From IMG/VR virus record IMGVR_UViG_3300030020_001035, positions 1 through 45,399 of that record: a stretch of 45,399 nt of DNA. The stretch is one strand, 5' to 3'. The number at the start of each line of letters is the position of its first letter. The stretch's first letter is position 1. The stretch comes from a virus. A program made the translations under genes and the position numbers. A model generated the notes under the pieces. It was not told where the DNA came from, made no database searches, and saw only the letters and a program-made list of their open reading frames with translations. This document shows, piece after piece, positions 1 to 45,399 of the stretch.

Positions 1-248
1 TCTATCTTTTCCTGTACTGGAACAAATAAATCTAAAAGCTTTGCTGGGAAGTCTTCTTGCTTTAAAATGACATCATTCAATCTAGCGGCGGCATCCCTGT
101 CTTCCAAAGTGTCTGAAAAGTCATATAGAGCCTTAATCACATGGGTATACATATTACAAAGAGCCATTCCCTGGGCTGAAAACGCGTGATCGTTTTTAGC
201 AGCCGCATTCTTAATTCGAGCTGAGATCTGATAAATATTATTTTCCAT
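1..248 (-). CDS. hypothetical protein, 3'-truncated by the window edge
   Basis: This open frame starts with ATG at 246-248 and runs off the left edge after 82 codons without a stop. The visible protein begins MENNIYQISARIKNAAAK and is predicted to be mostly helical, with many Ala, Asp and Leu residues. Its start overlaps the last 11 bases of the upstream gene (238-540), as is usual for co-translated phage genes, and an AAGG about 11 nt upstream may serve as ribosome binding site. I recognise no family. Confidence 0.7.
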   Translation of the reverse strand, partial: MENNIYQISARIKNAAAKNDHAFSAQGMALCNMYTHVIKALYDFSDTLEDRDAAARLNDVILKQEDFPAKLLDLFVPVQEKI

Positions 249-540
249 TTTCTAGCCTTTCTCTGTCTTCGAAGTCTCCACCATGGAACCCTTCTACTAT
301 TTCTGTTCCTTCAATTACATTACGCCCATCAGCACCATAACTAATTGGGTATTTATGGCATTCTTTCAAATCCTTTAACCCAACATCTGAAAGGCTTACC
401 CCAAAAAGAAAGTCATATCCAAAATCCATTACGACCTTGTACATATAGTATTTCTTGTTTCTAGAGCCAGTAAAATGAAATACTTTTAGTACGTCACCTT
501 TATGGATTGGTCTAAGTTTAGAATCGTAGTAAGTTTTCAT
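238..540 (-). CDS. conserved-looking phage protein of unknown function
   Basis: The 100-residue protein has an N-terminal half resembling a small beta-barrel (around HKGDVLKVFHFTG and KKYYMYKVV, residues 13-40). It then has a polar stretch including LSDVGLKDL and ends in an acidic tail. The pattern reminds me of small uncharacterised proteins seen in other phage genomes, but I cannot name a family. It is followed, with an 11-nt overlap, by the partial gene at 1-248, so the two probably share a transcript. No Shine-Dalgarno sequence precedes the ATG. Confidence 0.7.
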   Translation of the reverse strand: MKTYYDSKLRPIHKGDVLKVFHFTGSRNKKYYMYKVVMDFGYDFLFGVSLSDVGLKDLKECHKYPISYGADGRNVIEGTEIVEGFHGGDFEDRERLENGK

Positions 541-594
541 AGAAAAATAGTGATTAACAAATCAATAAATAGTAACATCAAGAAAAACACCATA

Positions 595-1182
595 TTACTT
601 TTTATACATCTCAAATAGAGACAGTCGTTTTCTCTTTTGTGCCGTAATACCGAGTGGGGCAAGTAGTTTTTCGTACTTTAAAATGACTTCCCAAGCTTGT
701 TCTGTGGTCATTCCGATATTTTCACCGGCTTCAATCTCAACGAATGTAGCGTATTTGCCATCTTCATTCTTTACGGTATAATAAACAATGTCTGCATCAT
801 CAAAGAAGTAGATATCGCAGGCCTTATCGATACTAAAATTTTTAATGTAACCAAGTCCTTCGCAAAACGCTACGATTAATGCTGGATCATTCTTGTCAAT
901 TCTCAAATTCACTTCAGTGCGAACCCAATTGTTTTGATCAATATGTTTCTTTTTAAAAGTAAGTTCTGAACGATGTTCGTCTTCACCACCCATTTTATTT
1001 TCGGCGGCCATTCTATACCTTAGAAATTCGTTTTCTTGTCTGACATAGTAGACATCTTTGGATTCTACATAGATAAAACTTTTAGGGTTTAAACTTTTGG
1101 CCAAATCCTTAAAGGCGATGCGGTTGATGTCATCTCCATTATACTTGCATTCTATTTCAAGAAATTTATGTTCTTCGGCCAT
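595..1182 (-). CDS. CYTH-like triphosphate tunnel metalloenzyme
   Basis: The 195-residue protein carries the CYTH signature ExExK near the N-terminus (E9, E11, K13 in FLEIECKY). It also has basic strands LRYR (54-57) and TFKKK (75-79), the acidic YFFDDAD segment near 125-131, and a late ExE strand (E149, E151 in FVEIEA). The family binds triphosphates and divalent metal inside a beta tunnel and includes thiamine or inorganic triphosphatases and class IV adenylate cyclases. The substrate cannot be told from sequence. The gene leads its operon. A promoter (1189-1217) ends 6 nt before the ATG and there is no Shine-Dalgarno sequence, so the mRNA is probably leaderless. Confidence 0.75.
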   Translation of the reverse strand: MAEEHKFLEIECKYNGDDINRIAFKDLAKSLNPKSFIYVESKDVYYVRQENEFLRYRMAAENKMGGEDEHRSELTFKKKHIDQNNWVRTEVNLRIDKNDPALIVAFCEGLGYIKNFSIDKACDIYFFDDADIVYYTVKNEDGKYATFVEIEAGENIGMTTEQAWEVILKYEKLLAPLGITAQKRKRLSLFEMYKK

Positions 1183-1188
1183 AATAGT

Positions 1189-1217
1189 ATACTAGCACGC
1201 TATTGTGTTAAATACAA
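1189..1217 (-). promoter_or_regulatory. promoter of the CYTH gene, leaderless type
   Basis: On the minus strand a -35 box TTGTAT (1212-1217) and a -10 box TAGTAT (1189-1194) are separated by 17 bp. The overlapping TATACT (1186-1191) is an alternative -10 box. Only 6 nt separate TAGTAT from the ATG at 1182, so the start point should fall at about the start codon. Confidence 0.6.
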
Positions 1218-1224
1218 GTCTTTT

Positions 1225-1758
1225 TCATTCATATTTAACATTTTTATGCTTATTGTTGATTTCCTTATTTTTTTCTATTTTCTCTTTCCTATTCGGAAAT
1301 TCTCCTGTTTCATAATAAACTTCATACATCCAGGTATCAAATTCCATGGACGCATACAATTTCCATTTTGGAAACTTTAAATTCGTTTCTTTGTATATGG
1401 TTTCCCAATATTGGGTTCCAGCTACCTCAACATCGTAAATCTTTTTCCTTAAAGTCTTTGGGGCTGGAGTTTCATAGATTTCATCTTCAAATAAATTCTG
1501 CCTATGGATGGCATCTTCGAATTTTAAATCTGGTTGCCTATTCTTTTCATGGATAAACCATAGGTGGTGGGCTATCTCATGTATTAGAGATATAACGGTT
1601 TCAGTTTTAGAACTTTGATGTTTTTTATAAATAAGAATTTCAGAACCGTCTAAGAGCCATCCACCGGCATCTCCCGATTTTTGACCACTAAACGATACTT
1701 TAACGCCCATTCCTTGTGCGTATTTCGTTAAACGGCTTAATTCTTCATCTCTAATCAT
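1225..1758 (-). CDS. HExxH zinc metallopeptidase-like protein
   Basis: The 177-residue protein contains a zinc-metallopeptidase helix, SLIHEIAHHLW, with H60, E61 and H64 as the HExxH motif. A third ligand is probably one of the Glu residues in the following helical region. The arrangement resembles small ImmA/IrrE-like or SprT-like phage peptidases, but no helix-turn-helix is visible. AAGGGA lies just upstream of the ATG. It sits 8 nt downstream of the GMP reductase-like gene and is probably co-transcribed with it from 2911-2939. The target is unknown. Confidence 0.6.
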   Translation of the reverse strand: MIRDEELSRLTKYAQGMGVKVSFSGQKSGDAGGWLLDGSEILIYKKHQSSKTETVISLIHEIAHHLWFIHEKNRQPDLKFEDAIHRQNLFEDEIYETPAPKTLRKKIYDVEVAGTQYWETIYKETNLKFPKWKLYASMEFDTWMYEVYYETGEFPNRKEKIEKNKEINNKHKNVKYE

Positions 1759-1766
1759 AACATCCC

Positions 1767-2888
1767 TTAAGTGCGCCAGTGCGATCCATTTTCTGTTCTT
1801 GTGGCACGACTAATTCTAACGAATTCAACTCTTGCGTGAAATTCTTCTAGGTTTTTAGCGCCCACATAGGAAAATGCGCTTCGTAAGCCCCCCTGAATAT
1901 CGTCCAAAACATCTTTTACTGATCCTTTGTATGGCACAAGGAAGGATTCACCTTCAGTAGTCCTGTGTGTGCCGGTCTTGCCTTGAGAATCGTAAGCTTC
2001 TTTGGAGGCTGATCCACGGTATTTCTTTAGAGCTTTCCAGTTAGGCCTAAGATAGCCACCAGCAATACCATTTTCAAATTGTTCTTTGGTAAGCATCTCA
2101 GAAGTCCCTTCATGAATATACACTACATCTCCTGGCGTTTCATCAGTTCCAGCAAGCATTCCGCCAAGCATTACCAGACTAGCCCCAGCACCCAAAGCTT
2201 TAGCGATGTCTCCCGGAGTCTTCATTCCCCCATCTGCAATGGTTGGGATTCCTGTGCCTTCTAAAGCATTTACTACGCTAGTCACGGCTGATAGTTGAGG
2301 ATAACCTACACCGGTCTTAATACGAGTAGTACACGCACTACCTGGACCAATACCTACCTTAAATCCGTCAATTGATACTTGGCCTAAAAATGGCTTAAGG
2401 CTTTCGCCTGTTGCGAAATTACCAACGATTATGGCAGCGTTATCTCGGAAACGTTCTCTCAACCTTTTTACTTGATTCAGAACTGCTTCTTGAGCACCGT
2501 GAGCAACATCGACTATAAATACAATGGCACCCATGCAATACAACGCTTCAGCTCTTTCGAATTCATGGTCGCCAATACCAACAGAAACCATAGGCCTGTA
2601 AATACATTCCATATCCTCGATGATCATAGCTTCGTCGAACATTTTGGCGTTTTCTTCAATTGTACAAAATCTATGAAGGCATGCTTGGGCACCGTAATTT
2701 AACATAGCATGAGCCATTTTTACATCGGTAATAGTGTCCATATTAGCCGAAATTACTGGGAAATTACATCCGATATCACGGAATACCTTATGATTAGTAG
2801 ATACACGTAGATCTACGTCTTTTCTACTTGAAATCGTTGAGAATTTTGGAACAATTAGGACATCATCGAAAGTGAACAATTCTTGCAT
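1767..2888 (-). CDS. guaC: GMP reductase-like (IMPDH/GMPR family) enzyme
   Basis: From the internal ATG at 2888 the protein has 373 residues and no CBS domains. It contains FDDVLIVPK (7-15), SANMDTIT (48-55) and the active-site loop [11 protein letters not shown] with Cys186, followed by [10 protein letters not shown]. That last motif is typical of GMP reductase rather than IMP dehydrogenase. The expected reaction is NADPH-dependent conversion of GMP to IMP, feeding guanine nucleotides back to the adenine branch. The longer open frame begins 17 codons upstream, but that ATG lies inside a promoter spacer. The internal ATG has an AGAGGG ribosome site, so I prefer it. IMPDH activity cannot be excluded. 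Confidence 0.8.
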
Positions 2889-2910
2889 CGGTTTCCCTCT
2901 AGTTAGTACC

Positions 2911-2939
2911 AATATACCATTTTTGAAAAATTTAAGCAA
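2911..2939 (-). promoter_or_regulatory. promoter of the GMP reductase operon, leadered type
   Basis: TTGCTT (2934-2939) and TATATT (2911-2916) are separated by exactly 17 bp. Transcription would start near 2904 and leave a short leader that includes the AGAGGG ribosome site before the ATG at 2888. This contrasts with the leaderless promoters elsewhere in the window. Confidence 0.5.
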
Positions 2940-2941
2940 GT

Positions 2942-3802
2942 TTATTTTTTATCAATGCTTTTAAATGCGCTTGCTATAGCGCTTAACCATTCTTTTTCCT
3001 TAAAATCTCTTTCTTCTTGATAATATTTGCTTAATTCGGCAGTAGCGTCGTCTTCTGAGTACCCAGCTAAAGCAAAATCGTAGGCCAAAGCGAACCAAGT
3101 CTGATTACGCCCGTTCTTAAAAACTATACCGTTCTTGAGTTGGTATTTAGCCCATGTAGAAAGTTTGTCGTAGTCACCCTCGCCTTCAGGAATAGCCCTC
3201 TTAGTTTTTAACTTAGGGGATAAGTGAGGCCATTTATGAAGCCAAGCGAAGAGTTCTTTGTGACTTACCCTTTTCTTTAATCGAACCAGTCTTTGCCTTT
3301 TACCCGGTTCTCGGAATACTTCTGGGATCCTAACACACCTAGATGGATTGGCACAAGCCTTATCAGCAGTAGTTATTATAGCAAAGATCCATTGCGCAAT
3401 CAAACCATATTGAGTCCTATCCTTTAGATCCTCGTCTAGGGTAATTACGGTATGGATAGACTTATTTCCACTAAATACTTGGGCCGTAAAAGGCATTTTT
3501 AGGTGATTGATCGTGTTGATCTGCTCTTTTAGGGTGCCAACATCTAATTCAACCAAAAAGGATCTAAATTTATCCACACCTTCATCGCACCTAAATCCTT
3601 TCATTGGATTTAGAGCTACCATTATTAACTTATCGCTATTTACGATTTTGGTGTATTTAGGATCCTTGGGGATAAGTGTAACCTTACCCCCCAACACTTC
3701 TTCTAATGGAACTGGCTCGGTCGCATAAAGAGAATTCTGGACACAAACTTTTTCATTTGCATTAAATAGCAATTTAAAAAAATCTTGTGTCTTTTCATTC
3801 AT
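2942..3802 (-). CDS. archaeo-eukaryotic-type (PrimPol-like) primase
   Basis: The 286-residue protein has the catalytic order of the AEP primase superfamily. There is an acidic hhExD motif (E85, D87 in FLVELDVG), then SGNKSIH (111-117) matching the nucleotide-binding sxH motif, then a basic NPSRCVRIP segment near 152-160. A C-terminal helical domain (about 200-286) resembles the helical tails that accompany phage primases. Its likely role is primer synthesis for the DnaE polymerase. It starts 2 nt after the stop of the 132-residue gene upstream and lacks its own ribosome site, so translation is probably coupled. Confidence 0.65.
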   Translation of the reverse strand: MNEKTQDFFKLLFNANEKVCVQNSLYATEPVPLEEVLGGKVTLIPKDPKYTKIVNSDKLIMVALNPMKGFRCDEGVDKFRSFLVELDVGTLKEQINTINHLKMPFTAQVFSGNKSIHTVITLDEDLKDRTQYGLIAQWIFAIITTADKACANPSRCVRIPEVFREPGKRQRLVRLKKRVSHKELFAWLHKWPHLSPKLKTKRAIPEGEGDYDKLSTWAKYQLKNGIVFKNGRNQTWFALAYDFALAGYSEDDATAELSKYYQEERDFKEKEWLSAIASAFKSIDKK

Positions 3803-3804
3803 AC

Positions 3805-4203
3805 TTATTTTTTAGCTAATTCTTGTAAAGCAGTAAATGTAGTTGGATCCACTATTAACTTCTGCCCAGCGCTATCTTTTGATGCTGCCTCTAAATCTTT
3901 CTGTGTTGCTTCTAAGGCTTGTTGTTCTGCAATTTCTTTCTGAAGTTTTTCTCGTGTATGTCTATCTTCCAATATTTGCATCATATGCTTTTTAACTTCT
4001 TCAACGGTAAAACGATGAATTACAACTTTTTGATCTGTAAATACTTTCTTTCCTAATTTACCCATTTGGTCGGCCAAGACCACTTCACGATCGCGTTCGT
4101 AAAGTTGTGGTACCCCCCTATTGACAAACTTCTGCCAACGCGAAGATGCCCCAAAAGCTTTTAGTGACAATTCATTTAATTCCTGTCTAGTCTTGTATTC
4201 CAT
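3805..4203 (-). CDS. hypothetical protein between helicase and primase
   Basis: The open frame extends to 4224, but the ATG at 4203 (MEYKTRQELNEL) has an AGGAG ribosome site 7-8 nt upstream, which makes a 132-residue product most likely. Residues 85-120 are rich in Glu, Gln, Lys and Ala, as in a coiled coil. The N-terminal part has an ELSLKAFGASSRWQK segment. Its place between the DnaB-like helicase and the primase suggests a replisome accessory role, which is inference from position only. Confidence 0.7.
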   Translation of the reverse strand: MEYKTRQELNELSLKAFGASSRWQKFVNRGVPQLYERDREVVLADQMGKLGKKVFTDQKVVIHRFTVEEVKKHMMQILEDRHTREKLQKEIAEQQALEATQKDLEAASKDSAGQKLIVDPTTFTALQELAKK

Positions 4204-4354
4204 TTTCTTTCTCCTCTTTTTCACTTATTTTAATGTAAACTTCTTCAATATGTTGATCGCTTACATCTTTGTTTTCAACCATTTCAAATAAAGCGGACAA
4301 TGCCTCTTTATTCGTTAATTTCTCTTTTTCCCATAACACGCACACAACACACAT
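4187..4354 (-). CDS. small CxxC protein, 55 residues
   Basis: This frame begins with ATG at 4352-4354, sharing one base with the stop of the helicase gene (TAATG), and ends with TAG at 4187-4189. The product starts MCVVCVLWEKEKLTNKEAL, with a CVVC pair at residues 2-5, and continues as an acidic helical segment. Similar very short proteins with an N-terminal CxxC-like pair followed by a WEK motif seem familiar from other large phages, but I cannot name a family. It overlaps the start of the next gene by 17 nt, consistent with coupled translation. One CxxC pair alone cannot make a full zinc site. Confidence 0.6.
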   Translation of the reverse strand: MCVVCVLWEKEKLTNKEALSALFEMVENKDVSDQHIEEVYIKISEKEEKENGIQD

Positions 4355-5496
4355 TATTCTTCACTCTTTTCGTCTTTTTTAGGCAAGCCTATGTCACTTT
4401 TGTATTTCTTCTCTAAATTTTCTTGTACTATTTTGGCCACTCTTAATTGAAATTTTTCGTCGTATTTAACGAACTTACCACGTTCATATCCTACATAAAT
4501 AGTTTCGCCTACAGAATCATTAAATCGGCTCTTCCACACTTTCCATTTACTTCTCAAATAAGCACGCTCTGGAGAAATTTCAGCAATGAAAGTGGCCTTA
4601 TCGCATATTTCTTTGCTTCCCTTTAATCGCACGTTGAATGGGGTAGTATCTTCTTCGTTAACTAATCGTTTCATTTGAGCCATTACGACAATCGGGCCTG
4701 GATAAACTAACTTCATTTTATCTAGAAATGCGGCAAACATTGCCTGAACTTTGTACTGATCTAAATCGGTATTATTCCTAGATACCTTTACGTTTTGGTA
4801 ATAATCAAGAATAACTACATCTGGAGGGTTACCGCTTTCGAGTAAACTCGTAAAGATTCTCTCGATACCTTCAAGAGTTGTTGTCCATCCAGAGATTCCC
4901 TGATAAGTATCTCCGATAATGGATAGGGTGTCATTCTTACACCAAAGTGGAATGAATTTAGCGTACTGATCTTTTTCTTCGCCTGTAATTTCATTGTGAT
5001 TGGTGTACTTTAACCCTAAATGTACTGCCGTAATACGATTGTAGAAGTCTTCTGGGGCTTCCTCGTTAGATAGAACAAGGACTCTTCCTGGCTTTCCTGT
5101 AGCTGGATTGATATTGGTAACAGTAGAGTAAATAATATTTGCTACCGCTGTTGATTTACCGTCTCCTGTATCTGCTCCAATCAAAATAAGATTTTTTCTA
5201 AAAAAAGGGACTATCTTTCTAAAACTATCATTCATAAATGACATAGATTTTTTTGCAGCCTCAATATACTCATTACTAGAACTTATCAATCCCTCAACAT
5301 ATTCTTTGGATAGGTGCGAAAAATCTACATTCTTACCTTTTTCGAGTTCTTCTTTATTTTGCTGTAAAATATTGAGATCTCGTTCAACTCTATGTTCTTG
5401 TAAAATAAGGGCTTTCGCCTGAACGTTCTTTTTGCGTTCATCGTTTTCCTTATCCATTACTAGTTTTTTATCAAAATCGTCTAACTCTTTACTCAT
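4354..5496 (-). CDS. DnaB-like replicative helicase
   Basis: From the ATG at 5496, preceded by AGGA at good spacing, the protein has 380 residues. It shows a RecA-type ATPase core with Walker A GADTGDGKST (107-116) and Walker B VVILDYYQN (around D231), followed by a motif resembling the DnaB H3/H4 region (IVVMAQMKRLVNEE). The N-terminal 80 residues are charged and helical and do not resemble a full DnaB N-domain. It is expected to unwind DNA ahead of DnaE and partner the AEP primase encoded 0.5 kb downstream. An upstream ATG at 5526 is in frame but has no ribosome site. Confidence 0.75.
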   Translation of the reverse strand: MSKELDDFDKKLVMDKENDERKKNVQAKALILQEHRVERDLNILQQNKEELEKGKNVDFSHLSKEYVEGLISSSNEYIEAAKKSMSFMNDSFRKIVPFFRKNLILIGADTGDGKSTAVANIIYSTVTNINPATGKPGRVLVLSNEEAPEDFYNRITAVHLGLKYTNHNEITGEEKDQYAKFIPLWCKNDTLSIIGDTYQGISGWTTTLEGIERIFTSLLESGNPPDVVILDYYQNVKVSRNNTDLDQYKVQAMFAAFLDKMKLVYPGPIVVMAQMKRLVNEEDTTPFNVRLKGSKEICDKATFIAEISPERAYLRSKWKVWKSRFNDSVGETIYVGYERGKFVKYDEKFQLRVAKIVQENLEKKYKSDIGLPKKDEKSEE

Positions 5497-6043
5497 TGCT
5501 GTTCCTAAAAGTTGTCTTGATAGCATTTAATTCTGCCAATAAATCTTCGTTAACTTGCATTGGCTCTAAATCAGATGTATCGTATTTTGGATCGTCATCA
5601 ATATATTTTACTGGCTTAAGAGCTACTTCCAAATCTGGGATATCTTCTTCTGGATTCCTGTACCCTCCCGTAAGTGATGGAGATAGCTTCTCTATTTTCT
5701 TGGGAGGAGCATTTTCACTGAAATTAATCTGTTTTTCTAAAACAATGCCTTTCCAGGTCTTAATTTCTTCTTTTCGTTTTCTTTCGACTATAGTTTTTGA
5801 AAGTTTTTGAATTTCCTCTGACCAACACAGTTCGGCAAGGAAAAAGCATACATGGGGTTTAATAATTTCTTTAGGGGTATATCCGTATGCTATTAGAGTA
5901 GAATAGAGATAGTGGAAATGTTCTTCTCGATCAGTTCTTGAAACTTCTGTATATTGCTTGCCACGTTCAGAAGTACGGTTAACTCCATACTTTTCCTTCC
6001 ATGCTAGCATTATATCTTCTATTGAGAATTTTTCGTCTTCCAC
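5489..6043 (-). CDS. hypothetical protein upstream of the helicase
   Basis: The 184-residue protein starts with GTG (GTGGAAGACG), with GGGG about 8 nt upstream. The N-terminal 90 residues are predicted helical and contain TDREEHFHYLYSTLIAYG and a CFFLAELCW segment. The C-terminal half is charged, proline-rich and probably flexible. The last 8 nt overlap the helicase start, so the two proteins are translated together. A helicase-loader or adaptor role would fit the location, but no motif supports it. Confidence 0.7.
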   Translation of the reverse strand: MEDEKFSIEDIMLAWKEKYGVNRTSERGKQYTEVSRTDREEHFHYLYSTLIAYGYTPKEIIKPHVCFFLAELCWSEEIQKLSKTIVERKRKEEIKTWKGIVLEKQINFSENAPPKKIEKLSPSLTGGYRNPEEDIPDLEVALKPVKYIDDDPKYDTSDLEPMQVNEDLLAELNAIKTTFRNSNE

Positions 6044-6044
6044 G

Positions 6045-6950
6045 TTACGCCCCGATTGATTTTAGAAGTTTTTTGGCTGTAGACACTTCTTTTCTATATT
6101 CGCTCTTATTTCTATTTTTTGCAATGAATTTCTTCAAAATAAGCGCCTTTTTATCATTAGGCTTATTGTCAAATCTATTCATGAACTTTTGAAGTTCATC
6201 GGCATTATAAACCTGATCTGGGCGTTTATTGTAGAGATTACAATAAGGATTGACATCAGAAACGATTAAATCTTCAATTTGTAGATCCCTTTGTTGTATT
6301 GGAAAACATATGTACCAGGACTCATCGAATTGAAAGGCTGTTACACTGTTTTTTACATTCGCTTTTTTTCTAATTGATTTGAATGTTGGAAAATCGATTT
6401 TTTTGAATCCATAATCCGCATAATTCTTAATTAATTTTGTTGGATATCGTGGAAGTTCAGAATTGCCTGTAAAAGCCAAATATTCCTCTGATGACTGACC
6501 CTTAATATTTCTTAATTTTTTCTTACAAATCCTTACTAGATCTTCCATTCTTTGTTTATAAAAAATAGAAAAATTTGCCCTGTTTTGTTGTAAGAAATCT
6601 TTAGGTTCAGGAGGATTGCCTTCATGTCTTAACAGCCATTTTTCAATCCATTCATCGTTTTTCTCTTCCATTTTTTCTAATGTAAATAGATTTAAAAAAG
6701 AAACCAAATGAACTTGGCCAATGCTTGTTACGTCATCTAGATACATCCCAACGGTTTTAAACAGATTGTAATAGGTAAAGAAAGTTTTTCTTGAGAGATT
6801 CTCAACAATTTTCATGTAAGGAGCCATCTCTTCAATACTAGGATTGCCCTTAGCTTTACGAAGATACTGATGTCTTAAGTAACATAATTCGAAATCGTCT
6901 TTACTACTGATTTTGCGTTTCTCTGGTGCTGGTCTATCAACCTGTATCAT
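6045..6950 (-). CDS. divergent sigma70-region-2-like protein (tentative)
   Basis: The 301-residue protein has, around residues 48-92, a segment reading LSRKTFFTYYNLFKTVG then YLDDVTSIGQVHLVSFLNLF. This matches the shape of sigma70 regions 2.1-2.2 (DDL-x-x-x-G-x-x-x-L, a bulky helix that contacts the RNA polymerase clamp). I see no convincing region 4 helix-turn-helix. The C-terminal 100 residues are strongly basic (KKALILKKFIAKNRNKSEYRK). It could be a phage sigma-like transcription factor or an unrelated helical DNA-binding protein. AGGAG lies 7 nt upstream of the ATG, directly after the non-coding stretch 6951-7196. Confidence 0.4.
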   Translation of the reverse strand: MIQVDRPAPEKRKISSKDDFELCYLRHQYLRKAKGNPSIEEMAPYMKIVENLSRKTFFTYYNLFKTVGMYLDDVTSIGQVHLVSFLNLFTLEKMEEKNDEWIEKWLLRHEGNPPEPKDFLQQNRANFSIFYKQRMEDLVRICKKKLRNIKGQSSEEYLAFTGNSELPRYPTKLIKNYADYGFKKIDFPTFKSIRKKANVKNSVTAFQFDESWYICFPIQQRDLQIEDLIVSDVNPYCNLYNKRPDQVYNADELQKFMNRFDNKPNDKKALILKKFIAKNRNKSEYRKEVSTAKKLLKSIGA

Positions 6951-7196
6951 GGCGGACTCCTAATTTTAGCGTAAGGCCAGACGCGACTCTGGCAACCTTA
7001 TTTTCTAGCATACTCAAGTTAAGTATGGCTTCAGCACGTCGAGTGTCACTTCGCTGATTCTTCAATCATGGCTCTGCTCGTCGCCGTAAAAGGTCTGGCT
7101 GTCTGAGAGTGTCTCTAGTAGGCTAGGCTTGGTAGTCATTTCAACCAAGTCCGGTCCCCACAGCTTTCCACTCCGCTTACGTTCTCTTTCGAGAAT
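6951..7196 (-). ncRNA. candidate structured non-coding RNA region
   Basis: No open frame covers these 246 bp, the longest gene-free stretch, and they look clearly richer in G and C than the neighbouring genes. Read on the minus strand they fold into several hairpins. There is a GAAA tetraloop on a 5-bp stem (7182-7195), a 6-bp stem (7128-7149), a 5-bp stem with a tetraloop (7055-7068), a 6-bp stem (7009-7027), and a 10-bp stem with a 3-nt bulge (6972-7000). A 6-bp long-range pair (7176-7181 with 6970-6975) could close the fold but competes with the last hairpin. The GNRA loop favours the minus strand, the direction of flanking transcription. I recognise no known RNA family. Confidence 0.4.
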
Positions 7197-7484
7197 TTAT
7201 TGATTTAATAATTGATCAAATTCGGAACAAGTCATTTTTAATACATGAAGTGTTTGGTAACCTGCTAGTTGCACATAGCAAGTTTTTGAAAACTCAGTAT
7301 AAAAAATAATTTTATCCCTTGAAATTCGTACTGTAGAATCTGCCTGACATTCTTTTGAATCGCCACCACAGGTATATTCCATTACCGTAATAATCTGAGA
7401 ACGATGCTTTTCTGGCTGAGGAGCCTCTTGAATTTTAATTAGAGAGCATCCTGACATTAAAGCAAATAGCGCCAAATATTTCAT
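7197..7484 (-). CDS. small lipoprotein
   Basis: The 95-residue protein has a short signal sequence ending in a lipobox, LMSGC, with Cys13 as the predicted lipidated residue. The mature part contains three further Cys residues at CGGDSKEC and TC, plus a late Cys in MTCSEF, which suggests disulfides in an oxidising compartment. GGAG lies just upstream, overlapping the end of the recombinase gene. It may be an envelope protein made in infected cells. A spanin-like role is possible, but no lysis gene is adjacent. Confidence 0.6.
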   Translation of the reverse strand: MKYLALFALMSGCSLIKIQEAPQPEKHRSQIITVMEYTCGGDSKECQADSTVRISRDKIIFYTEFSKTCYVQLAGYQTLHVLKMTCSEFDQLLNQ

Positions 7485-8387
7485 TTAGTATTCTCCACGA
7501 AGAGACTTCTTGTACGCTTCCAGAGCTTCTGGGGTATCCAAGATACCGATATCGACTACCGATACATCTTTTACTATTGTACGACCATGGAAATGGCCTT
7601 TGTGTACTGTATATCGTGTGGTACGACCAATTTGTTGTTCCTCGTTCTTAATTGTACGAGTAATTTTGGCACCTTTTTTGGTGATTAAGATAAGTGTAGA
7701 AAAGAAACTTAATTCTTCTCCACCTTTAATAATGAGTTCTGACTGTTCATACTTATTTTTAGGTTGGGTCATATAGTAGTGATTAATAAATACGCAAGCA
7801 AGTCCAGTTTCTCCAATAGCTTGACGTAGACGACGAACGTTCTTATTGTTCAGTTTGGCCTCAACCGCAACGTGATGATCACCAGCTTCCGAATCCATAA
7901 TTGATTCCGGTACCGAAGCAGCAACCGAGTCCCATACCATCATGAGAGGTCCAGTAAAACCTTCTTCTCTAAGGGTTTTAGCTTCAGTCAAAATCTTCTC
8001 GATCGCGGTCCACGCCTCTTCTAGGTTTTCGCAAGGAGTAACCAGAACTTCTTTGGGTTTGCCGCCCATCAAAGCTAGACGTTTCATGGAGAATTTATGC
8101 TCTGAATCGATTAAGAAACATACACCGCCATCTTTTTGGCACTGTACCATTCCTTCCATTACCAGAGTGGTTTTACCGCTATCGGTCTTTCCAATAATCT
8201 GAGTAATGTGCCCGCATGGAAACCCTTCTCCACCGGTACCTTCTTTAAAGAAGGGCTTTAATGTAATCCATGATTTGACTTGGAGCAATTCATCATCTTC
8301 TCCATAAGTCTTTACTAATTCTTTACCGGCCTCTTCGTTTAATCGATTACGAATGCGGTCTACTAAAGACACTTCTTGCTTTGCCAT
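7485..8387 (-). CDS. uvsX: RecA/UvsX-like recombinase
   Basis: The 300-residue protein has a RecA core with Walker A GKTDSGKTT (66-74), a short IDSEHKF segment after it (93-99), and Walker B LMMVWDS ending at D153. Then comes a catalytic and loop region including CVFINHYYMTQPKN. It should form filaments on single-stranded DNA and drive strand exchange in recombination-dependent replication. It is shorter than E. coli RecA, like the phage UvsX group. It has a good GGAG ribosome site and is followed by the lipoprotein gene and preceded by the mediator and SSB genes. Confidence 0.85.
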   Translation of the reverse strand: MAKQEVSLVDRIRNRLNEEAGKELVKTYGEDDELLQVKSWITLKPFFKEGTGGEGFPCGHITQIIGKTDSGKTTLVMEGMVQCQKDGGVCFLIDSEHKFSMKRLALMGGKPKEVLVTPCENLEEAWTAIEKILTEAKTLREEGFTGPLMMVWDSVAASVPESIMDSEAGDHHVAVEAKLNNKNVRRLRQAIGETGLACVFINHYYMTQPKNKYEQSELIIKGGEELSFFSTLILITKKGAKITRTIKNEEQQIGRTTRYTVHKGHFHGRTIVKDVSVVDIGILDTPEALEAYKKSLRGEY

Positions 8388-8395
8388 TTATTCTC

Positions 8396-8782
8396 CTAGT
8401 TTGAACCTATGATTTCTTTTCGACGATCCGAGCCCAGCTGGATTAGACAATCCTTTTTGGCTTTCATTGAATCTACTGCACCTGCCCAGGTAGTCGCATC
8501 ATGTTCGGCTTTAACCAGGTTCATTAGGGCCTTTAGAACATCTGGATGAGAATCAATTTGGGCTTCCATACTATTTTCGCTATGTTTTACGGAAACATCG
8601 CTTTTTATGGTCTTATAAACTACAGCTCTAGTTTCTTTTAATCTAGCCTTGGCATTGTCTCGTACCGCCTCAATTTTTGCTTTATATTGGTAGTAACGAA
8701 ACAATAGCCCTGGCAAATTTCTAAACTCTGTAGTTAGATTATGAATATCTACGGACAGATCTACTTCTGGATTTAATTCCAT
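8396..8782 (-). CDS. probable UvsY-like recombination mediator
   Basis: The 128-residue protein is nearly all helical and basic, with a central segment RYYQYKAKIEAVRDNAKARL and a C-terminal stretch ending in LGSDRRKEI. The helical layout, length and terminal R/K motif resemble T4 UvsY (137 residues), which loads UvsX onto gp32-coated DNA. The strongest evidence is position: it lies between the recombinase (8 nt away) and the gp32-like SSB (8 nt away). Sequence identity alone would not prove it. AAGGAG is at good spacing. Confidence 0.5.
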   Translation of the reverse strand: MELNPEVDLSVDIHNLTTEFRNLPGLLFRYYQYKAKIEAVRDNAKARLKETRAVVYKTIKSDVSVKHSENSMEAQIDSHPDVLKALMNLVKAEHDATTWAGAVDSMKAKKDCLIQLGSDRRKEIIGSN

Positions 8783-8790
8783 AAGTCTCC

Positions 8791-9843
8791 TTAGCTATTT
8801 GGATCAATTCCGATTTCTTTTAACCAGTCTTCGTGGCTTTGTTCTGCAGCAAATGTAGGGGCTGCTGGAGTCGTAGCCGTAACTGGGGCTTGCGCTGCAG
8901 GTGTAGCTGGGGCTGCATATGAAGGTGCAGTAAAAGTGGGAGCCGCAGTTTGAGTTGCAGGGGCCGGTGTAGAGGCTGCTGCAGCAGGAGCTTGTGTTTG
9001 AGCACTAGCTGCCGGAGCACTTTCTTGGCGACGATTGTTTGAACCTCCACGAGCTTCCCGTTCTGCTTTCCAGCGATTGTCGAACAGTTCATCACAAACA
9101 GGGGTCTTGCCCGTAGCAATATCTGCTGAAGCAACAATTCTTGCAATTTCTTCAACGGTAAGTTTTGCTGCAATTTTGTTTAAATCTTGAGCTTCACGGT
9201 CGATTTTTGCTCTTAGTTCTGGAGTAATTTTATGAATAACATCTCGTTCAACGCGACCTACATTAGGTACATCAATTTTTTCTTTATAAACACTTACTTT
9301 AAAAGAAGTAGTATTCCCAGATCCAGAACGATTGAATACGAAAAAGCGTCCGTTTTCATCGGAAAGCGCATTGACGCCTTCTTCTTGTTCAAGCCTAATA
9401 AGTTCATCCTCCAATGCCTGTTTTGCTTTTGATCTGAGCTTTAAAACTCCAATATTTCCTTGCAAATCAATAACATTCATATGAAAATTTTTGTCAACAC
9501 TGTAGTTTCCACCGTAACCCACTATCTTACTGAGTTTAGCAACCAAATCATCATTTCCTTCTTCTTTGGCCTTATTTAATTTTGCAGTAAGTTCCTCAAT
9601 TCGTTTCATTGCAGGACATTCGACCAATACTACCCCATCACGTTTAACTTGAGCGCTTTGAAAAGGACGTAGTTTTCCTTCACTGTTCTTGTAGCCAAAT
9701 ATTACTGCGTGAAATTTTGCCCATCCATGCGTATCTTTCGTGTATTGTTCTAAAGGCTTAATAATTCGAAAAATTACATTTCCGTCTTTTTGACTAAAAT
9801 AATTCTTCTTTGCATAATCTCTTTTTCCAAATGTCGCTTCCAT
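8791..9843 (-). CDS. gp32-like single-stranded DNA-binding protein
   Basis: The 350-residue protein has an N-terminal basic segment (KRDYAKKNYFSQKDG) and a core with a long insertion. A strand segment RFFVFNRSGSGNTTSFKV (about 166-183) recalls the OB-fold of T4 gp32-type proteins. Residues about 268-332 are an Ala/Pro/Gln/Thr-rich linker, followed by an acidic tip EDWLKEIGID like the protein-interaction tail of other SSBs. It should coat single-stranded DNA and recruit replication and recombination partners. It has an AAGGAG ribosome site and precedes the mediator and recombinase genes. Confidence 0.7.
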   Translation of the reverse strand: MEATFGKRDYAKKNYFSQKDGNVIFRIIKPLEQYTKDTHGWAKFHAVIFGYKNSEGKLRPFQSAQVKRDGVVLVECPAMKRIEELTAKLNKAKEEGNDDLVAKLSKIVGYGGNYSVDKNFHMNVIDLQGNIGVLKLRSKAKQALEDELIRLEQEEGVNALSDENGRFFVFNRSGSGNTTSFKVSVYKEKIDVPNVGRVERDVIHKITPELRAKIDREAQDLNKIAAKLTVEEIARIVASADIATGKTPVCDELFDNRWKAEREARGGSNNRRQESAPAASAQTQAPAAAASTPAPATQTAAPTFTAPSYAAPATPAAQAPVTATTPAAPTFAAEQSHEDWLKEIGIDPNS

Positions 9844-9852
9844 ATTTTCTCC

Positions 9853-10029
9853 TTATTTTAAAACTTTAACTGCCAAAACGATTGTTGTTACTACACCAAA
9901 AAACATCAGGAATCTTGCTAAACCAATACCTAAAGTAGCTTTAAAGGCCGTTAAGAATGGTGTTTTAGATGCCACTGCTAGTGCGGTAATTACCGGTGTC
10001 TCTAGATCAACTCTATTATTGTTTTCCAT
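9853..10029 (-). CDS. small single-span membrane protein
   Basis: The open frame extends upstream to 10155, but that part overlaps the 257-residue gene at 10037-10810 in another frame. The ATG at 10029 has AAGGGA just upstream and gives a 58-residue protein starting MENNNRVDLETPV. A hydrophobic segment near the C-terminus (FLMFFGVVTTIVLAV) is a likely transmembrane helix, and a short basic end follows. Function is unknown. Confidence 0.6.
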   Translation of the reverse strand: MENNNRVDLETPVITALAVASKTPFLTAFKATLGIGLARFLMFFGVVTTIVLAVKVLK

Positions 10030-10036
10030 ATTTCCC

Positions 10037-10810
10037 TTAGATTTTACTGCGAATAGACTTAAGCGTTTCGCCAACACTTTCTTCCGTAACATTTTTAACA
10101 ACAAACGCTCCAGGAAGATTTTGAAGAGTTTTAGATGCCTTTCCAGCAACCACAATAAAGGTTTTGGTCTTTAATCGCGTAAGATTTTTTTGTAGATCTA
10201 GGGCGAAATTTTCATCTCCTGTATTAAGTAATACTGGGGTGATAGACCCGGCATGTTTTTTTGCTAGAGCCCTATCAACAATTGAACTGAGAGCATCTAA
10301 CCCAACGATTTCCGAACCAATTTGGTCATTTACTGCGAGTTTTAATAGGTTAGCTAATTCTTGATGGTTTTTCACTGCTCTATTGTATCTTTCATCGAAT
10401 TTGATTTCCATGATAGAATTCCTGCTTACACCAATTTCTAAGGCCTTATCGTAGAGAGCATTATTTGCAATATTGAATAGGTATTTGGTAGACTCACGAC
10501 CAAACAGTTTGGCGTCCACACGAGACGATAAGTCATCGTAAAAACTGTCTGGATCTACCGAAAAGCATTCAAAATCGGGATTAGAAGCCACTTCATTAAA
10601 TAGAGTGCGATTGGCACCTGTTAGAATAATAAAAAATGTAGATTCGATAAGAGCCTTTTTGTAATCTGTCTTTAGTTGTTCAATACGATCAACGGCAGCT
10701 CGTTTCATTCCTTGTCTACCACGGAAAGTACTTTCATTTCCCAAAGTAAGATCTTGTGTTGCGACCGGTAATGTTTTTTCAATTTCTTGAAGGATTGTGC
10801 TTAGTGACAT
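10037..10810 (-). CDS. hypothetical protein of 257 residues
   Basis: I do not recognise this protein. It is mixed alpha/beta with a hydrophobic strand FFIILTGANRTLF near residues 59-71 and a second strand TKTFIVVAGKAS near 215-226, and is otherwise mostly helical and charged. Neither a Walker motif nor a zinc site is present. It has a GGAG ribosome site and lies between the SSB region and a small 82-residue gene, so it is part of the replication operon by position. Confidence 0.7.
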   Translation of the reverse strand: MSLSTILQEIEKTLPVATQDLTLGNESTFRGRQGMKRAAVDRIEQLKTDYKKALIESTFFIILTGANRTLFNEVASNPDFECFSVDPDSFYDDLSSRVDAKLFGRESTKYLFNIANNALYDKALEIGVSRNSIMEIKFDERYNRAVKNHQELANLLKLAVNDQIGSEIVGLDALSSIVDRALAKKHAGSITPVLLNTGDENFALDLQKNLTRLKTKTFIVVAGKASKTLQNLPGAFVVKNVTEESVGETLKSIRSKI

Positions 10811-10812
10811 AT

Positions 10813-11061
10813 TTATTTCTCCGTTTTTATTCCAAAATGTTTTCTGATTTGATCTGCGTTCTTGATACTTCTTGAGAAAGTATCGGCCAATTTCTTCCCG
10901 TATAATGAATCCTCAAAGTTCTTTTGTATCATGAGATTTGGATTTTTACAAGAAAATTCTACGAAAATTCTTCCACTCATCAAATTTTTACTAATTTTAA
11001 GAAAGGTATCGGTATCGATCTCTTTACTTTTTATTAACTTAAAGTCTTCTTTGAAATCCAT
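10813..11061 (-). CDS. hypothetical protein of 82 residues
   Basis: A small lysine-rich protein that looks helical at both ends (DFKEDFKLIKSKEID and NADQIRKHFGIKTEK), with a beta stretch GRIFVEFSCKNP in the middle. AGGA lies 9 nt before the ATG. It ends 2 nt before the 257-residue gene, which suggests co-translation. No family is recognised. Confidence 0.65.
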   Translation of the reverse strand: MDFKEDFKLIKSKEIDTDTFLKISKNLMSGRIFVEFSCKNPNLMIQKNFEDSLYGKKLADTFSRSIKNADQIRKHFGIKTEK

Positions 11062-11098
11062 CTTTATCTATCCTACTCTTATTTTGTTTTTATGCAAC

Positions 11099-11872
11099 TT
11101 ATTTCTTCTTTAAGGTGCATTTATTTTCACTAGCGGCAAGTATTTTGCCCGTTGCTACAGCCGTTGCTTGCGAAGTTCCAGAAAGTTTGATCCCGTAACC
11201 CGTAACGTCTTCGCCCATTTCCCATCTATTTACAAATCTGCCGTAATTAGATGTTTTAGATCTTACGCCATACTTGTCCAAATTACCCACAACAACTATT
11301 CGTTTGTCATACATTGCTGGATAAAAGTCTGTATCTCCCGTTCCAATCTCTTCTCCATCATTACCAGCCGCAGCAATGAACTTTCCGCCCTGATCTAGAA
11401 ACTTCCTTACTGCCCGTCCTTCTTCTGCGTTTTCTGATGGGCCTCCACCTGAATAATTGATAAAATCCGCTTTAAGTTCGGTAGCGAATTGTATTGCAGC
11501 GATGCTAGCTTTCAAATTTTGCTTATCGGTTTGATCTTTCGAATAGAATTTAAGGATCACGATACAATAATCTACATTGGATTTTTTGGCGTAATTCTCT
11601 ATGATCCCAACAATATTGGTACCATGTCCAACTGTGTCTTTGGGGATCAAATTACTAAGTGGTCTCATATATATAAAATTATGATCCTTTGAGAAATCTG
11701 TATGGCCTATACCACAAAGCTTTGTGTCTTTTTTGATTCCACTATAGCCAAATCCCGTATCGATTACGGCTATCCGTATTTGGCGCTTGACACATTTTCC
11801 AGATAACCCTACCGAATGCGCGTTTTGCGTTAGACCAAACAGTAGGGTTAAAAGGAGAGGAGTAAGTCTCAT
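11099..11872 (-). CDS. secreted subtilisin-like (S8) serine protease
   Basis: From the ATG at 11872 the protein has 257 residues. It opens with a signal peptide (MRLTPLLLTLLFGLTQNAHS). The S8 triad is complete: D38 in AVIDTGF, H83 in GHGTNIVG and S234 in SGTSQATAVA, with oxyanion N171 in AAGND. No pro-domain is visible, which is unusual for secreted subtilases. It should act in the periplasm or outside the cell. The upstream in-frame codon is TTG with no ribosome site. The ATG lies 6 nt after the -10 box of a promoter (11879-11907) and has no Shine-Dalgarno sequence, so it is likely leaderless. Confidence 0.8.
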   Translation of the reverse strand: MRLTPLLLTLLFGLTQNAHSVGLSGKCVKRQIRIAVIDTGFGYSGIKKDTKLCGIGHTDFSKDHNFIYMRPLSNLIPKDTVGHGTNIVGIIENYAKKSNVDYCIVILKFYSKDQTDKQNLKASIAAIQFATELKADFINYSGGGPSENAEEGRAVRKFLDQGGKFIAAAGNDGEEIGTGDTDFYPAMYDKRIVVVGNLDKYGVRSKTSNYGRFVNRWEMGEDVTGYGIKLSGTSQATAVATGKILAASENKCTLKKK

Positions 11873-11878
11873 ATTAAG

Positions 11879-11907
11879 ATAGTACCATCTATTTTGTTTA
11901 AAATCAA
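11879..11907 (-). promoter_or_regulatory. promoter of the subtilase gene, leaderless type
   Basis: TTGATT (11902-11907) and TACTAT (11879-11884) are separated by 17 bp, and 6 nt separate the -10 box from the ATG at 11872. The -35 box contains the TGA stop of the DnaE gene (11904-11906), so the promoter is embedded in the end of the upstream gene. Confidence 0.6.
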
Positions 11908-14900
11908 GCCTCAATTACGATTTCTTCAATTGCGGCAGGATCACCGCTACCCTGGCGTTTCTTCATTAAAAACATACATATATTGCCCTTTTTTAATTCT
12001 TTAGGATGCTCAAGTTTTTCGGAATAGTAATTAGGCCACATAACATGTTCTTTTACATACCCATCTACATCAATAATTACTTTCAAGGCCTGTTTTGTGT
12101 TTGCACTATAGTCAAAGAAGCTCGTACCCACAACATATCCAAATACCGCAAATTCAATGTCTTTAACTGATGCTTCTGCTGATTTTTGATCAACGAATTC
12201 AAATTCTTCTCCGTTTAATAGGGGCAAATGGTCGCCATCATCTCGGTTTAATTTAGCGTTGGGGTTGTCTTGGCGTTTTTTTCTGGCCTTTTTTGTCATT
12301 ACTGCCTGTTTAAACATTGTCTTTCGGTCCATTAGACTTGAGTGATTTATGCCCAAATTTGTTAGACCAACCAAAAGACTTGGCAAAATTGATTTTTGAA
12401 CTGCGGCATTTTTCAAAGGATACTTTTCAATTTCCAAATATTCTTCTTTGATTACGCCCTTATTGGGAGCCTCTAATCTAGTCTTTTTGCCTTCTTCTTT
12501 AGATCTAGCAATTTTATTGTTAAATTTATTGGTTTCAAGTAGATCCTCGAACAGTTGCATTTTTTGCAATAGTTCAAGTTTTGGAGGGAACAATGAGTCT
12601 AATACTCCTACATGGATGAGTTTTCTTGTTACCGCATCTCCGGCGACTTCTTTGTTTACAAAATCTTCTATGTCTTTATACGGTCTCCCAGCAACAATTG
12701 GATCAATCGTAGCGGCGGCCATACCTTTAATGACGCCAAGTTTAGCTCTAATTTTCCCATTAGCATAATCGATTTCCATTTCATCTGTTGAAAGATTGAT
12801 GTCTGGAGCCGCAACCAAGTGCTTAACATATGGCCACAACTTACCGGAAATCTCTTTTTCTTTTGCATTAGTAAGAACTGCGGCCCACCATTCTAATGAG
12901 TAATTGTGTTTCAGAAAGATACAGGCGTATGTAACGAATGCGTATGAAACACCATGAGATTTATTGAATGCATACCGACCAAAGGTTACGATACGATCCC
13001 ATAATATTTGAGCTTCTTCTTCCGTAATTTTATTGGACTTTAAGCATCCAGCAATAAAATCGGGCTTAATTTTTAAGATAGTTGCGCGTTTTTTCTTACC
13101 AATGGCTTCTCGTAAGTTTTCGGCAGCCGATCCAGAAAATCCGGCAAGTTGCTTTGCGATTTTAGTAACCTGTTCTTGGTAGACTAGAACCGAATGGGTT
13201 TCAGGAATCAATTCTTTTAGAATCTCAACGTCTTTATATTCACCACCATCGCGTCTATGAACATATTCTTCGGCCATACTACGCCCTGTTTCTTTGTCAA
13301 TATAATCGAGAGGGCCTGGACGAACTAGGGATAGAATAATCGATAAATCTTCAATACTTGTAGGTTTTATGCCCTTAACAAAAGGGATCATTGAGTTCGT
13401 GTTAATTTGCCAGCATGATTCTGTACTGCCTCCCCACACGCTTTCATATGTCTTTTGGTCAGTAGGTAAATCCCAGATATAGGTCAAAACCCCATTATTC
13501 GTGAAGTAACCGGTCTTATGCTTTTCTTTATTCTTTTTATTGATCAGATCTAAGCAAACCCTAATATCCTTCAACTGACTAATGACCAAGAAGTCGTACT
13601 TAATTAGTCCAGCCGTTTCTGCTGCAGTTGCCTCGTATTGAACCACATTACCATCTTTAATGGGTACGATCTCTGAGATAGGCTTATCAGCAATAACAAA
13701 GGCGCAGGCATGACGTGAGAATGCTCTTGTAATACCAAGTGCTTGCCTAACGATCGCCCACTCTTTAGGTCTATCATTTGCATATTTCTGAAGTGGCTCT
13801 GAAGTTTCGATTAACCCATCAATATGATTTCCATCGTCATCTTCCATACCAAAAATGAACTGCTCATCTGTGATACCTTGGTCTGCATCTGGAAGAGATT
13901 TTGCAAATACTTCAATGGATTTCTCGACAGACCCATTAATGTATCTGTTAGTGTCTTTAATAGCAGATTTAAGTCTAATCTTAGTTCTGGTACTGATCTG
14001 GGCAGCCTTATTTCCCCATCTCTTGTAAAGGTATCCGCTTTTTCCATCTTCTCCCACCAAAAGATCTCTGGATTCCAAATCTGAGTCAATATCGGCGAGT
14101 TTAAGAGCTTTAATCCGATCCATTGAATAAAACCTGTTAAAGCTAAGGTCGTAGGTAAAAGGATTTACTTTGGTGACGCCCATTAGATAGGCTACAAGGC
14201 TCCCAGCAGCGCTTCCTCGTCCTGGACCTGGCAACCTACCATTCTCTTCATAATGGTTGATTACATCGTGAATAGGAAGGAAATAGGGGGATAAATCGAA
14301 GATACCGTTCTTGGCCAGAACTTCAATCTCTTCTTTTAGCCTGCCAACCCAAATAGTGTCTTTCCATCTCATTAATCCTTTTTTCTTAATAATTTCTAAG
14401 CATTGTTGTAGTGGGTTTTCCCCTGCATCAGCAAGCCGCCATTTGTATTTTAGTTCGAAATTATCAAAATTTTTTGCCCATTCGTTATTATTTCCGATAA
14501 TTTTAGTAGACTCTTCTTCTGTTAGGCCAAGTTTATGGGTTAAATATTCTTGGATTTCCTGCGCAGATTTCATGTGCAGATTAGCTTTTAGTTTATTTTC
14601 GCCCTCAAGAACCATGGTCTGAACAATGTGGTCTTCTTTTTCTGAATAAAAAGCGTAGTCCGAAGCAAGCAATTTAATGCCGTGCTTCTTGTGCATTTCC
14701 ACGAAAAACTTATTGATAGTTGAAGTAACATCTACTGGAAGGGGAAGGAATCCTCTATGTTCCGTCACTTCCGCAATTTCTTTATCTACTTGATGAAATG
14801 TATTTCCAACCACTTTCGACTTAACCAAAAAGTGCCCACTTCTATTAGTTAAATCGCTAGCCTTAATTTTTCTGGCCTTATTGGTGGTAACCAGATCCGA

Positions 14901-15518
14901 GGAAAGAAGTGAGTCAGAAGTTCCATCTTTGTATTTGATTTTTATGACTGTCGCATACTTCTTTTCCCATGGTTCGCAGGTTAGGGACATAGATAGTCGA
15001 TCTTGGAAAAGACTATGGATCTTTAATAGGATCTTTTCTGCCAATTCAGGAGTATCGGCAAGCATCGCTTTACCAACCATACAATGAGGGCCGCCTAGGA
15101 CAAGGAGGGTATCAGATTTACTTAGGCGCTCAAGATCCTTCCAAGACCAAAGAGATTCCAATTCATCTCTGATCTTGATTTTGGGCATATCATTTGAGGA
15201 AACAACTCTTACGATTTCTTGATAGGCATCTTGATTCTTTGCAAAAATAGATGCATTAAAATACTTACATCGATCGGCTTTAGTACCCACAACAATCGGA
15301 CAAGAAGAATCCTTAAAAAAGAATTCTATACCTGCAGCAAATTTTAAATTTGCGGCCTTGGCCTGCCCATAAGCTTTGAGACAACTTGATAGATGACCCA
15401 AATCTGTATAGGAAAAATGGGTTCGACCAAGATCTACTGCCCTTTTAATCATTGAGGGTAGCGGTGATCCAGTAAGTTTAGACTCGCAATGCGTGTGAGG
15501 CGATATCAGTAATGTCAT
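11904..15518 (-). CDS. dnaE: DNA polymerase III alpha subunit (C-family, DnaE)
   Basis: The 1204-residue protein starts with a PHP-domain motif (H8-T-H10). It has the C-family palm with GRGSAAGSLVAYL (about 432-444) and the acidic pair in ADIDSDLES (about 476-484), then SRHACAFVI and the fingers region with VLVYQEQV and LREAIGKKKR. A tail of about 250 residues follows, possibly an OB fold. It is the replicative polymerase of this phage. The ATG overlaps the stop of the 71-residue gene upstream (ATGA) and has no ribosome site, so translation is coupled. Proofreading could come from one of the separate DEDD exonucleases encoded nearby. Confidence 0.92.
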   Translation of the reverse strand: MTLLISPHTHCESKLTGSPLPSMIKRAVDLGRTHFSYTDLGHLSSCLKAYGQAKAANLKFAAGIEFFFKDSSCPIVVGTKADRCKYFNASIFAKNQDAYQEIVRVVSSNDMPKIKIRDELESLWSWKDLERLSKSDTLLVLGGPHCMVGKAMLADTPELAEKILLKIHSLFQDRLSMSLTCEPWEKKYATVIKIKYKDGTSDSLLSSDLVTTNKARKIKASDLTNRSGHFLVKSKVVGNTFHQVDKEIAEVTEHRGFLPLPVDVTSTINKFFVEMHKKHGIKLLASDYAFYSEKEDHIVQTMVLEGENKLKANLHMKSAQEIQEYLTHKLGLTEEESTKIIGNNNEWAKNFDNFELKYKWRLADAGENPLQQCLEIIKKKGLMRWKDTIWVGRLKEEIEVLAKNGIFDLSPYFLPIHDVINHYEENGRLPGPGRGSAAGSLVAYLMGVTKVNPFTYDLSFNRFYSMDRIKALKLADIDSDLESRDLLVGEDGKSGYLYKRWGNKAAQISTRTKIRLKSAIKDTNRYINGSVEKSIEVFAKSLPDADQGITDEQFIFGMEDDDGNHIDGLIETSEPLQKYANDRPKEWAIVRQALGITRAFSRHACAFVIADKPISEIVPIKDGNVVQYEATAAETAGLIKYDFLVISQLKDIRVCLDLINKKNKEKHKTGYFTNNGVLTYIWDLPTDQKTYESVWGGSTESCWQINTNSMIPFVKGIKPTSIEDLSIILSLVRPGPLDYIDKETGRSMAEEYVHRRDGGEYKDVEILKELIPETHSVLVYQEQVTKIAKQLAGFSGSAAENLREAIGKKKRATILKIKPDFIAGCLKSNKITEEEAQILWDRIVTFGRYAFNKSHGVSYAFVTYACIFLKHNYSLEWWAAVLTNAKEKEISGKLWPYVKHLVAAPDINLSTDEMEIDYANGKIRAKLGVIKGMAAATIDPIVAGRPYKDIEDFVNKEVAGDAVTRKLIHVGVLDSLFPPKLELLQKMQLFEDLLETNKFNNKIARSKEEGKKTRLEAPNKGVIKEEYLEIEKYPLKNAAVQKSILPSLLVGLTNLGINHSSLMDRKTMFKQAVMTKKARKKRQDNPNAKLNRDDGDHLPLLNGEEFEFVDQKSAEASVKDIEFAVFGYVVGTSFFDYSANTKQALKVIIDVDGYVKEHVMWPNYYSEKLEHPKELKKGNICMFLMKKRQGSGDPAAIEEIVIEA

Positions 15519-15730
15519 TTTTTGTATTTTCTATAATTGACTTTCTTGTCATATTCATTCCAATTACTTACGTAGTTTACGAATACAACCCACTTAAAGA
15601 AATAAAATTCTACCGTAAAACCCCACCATTTGTGTGTTTTGGCGTGACGATACCAACCAATACCAAGTTTTATGTTGTAAAAATCATCATGGAAATGTTC
15701 CATGCTACAATAATCAAACCATATTTTCAT
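15515..15730 (-). CDS. aromatic-rich small protein
   Basis: The ATG at 15730 overlaps the stop of the 187-residue gene (ATGA) and has GGAG 6 nt upstream. An earlier GTG in frame is less likely. The 71-residue product is unusually rich in Trp, Tyr, Phe and His (for example YRHAKTHKWWGFTVEFYFF). It ends in a basic tail, with the stop codon overlapping the DnaE start. Tight coupling with DnaE suggests a replication-linked role, but this is inference. No family is recognised. Confidence 0.6.
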   Translation of the reverse strand: MKIWFDYCSMEHFHDDFYNIKLGIGWYRHAKTHKWWGFTVEFYFFKWVVFVNYVSNWNEYDKKVNYRKYKK

Positions 15731-16290
15731 ACTGTCTCCAAACACGCTTCTTCTTTAGCAAGTTCTGCTTTAAAAATTGGGTAAACCACTTCCATGAATT
15801 TCCTAAGTCTTGGGTGTGTTTCTGTAATAATAGGGATAGCAAGATAGTCTCCATCATACAGCTCTGTCATAAGGCTATATTTAGCAAACAATTGATGGGC
15901 AAATTCCGATGAAGTCTTGCATTCCTCAAGATTGTCTGCTTCATACCACAAGACTCTAGCATCTGGAGATTCAATTCTACGTTCTCTACGTTTCTCAAGA
16001 ATGTCTTGTCTAATTCTTTTTACTGTTTCGTCGAAATTAAACCAATGACCTAAATCGTCATTGTAACTGAGTTTATTTTGTACGTAATCTAGTCCAAAGC
16101 GTAATAGTTCCTGTTTAAAAGTGTTTCCGGCTGATCTTCCACCGGTTCCCCAGTAGTGACTAAAATGCCCATATTCCGATTGAATCGAAAGAAGTCCAGA
16201 AGAATCTTCGATCATGATGGTTGCCTGCCAACGATTGTCAATATAGACCTTGTAGGTTTCAGTTTGTGAGCGCGTTACTTTGATGTTCAT
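15727..16290 (-). CDS. hypothetical phage protein
   Basis: The 187-residue protein begins with a beta-rich half containing YKVYIDNRWQATIMIED and SEYGHFSHYWG. A helical half with FKQELLRFGLDYVQNKL and ETVKRIRQDILEKRRERR follows. This combination reminds me of uncharacterised proteins found in many tailed phages. GGAGGC lies just upstream, inside the end of the exonuclease gene (ATGA overlap). Its neighbours are DnaE and a proofreading-type exonuclease. Confidence 0.7.
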   Translation of the reverse strand: MNIKVTRSQTETYKVYIDNRWQATIMIEDSSGLLSIQSEYGHFSHYWGTGGRSAGNTFKQELLRFGLDYVQNKLSYNDDLGHWFNFDETVKRIRQDILEKRRERRIESPDARVLWYEADNLEECKTSSEFAHQLFAKYSLMTELYDGDYLAIPIITETHPRLRKFMEVVYPIFKAELAKEEACLETV

Positions 16291-16922
16291 TCTGCCTCCA
16301 GAAGACTGATTAGATCTTGCGTTTGGCCACCGCTATCTTTTTTGCTTTCCATAAGAGAAATCATTGCCTTGTAAACATCGATTGTCATATGTACGTCGCC
16401 CTTAGCTTCATGGGCTTCACGCTTTGCGATTCCAAAGAATTCTACCAAACTCTTAAGAGTACCGATATCCGAGGGCAACCATCCACATCTTTTCAAGAAT
16501 AACGATGCTGTCTTTGTGTCTTCTACATTGTAACTAAAAAGGCCGTTCCATTCATTTTTTGGAATGATATGTTCCCAAATAAAATCCAAATCAAAAGCCA
16601 CATTCTGGCCGAGCACAATCAAATTACTATGACGACCAGTTTTTTTAAGGAATGGCGTGACAAAATCAATAATTTTAGTTTTTGCTTCTTTATATGTTAT
16701 CGTATTGGGATCGTTTAGATGGGCCTTAATATCAATTTTATTGACCTTTAAAGCGCCCTCATCTGCTGTGGGATTTCTATCATTGGGTTTAAGTTTTAGA
16801 TCTAATTCAGCTATGACCTTAAGATTTTCATCAGTTAAGGCCATGAACAGAGTTAGGATATCTGCTTCTTTGGGATTTAGGCCGCCAGTTTCACTATCCA
16901 TGCAACAGAGGTAATTTGACAT
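16287..16922 (-). CDS. DnaQ-like 3'-5' exonuclease (DEDDh)
   Basis: From the ATG at 16922 the protein has 211 residues. Exo motifs are clear: D9 and E11 in MDSETGG, D111 in LGQNVAFDLDF, and H171 with D176 in EAHEAKGDVHM. It probably acts as the separate proofreading subunit for the DnaE polymerase encoded 0.8 kb downstream in the same operon. The longer frame starts with TTG at 16958, which lies inside the -35 box, so it is not the true start. The ATG sits 8 nt after the -10 box with no ribosome site, suggesting a leaderless mRNA. A further ATG at 16901 would cut into the catalytic motif. Confidence 0.85.
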   Translation of the reverse strand: MSNYLCCMDSETGGLNPKEADILTLFMALTDENLKVIAELDLKLKPNDRNPTADEGALKVNKIDIKAHLNDPNTITYKEAKTKIIDFVTPFLKKTGRHSNLIVLGQNVAFDLDFIWEHIIPKNEWNGLFSYNVEDTKTASLFLKRCGWLPSDIGTLKSLVEFFGIAKREAHEAKGDVHMTIDVYKAMISLMESKKDSGGQTQDLISLLEAE

Positions 16923-16930
16923 ACCATAAT

Positions 16931-16958
16931 AGTATATGGTATTTTGGCTTAAAGTCAA
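16931..16958 (-). promoter_or_regulatory. promoter of the exonuclease/DnaE operon, leaderless type
   Basis: TTGACT (16953-16958) and TATACT (16931-16936) have a 16-bp spacer. Only 8 nt separate the -10 box from the ATG at 16922, and no ribosome site fits between. It probably drives the exonuclease, the two small genes and DnaE. Confidence 0.65.
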
Positions 16959-16961
16959 TAT

Positions 16962-17162
16962 CTATTTATTAAGCATTTTTTCTCGAAGGATTACAACTGA
17001 TTCCTGGTATAGTTTTTCGACTTCTTCTTCTGAAAGTAAAAGGAGTCGCCCAATGGTTGTATTTTCTGGTGGATTTTCCATTTTTGCTAAAAATCTTTTG
17101 ATGCTATTCCCGAACTTTGGAGAATGGATGAAATCATCTTCTTCTCTTACTTTTTTTTCCAT
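16962..17162 (-). CDS. hypothetical protein of 66 residues
   Basis: The ATG at 17162 lies 1 nt after the stop of the coiled-coil gene upstream, so translation is probably coupled. The frame extends to 17216, but that part overlaps the upstream gene. The product is charged and helical, beginning MEKKVREEDDFIHSPKFG and containing RLLLLSEEEVEKLYQES. No family is recognised. Confidence 0.6.
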   Translation of the reverse strand: MEKKVREEDDFIHSPKFGNSIKRFLAKMENPPENTTIGRLLLLSEEEVEKLYQESVVILREKMLNK

Positions 17163-17163
17163 T

Positions 17164-17553
17164 TCACTTCTTTCCACGTTTAACTCCAAAAATGGCTCGC
17201 ACGACATTATCCTCATTTGAGTTTAATAGTCTCATGTAGTCCCTTCTAAATTTTACTATGATTTCCTTAACACGATCAAGACCTTGGACGGATTTACTAT
17301 GGTCACTCGTAATAAGGTTAAGACGATTTGTGACTTTGGTTAATTCTCTCTTAGATTTCCCGTACTCATGAGCAAGCGGAATTACACCAACTCTTTTATG
17401 GAATTCTAGATTTTGTTCTAATTCTATTTTTTGTTTATTTAATATATTGATTTCTTTGGATAACTGATCAATATTGGTCTGAATAGACTTCTGGCTTGTT
17501 TCAGCAGTTTTTATTTCTTTATCTAATTTGTCAAGTTCTTCGGCTTTATTCAC
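17164..17553 (-). CDS. coiled-coil protein of 129 residues
   Basis: The start is GTG at 17553 with AGGA at good spacing. Residues 3-55 show heptad-like repeats of Leu, Ile and charged residues (DKLDKEIKTAETSQKSIQTN and onward), typical of a coiled coil. The C-terminal end is basic (FGVKRGKK). It has its own promoter with a perfect extended -10 element (17577-17585) and is followed directly by the 66-residue gene. Function is unknown. Confidence 0.65.
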   Translation of the reverse strand: MNKAEELDKLDKEIKTAETSQKSIQTNIDQLSKEINILNKQKIELEQNLEFHKRVGVIPLAHEYGKSKRELTKVTNRLNLITSDHSKSVQGLDRVKEIIVKFRRDYMRLLNSNEDNVVRAIFGVKRGKK

Positions 17554-17576
17554 GAAATCGTCCTATCCTTAGACAG

Positions 17577-17585
17577 ATTATATCA
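17577..17585 (-). promoter_or_regulatory. extended -10 promoter
   Basis: On the minus strand the element reads TGA-TATAAT, a perfect extended -10 box. No good -35 box lies 17 bp upstream, as expected for extended -10 promoters. The transcript would start near 17570 and carry a short leader with an AAGGATAGGA ribosome site. Confidence 0.55.
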
Positions 17586-17592
17586 TGAAAAG

Positions 17593-18417
17593 TTAAGTTC
17601 TAATAGTTTTAGCTCTAATAGTTTCGTTTTTTTCTTTTGAAAGCAAATTCTTACGACTTCTGGTTTCAGACCCGCACTTAGAGCACTTAAATCGTTGGTA
17701 TTTGGCAGTTGCAGTATAAAAGTACCCATTTCTTTGGAATTCTTTGCTACCACACTTACAGGTAATTTCATGGTCTTCTCTGTAAATATCGAAATTAATT
17801 GAATTATCCCATGGAATTAACTTATGATACAGTTCTTCCAAGGATAAGACATCGTATTTATTGTATTTTTGCATTTCTCTCCAGGCATCTTTGTTCCCAG
17901 ATAAGCATTCTTTCCATAGTTCAAAGCCTGAATATTTACGTTTTGTTTGTTTTTTGTATTTAACGCAAAGTTTATCCGACATATATTCTAGTTTGTTACT
18001 AGTAAAACCAAAATATCTCTTAGCTATTTGAAAAGTGTCTATATGTTTATAAGAACTTGGAGGTTGCATTCCATTAAGAACGAACCGTGCATTTAATTTT
18101 TTACTGTCAAATTTAACCCCATTTTGGGTAATGACAATATCTGCTTCATCAAGAAGTTTCCAAATGCCCTCTAATATTTTCTTATCGTTAGTTAGAACTT
18201 TTTCTTTAGATTGGTCCATGTACATTATTTTGGAATGGGGACCATAAAGTCGTTTTCGGTCTTCGGACTGCAGCCATTTTGCTGACCAACTAAGAAGATG
18301 CCAATCCTGTTTAATTTGATTCAGACCAACATTTTGATCCCAAATACTCCAAACATAGGCCAACATTGGCGCGGTCTCAATATCAAATATTAAAATTTTT
18401 GGTCCGTCTTTTTTCAT
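17593..18417 (-). CDS. DEDDy-type exonuclease with zinc ribbon
   Basis: The 274-residue protein has an RNase H-like fold with D12 and E14 in IFDIETAP, D104 in ITQNGVKFD, and Y185 with D189 in the final YxxxD motif. A C-terminal zinc ribbon follows (C220, C222, C245, C248), ending in a basic tail. This layout resembles the RNase_H_2/PolB-exonuclease-like family common in large phages. Its target may be 3' ends of DNA or RNA. It is the second DEDD enzyme in the window. An AAGG ribosome site precedes the ATG, and a strong hairpin lies in its leader (18433-18467). Confidence 0.75.
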   Translation of the reverse strand: MKKDGPKILIFDIETAPMLAYVWSIWDQNVGLNQIKQDWHLLSWSAKWLQSEDRKRLYGPHSKIMYMDQSKEKVLTNDKKILEGIWKLLDEADIVITQNGVKFDSKKLNARFVLNGMQPPSSYKHIDTFQIAKRYFGFTSNKLEYMSDKLCVKYKKQTKRKYSGFELWKECLSGNKDAWREMQKYNKYDVLSLEELYHKLIPWDNSINFDIYREDHEITCKCGSKEFQRNGYFYTATAKYQRFKCSKCGSETRSRKNLLSKEKNETIRAKTIRT

Positions 18418-18432
18418 GATTTAGCCTTCTTA

Positions 18433-18467
18433 AATAAGGGTAAAACCGTCCATGTTTTACCCTTATT
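18433..18467 (-). promoter_or_regulatory. 14-bp perfect hairpin between operon genes
   Basis: Two perfect 14-bp arms (18433-18446 and 18454-18467) enclose a 7-nt loop, in the gap between the 259-residue gene and the zinc-ribbon exonuclease. On the minus strand the hairpin is followed by TTTAAG, without a proper U-run, so it is either a weak terminator or an RNA processing or attenuation element. It ends 15 nt before the exonuclease start codon and does not cover the ribosome site. Confidence 0.6.
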
Positions 18468-18488
18468 ATTTGTGTTGTAGGAGTCAGA

Positions 18489-19268
18489 TTAATTCTGACC
18501 TGGAGTGCTCGGAGCAGATAGTTCGGCTTCGGGTTGTCCATGAAAACTTAATCCAAAAGCTACCGGAGTTTCTTGTGGAAGACTGTTTTGTGCTGGGGCT
18601 GCAGGTGTTGCTGCTTGAGGAGTTTGGGTTGGAGCAGGAGTCTCATCGGCTGGCGCTGCTGATTGGGCAGAAGTATCGCTACTTGCTTGATCTGTAGGGG
18701 CCTGAGTCTCTGCAGCGGGAGCGGGAGCATTTTGAGCAGCACCTGGATTGTCTACCAAAGTGTAGATTTCAAGAATCTTAGCGCTATACTTTCCTTCACC
18801 AAAAGAAACTGTATCTCCAACTTTCTTACCAGTCAAGGTAGCTTGGGTATCCGCATCTTGAGAATCTAAACGGAATTGAATTCGTGGATTCGCAATTGTT
18901 CCATCTAGATTTTGCTCTTCGCAAACCAAGTAACTTGTGGCAGACACTTCATCTGCTGGAGTTAAATTTCCTCGGCTGATATATTCTTGGACTTGAGTTT
19001 TTAAATCCTCAACATTCATTTGAATTACTAGGGCCGATACATTAGAGGCAGAAATTCCAGACTCTTCTTTTGCTGTCTGAATAATTGCTTCGGTTTTTTT
19101 GTTTAGTAGGCGTAAAGCATCCCGTACCAAAACCATATCCCTTTGGGTTCCTAATAGGGATTTAACGGCCCCATCTAGAGATCCTACGGATTGATATAGC
19201 ATTGACACCACTCGTTCAAGATCTTCAATTTTTTGACCAGCAGTTCGTGTATCTTTGTTATCTGACAT
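18489..19268 (-). CDS. coiled-coil protein with GreA-like domain and low-complexity tail
   Basis: The 259-residue protein has a helical N-terminal region (about 8-110) with heptad patterns. A short domain follows, reading IQFRLDSQDADTQATL then TGKKVGDTVSF and AKILEIYTLV (about 128-172), resembling the FKBP-like C-terminal domain of GreA/GreB. After that come about 80 residues rich in Ala, Pro, Gln and Thr. If the Gre similarity is real, it could bind the RNA polymerase secondary channel. The acidic tip residues of Gre coiled coils are not obvious, so this is tentative. AAGGAG precedes the ATG. The tail resembles the linker of the SSB at 8791-9843. Confidence 0.45.
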   Translation of the reverse strand: MSDNKDTRTAGQKIEDLERVVSMLYQSVGSLDGAVKSLLGTQRDMVLVRDALRLLNKKTEAIIQTAKEESGISASNVSALVIQMNVEDLKTQVQEYISRGNLTPADEVSATSYLVCEEQNLDGTIANPRIQFRLDSQDADTQATLTGKKVGDTVSFGEGKYSAKILEIYTLVDNPGAAQNAPAPAAETQAPTDQASSDTSAQSAAPADETPAPTQTPQAATPAAPAQNSLPQETPVAFGLSFHGQPEAELSAPSTPGQN

Positions 19269-19299
19269 TTTATTTTTCTCCTTGTTTTTATTTATCTAC

Positions 19300-20172
19300 T
19301 TATTTATTACCAGAAATTAAATTTATGGTGTTTGCTACCGCACTAAATTGGTCAGCATGGGCCATATATCTAAGTTCTAATTCTTGGGGTGAAGGATGAG
19401 GAACAAGATTTGAAGGTAAGGCGGCTTTGTTTTTTGACCGTCTCTCAAGCGCTTGTTTATCATATTCCACTAATTCTTCCGGGGTCATTTCGTTAATTGG
19501 TTTTTTTAATAGCGAATCTCCTTCTGGATTTGATATTGCGGACTTAATAATTGGTTCACCTTTTTTAGGCTCTGGTCTTTTAGCAGGAGTTTGCGAAGAA
19601 CTTTTGGTTACTGGGCGTCGCTCAGGTGCTTTTAGTACAGGAGTAGTCTGTGGTCTAAGTTCACCGCTAATTGCGGTAATACCGTTCTTTTTAGGTTGTG
19701 GAACTGGTACTGGGGTATTTCGACTATATTCAACTTCTTCAGTGGCTCCCTTTGTGATCTTAGAAGCAAGCATTTTTAAGGCGCTAACTTCCATATCGTT
19801 AAATGGCGACGAAACAATGGTTTGTTGTTGCGTAGGTTGATCTTGGCGAATACCTAGCATGATTTCCAGTTTCTCTCTAACCAGACGACGAATCTCTCTT
19901 TGTACGTTTTTAATCGCACGAGGATCAGCGTTCGTTTGGGCAAAAATATCATTTTCAAGAATCATTTGATATAGACGACCCATCTCAAGGCGAAGATTTG
20001 CATCTGCCATGACTACAGAAATGTCATCTTCCTCTTCCTCATATACGTCAAAGTGTTCTTCTTGAATTTCAGATACAGCTTCTTCGTCTAACACCAAAGG
20101 TTCTGGCGCGATAGATTCGTAGGCTCTTATATTTGATTCCGTATTAATCGTTTTTTCCCAAAATCCACTCAT
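19300..20172 (-). CDS. hypothetical protein with disordered centre
   Basis: The 290-residue protein has an acidic N-terminal part (FDVYEEEEDDISVV), a helical part around LRLEMGRLYQMILEN and EIRRLVREKLEIML (60-105), and a long Pro/Lys/Thr-rich stretch (about 150-225). A short helical end follows. The composition suggests a scaffold or adaptor. The start overlaps the end of the RuvC-like gene by 4 nt. No family is recognised. Confidence 0.65.
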   Translation of the reverse strand: MSGFWEKTINTESNIRAYESIAPEPLVLDEEAVSEIQEEHFDVYEEEEDDISVVMADANLRLEMGRLYQMILENDIFAQTNADPRAIKNVQREIRRLVREKLEIMLGIRQDQPTQQQTIVSSPFNDMEVSALKMLASKITKGATEEVEYSRNTPVPVPQPKKNGITAISGELRPQTTPVLKAPERRPVTKSSSQTPAKRPEPKKGEPIIKSAISNPEGDSLLKKPINEMTPEELVEYDKQALERRSKNKAALPSNLVPHPSPQELELRYMAHADQFSAVANTINLISGNK

Positions 20173-20834
20173 AACTTATCTTTCTCTAAAAGTTCTTCTA
20201 TGGTCACTTCTTCAGACTTATTTTTATTAAGTCTTCTAAGATGTAGTGCGAACGCTAGTAAAAGTGCGTCGGCTTCATCTTCATTCTTTTTTCTAAGAGG
20301 CTCTCTCAAAAAAGAACCGAACACTTCATTTGCTCTCCTAATATTGATATGCTTCTTGGTTAACTTACCAACAATCTTACCGTTTATATCACGAGCTAAC
20401 TTGGTGCCATGTTTAGTCTTATAGGCCCTAACTTCCTTATTATGTTTAGATTCTTCTTTGGTCATTTTGCAGCCAACTTCACTTCTCCAAGCGCCCGTTA
20501 GTAAGTATATAGATTCTATATTATTCTCTTTTATGTATTTAGCAAGTAAAAAATGAGAATATTCTAAAATCTTTTGGCTATATACTGCTTTTGATCCCGC
20601 CACAGTTTCTTCTATGGCAAGCATATCAGGTCTAAATTTCTCTATAAGTCCTTCTATACCATTAAATACCAAATAGGCCCAATCAATAAAACATGATGGA
20701 TAAGGACCATTCGGTTGTGGAATTTGGGGAATCATACCGTAACCTTCCAATTCAATACCCACATCCGAACTTATTACTGAAGCCCAACCTGTTTTTGTGC
20801 TGAGATCAATACTAAGTATTCGTTTGGTATCCAT
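20169..20834 (-). CDS. ruvC: RuvC-like Holliday junction resolvase
   Basis: The 221-residue protein has the RNase H-fold acidic residues of RuvC: D10 in LSIDLSTKTGWA, E75 in MLAIEET, and D186 with D189 in NEDEADALLLA. It should cut four-way junctions arising during recombination-dependent replication and packaging. The insertion around 115-165 is basic (KHNKEVRAYKTKHG and onward). It follows the 43-residue membrane protein by 3 nt. T4 uses the unrelated endonuclease VII, so this is one more replacement in an otherwise T4-like recombination set. Confidence 0.8.
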   Translation of the reverse strand: MDTKRILSIDLSTKTGWASVISSDVGIELEGYGMIPQIPQPNGPYPSCFIDWAYLVFNGIEGLIEKFRPDMLAIEETVAGSKAVYSQKILEYSHFLLAKYIKENNIESIYLLTGAWRSEVGCKMTKEESKHNKEVRAYKTKHGTKLARDINGKIVGKLTKKHINIRRANEVFGSFLREPLRKKNEDEADALLLAFALHLRRLNKNKSEEVTIEELLEKDKL

Positions 20835-20837
20835 ATC

Positions 20838-20969
20838 CTATTTCTTAAACCTACGCAATTTAGTCGAAATTTGGTCGCTAATGTCGAGAATAGCTCCATA
20901 GGCTATAATTCCAACAAAAATTACTGGACTAAGAACATACATGAGCCTGATCTTAGTCCATTCTTTCAT
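20838..20969 (-). CDS. 43-residue single-span membrane protein
   Basis: A short frame with ATG at 20967-20969 and TAG at 20838-20840 fills the gap between two genes. The product begins MKEWTKIRLMYVLSPVIFVG, has one hydrophobic segment (about residues 10-29) and a basic end (TKLRRFKK). The stop lies 3 nt before the resolvase start. The ribosome site is weak. Function is unknown. Confidence 0.55.
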   Translation of the reverse strand: MKEWTKIRLMYVLSPVIFVGIIAYGAILDISDQISTKLRRFKK

Positions 20970-20978
20970 CTTAGCCAA

Positions 20979-21281
20979 TTAAGACTCGCCTTTTTCTTGG
21001 CGAAGTTTCACTGCAACACCGATAATTGCGTTCTGGCGAGCCTTTACTTCACGGAATCCAGAACTGAGGAGTTTAACATCATTCTTTGCTGCCGTATATT
21101 TATCGTTAGCTTCCAACTCCTCTTTGGTTTCTGAGATAGCCTGATTTGCTTGCGCAATACGTTTATTGATTTCAGGTACAGACATACCTTCTAGTTCTCG
21201 GAGAACATCCTCTCCATCTGTACCAATTTTCTTAGCCATTTTCTGCATTTCTGATAACGGTTGTTTTTTTGGACGACCCAT
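20979..21281 (-). CDS. small protein with AT-hook-like N-terminus
   Basis: The 100-residue protein starts MGRPKKQP, which contains the GRP core with flanking basic residues seen in AT-hooks. The rest is predicted to be a long helix or coiled coil (EINKRIAQANQAISETKEEL). It may bind AT-rich DNA, which is inference from the N-terminus only. It has an AAAGGA ribosome site and lies between a zinc-ribbon gene and the 43-residue membrane protein. Confidence 0.6.
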   Translation of the reverse strand: MGRPKKQPLSEMQKMAKKIGTDGEDVLRELEGMSVPEINKRIAQANQAISETKEELEANDKYTAAKNDVKLLSSGFREVKARQNAIIGVAVKLRQEKGES

Positions 21282-21282
21282 A

Positions 21283-21627
21283 TTATTTCCTTTCGATTAT
21301 TTCCCAGTTTTTACTGTCACTTTTGACATGTAACTCTCTATAAATACCCTGTGTATTTCTATAAATTTTATAATGAAGTTTGGTACTTGTTGGAATAGTA
21401 ATGGTTATTTTTTGGCCCTGATCACGCTGAAAATAATCATTTATGTTCTTTAAGGCGCTTTTAATATTTTGTTCTGCCAAATCAAGATAGAAATCATCAA
21501 CGCTAGCATTGTTGGGATTTTCTTCAATTTTACACTCTTCTATCTCCTTTTTGCATTTATTGCAAAAATAATACTGAAAAGTATTAAAGACTTTAAGTTC
21601 TCCCTGTTCTCCACATTTACATTTCAT
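21283..21627 (-). CDS. zinc-ribbon protein of 114 residues
   Basis: The N-terminal 30 residues form a probable zinc ribbon (MKCKCGEQG then YYFCNKCKKEIEEC), with Cys 3 and 5 pairing with Cys 22 and 25. The rest is alpha/beta, with a strand KITITIPTSTKLHYKIY. It could be a nucleic-acid-binding protein. It ends 2 nt before the AT-hook-like gene and begins 4 nt after its upstream neighbour. Confidence 0.6.
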   Translation of the reverse strand: MKCKCGEQGELKVFNTFQYYFCNKCKKEIEECKIEENPNNASVDDFYLDLAEQNIKSALKNINDYFQRDQGQKITITIPTSTKLHYKIYRNTQGIYRELHVKSDSKNWEIIERK

Positions 21628-21630
21628 AAA

Positions 21631-22011
21631 TCACCATCTTTTATCAGTAAAATCAAAACGGGCTAATCGTTTAAGCAAATTCTTTTCGTTTAACCAAGAA
21701 GTAAAAGCTTCTAAAAAACACAGATAGACAAAATAATTCTCTTCCACTTTCTTATTCGAAAGAAAGACCTCTGTCCCTAACCTTACGTAGTTTTGTTTTG
21801 CTATGCTAACCATATTTTCAAAGTCATCGTATTTAATCAGTGTGTCTTTTTGCGCGAGCGTTGTAAGTTCGATTTTAGTTAATGTAGATAGGCAGAGACG
21901 CTCTTTTTTCTGTTTTTCGTTAAACAGTAACTGTTCATCTAATTTATGCTCTGTAATAATCGCTTTCTTAATAATATTTAGTTCTTCTTCTGTCAATTCA
22001 AGTAGTATCAC
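21631..22011 (-). CDS. hypothetical protein of 126 residues
   Basis: The start is GTG at 22011 with GGGG about 6 nt upstream. The protein is mostly helical (LTEEELNIIKKAIITEHKL at the start) and contains no recognised motif. It follows the SbcC-like gene with a 12-nt gap, so it is probably translated from the same mRNA. Confidence 0.6.
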   Translation of the reverse strand: MILLELTEEELNIIKKAIITEHKLDEQLLFNEKQKKERLCLSTLTKIELTTLAQKDTLIKYDDFENMVSIAKQNYVRLGTEVFLSNKKVEENYFVYLCFLEAFTSWLNEKNLLKRLARFDFTDKRW

Positions 22012-22023
22012 CGTAACCCCATA

Positions 22024-24363
22024 TTATTGCTGAATAATCTTACTAGTCAAACCATCTCTCACCACTAAAATTCTATTTTCAATGGATTCAGACACTATAG
22101 GATTATGTTCTACTAAAAATAGTTTTTTGTCAACACTATATTCTCTAAGCATCTCTAATGCATCCTGGATGCAGGTGGTATCTAGCCCATTGAAACCCTC
22201 ATCGATAATATACATCCCAATACCCTTACCGGTAGTCTCTTCAATGAATTTAATGATACTTAAATCTACGCACATGTCACAACTAGATCTTTCGCCCCCA
22301 GAAAGCGATTTAAGAGGCACTCCAATTTCACCGTCCATACTAACCATACAGACGACTTCTTCCTTAACCTTGCCTTCCTTGGTCTCCTTGGTGCCCTCAA
22401 ACTGTATAGTGGCATTGGACATATTAGGGATTAGCCTAATAAGCCTTGTGGCCTTATCGCCAATAGACTCTAGGGCATCATCGAATGAACAGGATAAGTG
22501 GCTTTTTATAGCTTTCTTGGATTCTTCTACGATCTCGATTTCTTCTTGGATAGAAACTAAATCAGTTGATTTTTGAGTCACGATATGCGCGTAATCGACG
22601 AATTGGGTATTGAGTTTGACTGAAGAATCTAAATATCTTTTAAGTTCTGCTTCAAACGATCTAATTTTAAGTTCGGCCATCTCACGGTCTGAAAGAGCCT
22701 TATTCTTTTGTTCTAAAAACGCCTTGATGTTTGGTTCATGTTTTTCCACCAGTTGAGTTTGTTTTCTTGCAAATTCAGCAAGTATTTCTTGATTTTTAGT
22801 GTTTTCTTTAGATTGATGATCTCGCTCTTGTTGGCGAAACGCTTGAAGTTCTTTTTCTTTAAGTTCAGATTGTCCTTTAAGTTCCAATACTTCTGGAATA
22901 ACTTTAGGGGTACCGTCCAATCTCAATTGAACGATTTGTGCTTTGAGACCAGAAACTTCTGGGATTTCTTTAGGAGTTGAGTCTAATCTTAATTGAGCGA
23001 TCTTATTTGTCAGATCATTGATTTCTGGTACTGTACGCGGACCAACTTCCAAAAGAAGAACTGCGTGTTGTTCATTCAGACTTGCTTTGGTCTTTTGGGC
23101 TTCAGCGCCAGCAAGGACTGTTGCCCTGTGCTCTCCTAATTTATTAAGGATCTCTGCTTCTTTGGTCTTAACGGACTCTGTAATCCATCCCTGTTCACAG
23201 GTGGGGCAAATTGAGGCCCTAATCTTATTTAATTCCACAGCCAACTTCTTGGCCTCTTCTTTAGCCTGGTCGCCTTTTTGAACCAAATTTGAGGCTTTAT
23301 TGTATTCGAGTCTATTGGTAGAAATCTTAGCATTGATTTCCGCTTGTCTATTTTGCTCAATTTTCTGTAAATTGGAGATTTCCAATTGTGAAGAAGTTAT
23401 TTTGTTCCTAACTTCAGACTGTCTTGAAGATTCCGAAAACTCTAGATCACCTATTTTCTTTGAAATCTGTTCGATCTGACTTTTGACTTCAGATTGTCTT
23501 GAAAGTTCGGCAGATTCTAAGGCACTCGTCTTTTTTTGAATTTCCTTGATCTCGACTTCGGCCTTTTCTATTGAACTTCTGTCAAAAGGAGACACTGATG
23601 TTATGGGTCTAGACCGTTCCAGTTCCATTTTTTCGTTGTGATAAGCACTCGCCGCGATATCATATCGGTCAGTAGCGTTGAGGTGTTCAATCTTTAGCAA
23701 CTCGATGTAATCTGCATTAAAAGACGGTTTAGGGGTCTCTCCAAGGCTATTTAGGGCATTTCTTGATGCCTCAAGCCCCATTCTATTAGATTCGACTTCT
23801 GATTTAAGAGAAATCTCTTTACTAGATAGGTTTTTGAGGATATCGTCCAGTTTCAGGATTTTCTTTTGCTCATCTTCTAATTTCAAGCAACTCGTTAGAA
23901 ACTTGTGGACATCGGATGGTCCCATGTCCAAGAAAAATCCTCCCTCGCCCTGTCTTTTATGGAGAATCTTTCTAAATAGATCTCTAGGCATACCTAGAAT
24001 TTCATCTAACTTTTCTTCAGTAATTTTAGAGCTACCGGTAGTTACCTGATCGCCTACTGTAATCGATAACTTCGATTTGTTCCGTTCAATTATGACTGGA
24101 GTGCCATCCCAATCGTATTCGCCAGTAGTAGAAATGGAGTCTTTTGTTAGCCTAGATTGTAGGAGAGATGTGGACAGGTCATTCAGGCCCAGGTTATACT
24201 CTAATACTCTAAATAGAGTAGTCTTGCCACTTCCAGAAGATCCACCAGTGTTATTGTTCTTGGCGTCAACTTGAATGAAGGAACCGAGAGCGGTAAAGTC
24301 CAGAACTTGTTCTTCTACGAATCTACCTACAGCTTTAAATTTTAGTTTTTTTGGTATAAGCAC
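22024..24363 (-). CDS. sbcC: SbcC/Rad50 (T4 gp46)-like recombination ATPase
   Basis: The 779-residue protein has Walker A GSGKTT (44-49), long coiled-coil arms, a zinc hook ICPTCE (about 383-387), the ABC signature SLSGGE (about 686-691) and Walker B with MYIIDEGFNGLD (about 713-724). It pairs with the SbcD-like phosphoesterase at 26691-27674 to resect DNA ends for recombination. Each arm carries imperfect tandem repeats (25- and 23-residue periods) on either side of the hook. The start codon is GTG. The -10 box of its promoter ends 6 nt upstream and there is no Shine-Dalgarno sequence, so the mRNA is probably leaderless. Confidence 0.9.
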   Translation of the reverse strand: MLIPKKLKFKAVGRFVEEQVLDFTALGSFIQVDAKNNNTGGSSGSGKTTLFRVLEYNLGLNDLSTSLLQSRLTKDSISTTGEYDWDGTPVIIERNKSKLSITVGDQVTTGSSKITEEKLDEILGMPRDLFRKILHKRQGEGGFFLDMGPSDVHKFLTSCLKLEDEQKKILKLDDILKNLSSKEISLKSEVESNRMGLEASRNALNSLGETPKPSFNADYIELLKIEHLNATDRYDIAASAYHNEKMELERSRPITSVSPFDRSSIEKAEVEIKEIQKKTSALESAELSRQSEVKSQIEQISKKIGDLEFSESSRQSEVRNKITSSQLEISNLQKIEQNRQAEINAKISTNRLEYNKASNLVQKGDQAKEEAKKLAVELNKIRASICPTCEQGWITESVKTKEAEILNKLGEHRATVLAGAEAQKTKASLNEQHAVLLLEVGPRTVPEINDLTNKIAQLRLDSTPKEIPEVSGLKAQIVQLRLDGTPKVIPEVLELKGQSELKEKELQAFRQQERDHQSKENTKNQEILAEFARKQTQLVEKHEPNIKAFLEQKNKALSDREMAELKIRSFEAELKRYLDSSVKLNTQFVDYAHIVTQKSTDLVSIQEEIEIVEESKKAIKSHLSCSFDDALESIGDKATRLIRLIPNMSNATIQFEGTKETKEGKVKEEVVCMVSMDGEIGVPLKSLSGGERSSCDMCVDLSIIKFIEETTGKGIGMYIIDEGFNGLDTTCIQDALEMLREYSVDKKLFLVEHNPIVSESIENRILVVRDGLTSKIIQQ
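22885..23036 (-). repeat. 69-bp imperfect tandem repeat within the SbcC gene
   Basis: Copies start near 22888, 22957 and 23026 (the third partial). Each encodes about 23 residues of the pattern TPKxIPEVxxLKxQI followed by QLRLD, on the C-terminal arm of the coiled coil. The copies are clearly diverged in DNA, so this looks like old protein-level duplication. Confidence 0.6.
23335..23510 (-). repeat. 75-bp imperfect tandem repeat within the SbcC gene
   Basis: Three copies with a 75-bp period (near 23335, 23410 and 23485) encode a 25-residue unit beginning RQSEV or RQAEI, on the N-terminal arm of the SbcC coiled coil. With the 69-bp repeat on the other arm, it suggests arm length has grown by duplication. 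Confidence 0.6.
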
Positions 24364-24369
24364 TTTGTA

Positions 24370-24398
24370 ATAATATAATACTATTTATTTATTTTCAA
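24370..24398 (-). promoter_or_regulatory. promoter of the SbcC gene, leaderless type
   Basis: TTGAAA (24393-24398) and TATTAT (24370-24375) are separated by 17 bp. Six nt separate the -10 box from the GTG start at 24363. No ribosome site is present. Confidence 0.65.
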
Positions 24399-24543
24399 GT
24401 TCTTTTACGCAAGGATGCTCAAAAAATTCTGGATTGTTATACCAACAACCACATTCACCGCACAGGAATTTTTCTGGGGTACCCATATTCTGAAAAGATT
24501 TAATGGCCAATTCTTCGATTTCTTCTTCGGTTAGGTTGCTCAT
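24385..24543 (-). CDS. small Cys-rich protein, probable zinc site
   Basis: The ATG at 24543 has AGAGGA upstream and lies 1 nt after the stop of the FmdB-like gene. The open frame extends further only by overlapping that gene. The 52-residue product begins MSNLTEEEIEELAIKSFQN and has CGECGCW and a later HPC that could bind zinc. It ends just before the -35 region of the SbcC promoter. Confidence 0.6.
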   Translation of the reverse strand: MSNLTEEEIEELAIKSFQNMGTPEKFLCGECGCWYNNPEFFEHPCVKELENK

Positions 24544-24544
24544 A

Positions 24545-24793
24545 TTAATCCTCTTCAGAGTAATCTCTTTTTGATCGTTCATCATTGACCTCCATAATTT
24601 CTGGATCAATTTCAAGTCTACGAGACATAAGGCCATTATCAATAACAATTTTATGGGAAGAAGAAGTGAGCCCAAAAGCCTTCTTAGCTTCTAGGCCACA
24701 CTCGCAGGGGAGAGAAAGTGGTGCATCCGTTGCATTTTTTTTGTACTTCTTGAAATTAATTCCGCAAGTACATGAATAGCTAATGAGTGGCAT
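24545..24793 (-). CDS. FmdB-like zinc-ribbon protein
   Basis: The 82-residue protein starts MPLISYSCTCGINFKKY and has a second Cys pair in LPCECGLEAKKAF. This matches the FmdB-type putative regulatory zinc ribbon (Cys 8, 10, 30, 32). The C-terminal part is acidic. Function in phages is unknown. It starts 3 nt after the ClpP-like gene, which suggests co-translation. Confidence 0.6.
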   Translation of the reverse strand: MPLISYSCTCGINFKKYKKNATDAPLSLPCECGLEAKKAFGLTSSSHKIVIDNGLMSRRLEIDPEIMEVNDERSKRDYSEED

Positions 24794-24796
24794 TGA

Positions 24797-25684
24797 TTAC
24801 CAGTACATTGGGATTTCTTGTTTTTGAGAATTATAGAATTGATTTAAGAACTTAGATTTAATCTCATTCTTAATTTCTGTTGGTAATTCCTTGCCTTGAG
24901 GAAGAAGCATACTAATATTCATAGGTGCAGTATTTAGAGGGCAATTATCTAATTCATAAGAAATTGCAATTCCCATAAAATCCAAACTATGCTTAGAAGT
25001 ACCTTGAATACTGGAATCGCATTTAACCAGTACTACTTCATCACTATAGCCTTCTTGTACCGATTTAGTACCAGTTAACCACATCTCGTGGTCATATTCT
25101 TTAAGGTAACTTTCATAGGTTTGTTTTCCTTTGGTACGAGATACTGTTTGTTCATCAAGTTCACGAATACGATCCAACCAAAATTGATACCGGCTATCTA
25201 GTTGTGAAGGTTTAGCTCCACCAAAAGAGCCTTCAAAGCCTCCGGCTGCGTGGTGACTCATCATAACGCCATTTTTAAGAACTAAACGGTCATCCAGATT
25301 TTGTACAATTTGAAAAGCCATACTTGCGGCAAAGGTAGTGATTGTATCGATTTGACAACCGGTACCCCTAAGAGCTTCAATCATTTCTAATCCAGGTTGA
25401 ATGCCTCCGCCTGGGGAATTGATAAAAAGTTTAAGTTTTGGTCTTTTTCCGAACAATTTTTGAACCTGACTAACTTCACAAAGTTCTTTAGCCCTTGAAA
25501 TTACAGCAGAAGTTGTTTCTCCATCTACTTCACCACTCAATACAAGCAAATTTTTACTTGTTAGGGTAACAGTGGGGGTTAAATCTGGAGAACTCTTTCC
25601 CTGGGAAATAGAGTTGTGGGGGATAAGGACAACTCCTAGTCCTAATAGGATGGTAATCACAATTTTATTCATTTTACTATTCAC
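24797..25684 (-). CDS. secreted ClpP-like serine protease
   Basis: The 295-residue protein has a hydrophobic signal sequence (residues 5-28) and then a ClpP/crotonase fold: KLFINSPGGG (85-94), the nucleophile S121 in TFAASMAF and the base H144 in MMSHHAAGG. Phage ClpP-like proteases usually act inside the cell on the prohead. A signal peptide would instead place this one in the periplasm, like SppA-related or NfeD-associated proteases. The start is GTG, overlapping the upstream stop (GTGA); the ATG four codons later is an alternative. It is not next to the capsid genes, which also argues against a head-maturation role. Confidence 0.7.
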   Translation of the reverse strand: MNSKMNKIVITILLGLGVVLIPHNSISQGKSSPDLTPTVTLTSKNLLVLSGEVDGETTSAVISRAKELCEVSQVQKLFGKRPKLKLFINSPGGGIQPGLEMIEALRGTGCQIDTITTFAASMAFQIVQNLDDRLVLKNGVMMSHHAAGGFEGSFGGAKPSQLDSRYQFWLDRIRELDEQTVSRTKGKQTYESYLKEYDHEMWLTGTKSVQEGYSDEVVLVKCDSSIQGTSKHSLDFMGIAISYELDNCPLNTAPMNISMLLPQGKELPTEIKNEIKSKFLNQFYNSQKQEIPMYW

Positions 25685-26385
25685 TTTCTGCTTTTTTTTA
25701 TTTTATCGGACTCTTTGTTTATATCATCACTTTTTTCTGCAGCTTCTTGTTTTTCTTGTTCGCGCTTTAATTCTGCAAATTGTTTAAGTTTTGATGCAAA
25801 TGGTGTCTGTTTTGGAGTAATTTCGACAGAATTAGGGCCTGTTTTGGTAATATTAACACCTTCACTCATACCACTGAGACCAACAAGGGGCTGTCTTTCG
25901 CCTAAATTCTCGCTATTTAATTTGTGAAGCATTTCCATAACTTTCATCAGTGTCCCTAGATCTCTACTATTGATCTGGTCGTAAAACTCAGAATTGTCAG
26001 TTCTTAAGTACTGATCTATATTTTTACCTATTTTTTTCTTATATGCAAGACTTAAATGCAATAAAAATTCTTGATCCTGTAATTTGGCCTCTACAATTTT
26101 ACCCTTTAGGGTCGCATGCAATTCGTCTAAATATTCTGCGCGAAGTTCAAACCATTTGAATTTATGAGCTAAAAAAAGAACTATCGTCTTGTTTTTCTTA
26201 AGTAAAGCAGCAATTTGCCTGTAACTTTTACCGTCCATATAAAGAGACATCATTCTCTCTACGTCTACGTCTGTTAAGGTATGGAGTCCGAGCATACCCC
26301 CTTCTTTGAATTGCTCAACCAACTCAAGATCCCTCATGGTAAAATCGCTATGTGGAATTACGGATAAATCTTTCGGATCACTCAC
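25681..26385 (-). CDS. HTH protein, possible small terminase subunit
   Basis: The start is GTG at 26385 with AGAGG at good spacing. Of 234 residues, about 40-85 form a helix-turn-helix-like unit (VERMMSLYMDGKSYRQIAAL then KFKWFELRAEYLDEL). A helical middle and a basic, charged tail follow. This order (N-terminal HTH, central oligomerising helices, basic tail) is seen in small terminase subunits, but the large terminase lies 7 kb away on the other strand. A transcription regulator is the main alternative. Confidence 0.4.
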   Translation of the reverse strand: MSDPKDLSVIPHSDFTMRDLELVEQFKEGGMLGLHTLTDVDVERMMSLYMDGKSYRQIAALLKKNKTIVLFLAHKFKWFELRAEYLDELHATLKGKIVEAKLQDQEFLLHLSLAYKKKIGKNIDQYLRTDNSEFYDQINSRDLGTLMKVMEMLHKLNSENLGERQPLVGLSGMSEGVNITKTGPNSVEITPKQTPFASKLKQFAELKREQEKQEAAEKSDDINKESDKIKKSRK

Positions 26386-26698
26386 TTTTATATACCTCTT
26401 TATTGTTTATTGCAATATGCAATACGACTTCTTTCCAAAAAAGTAGTCTAATGGCCTTTTCTAGCCCTTTACTTCTTTCTGTTAAGAAATCAGGTTCTTT
26501 ATCTAAAGTAAGATCGTACTTAACAAACCAACTTTTGGCTTTTGTGTCTAAATCGTAATCAACATTTGCTTCTTTGACTCCATCGAAATAAATGAAAGGT
26601 TGTGATTGCAAATTCTTGACGTGCGTTTCTGGTACACGACCAAAAAACATCATGAGGTTCCGTAAGTCTTTTAGGCTAGTAGGTTCGGATTCAGACAA
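26378..26698 (-). CDS. hypothetical protein of 106 residues
   Basis: The start is probably TTG at 26698, with GGAG 9 nt upstream inside the end of the SbcD gene. The protein has mixed secondary structure with FFGRVPETHV and YFDGVKEANVDYDL segments, and no known motif. It overlaps the SbcD gene and the HTH gene by 8 nt each, so it is translationally coupled on both sides. Confidence 0.55.
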   Translation of the reverse strand: MSESEPTSLKDLRNLMMFFGRVPETHVKNLQSQPFIYFDGVKEANVDYDLDTKAKSWFVKYDLTLDKEPDFLTERSKGLEKAIRLLFWKEVVLHIAINNKEVYKSE

Positions 26699-27674
26699 GG
26701 TTTAAGTCTCCTAAATATTTAAGGATTCTAGTTCTTTTTTCAACATCTGCCTTGTAGTGGTTCAATATGAAATCTCGTAAATTACTACCGCTTTTTCGTT
26801 CTTTGTTTCTTTTGCTATCGGTAATTTTACTAGAAACACTAACACCTTTTAGAGCAAGTTTTTCTTTGGTAACCCAATCAGATGAGCCGATGAGTTCGAT
26901 ATCAACTTTGGCATTTTCTGGAATTTGAGGTTTGTCTTCGCCTTCTTTCCATACCACAGATACGATCGGGGTACAGACAGATTCTGTTGAGATGAACTGC
27001 TTTTCGGTCATTTTGCCGCTGTCATCATGAGTGCATATCCAGATCCCTTTTTTCTTATTCGAGCACGACTTTGTTAGCCACCTCGGATTACCTGTATACC
27101 AGACACGCCCAATTTCCAATTCTGTATGAATATGGCCGCCAATTAGATGAAGATACCGACTATCTAATGCGCTATCGGCAACACCGCTAGTAATAGGGGT
27201 GCCGTTGTCGTAAACCGCACCCTCATAATTAGGGTGACTTACTAGAACTCTTGCTCCATTAGCAGCAAGAAGATTTGCCTCTTCAATAAACCTATCATTC
27301 GAGTGGATATAGGGAAGATAGCCATAAATTCCATCTAAATAAGGTACATGAATAATTTTAAAATTATCGTTTTCCAATGATAGGAATGGGTGAAGGGCGC
27401 TGTATGGATCAGAATATTCTCCGGTGACATCATGGTTTCCGACCAGTATGCGTGTTTCGAAAGATTGATTTGATAATTCTGTAAACCAATATTGCCAAAA
27501 TTTTAAAACTCGAAGTCTTACGATATCATGAGTGTCGAAAAGATCTCCAAGAATTTCTACCACATCAACTTTATGTTCTAAAGCTTGGTCTAATACGAAT
27601 TGAAGAAGTCTAGTGGATTCTTCTAAATTATTGGGTTTTACGTGCGGATCTCCGCATCTCAATATTTTTTTCAT
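26691..27674 (-). CDS. sbcD: SbcD/Mre11 (T4 gp47)-like nuclease
   Basis: The 327-residue protein shows the metallophosphoesterase motif series: D9 and H11 in CGDPHVK, GDLFD (43-47), GNHD (79-82), SHPN (146-149) and GGHIH (179-183). It should form a complex with the SbcC-like ATPase and process DNA ends. A C-terminal capping part (about 235-327) is basic. In T4, genes 46 and 47 are neighbours; here they are split by about 2.3 kb with the ClpP-like and HTH genes between them. Confidence 0.85.
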   Translation of the reverse strand: MKKILRCGDPHVKPNNLEESTRLLQFVLDQALEHKVDVVEILGDLFDTHDIVRLRVLKFWQYWFTELSNQSFETRILVGNHDVTGEYSDPYSALHPFLSLENDNFKIIHVPYLDGIYGYLPYIHSNDRFIEEANLLAANGARVLVSHPNYEGAVYDNGTPITSGVADSALDSRYLHLIGGHIHTELEIGRVWYTGNPRWLTKSCSNKKKGIWICTHDDSGKMTEKQFISTESVCTPIVSVVWKEGEDKPQIPENAKVDIELIGSSDWVTKEKLALKGVSVSSKITDSKRNKERKSGSNLRDFILNHYKADVEKRTRILKYLGDLNLV

Positions 27675-27895
27675 GCAGATTCATCGCCACATTCACATTT
27701 ATAAAATTTTTGATCACACCATTCGCAAGAACAAATACACTCAAACTGTTTACAGGCAGCACATTTACAGTCTACATCAGACCAAATAAAGTAAATGAAA
27801 CCTAAGTTCATGCACTTACATTTACAGGGAAAGGTCTCCAATCCAAATTCTAGAGATCCGTCTATTAAATTGATGTAGAGTCGTCCGATTCTCAT
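27671..27895 (-). CDS. cysteine-rich protein
   Basis: The open frame begins upstream with TTG inside the previous gene. The ATG at 27895 is more likely and gives 74 residues, although AGGAG lies too far upstream (18 nt) to be ideal. The product carries about 13 Cys in pairs and clusters (PCKCKCMN, CKCAACKQFECICSCEWC, KCECG), enough for several metal ions. It could be a multi-zinc-ribbon or metallothionein-like protein. Its stop overlaps the SbcD start. Confidence 0.55.
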   Translation of the reverse strand: MRIGRLYINLIDGSLEFGLETFPCKCKCMNLGFIYFIWSDVDCKCAACKQFECICSCEWCDQKFYKCECGDESA

Positions 27896-27908
27896 ATTAT
27901 GGGTAAAA

Positions 27909-28241
27909 CTATTCTCCTGGATTCGGAGTTTTTGATATTGTGGAATTGGTTTCAATAAATTCTACCCATTGCAAATCAACGAGGATGAATTTACCAGTAA
28001 TGCCCTCGCAAGTAAATAGTTTAGATGACCATGCTTGAGTATGAAGGGCCTCTTCTCTTAAATACGCATACGATCCTGCAGGAATATCTCTTCCATCGGC
28101 AAGCCTAGTTCCAGCTAGAATTTTTAATTTTTTGATACCATCTCTTTGGCCTGGAGTCGCAATGCCGCCTACGACTTTTGATTCGAGACCTTTTTTGACA
28201 TACTCTTCTAGCAATAATCGGTTATTCAACGAAAAAATCAC
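27909..28241 (-). CDS. GroES-like co-chaperonin candidate
   Basis: The start is GTG at 28241 with GGAG at good spacing. The 110-residue protein can be aligned by eye along GroES: NRLLLEEYVKK for the first strand, then ESKVVGGIATPG (20-31) in the place of the mobile loop whose hydrophobic tripeptide docks to GroEL. Next comes DIPAGSYAYL (52-61) for the DVKVGDIVIF strand, and GKFILVDLQWVEFIE at the C-terminus. The same window encodes a GroEL-like protein. The similarity is low and the mobile-loop tripeptide differs, so it remains a candidate. Confidence 0.5.
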   Translation of the reverse strand: MIFSLNNRLLLEEYVKKGLESKVVGGIATPGQRDGIKKLKILAGTRLADGRDIPAGSYAYLREEALHTQAWSSKLFTCEGITGKFILVDLQWVEFIETNSTISKTPNPGE

Positions 28242-28438
28242 AATTCTGCTCCATGCTTCAAAAGTTTTACCATTTCAGAAAAAGATTTATTGATCACTTT
28301 TTCTTGTTCAAGATAATATTCTAACCTTTCAATTCGGTCTACTAGGGCCATAACTGTTTTGGCAGGTACGGACCTAACATTACCCAAATTAATATCTTCT
28401 TTCAGACAATCTAAATCAATTTGTAATTCTGATTCCAT
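28238..28438 (-). CDS. small coiled-coil protein
   Basis: The 66-residue protein is helical with leucine-rich heptads (VMALVDRIERLEYYLEQEK). AAGGAG precedes the ATG. Its stop overlaps the GTG start of the GroES-like gene. No family is recognised. Confidence 0.6.
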   Translation of the reverse strand: MESELQIDLDCLKEDINLGNVRSVPAKTVMALVDRIERLEYYLEQEKVINKSFSEMVKLLKHGAEL

Positions 28439-28454
28439 ATATTCTCCTTAAATT

Positions 28455-28483
28455 AGCATATATTAAATTAAAAGAAAAAACAA
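28455..28483 (-). promoter_or_regulatory. weak promoter upstream of the coiled-coil gene
   Basis: TTGTTT (28478-28483) and TATGCT (28455-28460) are 17 bp apart. The transcript would carry the AAGGAG ribosome site. The -10 box matches only four of six consensus bases, so confidence is low. Confidence 0.35.
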
Positions 28484-28485
28484 CA

Positions 28486-29523
28486 TTAAATTTCAATACC
28501 CTTAAGTCTCAACACCTTTTGGTTTATAAGCGGCATACTTCTTGAAATTTCAGAAATTTGCTCAGTTTGTTGTTTCTTGCTAAGTGTCTCTTCCGCATTT
28601 TCGGCTTTATCGGGAGTATAACTGTAGACCCCAAACCCTTCTTCCCCATCATTTGAATCAGATGAAATAAGACTAGCTGCAGACATCAAATACCATAGAT
28701 CTGAGGCCGTAACTGGTTTTGGTGCGGTTCTTCCTTCTTCAAGATCTTTTACGAAACTTTCATTGACTGCTTTAGTCAACTCCTCTATATCCGTAATTCC
28801 TTGCCTGCCACGGATACTGTTGGCCCTGTATAGGATTCTTCGATCTGAGGGATAAAAGTGCATTACGGTCTCACTGTATGCGTCGATTAGGTTACCAACG
28901 ATGCGACCAATGGCTACCCCCATGTAATTCTTTTTGTATGAGCCGGTGTACTTATCAATACCAGCAGCAAGTCCCATGGAACTTACCTCAACTAAATCCA
29001 TAAAACTTAGATGGCCTTTAGGCGTGCTTCTATAGAAAATTTTAGCCCGGTTCACAGCTAATGGCATGTTGTTTTCAATAAGGATGGTTCTTGCCTTCTT
29101 AACCCTTTGATATAGCATTTCAATCTTCTTTGGCCAGAGTCCAATCCAATGATCTTTGCAGAATTTAACAAAATGGTAGTTTACATTAAATTTCTTTAGT
29201 GCCTCTGGATCCTTTGTTTTTAAGGCAGGAGTAATTTTTTCAGAAAAAGTTATGGAGGATTCCCTAAAATAAGGTCTAGCAGATAAGATATTGTTGTTTG
29301 TAATTCGAATTAGTTGAATAAACCTTTTGTAGATTTCAGTACTTATTCGGTAACTCAGTACCAATGCGTGAAAATCCTGCTCTGCCGATACCAATTCCTC
29401 TACTTGTTCTTTTTGGGTAGTACCGTCTTTATTGCGTTCAATTGCTTTTTGAATTTCGAGTGCTAACTGGGCAAAAGACGGATCATGAGAGTCTTTCCAC
29501 TTTTTGCTAGGTTGTCTTGCCAT
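28486..29523 (-). CDS. sigma70-family sigma factor lacking the region 4 helix-turn-helix
   Basis: The 345-residue protein has region 2 at about 145-215: ILIENNMPLAVNRAKIFYR, SFMDLVEVSSMGLAAGIDKY, and a 2.4-like helix reading AIGRIVGNLIDAY. It then has a region 3-like segment and a long variable part. It ends with MPLINQKVLRLKGIEI, which resembles the first helix of region 4, and stops just before the usual helix-turn-helix. It probably binds host RNA polymerase and redirects it. Missing region 4.2 implies promoters recognised mainly through the -10 element or with a helper. A ribosome-site hairpin precedes it (29532-29554). Confidence 0.75.
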   Translation of the reverse strand: MARQPSKKWKDSHDPSFAQLALEIQKAIERNKDGTTQKEQVEELVSAEQDFHALVLSYRISTEIYKRFIQLIRITNNNILSARPYFRESSITFSEKITPALKTKDPEALKKFNVNYHFVKFCKDHWIGLWPKKIEMLYQRVKKARTILIENNMPLAVNRAKIFYRSTPKGHLSFMDLVEVSSMGLAAGIDKYTGSYKKNYMGVAIGRIVGNLIDAYSETVMHFYPSDRRILYRANSIRGRQGITDIEELTKAVNESFVKDLEEGRTAPKPVTASDLWYLMSAASLISSDSNDGEEGFGVYSYTPDKAENAEETLSKKQQTEQISEISRSMPLINQKVLRLKGIEI

Positions 29524-29531
29524 AATATGTT

Positions 29532-29554
29532 CCTTTAAGTTGCTGTCTTAAAAG
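29532..29554 (-). promoter_or_regulatory. hairpin hiding the ribosome site of the sigma gene
   Basis: On the minus strand CTTTTAAG and CTTAAAGG pair over 8 bp (one G-U) around a 7-nt loop. The 3' arm contains most of the Shine-Dalgarno sequence AAAGGA that serves the ATG at 29523. Read-through RNA from the UvsW operon would hold the site closed. Confidence 0.55.
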
Positions 29555-29555
29555 A

Positions 29556-29564
29556 TATATATCA
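29556..29564 (-). promoter_or_regulatory. extended -10 promoter of the sigma gene
   Basis: The element reads TGA-TATATA on the minus strand, without a clear -35 box. The start point would be near 29549, inside the 5' arm of the hairpin at 29532-29554, so RNA from this promoter would lack most of that arm and leave the ribosome site open. Confidence 0.45.
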
Positions 29565-29574
29565 TGGATTTTAA

Positions 29575-31083
29575 TTAAGTCTTTAATTTAATGTATTTAA
29601 TGAGGTTTTGTCCGCTATCCAAGTAGCATTCTATTCGTGATTGCAAGTGTCTTTCCATAGTACGATTATTTAAAATCTGGAAATCGTAGATAATTGCTTT
29701 ATCTTTGGGTATGCACTTAGACGCCCAAGGATTCGATTTTCCGAACCTAACGCTGCGGCCTACGGCGGCCTGCTTTACCTTGATATCGCTTGCTCCACCA
29801 AACCAATTTACTACAGAATGACATGGAAATATATTTACTCCCACATGTAGGCAACTTGTACCAATTAGAACCTTAACTTCATTTTTATTGAATTTTTCAA
29901 TACTGTCTGAGACCTTTACTTTTTGTAGGCCCAATTCTGCGAGTCTTTTGGTATTCTTTTCGCTATGTGCAATAGCATAAGGAATTTCCAGAAGAGGAAT
30001 TAGCATGGCTATCTGGCTAAGTTCTTCACATAAAACAAGAGTTTGTTTTCCTTGAGAAATAGCAGTTGCATTGGCTAATTTTGCAATAAAAGAAGCTATA
30101 TTTTTATTATTTAAAAAATGAGCCCTTTTTTGGGCAAGACCGTCATTAGCGCTGAAACTTGGATTAGAAGATTCTAAAGACACTACCCTAAACTCGTGTG
30201 CACAGATGTACCCTTTTTCAACTCCTTCCTGAGTCGTTAATTCGTATACTGTTTTGCCAATAATTGACTGTAATAGTGGGAGACTTCCATCTCCACGGCT
30301 TTGGGTTGCCGATAAAAACATACGGTAGGGAATTTTACCAAGAATTCCATGGCAGATTGTCTCTAAGGATTCTGCCGCAAAAGTATGGGATTCGTCTACA
30401 ATCAATACATCCAAATTCGAGAAGAATTCGTATTCTGGAGTTCCCTCCTTAATATTCGCAAGAGAGTCTCCAATAGCAATCGTAAATCTTTTATCGTACT
30501 TCTTTTTTCCGTCTCCTAAATAGCCTACATTTTTCTTACCTAAATGATGTTCAAAATTTTCAATAGATTCATGGAATATTCCTTTACCAGGAACTACGAT
30601 GCAGGCTCTTAAGCCCATTTCCTTACAAAGGTTTAATATTATAGCACTTTTCCCTCCTCCTGTAGTAATACTGACATTTCCATGTCTTTCCGCGATCAAA
30701 TTCTTTACAGAATCTTTTTGGTAGGGATGTAATTCAAATTTGAATGGGTTCTTCCAAGGAATTTTGGTGAAGTTTTTGTACTGGACGTTGTTTACGACTT
30801 GTAAATTGAAAGTTGATAAATGAGGTATGGATCCTGGCCTAATATAGAAGCCTTGTTCGTCCTCGAATACCAAACATTTCTTTAGATCCTTTTTAAGACC
30901 TTCTAGATGGGCTTCCCAAGAATTTATATTCTGATTTTTCCATCGCCAGTTGTCGGAATGTCTCTTAATTAGATGCTGAATAGCGGTATTGGTATAAGTG
31001 AGCTCTTTCCTTAGGGAATAAAGTTCATCTTCTGTATAATTCGATATATAGGCTTTAATGGGAGATACTATAGTTACGTCCAC
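29575..31083 (-). CDS. uvsW: UvsW-like SF2 DNA helicase
   Basis: The 502-residue protein has the SF2 motifs: Walker A TTGGGKSA (140-147), DESH (230-233), SAT (258-260), motif V LIGTSCLHVGVNI and motif VI QAAVGRSVRFG. The N-terminal 110 residues form a separate domain, as in T4 UvsW. Its likely work is branch migration and unwinding of R-loops and replication intermediates. The start codon is GTG, 7 nt after a -10 box and without a ribosome site, so it is probably leaderless. Confidence 0.85.
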   Translation of the reverse strand: MDVTIVSPIKAYISNYTEDELYSLRKELTYTNTAIQHLIKRHSDNWRWKNQNINSWEAHLEGLKKDLKKCLVFEDEQGFYIRPGSIPHLSTFNLQVVNNVQYKNFTKIPWKNPFKFELHPYQKDSVKNLIAERHGNVSITTGGGKSAIILNLCKEMGLRACIVVPGKGIFHESIENFEHHLGKKNVGYLGDGKKKYDKRFTIAIGDSLANIKEGTPEYEFFSNLDVLIVDESHTFAAESLETICHGILGKIPYRMFLSATQSRGDGSLPLLQSIIGKTVYELTTQEGVEKGYICAHEFRVVSLESSNPSFSANDGLAQKRAHFLNNKNIASFIAKLANATAISQGKQTLVLCEELSQIAMLIPLLEIPYAIAHSEKNTKRLAELGLQKVKVSDSIEKFNKNEVKVLIGTSCLHVGVNIFPCHSVVNWFGGASDIKVKQAAVGRSVRFGKSNPWASKCIPKDKAIIYDFQILNNRTMERHLQSRIECYLDSGQNLIKYIKLKT

Positions 31084-31090
31084 TTATAGG

Positions 31091-31119
31091 AATATAACTC
31101 TAAAAATGTTAAAATACAA
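31091..31119 (-). promoter_or_regulatory. promoter of the UvsW gene, leaderless type
   Basis: TTGTAT (31114-31119) and TATATT (31091-31096) are separated by 17 bp. Seven nt separate the -10 box from the GTG start at 31083. It lies back to back with the plus-strand promoter at 31131-31139. Confidence 0.65.
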
Positions 31120-31130
31120 ATAAATTCTCG

Positions 31131-31139
31131 TGATATACA
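31131..31139 (+). promoter_or_regulatory. extended -10 promoter of the plus-strand chaperonin/head block
   Basis: The element reads TGA-TATACA. No good -35 box is present at 17 bp. The transcript would start near 31146 and include the AAGGAG site before the ATG at 31164. It is the only clear promoter seen ahead of the chaperonin, terminase and portal genes, so it may be a middle or late phage promoter. Confidence 0.45.
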
Positions 31140-31163
31140 TATTTAAAGACCAAGGAGATTATA

Positions 31164-31421
31164 ATGGCTAACGATTCTATTCTTGAATACCTAAAAACTT
31201 GTGAAACAAAAATTATCAAACCGGAAAATGGAGAACCATTGGCCATTATTGTGAGAGGCGACGATCTCGACAGCGGAATTCTTAATGAATTATCGCAAGC
31301 TTTCAAAGAAGTTCTTGGGAATGTCAATAGGCGAGTCCCAATTATTGGTCTTCCTACGGATCATGATATTGATTTTATTACACTAAAAGAAGTTTTGGAG
31401 AAAACAAATGGCTTATCGTAA
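31164..31421 (+). CDS. hypothetical protein upstream of the chaperonin
   Basis: The 85-residue protein opens the plus-strand block with a strong AAGGAG ribosome site. It contains a strand PLAIIVRGDDLD and a helix LNELSQAFKEVLGNV, with a second strand RRVPIIGLPTDHDID. Its end overlaps the chaperonin start by 14 nt, so the two are co-translated. No family is recognised. A chaperonin accessory role is possible by position only. Confidence 0.65.
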   Translation: MANDSILEYLKTCETKIIKPENGEPLAIIVRGDDLDSGILNELSQAFKEVLGNVNRRVPIIGLPTDHDIDFITLKEVLEKTNGLS

Positions 31422-33195
31422 GGCAAAAACGGCACCTAAACTTTATCTGGCAGACAAAGAAAAAATTAAATCAATCGTATTGGAAACTATGAACGATATC
31501 AGTCTGTTAGTTGGTGCCACTTTAGGACCCGGAGGCAAACTTTGCCTTTTGGAGTCGGACCACCAGGACATTTCGGATCGTATTAGCAAAGACGGAATTT
31601 CTGTATTCCAATCGATGGCTCATCAAAATTCATTTAAGCATAGTATTATTGAGGTCGCTAGATCTTGTTCACTTAGAACCGCAAATGAAGCTGGGGATGG
31701 TACGACTACAACCGCAGTTTTAGCGAATGAACTAATCAAAAACATCTTTGGTTTTTGTGAAAGAAATCCCAAAGAAAGTCCACAGAAAACCGTAAGACGT
31801 ATTAAAAAAGTTATGGAAGAAATACTGCTACCCTACATTAAAGAACAGAGCATTCCAGTAACTCAGGAATCCAAAGAATTATTATTAAAGGTGGCTACGG
31901 TCAGTGTTAATGGAGAAAAGGTTCTTGCGGAGGCTGTACTTAAATGTTTTGAAGAAGTTGGATTTGGCGAAAATAGTCACGTTACAATCCGAGAACTTCC
32001 TGGTCCAAGTGGTTATAAGGTTGAACGAATTAAGGGATACCCAATTCCAATTGGTCTTGAGGAAAGTAATGGTAAATACTTTACTAGTTTTATCAACGAT
32101 CAGGGAAATCAACGCTGTTATTTGGAAAACCCAAAATTTATAATTTTTGATGGCGCTATACAAGACCTATTATCGTTGAGCCCTCTTTTTAATGCGATTG
32201 AGGCTAGAATCCAAGAAGATCCTGCGGCAGGAAAAGACTTGAAAAGCATCGTATTGGTTGCTAATGGATTTTCAGAATCTGTAATCTCAACTCTTTCTTT
32301 TAACTTCGAACAAAAAGGAACTCTACGGGTACTCCCAATTAAGGCTCCTATGGCACAATTCATGAACGCCCAAAGTCATTGGTTGGTCGATTTGGCAGCT
32401 TTTACTGGAGCAAAAGTGTTTGGTCTTAAAAATCAGATTCATGAGGCTACGCTTGAAGATTTAGGAAGTGGAATGGAAAGTTTTGAGTCTACTCGCTTTA
32501 GAAGTACCTTAGATGGCACACCAGATGAATTCAATATTGAATATCGTGCCGAAGAACTCGAAAAACAACTTAAGAGAGCAGAATCAAAAGCAGAATCTTC
32601 TTGGTTAGAAGAGCGTATTGGAAAAATTACGTCTGGGATTGCAAAACTTACAGTTGTAGGCTCTTCTCCAGGCGATATTAAGGAACGATGTGATCGGGCT
32701 GAAGATGCGGTGTGTTCTATTAGAAGCAGTCTTACCAATGGAATCCTTCCAGGAGGAGGACGGGTAATTCTTAATATGGCACTAAAAATTTCAGAAGAAT
32801 TGGCAGAAGGGGATCCTGCACGAGAAATTCTTATGCCTTCTTTGGTCAGTGTTGTAAATCGATTATTGGAAAATGCTGGATATAACGAAGAGCAAGCCTC
32901 TGAAGTACTTGCACACCTAGTTAATAACCCAGAAGACGTTTATGATATCGAAAACCAAGTATTCGGAAAACCCGAAGAGTTGGGACTTTTTGATGCTTGT
33001 AAGGCTGTAAGCGAAGCTTTAAGAAATTCAGTTGAAATTGCAGGCGTGCTTGGAACTCTAGGAGGAATTGTTGTTCACCCAAGGGATGGTGATTTCGAGC
33101 GCAAAGAAGCGAGTCTAGACGAGGAGTGGCGTAAGGTAAGTCAGAATCCAGATGCTTATCAGAATCCCGCCCTAAATAGGGCTCGTGGGCTGTAA
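31408..33195 (+). CDS. groEL: GroEL-like chaperonin
   Basis: The 595-residue protein is a group I-type chaperonin. It has ATLGPGG (37-43), SKDGISVF, and the nucleotide motif GDGTTT (96-101, with D97 as the metal-binding Asp). The C-terminal equatorial motifs include SGIAKLTVVG, CDRAEDAV (with the catalytic Asp equivalent) and NGILPGGG. It is about 45 residues longer than E. coli GroEL, and the apical domain is very divergent. It should fold phage proteins, probably capsid proteins given its place just before terminase and portal. GGAG precedes the ATG. A GroES-like partner is encoded at 27909-28241 on the other strand. Confidence 0.85.
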   Translation: MAYRKAKTAPKLYLADKEKIKSIVLETMNDISLLVGATLGPGGKLCLLESDHQDISDRISKDGISVFQSMAHQNSFKHSIIEVARSCSLRTANEAGDGTTTTAVLANELIKNIFGFCERNPKESPQKTVRRIKKVMEEILLPYIKEQSIPVTQESKELLLKVATVSVNGEKVLAEAVLKCFEEVGFGENSHVTIRELPGPSGYKVERIKGYPIPIGLEESNGKYFTSFINDQGNQRCYLENPKFIIFDGAIQDLLSLSPLFNAIEARIQEDPAAGKDLKSIVLVANGFSESVISTLSFNFEQKGTLRVLPIKAPMAQFMNAQSHWLVDLAAFTGAKVFGLKNQIHEATLEDLGSGMESFESTRFRSTLDGTPDEFNIEYRAEELEKQLKRAESKAESSWLEERIGKITSGIAKLTVVGSSPGDIKERCDRAEDAVCSIRSSLTNGILPGGGRVILNMALKISEELAEGDPAREILMPSLVSVVNRLLENAGYNEEQASEVLAHLVNNPEDVYDIENQVFGKPEELGLFDACKAVSEALRNSVEIAGVLGTLGGIVVHPRDGDFERKEASLDEEWRKVSQNPDAYQNPALNRARGL

Positions 33196-33203
33196 TAATA
33201 AAA

Positions 33204-35072
33204 ATGAATTTTAAATCTCTAAATGAAGATCAAAAAAAGGAAATGGCGGAACTCATGTTCTCGCCTCTTACCTGTGCAGATGATGTTAAGGATTGGGCTA
33301 GGATGTTCCTCGATCTCGAACTACCTCTCGAAATAACCGATCCCGATTCTAACACTTCACCCCTAGATGCTATATGGCAGGTATACCATACAGCAAAAAA
33401 TAATTCTGGAGATATAAATCCTGGGTTCATTCTAATGTCTTGCCGAGAAGGAATGAAAACCGTTTCGGTTGCTATTCTAGAACTTTTATTGATGTTGCAC
33501 TTTTCCAGAACTGTTGCTCATGGTGCAGCTACAGAAACGCAATCGGCAGTAGCAATTGGTTACATTAACGATTTCGTAATGAAGATCTCGGCCCTATTAG
33601 AAATCAGCGGCTGGGAGAATATGACGCAAAACAAGCGTACTATTCAATACAGGACTCCCAATGGAGAAACCCCTTTCATTAAAATCGTTATTTGTACCGC
33701 TAAGGGTATGAACAGTTTGCATGCCAATTTTTTATTTCTAGATGAGTTAGACTTGGCCGATAAAAAGGCAATTAAGCAAGCGGTAAATATAACAGGATAT
33801 AGTCGTGGATTTCATGGCATAAAGGTCTATCTTAGTACTAGAAAATATAGTTTTGGTAACATGCAAGATGCTTTAGATGCAGCGCCAGAAACCAATTATA
33901 AAGTTTTAAATTGGAATATCCTTGATGTTACAGAGGCATGCCCAACTTCAAGACATAAACCAGAATTGCCAAAAAAAGACATGTTTGTTGCGAAGGGACT
34001 GCCCTTGATACAAATTTCTGGAGAAGAATTTAATGGCCTTCCAGATATCGAGAAAGTTAAGTATGATTTGCTACCAAATGTTCATGCTGGCTGCGTAGGC
34101 TGTAAATTACTTCCCGTATGTAGAACTAGGCTTTCTGAGAAACCACAAACTGCTACTGGTGGATTTTATAAACCAATCACGAGCGTTATACAGAAATTTG
34201 CGGAGAATGATTCTGATGTAGCCTCTGCAGAATTAATGTGTTGGAAGCCGGGTTCTGAAGGATTGGTTTACCCAAGATACTCTGATAAAATTGATGTAGG
34301 AAACGTGATTTCTATAAAGAAAGCGTATGAAACTTTAATTGGTACTAAGGCCCCTTCCAATATTACCGTAGAAAATATTTACGCTATTATAAGACAGTTA
34401 GATCTGCCCGTTTCTTGTGGTGTGGATTGGGGACATACCCATGATGCGGTTATTTTGGCTATGGTCACTGCCCCAAATGGTGAAGTATGGGTCATAGATT
34501 GTTTCGCTAGTCCAAAACTTGAAATACAAGATTTGGTTCCAGTGGCATTAAACTTTAAAGATAGATACAATGTAAGAAAATGGTATTGTGATACGTCTGC
34601 TCCGGCCTATATTAAAGCATTTGTTAGGAATGGAATGCCGTGTCCAAAATTTACCAAGGATGTAATGGGTGGTATCGGAAGTGTTAGAAGTAAAATAATG
34701 ACTGCTACCGGTATAAGACTTTTAAAAGTATTAGAAACAGAAGGTACTAAAAAAGTCAGAACCGCCATCATGAAACATAGATTCTTACTGGATGGTCAAG
34801 GACAAGTTACTTCTACTCCAGATGATGATGCTGGTATTGCAGATATATGCGATTCCCTAAGATATTTGGCACAGAACATGTTTCCTTTAAGTGGGCCTCA
34901 AAGACCCAATATTACGGCTATGGATCCTTCTGCACCCAATATCCCAGAAGCACAAAAACATACCCCTGAACAACATGAAATGATGCAAAGAGAACTAGAT
35001 AGGGCTCTCGGTAAGGCCACAGTGAAGGGTGGTACGGGCAAGCGTGGGGGCTTCCATTGGAGCTTTGAGTAA
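33204..35072 (+). CDS. terL: terminase large subunit
   Basis: The 622-residue protein has an ATPase half with a variant Walker A, CREGMKT (80-86), and Walker B FLFLDE ending in D180-E181. The nuclease half has acidic residues D408 (CGVDWGHTHD), D463 (WYCDTSAP) and D550 (ADICDSLRYL). A Cys cluster CVGCKLLPVC (297-306) between the halves could bind zinc. It packages DNA through the portal encoded 0.8 kb downstream. The ribosome site is weak, so translation may depend on the chaperonin gene 8 nt upstream. Confidence 0.88.
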   Translation: MNFKSLNEDQKKEMAELMFSPLTCADDVKDWARMFLDLELPLEITDPDSNTSPLDAIWQVYHTAKNNSGDINPGFILMSCREGMKTVSVAILELLLMLHFSRTVAHGAATETQSAVAIGYINDFVMKISALLEISGWENMTQNKRTIQYRTPNGETPFIKIVICTAKGMNSLHANFLFLDELDLADKKAIKQAVNITGYSRGFHGIKVYLSTRKYSFGNMQDALDAAPETNYKVLNWNILDVTEACPTSRHKPELPKKDMFVAKGLPLIQISGEEFNGLPDIEKVKYDLLPNVHAGCVGCKLLPVCRTRLSEKPQTATGGFYKPITSVIQKFAENDSDVASAELMCWKPGSEGLVYPRYSDKIDVGNVISIKKAYETLIGTKAPSNITVENIYAIIRQLDLPVSCGVDWGHTHDAVILAMVTAPNGEVWVIDCFASPKLEIQDLVPVALNFKDRYNVRKWYCDTSAPAYIKAFVRNGMPCPKFTKDVMGGIGSVRSKIMTATGIRLLKVLETEGTKKVRTAIMKHRFLLDGQGQVTSTPDDDAGIADICDSLRYLAQNMFPLSGPQRPNITAMDPSAPNIPEAQKHTPEQHEMMQRELDRALGKATVKGGTGKRGGFHWSFE

Positions 35073-35106
35073 ATTTTCCAATCTTAACTACTAAGAGGTA
35101 TACCTA

Positions 35107-35910
35107 ATGAAAACCAATCTACAATTTTTTCTGAATAGTTACGCGGATTTAGTCCCAACTACTGTACCTTCTCAAAATAACTTTAAATGGTTAAGAGAAA
35201 TAAATGGAATTCCATTTAATATAGAAAATGATCAACAAATTCAAGTACTTCCTTCGGTAACAACCCCAAATATCGTTCCTTATCCATTTTCCGCTATAAC
35301 GAACTCTGGAAGCTATTCTATCAACGGTACGCCTCTTTTGGTTGTATTCGGGAGTCCTGTAGGAATAGCTATAGATCAATTGATCGTAGGACCTTCAATC
35401 CCGGTTGGAACTACCGTTCTAAGTATTGCCCCCATTCAATACAACTTCACCGTATCGGGCTCAAATGCGACTGCTGGGGCCGTTTATAGTAGTAATGGAC
35501 TGAACTTCACTGTTTCTGGAACCATAGTGAGCGGGTCCTTATTAGTCTCTACAGGGGGAGCGACACCTCCATCTGCTCCTGGAACTCTAACTTTGGTGAG
35601 CGGTACTGGGGATGCAACTATTGCATTTTCTGGTTTTACGAACGTTACTAACGTGACTATGTCGCAGGCTGCAACTAATACTACCAATGAAGAAATACTT
35701 TTCTATCAACCAGCTGCCTTTATCTATTTTGAGAGCGATCAACAGGTCTCCGTGATATATAATAATGGAACGGCTATGGCTTTAAATCCATTTCAGGTCA
35801 ATGGGGTAACCCAACCAGCAGTATTTTTTATGGCTGGCCCATGTTACTCTCTTTCGGTTACAAACATGAGCGCTACTACTGCAAATCTGTTTTTCGCGTC
35901 GATGGGTTAA
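35107..35910 (+). CDS. virion-type protein with beta-rich insert domain
   Basis: The 267-residue protein has strongly beta-rich, Gly/Ser/Thr-rich sequence with few charges. Residues about 112-174 (starting FTVSGSNATAGAVYSSNG and containing SGTGDATIAFSG) form a unit that looks like a domain I associate with other phage structural proteins. It lies between terminase and portal. It is probably a head decoration or head-associated protein, which is inferred from composition and place. AGAGGT precedes the ATG. Confidence 0.6.
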   Translation: MKTNLQFFLNSYADLVPTTVPSQNNFKWLREINGIPFNIENDQQIQVLPSVTTPNIVPYPFSAITNSGSYSINGTPLLVVFGSPVGIAIDQLIVGPSIPVGTTVLSIAPIQYNFTVSGSNATAGAVYSSNGLNFTVSGTIVSGSLLVSTGGATPPSAPGTLTLVSGTGDATIAFSGFTNVTNVTMSQAATNTTNEEILFYQPAAFIYFESDQQVSVIYNNGTAMALNPFQVNGVTQPAVFFMAGPCYSLSVTNMSATTANLFFASMG

Positions 35911-35913
35911 TAT

Positions 35914-37728
35914 ATGAGCGATGAAAATAACGAAAAGTCTGCAATAAAAAAAGACATGTCGCTGACGCTTTCGGCTGAAATCAACATGGATCCCCTTGCT
36001 CAGTTAAAAGCTGACAGTACCACCTTACGTCCATTACAAAAAGCATTAAATGATTCGATAGGAAAAGCCACAGAACGAGCTCCTGCGCTTACCTTCATGG
36101 AAAGCCCAAATTACAACGATGCTTATGCCGGTGTAGTTAAAGCTAAGAGAAATGAAATTCCAGATGCTCTTTTGAAACTCGTAAGGGTTCAAGATCACTT
36201 AGTTGCTGCTATCTTAAGGACTCGCGCAGGTCAAATTAGCCAATTTGGTAAGAAGCGTGCCGATCGTTTCGATAAAGGTATTGAGATTAAAATCAAACCT
36301 GAATTCTATAAACTTTTAAATACGGAACAGTTTGAAAAAGTTACAGAACGAATTAAAAGACTTGAAACAATTCTCTTAAATTGCGGTCATACAGAAGGTC
36401 TTGAAAACCAACAAAAAATGACTTTAAGTCAGTATTTGGCCCTTTCTGTGGAGAACGCTCTTACTTTTGGTTGGATGGGTACAGAGGTCATCTATGATAG
36501 AGAATCAGAACCAGATGCAGAAGGTAGATTCCCATTTAATCGTTTTAGACCAATCGATTCCGGCACCATCTTTAAGACAGTAAGAAATGGTGAGCAGGCT
36601 GGAGTTAATACCAGAATTCTTGCCATTAAAGAACTTGAAAGAATTACTGGCGATAAAATCGGAATTGATTACGATAAACTTAGAGAAGATAAGTATGCGT
36701 GGTGTCAACAAGTAGAAGGTATTGCAAAACAGTATTTCACTCATGAAGAATTGTTGATGCACGACTTCTATCCATGTACAGATGTTGAAAAGAACGGATA
36801 TCCTGTACCACCAATTGAAACTGCAATTTCTTCAATTACTACCCATATTAGTATTGATACCTGGAAAAGACTTTATTTCCAAAATGGTAGAGCTACTCGT
36901 GGAGCATTGGTCATTAAATCGGATGACGTTGATTCTCCTACATTAGAGAAATTCAGACAAGAGTTTCAAGCAAGTATTAATGGTGTACAAAACTCATTCC
37001 GTACTCCTTTAATGGGTATATCTCCAACCGAGAGCATTGATTGGCTTTCATTTGCAAACGATAAAGCAGATGATTCATTTGAATTCATTTACGACCAAAT
37101 TGCAAGGAACATTCTCGCGACCTTCCAAATGTCTCCTGATGAACTTCCAGGATATGGCCATTTAAGTAAGGGTTCTAATAGTCAGACTTTAAGCGAATCA
37201 AATAACGAATTCAAATTAGAAGCTGCTCGCGACTCTGGATTTGTTCCAATTATCCAGCATCTTGAGACATTTTTTAATCAAAGGTTGATTCCGATCATTG
37301 ACCCTATTCTAGCAAAAATCGTAGTATTCAAAATTGCTGGATTAGATGCTGAATCTAAGGAACAAGAATCTACTCGCTTACAACAAGATCAGCCCACTCA
37401 CATGACCTATGATGAGGTGCTGAACTATGTCGATAAACCAACTATCGGTGTAGGAATGGCTGGAGAAGTACCATTTAACGAAAGAATTCAACTCGTTTGG
37501 GATAAATACTTAGATGTTGGTCAAATAAAAGGACGCTTTATGGGCAGTCCTGCAGCGTATGTGGATCCACTTATGAGATTCAAACGAGATCCATTTTCGT
37601 TGCAGTCATTGCAATTAATGGCTCAAATAGCACCAAATTCGGTGGCTGCTATGTATGCTCCAAAACCACACTCTTTAGATTTGTTAAAATGGTTAATTTC
37701 TGATATGTTAGAAGAGGACGAAGACTAA
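35914..37728 (+). CDS. portal protein
   Basis: The 604-residue protein shows portal-like features. There is an N-terminal clip and stem region with basic and helical segments, then the motif WLSFANDKADDSFEFIYDQI. A segment FQMSPDELPGYGHLSKGSN is followed by LSESNNEFKLEA, which is characteristic of phage portal proteins. It forms the dodecameric ring where the terminase docks. It starts 3 nt after the structural gene upstream and is followed by a tiny membrane protein and a probable scaffold. Confidence 0.8.
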   Translation: MSDENNEKSAIKKDMSLTLSAEINMDPLAQLKADSTTLRPLQKALNDSIGKATERAPALTFMESPNYNDAYAGVVKAKRNEIPDALLKLVRVQDHLVAAILRTRAGQISQFGKKRADRFDKGIEIKIKPEFYKLLNTEQFEKVTERIKRLETILLNCGHTEGLENQQKMTLSQYLALSVENALTFGWMGTEVIYDRESEPDAEGRFPFNRFRPIDSGTIFKTVRNGEQAGVNTRILAIKELERITGDKIGIDYDKLREDKYAWCQQVEGIAKQYFTHEELLMHDFYPCTDVEKNGYPVPPIETAISSITTHISIDTWKRLYFQNGRATRGALVIKSDDVDSPTLEKFRQEFQASINGVQNSFRTPLMGISPTESIDWLSFANDKADDSFEFIYDQIARNILATFQMSPDELPGYGHLSKGSNSQTLSESNNEFKLEAARDSGFVPIIQHLETFFNQRLIPIIDPILAKIVVFKIAGLDAESKEQESTRLQQDQPTHMTYDEVLNYVDKPTIGVGMAGEVPFNERIQLVWDKYLDVGQIKGRFMGSPAAYVDPLMRFKRDPFSLQSLQLMAQIAPNSVAAMYAPKPHSLDLLKWLISDMLEEDED

Positions 37729-37729
37729 T

Positions 37730-37843
37730 ATGGGATTCTTTAAATTTTGTGAGTATTTTATTGGATGTACTTTAGGTCTCGTAACTTTTCTTGGCCTAAT
37801 TTGGTGGCTTTTATATAACATAGCTGCTAGTTTTAAGAATTAA
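37730..37843 (+). CDS. 37-residue membrane protein
   Basis: A short frame with ATG at 37730 and TAA at 37841-37843 lies between the portal gene (1 nt upstream) and the Gln/Met-rich gene. The product reads MGFFKFCEYFIGCTLGL and continues with a hydrophobic span ending in a short basic tail. One transmembrane helix is predicted. Function is unknown, and holin-like or membrane-docking roles are possible. Confidence 0.5.
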   Translation: MGFFKFCEYFIGCTLGLVTFLGLIWWLLYNIAASFKN

Positions 37844-37854
37844 GAGGATTATAC

Positions 37855-38424
37855 ATGAAAAATCAAGATTATAAACTTAAATATGAAGACCTAAAACTGA
37901 AATTTATTGATGCTGTCGATGTCTCTTTTCGCCTTGGATTTGAACAAGGTGCCCAATCTGCTCAAATGCAGCAGGCTCAACAAGATAAGGCTGATGCTCA
38001 ACAAGCAGAACAAATGCAAATGCAGGGACAGCAAATGCAAGGTCAAGATCCCAACAATCCGGGATCTCCAGATAGTTCAGGATCTGAAATGGACCAACAT
38101 ATTAATACCTTGGAATCTATGGTAAATAAACAGGACCCTAGTTCTCCTGAAACAGCCAATATGATGAAGGCCTTGAATGAGATGAAAACTCTTGTTGAAA
38201 TGAAAAAATCAGAAAAAATGATTAATTCAATATCAAATGCAATGAAGCCCAAATTCACTATCGGTAAGGGCGCAAATAAAAATTTGAGTGAGCATGGCAA
38301 AAAAGCATTAAATGATCAAGAAAAAATCGTTGATGAGCTCATGAAGAGTTTCGCACTTGAAGAGCAAAAAGCTTCGGAAGCAATCGTAAAAACTTTAAAT
38401 TTTGAAAATTTGTTAAAAGGTTAA
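37855..38424 (+). CDS. Gln/Met-rich helical protein, possible scaffold
   Basis: The 189-residue protein has an N-terminal helix, a Gln/Met/Ala-rich middle (about 40-65, such as QQAEQMQMQGQQMQGQ), a Pro/Ser spacer and a helical, charged C-terminal half. The high charge, low complexity and position between portal and MuF are typical of scaffolding or head-core proteins, but no motif proves it. The ribosome site AAGAGGA precedes the ATG. Confidence 0.55.
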   Translation: MKNQDYKLKYEDLKLKFIDAVDVSFRLGFEQGAQSAQMQQAQQDKADAQQAEQMQMQGQQMQGQDPNNPGSPDSSGSEMDQHINTLESMVNKQDPSSPETANMMKALNEMKTLVEMKKSEKMINSISNAMKPKFTIGKGANKNLSEHGKKALNDQEKIVDELMKSFALEEQKASEAIVKTLNFENLLKG

Positions 38425-38428
38425 TTTT

Positions 38429-39193
38429 ATGTGGGGCATAAGCAGTTCTGGCAAGGAATCTATTTCCATTGCAATAGAGAAAATGTTTGATGCTTTGGCG
38501 TACAAATTTCTTGGTAATATACCTAAAGTAAGAAATAAATCTCCTTTTTTTAGTTCTACACCTAAATTTAGTCTTGCCAATTTATTTTTGCAAGCCATGA
38601 ATAATAAAGAACTAAATCATTACGATAAAGATGTTCTAAGATCTACACTAAACACTTCTTACGGATACATAGAGGGGCTAAAAAGTAAAACCAGTTCAAA
38701 TGTTATTCATGCCGTGGATTCCTTGATTAGGGAAGCAAAATCCAACAATTCTCATGTTGATGCCAAACAAGTTTCGGATATTATTTCTTCTGCGATGAAA
38801 AAAGCTAGAAGTGACATTAAATTAATCGCAGAAGCTGAATCCACTAAGACCAGAAATCTTGGTCACACTATGGAAATAGTGGATAAATCCAAACAAGAAG
38901 GTATTGAAGACCCTAATGTATTTTTCGTTATTGTAAGAGATGGCGAAACCTGTAAGGAATGTCTTAGACTTCATATGATGGATGACGAGATTACACCACG
39001 AGTCTGGAAGATGTCAGAGTTATCTATGGGATATCACAAAAGAGGCGAATCTAGACCGTCTTCTTGTGGTGAGCATCCCTTTTGTCGCTGTTCATTGCAG
39101 CAATTACCTCCAGGATGGGGCTTTAAAGATGGATTCGTACATTTTATTTCGTTGGGATACGATGAGTACAACGAACAAAGAAATGTCGCCTAA
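38429..39193 (+). CDS. Mu gpF-like head morphogenesis protein
   Basis: The 254-residue protein has the C-terminal MuF signature: VIVRDGETCKECLRLHMMD (around 170-188), then CGEHPFCRCSLQQLPPG, with Cys and His able to bind metal. The N-terminal half is helical. MuF proteins are minor head proteins that sit near the portal, fitting its order after portal and scaffold candidate. Its stop is 1 nt from the stop of a convergent minus-strand gene, with no terminator between. Confidence 0.75.
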   Translation: MWGISSSGKESISIAIEKMFDALAYKFLGNIPKVRNKSPFFSSTPKFSLANLFLQAMNNKELNHYDKDVLRSTLNTSYGYIEGLKSKTSSNVIHAVDSLIREAKSNNSHVDAKQVSDIISSAMKKARSDIKLIAEAESTKTRNLGHTMEIVDKSKQEGIEDPNVFFVIVRDGETCKECLRLHMMDDEITPRVWKMSELSMGYHKRGESRPSSCGEHPFCRCSLQQLPPGWGFKDGFVHFISLGYDEYNEQRNVA

Positions 39194-39194
39194 A

Positions 39195-39863
39195 TCACTT
39201 GACGTTGTATTCCCCATTTTCAACTAAAATTCTAATCGGCTTAAATGCTTTCATGTAGTCATCATTTAGTAACGATGCATTTGCGGCAATATATTGACCA
39301 ATTTTGCTGGCACCAGCTTCATCATGGATATGTCCAAAAACATGTAATTTTAATTCTTTTAATTGCTCAATTCTTGCTCGGAGATCTAGACACCCAACAT
39401 TTTCACCTTTTGGGTTATAGCGATTCATGACCCTGTCCCTAATTTGGTATGCTGGACCGTGGGTTATGAGTATTTGGGTATCATCTGGAATTGCATCCCA
39501 ATGGCGCTTAATCTTCTCCCCACGATCTTGCATGAATGCCCAATCAAAAAAGGTTGGTGTAATAGGAGATCCATAGATTTTAATTCCTTCGATCTCAATT
39601 CTCTCATCAATCAGAAGGGTTATATTTCTTTTATTGCATTCTTCTCGATATCTTGCAGTTTCTTTTTCAAGGCCAAAATCATGATTACCGGGAACAAAGA
39701 TTTTGTGCTTATAAGGCTGCTTTTGAAACCACTGCAAAAAGGCATGGATCTCACCGCTTTGACCCCGACCTGTAGCATCTCCAGAGTGAATTAGAAGGTC
39801 TCCACCTTTTAAAGTGAATTCCTTGTGCTTATTATGAGTATCTGAGATTAGATCGATTTTCAT
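39195..39863 (-). CDS. calcineurin-like metallophosphoesterase
   Basis: The 222-residue protein has the full motif set: D8 and H10 in ISDTHNK, GD (28-29), GNHD (59-62), H135 in THGPAY and GHIH (177-180). It resembles the small MPPED/YfcE-like phosphodiesterases rather than SbcD. Substrates in this group include cyclic nucleotides and phosphodiesters. The ATG overlaps the ThyX stop (ATGA). Confidence 0.75.
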   Translation of the reverse strand: MKIDLISDTHNKHKEFTLKGGDLLIHSGDATGRGQSGEIHAFLQWFQKQPYKHKIFVPGNHDFGLEKETARYREECNKRNITLLIDERIEIEGIKIYGSPITPTFFDWAFMQDRGEKIKRHWDAIPDDTQILITHGPAYQIRDRVMNRYNPKGENVGCLDLRARIEQLKELKLHVFGHIHDEAGASKIGQYIAANASLLNDDYMKAFKPIRILVENGEYNVK

Positions 39864-40756
39864 TTTTTGAAACTCGTGACATTTTCATTTTCAAGAGTTT
39901 TTCTGTATTGATACCATCCCTGAAGATTTCCAGATCGCTGAAAGGCTGTAGGTCTGTTAATACCTTCATCCCATCTTGCTAAAGCCTGAGCTTGATGTTC
40001 TGCTGGAGAAGCGTGAATTGGTACTCCTCCCAATAGTCGATTGTAAAGTTGTAAATCTTCTTCTATAGTAGATTTTTTCCCTTCATGATTTAAATAGGAT
40101 ACCCTAGCACAACGAGCAACAGATCTCTTTATGGCTATATCGAAAAATCTACGCCCTGTAGTGCCAGATTCACACACATAATATGCCGTCTCTGTCAAAT
40201 CTTCATCATTGTCCATAAAGGGGAGATGCCAACTGCCCTCTGATAGTTTTTTTGGTCTATTTGTAATATATTGATCGTACATCAGGTCAGCAAGAGCGTG
40301 AATCTCAGGTTGTGCCATCTCATGGCAACGTAAAGCAAAGAAGTTATCGTAATCTGTAGCAGTACAAACTACCGTAATATGAGCAAATGGTTCAAGAATT
40401 CGATTTGCATATTGCTTATGGACTTCTAGATTCTCTAGATTACGGGCTTGGATGACGGCCATATCTCTAGCATTTAGCCATGCAAGTTTGGCAAGATCAT
40501 GTGCCTCCCCATCCAATGCATCGCCGCCTTGCATTCCTTTTTGATTCTTTGTAAAAGCCAAAGGAATGGCTGGATTGTCAATTACCATTTGAATTTGCTT
40601 CTTCACTGGAATGGCACGAGAAGACGAAGCGTTCCTAGAGAAGACCCTGTGCGTCATAAATTCTGAGTGAATGAATCGGGGATAAGTTAAGACAAATGTA
40701 GTAATACGAACGTCATTTGGACCAACTGAATCGGCGACAATTTTTGCTTCAATCAT
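39860..40756 (-). CDS. thyX: flavin-dependent thymidylate synthase (ThyX)-like
   Basis: The 298-residue protein has the ThyX motif as THRVFSRNASSSR (35-47), which matches RHRxxSxNxxSxR except that the first Arg is Thr35. Further segments include NFFALRCHEMAQPEI and a late SVARCARVSYLNHEG. It should make dTMP from dUMP with FAD, NADPH and methylenetetrahydrofolate. It has an AGGAGA ribosome site inside the end of the methyltransferase gene. The loss of the first motif Arg may reflect substrate change and should be noted. Confidence 0.75.
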   Translation of the reverse strand: MIEAKIVADSVGPNDVRITTFVLTYPRFIHSEFMTHRVFSRNASSSRAIPVKKQIQMVIDNPAIPLAFTKNQKGMQGGDALDGEAHDLAKLAWLNARDMAVIQARNLENLEVHKQYANRILEPFAHITVVCTATDYDNFFALRCHEMAQPEIHALADLMYDQYITNRPKKLSEGSWHLPFMDNDEDLTETAYYVCESGTTGRRFFDIAIKRSVARCARVSYLNHEGKKSTIEEDLQLYNRLLGGVPIHASPAEHQAQALARWDEGINRPTAFQRSGNLQGWYQYRKTLENENVTSFKK

Positions 40757-41831
40757 TTTTATCTCCTAATAATTGTTTTACTATGGCCGCGATTACAGGA
40801 ACCGCAACTGCATTTCCAATCTGCTTATATGCTACAGCATCTTTTTGTGGAAAGATATAGGTTTCTGGAAAACCTTGAAGTCTAGCACATTCTCTTGGCG
40901 TTAATTGTCTTAATCCTTGCTTGGAATCCACTGCAGGAGTAGAAAATGTAGCTATGGTAGGCGAGATACCATTAACTGAATAGATTTTATCCTGCTGTCT
41001 AGGTAAACCACTAGGGGTATCTCCATACAAAATAGCTACTGATTCGATCTTACCCGTTGGTTGAGTGGGTTTCTTCGAATTATCTTCGTAGAGCCATTTA
41101 ATCACTTCGTACCTAGAATGTCCATTAGGAAAGTCGTGATTTTTCTTACCTGGACCAGAATTGGGTCCGCCGCCGAGAATAGTTCTTTTTTTCCAAAGAT
41201 TAGAAATAAGGTATTTATCAGAAACTTTTTTCTCCAATATATCCTCAATGGATTGAGGGCCAATAGGAGAAGGGGTTGGGAATTTAAACTCTTGCTTTAA
41301 ATCAGATCTAATACCAACAAAGAAAATACGTTCTCGTTGCTGTGGTACTCCGAAATCTACGGCATCCAAAAGTTTAGTATGAACATCGTATCCTGCTTCG
41401 TTTAAGTTTTGTACAATAGTGTCAAAACAAGAACTTCCATCCATATTCTTCATGGATAGAAGCCCCTTAACATTCTCGAATACAAAATATTTAGGTTTTT
41501 TTGCTACTAAAATCCTGACAAGTTCTAGGAATAGGTTATCCCGTTCTTCTTGCTCTCCAATTGTTTTGTCGTTTTTATTGAACCATTTTCCATTCCTAGA
41601 GAATGGCTGACAAGGAAAACCACCAAAGATGATGTCGTGATCTGGGATATTCTGTACTTCTAGTTCACGTATATTGCCGTAAGAATTGATACCAAAATTA
41701 TTGAAGAAGGTTTCAGAAACATTCTTATCGTAATCTATGGCCAGTACGCATTTAGCTTCGTCTCCCAAAACGGAGTGGATACCTAAACTAAAGCCGCCGA
41801 TGCCTGAAAATGTGTCTACGTATCTAACCAT
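40749..41831 (-). CDS. dcm: C5 cytosine DNA methyltransferase
   Basis: From the ATG at 41831 the protein has 360 residues. It has motif I DTFSGIGGFSLG (6-17), the catalytic Cys74 in GGFPCQPFS, motif VI FENVKG (118-123), motif VIII QQRERIFFVGIR and motif X YKQIGNAVAVPV. No restriction enzyme is adjacent, so it appears solitary, perhaps protecting phage DNA. The frame extends 13 codons upstream from GTG, but that part lies in a terminator. The ATG lies 6 nt after an extended -10 box and has no ribosome site, so it is probably leaderless. Confidence 0.85.
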   Translation of the reverse strand: MVRYVDTFSGIGGFSLGIHSVLGDEAKCVLAIDYDKNVSETFFNNFGINSYGNIRELEVQNIPDHDIIFGGFPCQPFSRNGKWFNKNDKTIGEQEERDNLFLELVRILVAKKPKYFVFENVKGLLSMKNMDGSSCFDTIVQNLNEAGYDVHTKLLDAVDFGVPQQRERIFFVGIRSDLKQEFKFPTPSPIGPQSIEDILEKKVSDKYLISNLWKKRTILGGGPNSGPGKKNHDFPNGHSRYEVIKWLYEDNSKKPTQPTGKIESVAILYGDTPSGLPRQQDKIYSVNGISPTIATFSTPAVDSKQGLRQLTPRECARLQGFPETYIFPQKDAVAYKQIGNAVAVPVIAAIVKQLLGDKND

Positions 41832-41837
41832 ACTTTG

Positions 41838-41846
41838 ATTGTACCA
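41838..41846 (-). promoter_or_regulatory. extended -10 promoter of the methyltransferase, leaderless type
   Basis: TGG-TACAAT forms an extended -10 element. Six nt separate it from the ATG at 41831, and no -35 box is evident because the terminator hairpin occupies that place. Confidence 0.5.
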
Positions 41847-41850
41847 CCAT

Positions 41851-41882
41851 AAAACAAAAACGGCCACCAAAAAGGTGACCGT
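41851..41882 (-). terminator. Rho-independent terminator
   Basis: On the minus strand a 9-bp stem (41860-41868 with 41874-41882, one G-U pair) with a TTTTT loop is followed by a U-run, TTTTGTTTT. It starts 15 nt after the stop of the ParB-like gene and ends transcription from the promoter at 42924-42952. Confidence 0.85.
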
Positions 41883-41897
41883 TTCTTATTGTTTAAT

Positions 41898-42881
41898 TTA
41901 CGATAGGGAATCGATTAAGGCAGGAAGATTGATCTTTTTACGGCTCCTACGGGCAACTCGTTCCGTATTTTCTTTGATCTTAGCGAATTTATTGCTATTT
42001 ACCTTATTTACGATCTTAATATTGGATTGACTTGAAAAACCAGTAAGAATTTTTCCATTAGTCATATAGTCTAGTCCAAAGGACAGGAAGAATCCAGGGC
42101 TCTTGATTAATCTAACGATTTCTGTTTTTACATCAAGGCTTTCCGCGTAACAAATTAAGGAAAGGTACTTAGTAGTAAGATCTGCTGATTTTTTCACGGC
42201 ACTATCATCGATACTGAAACTACGTCGATCAGCAGAAAGATTTAGATGTTTGGTAACGACTCCTCGTTTAGCGAATAATTGGTCCAAATCAAAACTGTCA
42301 CCATGTGTTTCATACGCAAGAGTTAGGTCCATAAGATTCTGAGTAAGTTGTTTATTGAACTTACTATCTGGGCCAGCTTTATCCTGTGCCTTATTAATAA
42401 TCTCATTAGAATAAGACCCAACAGCCATTTTAGGATGATTAATCTTTTCGTATCCGGTATGTGATTTTCCCGAATTAAGTGTTTTGTAGGTAGAAAGTTT
42501 ATACGCAGATGGAATCACTCTTACAGCAACAACTTCTTGGGCGATTTCGTTGAAATTAAAAAGTTCATCATTCATGACCACCAAAGCTCCAAGCCTATGA
42601 TGGGCATCAATCAATTCCAATTTTCCATCGTTAAAACCGCAAGTAACTTGACCAAAGCCAAAATGAGTGAAGTTTTCCGCAATGTCCCGCGCTCTTTTCT
42701 TATCGAATCTACCGGATCGATTGAATTCATCGTCAGATAGGGCTCCCGTTTTATACATTTTAAGCAAATCCAAAAAAGTCATGAAAGTATAAAAACCTTC
42801 TTTTGTGTTCTTTGCTTTTTCTAAGAATTTTTTGATTCCCTGTTCGTCTCGTGCTAATACCAAATTATCTAAAATTAACAT
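41898..42881 (-). CDS. ParB/DGQHR-like domain protein
   Basis: The 327-residue protein contains LELIDAHHRLGAL (88-100), which fits the ParB N-terminal (DGxHR) motif with Asp92, His95 and Arg96. The following region, VAVRVIPS, also fits a ParB-like core. There is no obvious HTH. Known ParB-like domains bind CTP or act as nucleases or modification enzymes. A long C-terminal helical part (170-327) is unassigned. It is a one-gene unit with a strong sigma70 promoter, an AAGGAG ribosome site and a terminator, suggesting high early expression. Confidence 0.6.
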   Translation of the reverse strand: MLILDNLVLARDEQGIKKFLEKAKNTKEGFYTFMTFLDLLKMYKTGALSDDEFNRSGRFDKKRARDIAENFTHFGFGQVTCGFNDGKLELIDAHHRLGALVVMNDELFNFNEIAQEVVAVRVIPSAYKLSTYKTLNSGKSHTGYEKINHPKMAVGSYSNEIINKAQDKAGPDSKFNKQLTQNLMDLTLAYETHGDSFDLDQLFAKRGVVTKHLNLSADRRSFSIDDSAVKKSADLTTKYLSLICYAESLDVKTEIVRLIKSPGFFLSFGLDYMTNGKILTGFSSQSNIKIVNKVNSNKFAKIKENTERVARRSRKKINLPALIDSLS

Positions 42882-42923
42882 TTTCTCTCCTTGTTATGAG
42901 CATATTTTATGCCCTATTAAGAG

Positions 42924-42952
42924 ATAATATCATAATATTTATTTTCTGTCAA
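42924..42952 (-). promoter_or_regulatory. strong sigma70 promoter of the ParB-like gene
   Basis: The -35 box TTGACA (42947-42952) is perfect and the -10 box TATTAT (42924-42929) matches five of six, with a 17-bp spacer. The leader of about 35 nt carries AAGGAG. It is the best consensus promoter in the window and has a normal leader. Confidence 0.8.
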
Positions 42953-42955
42953 GTA

Positions 42956-43132
42956 TTATTTTTTGGAAAAATAGAAACCGAGGATAAACATCCCAATATG
43001 AGGAACTAAGGTCTTAGCAGACTCAAATACAGCCGCTGCACCATCCTTAACCATTATAATTTCACTAACACAGGCTATTAGATATAATACCGCTAAAAAT
43101 ACAAGCACGTATTTTGGAAAATTATCATTCAT
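42956..43132 (-). CDS. small protein with two membrane segments, possible holin
   Basis: The ATG at 43132 lies 2 nt after the upstream stop and gives 58 residues. Two hydrophobic segments are visible: YVLVFLAVLYLIACVSEIIM and LVPHIGMFILGFYF. The product ends in FSKK. Size and topology fit a holin, and a peptidase (43508-44077) lies nearby on the other strand, but nothing proves this. The start at 43177 would overlap the upstream gene. Confidence 0.55.
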   Translation of the reverse strand: MNDNFPKYVLVFLAVLYLIACVSEIIMVKDGAAAVFESAKTLVPHIGMFILGFYFSKK

Positions 43133-43134
43133 AA

Positions 43135-43452
43135 CTACCACTTCTTCCATTCTGGGCAATATCTTAAATGATCCCAAGGAAAACTGCTATATCTGGCTCC
43201 ACAACAACAACTAAGTTTGTTGCTTTCGAAAATATCGTTCCAATTTTCATGCTTTTCGTTGTATCTAGGATCATATTGTTTAAGTTCAGAAAACCATAAA
43301 ATTTTATGGTATTTCTTGGATTGATCGTCATCATAAAAAACCCATTCATAAATTACGTTTAGGTACTTTATAGTTTTAGGGAAACTATCGAGAGACTTCC
43401 ACCAGTCAACCTCTTTATCTCCTAGTAGGCCAAATTTGATATTAAGTTTCAT
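43135..43452 (-). CDS. hypothetical protein with C-terminal Cys/His cluster
   Basis: The 105-residue protein is rich in Trp, Tyr and Lys. Near the C-terminus CCCGARY, then WDHLRYC, could make a small zinc site. It has no good ribosome site. A palindrome (43465-43495) lies between its start and the divergent peptidase gene. Confidence 0.6.
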   Translation of the reverse strand: MKLNIKFGLLGDKEVDWWKSLDSFPKTIKYLNVIYEWVFYDDDQSKKYHKILWFSELKQYDPRYNEKHENWNDIFESNKLSCCCGARYSSFPWDHLRYCPEWKKW

Positions 43453-43464
43453 TATTTAGACCCA

Positions 43465-43495
43465 CAATCTTATTGGAGTAACCAATATAAGATTG
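43465..43495. promoter_or_regulatory. inverted repeat in divergent intergenic region
   Basis: Two 12-bp arms (CAATCTTATTGG and its complement with a 2-nt bulge) enclose AGTAA. It lies between divergent genes, so it cannot serve as a terminator for either and may be an operator that controls both. The possible -35 box of the peptidase promoter falls inside it. Confidence 0.5.
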
Positions 43496-43501
43496 TAAAA
43501 C
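43473..43501 (+). promoter_or_regulatory. weak promoter of the M15 peptidase gene
   Basis: TTGGAG (43473-43478) and TAAAAC (43496-43501) are 17 bp apart, with 6 nt to the ATG at 43508. The geometry matches the leaderless genes, but both boxes are poor, so it may need an activator. Confidence 0.3.
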
Positions 43502-43507
43502 TCAACT

Positions 43508-44077
43508 ATGGCAAATTCATTTATAGATATGATTCTAAATTCACTTGGAACCTTACTTACAAGTCATGGAAAAGAAAAGGAAATTCAGGTTGAGATCCCA
43601 ATCGGAACCCCTAAAGAAAGTAGCCCTAATATGGATTCAAATGGTATTGATTGGACCGATGCAACCCATCACATTACCCCTCATTTTACTGTCGGGGACG
43701 CTATTACGTTACATTCATGGAATCGTCTTGCTACAGAGGACGATGGACTTGATGATGATGTTAAGGAAAAACTTATTACTTTATGTCAAAAAATGGAGCA
43801 AGTAAGGACGCATTTAGGGTTTCCAATGAATGCTCATTGTCTATTTAGATCGGTAAAATACAATGAAGAAGTTTTACATTCATTGCCTAATGATGTGCAT
43901 AGTTTTGGATGTGCAATTGACTTCGATTGCTCCCCTAACTTAACTATAGAAGAAATTAAAGATAAAATGGAACCAGTACTGGAAGATTTTGGTATTAGGA
44001 TGGAGAAGGGGACAACTAGCTGGATTCACTTGGATCTTAAGGAACCAGGGCCGTCAGGTAGATATTTTACGGCTTAA
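43508..44077 (+). CDS. M15-type peptidase, probable endolysin
   Basis: The 189-residue protein has the M15 (D-Ala-D-Ala carboxypeptidase-like) zinc motif: H131 and D138 in HSFGCAIDFD, and H174 with D176 in SWIHLDL. The N-terminal 45 residues look flexible, and no signal peptide is present. It probably cuts cell wall peptides at lysis. It is the only plus-strand gene between two minus-strand blocks. Its stop overlaps that of the convergent 74-residue gene. Confidence 0.75.
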   Translation: MANSFIDMILNSLGTLLTSHGKEKEIQVEIPIGTPKESSPNMDSNGIDWTDATHHITPHFTVGDAITLHSWNRLATEDDGLDDDVKEKLITLCQKMEQVRTHLGFPMNAHCLFRSVKYNEEVLHSLPNDVHSFGCAIDFDCSPNLTIEEIKDKMEPVLEDFGIRMEKGTTSWIHLDLKEPGPSGRYFTA

Positions 44078-44298
44078 AATCGGAGTCTCCTAGAAAACTC
44101 CATTGCTTCCAATCTACTCTTAAGTCTTTCTTCTTCTTCGGCTTTTATTTGTTCCTTAAGAATATCAACAATCTCTTTATTAAGGGCCTGTCTTGTGGCT
44201 CCTTTGTGGTCATGCTCTCTGCCACAACATGGACATCCATTATCTAGAAATCTAGATCCTTTAAGACCCCTACCAATTTTTTTGCCATAAGGTTTCAA
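44074..44298 (-). CDS. small protein with zinc-like motif
   Basis: The start is TTG at 44298, overlapping the upstream stop, with GGAG at good spacing. The 74-residue product has GCPCCGREHDH (21-31), which may bind zinc, followed by a charged helix (NKEIVDILKEQIKAEEEERL). No family is recognised. Confidence 0.55.
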   Translation of the reverse strand: MKPYGKKIGRGLKGSRFLDNGCPCCGREHDHKGATRQALNKEIVDILKEQIKAEEEERLKSRLEAMEFSRRLRF

Positions 44299-44513
44299 AA
44301 TGCGGCTCCGGGCTTCTTACCGGTTCTTACCATAAGCCATTCGATGACTAAGTGTCCGTCTCCAGAAGCGATTAATTGACCTGGGGCCTTGCCAAAAAAC
44401 AGTTCTGTTGGCGTTTGCATCCACATAACAGAATCTTCCCATATACCATCGAAGAGTTCTGTGGCTAATTCATGTGCTTCATTATATTGAGTTAGCAATT
44501 CATCATTTGTCAT
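44295..44513 (-). CDS. MbcA/ParS/Xre antitoxin-type C-terminal domain protein
   Basis: The 72-residue protein ends with WMQTPTELFFGKAPGQLI then ASGDGHLVIEWLMVRTG. This matches the toxin-binding domain of MbcA/ParS/Xre antitoxins (small domain with P-x-x-L-x-x-G-x-x-P-x-x-L-x-x-x-G-x-G). The HTH part of the full antitoxin is absent and no RES-type toxin gene is adjacent. It could block a host toxin, which is inference. The ATG lies 2 nt after the CCA end of the tRNA at 44516-44592. Confidence 0.55.
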   Translation of the reverse strand: MTNDELLTQYNEAHELATELFDGIWEDSVMWMQTPTELFFGKAPGQLIASGDGHLVIEWLMVRTGKKPGAAF

Positions 44514-44515
44514 AT

Positions 44516-44592
44516 TGGTTGCAGGCTCCGTACTCGCAACGGACGATATCCTGGTTATGAGCCAGACAAGACACTATTTCTTTATGCCTGCG
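44516..44592 (-). tRNA. initiator-type tRNA-fMet (CAU)
   Basis: A 77-nt tRNA folds on the minus strand, ending in an encoded CCA (44516-44518). The 7-bp acceptor has a C1-A72 mismatch, and the anticodon stem TCTGG/CCAGG encloses CTCATAA with CAU. The D stem can be read as AAGA/TCTT, giving A11-U24. The T stem TCCGT/ACGGA encloses TGCGAGT. C1-A72, A11-U24 and two of the three anticodon-stem G-C pairs are initiator features. Oddities are a 3-nt linker before the D stem, a short D loop lacking GG, and G in place of U55. An elongator Met or Ile tRNA is less likely because of the mismatch. Confidence 0.85.
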
Positions 44593-44597
44593 ATATT

Positions 44598-44626
44598 AGT
44601 ATACTACTTTTTTGTATTTGATACAA
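44598..44626 (-). promoter_or_regulatory. promoter of the tRNA
   Basis: TTGTAT (44621-44626) and TATACT (44598-44603) have a 17-bp spacer. Five nt separate the -10 box from the tRNA 5' end at 44592, so the transcript would start at about the mature end. The -35 box lies within the last codons of the upstream gene. Confidence 0.65.
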
Positions 44627-45399
44627 TTACTTTTTTAGCATCTTCAGATTTATTAAAGTCAACTAGATCGCTTAAAGAATTTTCAAATTCGATATTCTTC
44701 TTGAGTGCAATTACTCTGCCAAAAGCTGCTATTTCACCCTTAGAAAGGTGAGGCATTTTTGACTTCATGAACTTCTCAAACTTTTCCCTATGAGGCCATT
44801 TTTCGTAATCTTGCTTGGCTCTTAAATTCCAGTCTTTCTTTTTTGAGCCTTTAAAATTATGTTCTTCTGAAGGAGATTGTTCTTTAGCAAGACTTTCTGT
44901 TTGGTAGGCAGCTCCATTTACCAAAGTTGAAGGTGCTGCATTCGTACTACCAGCAGTAATTGCTTTTTTGATAGATGTATTGCCAATAATTGAAGGTGAT
45001 GGATGGTTTTGCATCGCTGGAGCGGTTATCTTACCACTACTTAACCCACTCATGAATTTTTGTGCGTGTGCCCCTGCATCTTTTGCATTATTGAATACGC
45101 CTTTTTGTCCACCCACGCCAGCAACTCTACCATTGTGTTTTACGTGAAATTCTCCAGAAGGCTGTTTATGGACACTAACGATATTGTGTTCTGGATGAGA
45201 AAAATGTATGGCGTCACCAGTTACTTTTGGTCCCGACCATTTTGGTCCATCAGCTTTTTGTAATTTTTTGTGTTTTTCACAATATTCGGCTTTAGACACT
45301 TGTTTTCCTTGCTCCTGAGCCACCTTATCTTTTTGGTTAAGAGAAAGTGCTGCACGATTTTCTTGACGACCACCGGATTTAGCAGCATTAGCGTGAGCA
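44604..45399 (-). CDS. hypothetical protein, 5'-truncated by the window edge
   Basis: The open frame continues to the right edge without a start. An in-frame GTG at 45323 is preceded by 25 further codons without a stop (ending in SLNQKDK), so the true start probably lies outside. The visible part has about 264 residues. It is basic, with low-complexity Ser/Thr/Ala stretches and a helical, charged C-terminal half (KKDWNLRAKQDYEKW and PHREKFEKFM). It may be a DNA-associated virion or capsid-internal protein, inferred from composition only. Confidence 0.6.
   Translation of the reverse strand, partial: AHANAAKSGGRQENRAALSLNQKDKVAQEQGKQVSKAEYCEKHKKLQKADGPKWSGPKVTGDAIHFSHPEHNIVSVHKQPSGEFHVKHNGRVAGVGGQKGVFNNAKDAGAHAQKFMSGLSSGKITAPAMQNHPSPSIIGNTSIKKAITAGSTNAAPSTLVNGAAYQTESLAKEQSPSEEHNFKGSKKKDWNLRAKQDYEKWPHREKFEKFMKSKMPHLSKGEIAAFGRVIALKKNIEFENSLSDLVDFNKSEDAKKVIVSNTKK

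Follow-up and report, generated by a model that had tools for sequence, protein, structure and literature searches.

The DNA considered here, a stretch of 45,399 nucleotides comprising positions 1 to 45,399 of IMG/VR virus record IMGVR_UViG_3300030020_001035 (the window), carries six minus-strand genes with promoters very close to their start codons:

595–1182, minus strand: CYTH-domain gene (Pfam CYTH, E 1.1e-6, from residue 9), predicted leaderless start ATG at 1182
1189–1217, minus strand: CYTH promoter, TTGTAT-17-TAGTAT-6-ATG, the weakest of the six
11099–11872, minus strand: subtilase gene (Pfam Peptidase_S8) with a signal-peptide-like N-terminus, predicted leaderless start
11879–11907, minus strand: subtilase promoter, TTGATT-17-TACTAT-6-ATG
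16287–16922, minus strand: exonuclease gene of the DNA polymerase exonuclease subunit family (phrog_192, E 2.4e-21), predicted leaderless start
16931–16958, minus strand: exonuclease promoter, TTGACT-16-TATACT-8-ATG
22024–24363, minus strand: SbcC-like gene (phrog_77, E 1.5e-32), start GTG, predicted leaderless
24370–24398, minus strand: SbcC promoter, TTGAAA-17-TATTAT-6-GTG
29575–31083, minus strand: UvsW-like helicase gene (phrog_16, E 1.2e-49), start GTG, predicted leaderless
31091–31119, minus strand: UvsW promoter, TTGTAT-17-TATATT-7-GTG
40749–41831, minus strand: C5 cytosine methyltransferase gene (Pfam DNA_methylase, E 9.6e-83), predicted leaderless start
41838–41846, minus strand: methyltransferase extended -10 element TGGTACAAT, TGG-TACAAT-6-ATG

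All six sites were located where an earlier note had placed them, sharing one promoter/start layout with the spacings it gave, and none of the six genes has a Shine-Dalgarno (SD) match of at least 4 nt (0/6). The individual promoters are modest matches to the consensus. The -35 box of the subtilase promoter overlaps the dnaE stop TGA, and the exonuclease promoter can also be read in an alternative register, 18-TACTAT, with 6 nt to the ATG. The same note held that other genes are generally SD-led or coupled to an upstream gene, and this was borne out: an SD match precedes 31 of the 52 other window starts, 13 more abut or overlap an upstream gene, and eight show neither feature, two of these eight being wrongly placed starts in the gene list. 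Two leadered promoters provide internal controls, the second of which, with its AAGGAG-type site, had been cited in that note:

2911–2939, minus strand: leadered promoter, TTGCTT-17-TATATT, 22 nt from the ATG at 2888, with GAGGG
42924–42952, minus strand: leadered promoter, TTGACA-17-TATTAT, with the start at 42881, 42 nt downstream, and AAGGAG

Neither Rfam nor tRNA scanning of the window gave a match.

The term "operon-leading", applied earlier to all six genes, is clearly apt for two of them. The UvsW-like gene is divergent from the groES/groEL genes, and a terminator stands directly upstream of the methyltransferase promoter:

41856–41886, minus strand: intrinsic terminator with a 13-bp stem and a T tail (fold -20.5 kcal/mol, z -4.25)

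For the other four genes (CYTH, subtilase, exonuclease, and SbcC) the term is less certain, as each follows a same-strand gene that lies 31–241 nt upstream in our gene list. A search for a terminator directly upstream of CYTH, subtilase, and exonuclease found none, and near SbcC the sole terminator-like site falls within the preceding gene, its end being 306 nt upstream of SbcC. Because no terminator was found directly between, these four genes could also be transcribed from upstream. This arrangement might suggest that the promoters are real but that the six genes are translated mainly from longer, upstream-started transcripts, the close promoters adding minor or non-translated RNA. However, the terminator behind which the methyltransferase gene sits and the divergent orientation of UvsW argue against this, leadered mRNAs of the six genes would have an SD in none of the six, and the tight 6–7 nt spacing is conserved in diverged relatives although transcription from upstream has no need of it. 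Such an explanation is thus considered decidedly unlikely.

A second question is whether AT-rich intergenic DNA (the window is 38% GC) simply yields -10-like hexamers near start codons, from which good ones have been picked. Promoter-like sites as a whole show no excess between 28000 and 45399, where 37 were found against 51.4 in shuffles, and a score based on the -10 alone separates poorly and gives weaker enrichment, both of which are in keeping with chance. The full promoter score, by contrast, gives a different picture. Its weights, which like the gene caller are our own, are approximate E. coli values and were set after the six sites had been seen, although they were not fitted to them. 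A score of at least 9 at 4–8 nt before the codon gave seven matches, which fall on five of the window's 87 early in-frame ATG/GTG codons, a set that includes alternative starts of single genes; the 316 internal codons gave no match. The frequency before random in-frame ATGs, proposed earlier as a possible refutation, is therefore not equal, and the observation stands in this respect. With a score of at least 8.5 at 5–8 nt, 5 of 55 starts were positive, whereas 300 dinucleotide shuffles yielded 0.5 on average and never more than 3. The CYTH promoter falls under 9 (8.4 in the shuffle test). A plain 9-of-12 consensus scan retrieves the promoters of the exonuclease and SbcC genes but not the other four, and it lists CYTH in a different register, TTAACA-16-TACTAT, with 1 nt left before the ATG. 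Furthermore, the close 5–8 nt peak was absent in the control phages T4, ICP1, and Mx1 and present in phiYS40, which is reported to be leaderless. The comparisons with shuffled upstream sequence, with internal codons, with other offsets, and with other phages all run contrary to chance, as does the conservation; we regard chance as the least probable of the explanations discussed here.

The pattern search in related phages that the earlier note had called for shows that the geometry recurs. Relatives retain the arrangement of -35, -10, 6–7 nt, and start, and the sequence between has diverged. For the subtilase the same geometry is present in nine lineages, the others being 32–69% identical to the window protein. 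For SbcC it is present in G003/4, G005, G007, G008, L091, L098, and L150; for the exonuclease, G003 and G004 have TTGACT-17-TATCAT-6, and G008 has a weaker -10; the CYTH orthologue in G004 has TTGAAT-17-TAATAT-6-ATG. The architecture is missing for CYTH and the exonuclease in G005, for SbcC in G010, and for UvsW in G003, G004, G005, G007, and G008, and for the methyltransferase site there is no diverged orthologue with which to compare it. The UvsW genes of six distant relatives are preceded by an extended -10 like that of the methyltransferase.

Over larger sets of chosen loci, the geometry was present in 9 of 34 for SbcC and missing in 25, and was present in 8 of 15 for UvsW and missing in 7. 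Both genes keep it mainly where the upstream gene does not abut, showing the leaderless layout in some relatives and an abutting upstream gene in others. One SbcC positive, L178, does abut its upstream gene and is probably due to chance. The SbcC set consists of 29 of the 62 loci of one search plus five from a search of a bog metagenome-assembled genome (MAG), and the UvsW set of 14 of 20 loci plus L069; near-duplicates, more diverged SbcC loci, and one UvsW locus with no start in reach were left out. Because these loci were picked after earlier conservation results had been seen, the comparison is not blind. In addition, "abutting" was defined as any open frame of at least 50 codons ending between -30 and +20 nt, a definition so loose that some abutting calls are spurious; the UvsW gene of the window itself was scored as abutting owing to a frame that runs opposite to the groES-like gene. 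L175, a left-out diverged SbcC locus, has a TTG preceded by a promoter that scores 8.6.

The homology of SbcC and of UvsW to their relatives runs from residue 1, and this bears on a further possibility, namely that the annotated starts are wrong and that a normal leader precedes a true start at a downstream in-frame codon. The exonuclease does have a second in-frame ATG 21 nt downstream, but by eye this codon lacks an SD, the signal-peptide-like segment of the subtilase and the first motif of the methyltransferase begin at the first codons, and two genes of relatives with a close CAATCTTA motif begin like the window terminase. Misplaced starts are accordingly considered highly improbable, if slightly less so than chance.

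Across 12 related records, which are not all independent (G001 and G004 are 80–84% alike in UvsW and DnaE), the motifs TTGACW...TANNNT, TGATATA, and CAATCTTA each occur at two spacings, one close and one far. At the close peak an SD was found in 0/13, 2/15, and 0/11 cases, respectively, and at the far peak in 18/23, 42/51, and 35/45; a stricter fourth pattern, TGNTATANT, has an SD in 0/7 close versus 15/27 far cases. The CAATCTTA motif stands before several tail/head genes, and in the window it occurs twice:

35079–35086, plus strand: CAATCTTA motif, SD-led form, 28 nt before the start at 35107
43465–43472, plus strand: CAATCTTA motif, 43 nt before the start at 43508

Of the 2772 early candidate starts in ten relatives taken together, 56 follow a strong close promoter, as do 37 of the 10179 internal codons, so that the leaderless mode would be a minority one; the excess is not significant singly in G005, G015, G016, G020, and G010. 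TTGAC at 34–36 nt before early starts was seen 28 times against 9.8 expected (P 5e-5), and the looser TTG[AT][CAT] was slightly enriched at the same distance (87 versus 66.5 expected, P 0.019).

Leaderless transcripts are thus well supported by spacing statistics, by geometry conserved in diverged relatives, and by the near-absence of SD sites at close promoters, and we put at roughly 0.86 the probability that phages of the Mx1-like group use leaderless initiation at close-promoter starts and SD-led leaders elsewhere. Transcript-head genes would then be started in two ways. A promoter far enough upstream would give an mRNA leader with an SD site. A -10 ending 5–8 nt (mostly 6) before the start would have RNA polymerase begin at the first nucleotide (A or G) of the codon or no more than 1–2 nt from it; since the promoter adjoins the start codon, the mRNA probably begins at the first codon, and the ribosome would recognize this 5'-terminal codon, presumably through 70S/initiator-tRNA recognition. 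The six window genes would be of this leaderless kind. Host sigma70 may read the TTGAC and TGN-TANNNT promoters. Likely benefits are compactness, with a promoter that takes up about 30 bp and runs into the preceding stop codon, and readthrough transcripts from upstream that stay untranslated.

The earlier note went further, viewing this leaderless family as a coordinated, distinct expression programme. The leaderless transcripts themselves are well supported, but there is no such support for a separate timed programme: each of the three motif classes contains starts at both spacings, and a single mostly leaderless class of the phiYS40 type was not found. We suggest only tentatively, as a rather doubtful extension, that promoter-start distance works as a switch with two states, leaderless and SD-led initiation, for both host-sigma70 and phage-sigma CAATCTTA promoters. 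If so, changed host initiation in infection could shift all leaderless genes together, whatever their promoter class.

The Thermus phage phiYS40, whose 5' ends have reportedly been mapped, resembles this group as a large phage with many (here predicted) leaderless genes and close -10 elements. Within its first 50 kb, the 93 early starts include 8 with a strong promoter at 5–8 nt, and the 292 internal codons include 3. A review describes most phiYS40 middle and late mRNAs as leaderless, with IF2 up and IF3 down (PMC3594737), and the host phylum is rich in leaderless genes, at 39.4% on average (Zheng 2011, PMC3160421). The present group differs in that leaderless starts are a minority mode beside SD-led starts, spread over three motif classes, with 5' ends predicted from sequence. 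Bacterial TA-led genes are described as leaderless, with a TANNNT element some 12 bp ahead of the start (Zheng et al., 2011; Zhong et al., 2025, on Deinococcus-Thermus; PMC3160421, PMC12340547), and 8 of 33 delta-Proteobacteria genomes were scored with such genes, averaging 15.8% (PMC3160421). The closeness of TANNNT and the (here predicted) lack of a leader are shared; however, those are cellular genomes, whereas in this phage group -35 boxes are usually present and an extra, non-sigma70-like motif, CAATCTTA, has the same two-peaked spacing. Lambda cI, a leaderless phage mRNA that responds to initiator-tRNA supply (PMC9031893), is one repressor gene of a temperate phage, unlike the several genes of large phages considered here, and phage transcripts "are often leaderless" according to a passing remark (PMC5312081).

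Phage leaderless mRNA, and broad leaderless expression in phages, are therefore already known (lambda cI; phiYS40; PMC3594737), and what sets the present case apart is the conservation of close-promoter starts across a phage group, with several promoter types. The group gives an indication that phages employ leaderless translation beyond repressors and beyond hosts like Thermus. Uncultured peat phages related to a Myxococcus phage appear to start recombination and DNA-processing genes in this way, and two of the relatives the terminase gene as well. Gene-finding programs that look for an SD will put these starts in the wrong place, and the depleted zone between the two spacing peaks offers a simple sign for screening other phage genomes.

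Finally, the window represents part of the genome of an Mx1-like phage. The core genes that it has in common with Mx1, its nearest named relative, are GroEL (40% identity), DnaE (32.5%), terminase (29.5%), and the sigma factor, a candidate reader of the CAATCTTA promoters:

28486–29523, minus strand: phage sigma factor gene (phrog_351, E 3.3e-5; 38.6% identity to the Mx1 putative sigma factor)

Mx1 differs in its 56% GC and in promoters that peak 25–36 nt before starts, with no excess at 5–8 nt (1/418 early versus 4/1459 internal) and only six copies of CAATCTTA in its genome. Neither an IF3 C-terminal domain nor an S1 domain was found among the genes of 13 relative records, which are possibly incomplete. 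An alignment of the terminase against bacterial genomes gave three matches, two in one bog MAG labelled Deltaproteobacteria and the third in a Saprospiraceae MAG; five contigs of the former also carry SbcC relatives, making it a candidate host link. Its 57 loci were reduced to 51 by removing masked ones and to 42 by removing low-GC or phage-like ones. On these 42 host-like contigs (291 genes) there is a slight close-promoter excess (6/606 versus 8/2371, P 0.047), with 10 versus 37 at a lower threshold (P 0.5) and 23 versus 47 by the -10 alone (P 0.009), and strong promoters are commonest 25–36 nt upstream.

Re-reading of the sequence recovered the six promoter/start sites of the window exactly as the earlier note had described them, and none of the six starts (0/6) is preceded by a Shine-Dalgarno (SD) match of at least 4 nt. 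Such a match precedes 31 of the 52 other window starts, a further 13 adjoin or overlap an upstream gene, and 8 have neither feature, two of these being wrongly set starts; at internal codons of G001, a near-identical relative, the match rate is 85/659. Nor is the same spacing equally common before random in-frame ATG/GTG codons, an outcome that by the earlier note would have spoken against the reading: with a sigma70 score written after the six sites had been seen, but not tuned to them, strong promoters ending 4-8 nt ahead of the codon gave seven matches at 5/87 early codons and no match at the 316 in-frame codons further along, with the CYTH promoter slightly below threshold. Taking one start per gene, 5/55 window starts have a score of at least 8.5 at 5-8 nt (CYTH reaches 8.4), 300 dinucleotide shuffles gave a mean of 0.5 and a maximum of 3, and the other 4-nt offsets that were tried gave 0 or 1 start each.

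The six promoters are individually modest consensus matches; what sets them apart is how they are placed with respect to the start codon. When plain consensus matches at 9 of 12 positions are required, the exonuclease and SbcC promoters alone pass, the CYTH promoter appears in a different register, and window positions 28000-45399 show no general surplus of promoter-like sites. These modest matches, together with the lack of any terminator ahead of three of the genes in the scans, slightly lower confidence in leaderless initiation and slightly raise it in the first alternative, namely that the six genes are mainly translated from longer transcripts begun upstream, which we regard as improbable. 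Leaderless initiation at the six genes is well supported at the sequence level, and its spacing recurs among relatives.

The window is a 45,399-base fragment from an IMG/VR virus record, and of the named phages in the collection Myxococcus phage Mx1 stands closest to it (identity 40% for GroEL, 32.5% for DnaE and 29.5% for large terminase). The comparison set comprised near-identical records (G001, G002, G006) and diverged ones (G003/G004, G005, G008, G007, G010), with six more long records joined afterwards. Strong promoters 5-8 nt ahead of the codon were counted at early and internal codons, and ten relatives together gave 56/2772 early versus 37/10179 internal; the excess is not individually significant in G005, G015, G016 and G020.

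Strong promoters 5-8 nt ahead of early and internal codons (G007 and G010 lie outside the ten-record sum; T4, ICP1, Mx1 and phiYS40 are controls)
G001: early 7/160, internal 2/659
G004: early 4/71, internal 2/309
G005: early 3/130, internal 4/468
G008: early 8/266, internal 5/975
G013: early 7/345, internal 1/1297
G015: early 3/309, internal 3/1157
G016: early 2/319, internal 1/1262
G017: early 4/346, internal 1/1291
G018: early 12/339, internal 9/1253
G020: early 6/487, internal 9/1508
G007: early 2/34, internal 0/132
G010: early 0/89, internal 2/303
T4, first 50 kb: early 0/143, internal 2/395
ICP1, first 50 kb: early 2/132, internal 3/331
Mx1: early 1/418, internal 4/1459
phiYS40, first 50 kb: early 8/93, internal 3/292

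Across 12 relatives, TTGAC lies 34-36 nt ahead of early starts 28 times versus 9.8 expected (P 5e-5), and the looser TTG[AT][CAT] only 87 times versus 66.5 (P 0.019). Phage phiYS40 has seven such TTGAC sites with 0 expected and, unlike T4, ICP1 and Mx1 on the same test, also shows the 5-8 nt promoter excess. According to a review, most middle and late mRNAs of phiYS40 lack leaders, with IF2 up and IF3 down (PMC3594737).

Direct inspection of orthologue upstream DNA showed the arrangement to be most widely kept before the subtilase gene. There a -35 box is followed after 16-17 bp by a -10 box lying 6-7 nt ahead of ATG in nine lineages (window/G001, G003/G004, G005, G008, G013, G015/L230, G017, G018 and L229), though not in L232; loci L234-L239, all six of them under 31% identity, were left out of the orthologue count. 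In the window, this -35 overlaps the dnaE stop codon. For SbcC, the geometry is present in the window, G003/G004, G005, G007, G008, L150, L098 and, less regularly, L091, and absent in G010. The exonuclease gene has it in the window, G003/G004 and, with a weaker -10, G008, and in G005 an SD-like AGAGG takes its place; CYTH has it in the window and G004, and lacks it in G005. For UvsW, it is found in the window, G013, G018 and L069 (a contig of a Saprospiraceae MAG) and is absent in G003/G004, G005, G007 and G008; six more distant loci carry an extended -10, TGGTANNNT, 5-6 nt ahead of ATG, and that of G010 reads TGCTATGAT. An orthologue of the methyltransferase was found only in near-identical G001, and the support for this gene is a terminator directly upstream together with an extended -10. 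As a separate observation, TTGTGGTATAAT-like extended -10 elements are very common upstream of starts in G020 (L249-L257), some at leaderless distance, as at UvsW (L217/L218).

Among 34 chosen SbcC loci, nine have a close promoter (six without an abutting upstream frame, three with), 23 have an abutting frame and no close promoter, and two have neither; the 15 UvsW loci divide into eight (six without, two with), seven and none. In this sample, both genes are thus mostly either leaderless or placed directly behind another gene.

Counts of 7-mers upstream of starts brought out pieces of two further motifs, CAATCTTA and TGATATA. In the 12 relatives, CAATCTTA is found 85 times at 100 nt or less ahead of an early start, versus 2.7 expected. 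Its distances are two-peaked: the first peak holds 11 starts (12-14 nt), three more fall between 15 and 22 nt, and many lie at 23 nt or beyond. The relevant window features are as follows.

35079-35086 (+), CAATCTTA
43465-43472 (+), CAATCTTA
43452-43508, divergent gene pair with inverted CAATCTTAT...ATAAGATTG between, as if two CAATCTTA promoters stood face to face
28486-29523, sigma factor gene

With the A of ATG as the transcription start, close CAATCTTA copies would lie at about -13 to -6, and T4 late promoters are likewise placed. CAATCTTA is a candidate promoter for a phage-encoded sigma factor, and the one whose gene lies in the window may read it. Ten G008 genes behind CAATCTTA were scanned: four match tail, baseplate or head-protease families (one weakly, E 0.004), one matches endonuclease VII and five have no match. 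The gene starts behind close copies in G016 and G017 (13 and 15 nt) resemble, by eye, that of the window terminase.

Starts preceded by at least 4 nt of SD match, by motif class and promoter distance
CAATCTTA: close 0/11, far 35/45
TGATATA: close 2/15, far 42/51
TTGACW-N16-18-TANNNT: close 0/13, far 18/23
Stricter TGNTATANT: close 0/7, far 15/27

This gap between close and far promoters fits a simple rule that allows either no leader at all or one with room for an SD. Both spacings occur within each motif class, and the separate, coordinated expression programme that had been proposed for the leaderless genes is therefore unsupported. The window group is rather a new, conserved, multi-promoter case of a known mechanism.

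Lambda cI is a long-known leaderless phage mRNA. Most likely, host RNA polymerase carrying the main sigma factor, or perhaps the phage sigma factor at CAATCTTA promoters, would start transcription at, or 1-2 bases from, the start codon, and the ribosome would recognise the 5'-terminal AUG/GUG using initiator tRNA, as reviews describe for known leaderless mRNAs. Probable advantages are a compact layout and insulation from read-through. Zheng et al. suggest that leaderless starts avoid translation on spurious upstream transcripts, give TANNNT about 12 bp upstream of the start as a mark of leaderless genes in many bacteria, and score such genes in 8 of 33 delta-Proteobacteria genomes (PMC3160421). 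Among the matches listed, titles and abstract openings in the open literature made no apparent mention of leaderless genes in Mx1-like phages.

SbcC relatives also lie on five contigs of one bog MAG labelled Deltaproteobacteria (G011, the MAG behind L068), which probably holds several Mx1-like phages; these contigs either point to a host or reflect a binning artefact. At 31164-33195 (+), the window carries a diverged groEL with a short gene directly ahead and slightly overlapping it, taken as groES from its place. The N-termini of the subtilase (11099-11872) and a ClpP-like protease (24797-25684) resemble signal peptides by eye. The large terminase gene is split by about 1.24 kb in G008 (100444-103554, -) and G010 (27655-30693, -), at the identical place corresponding to residues 85/86 of the window protein, the candidates being an intron, an intein or a homing element.
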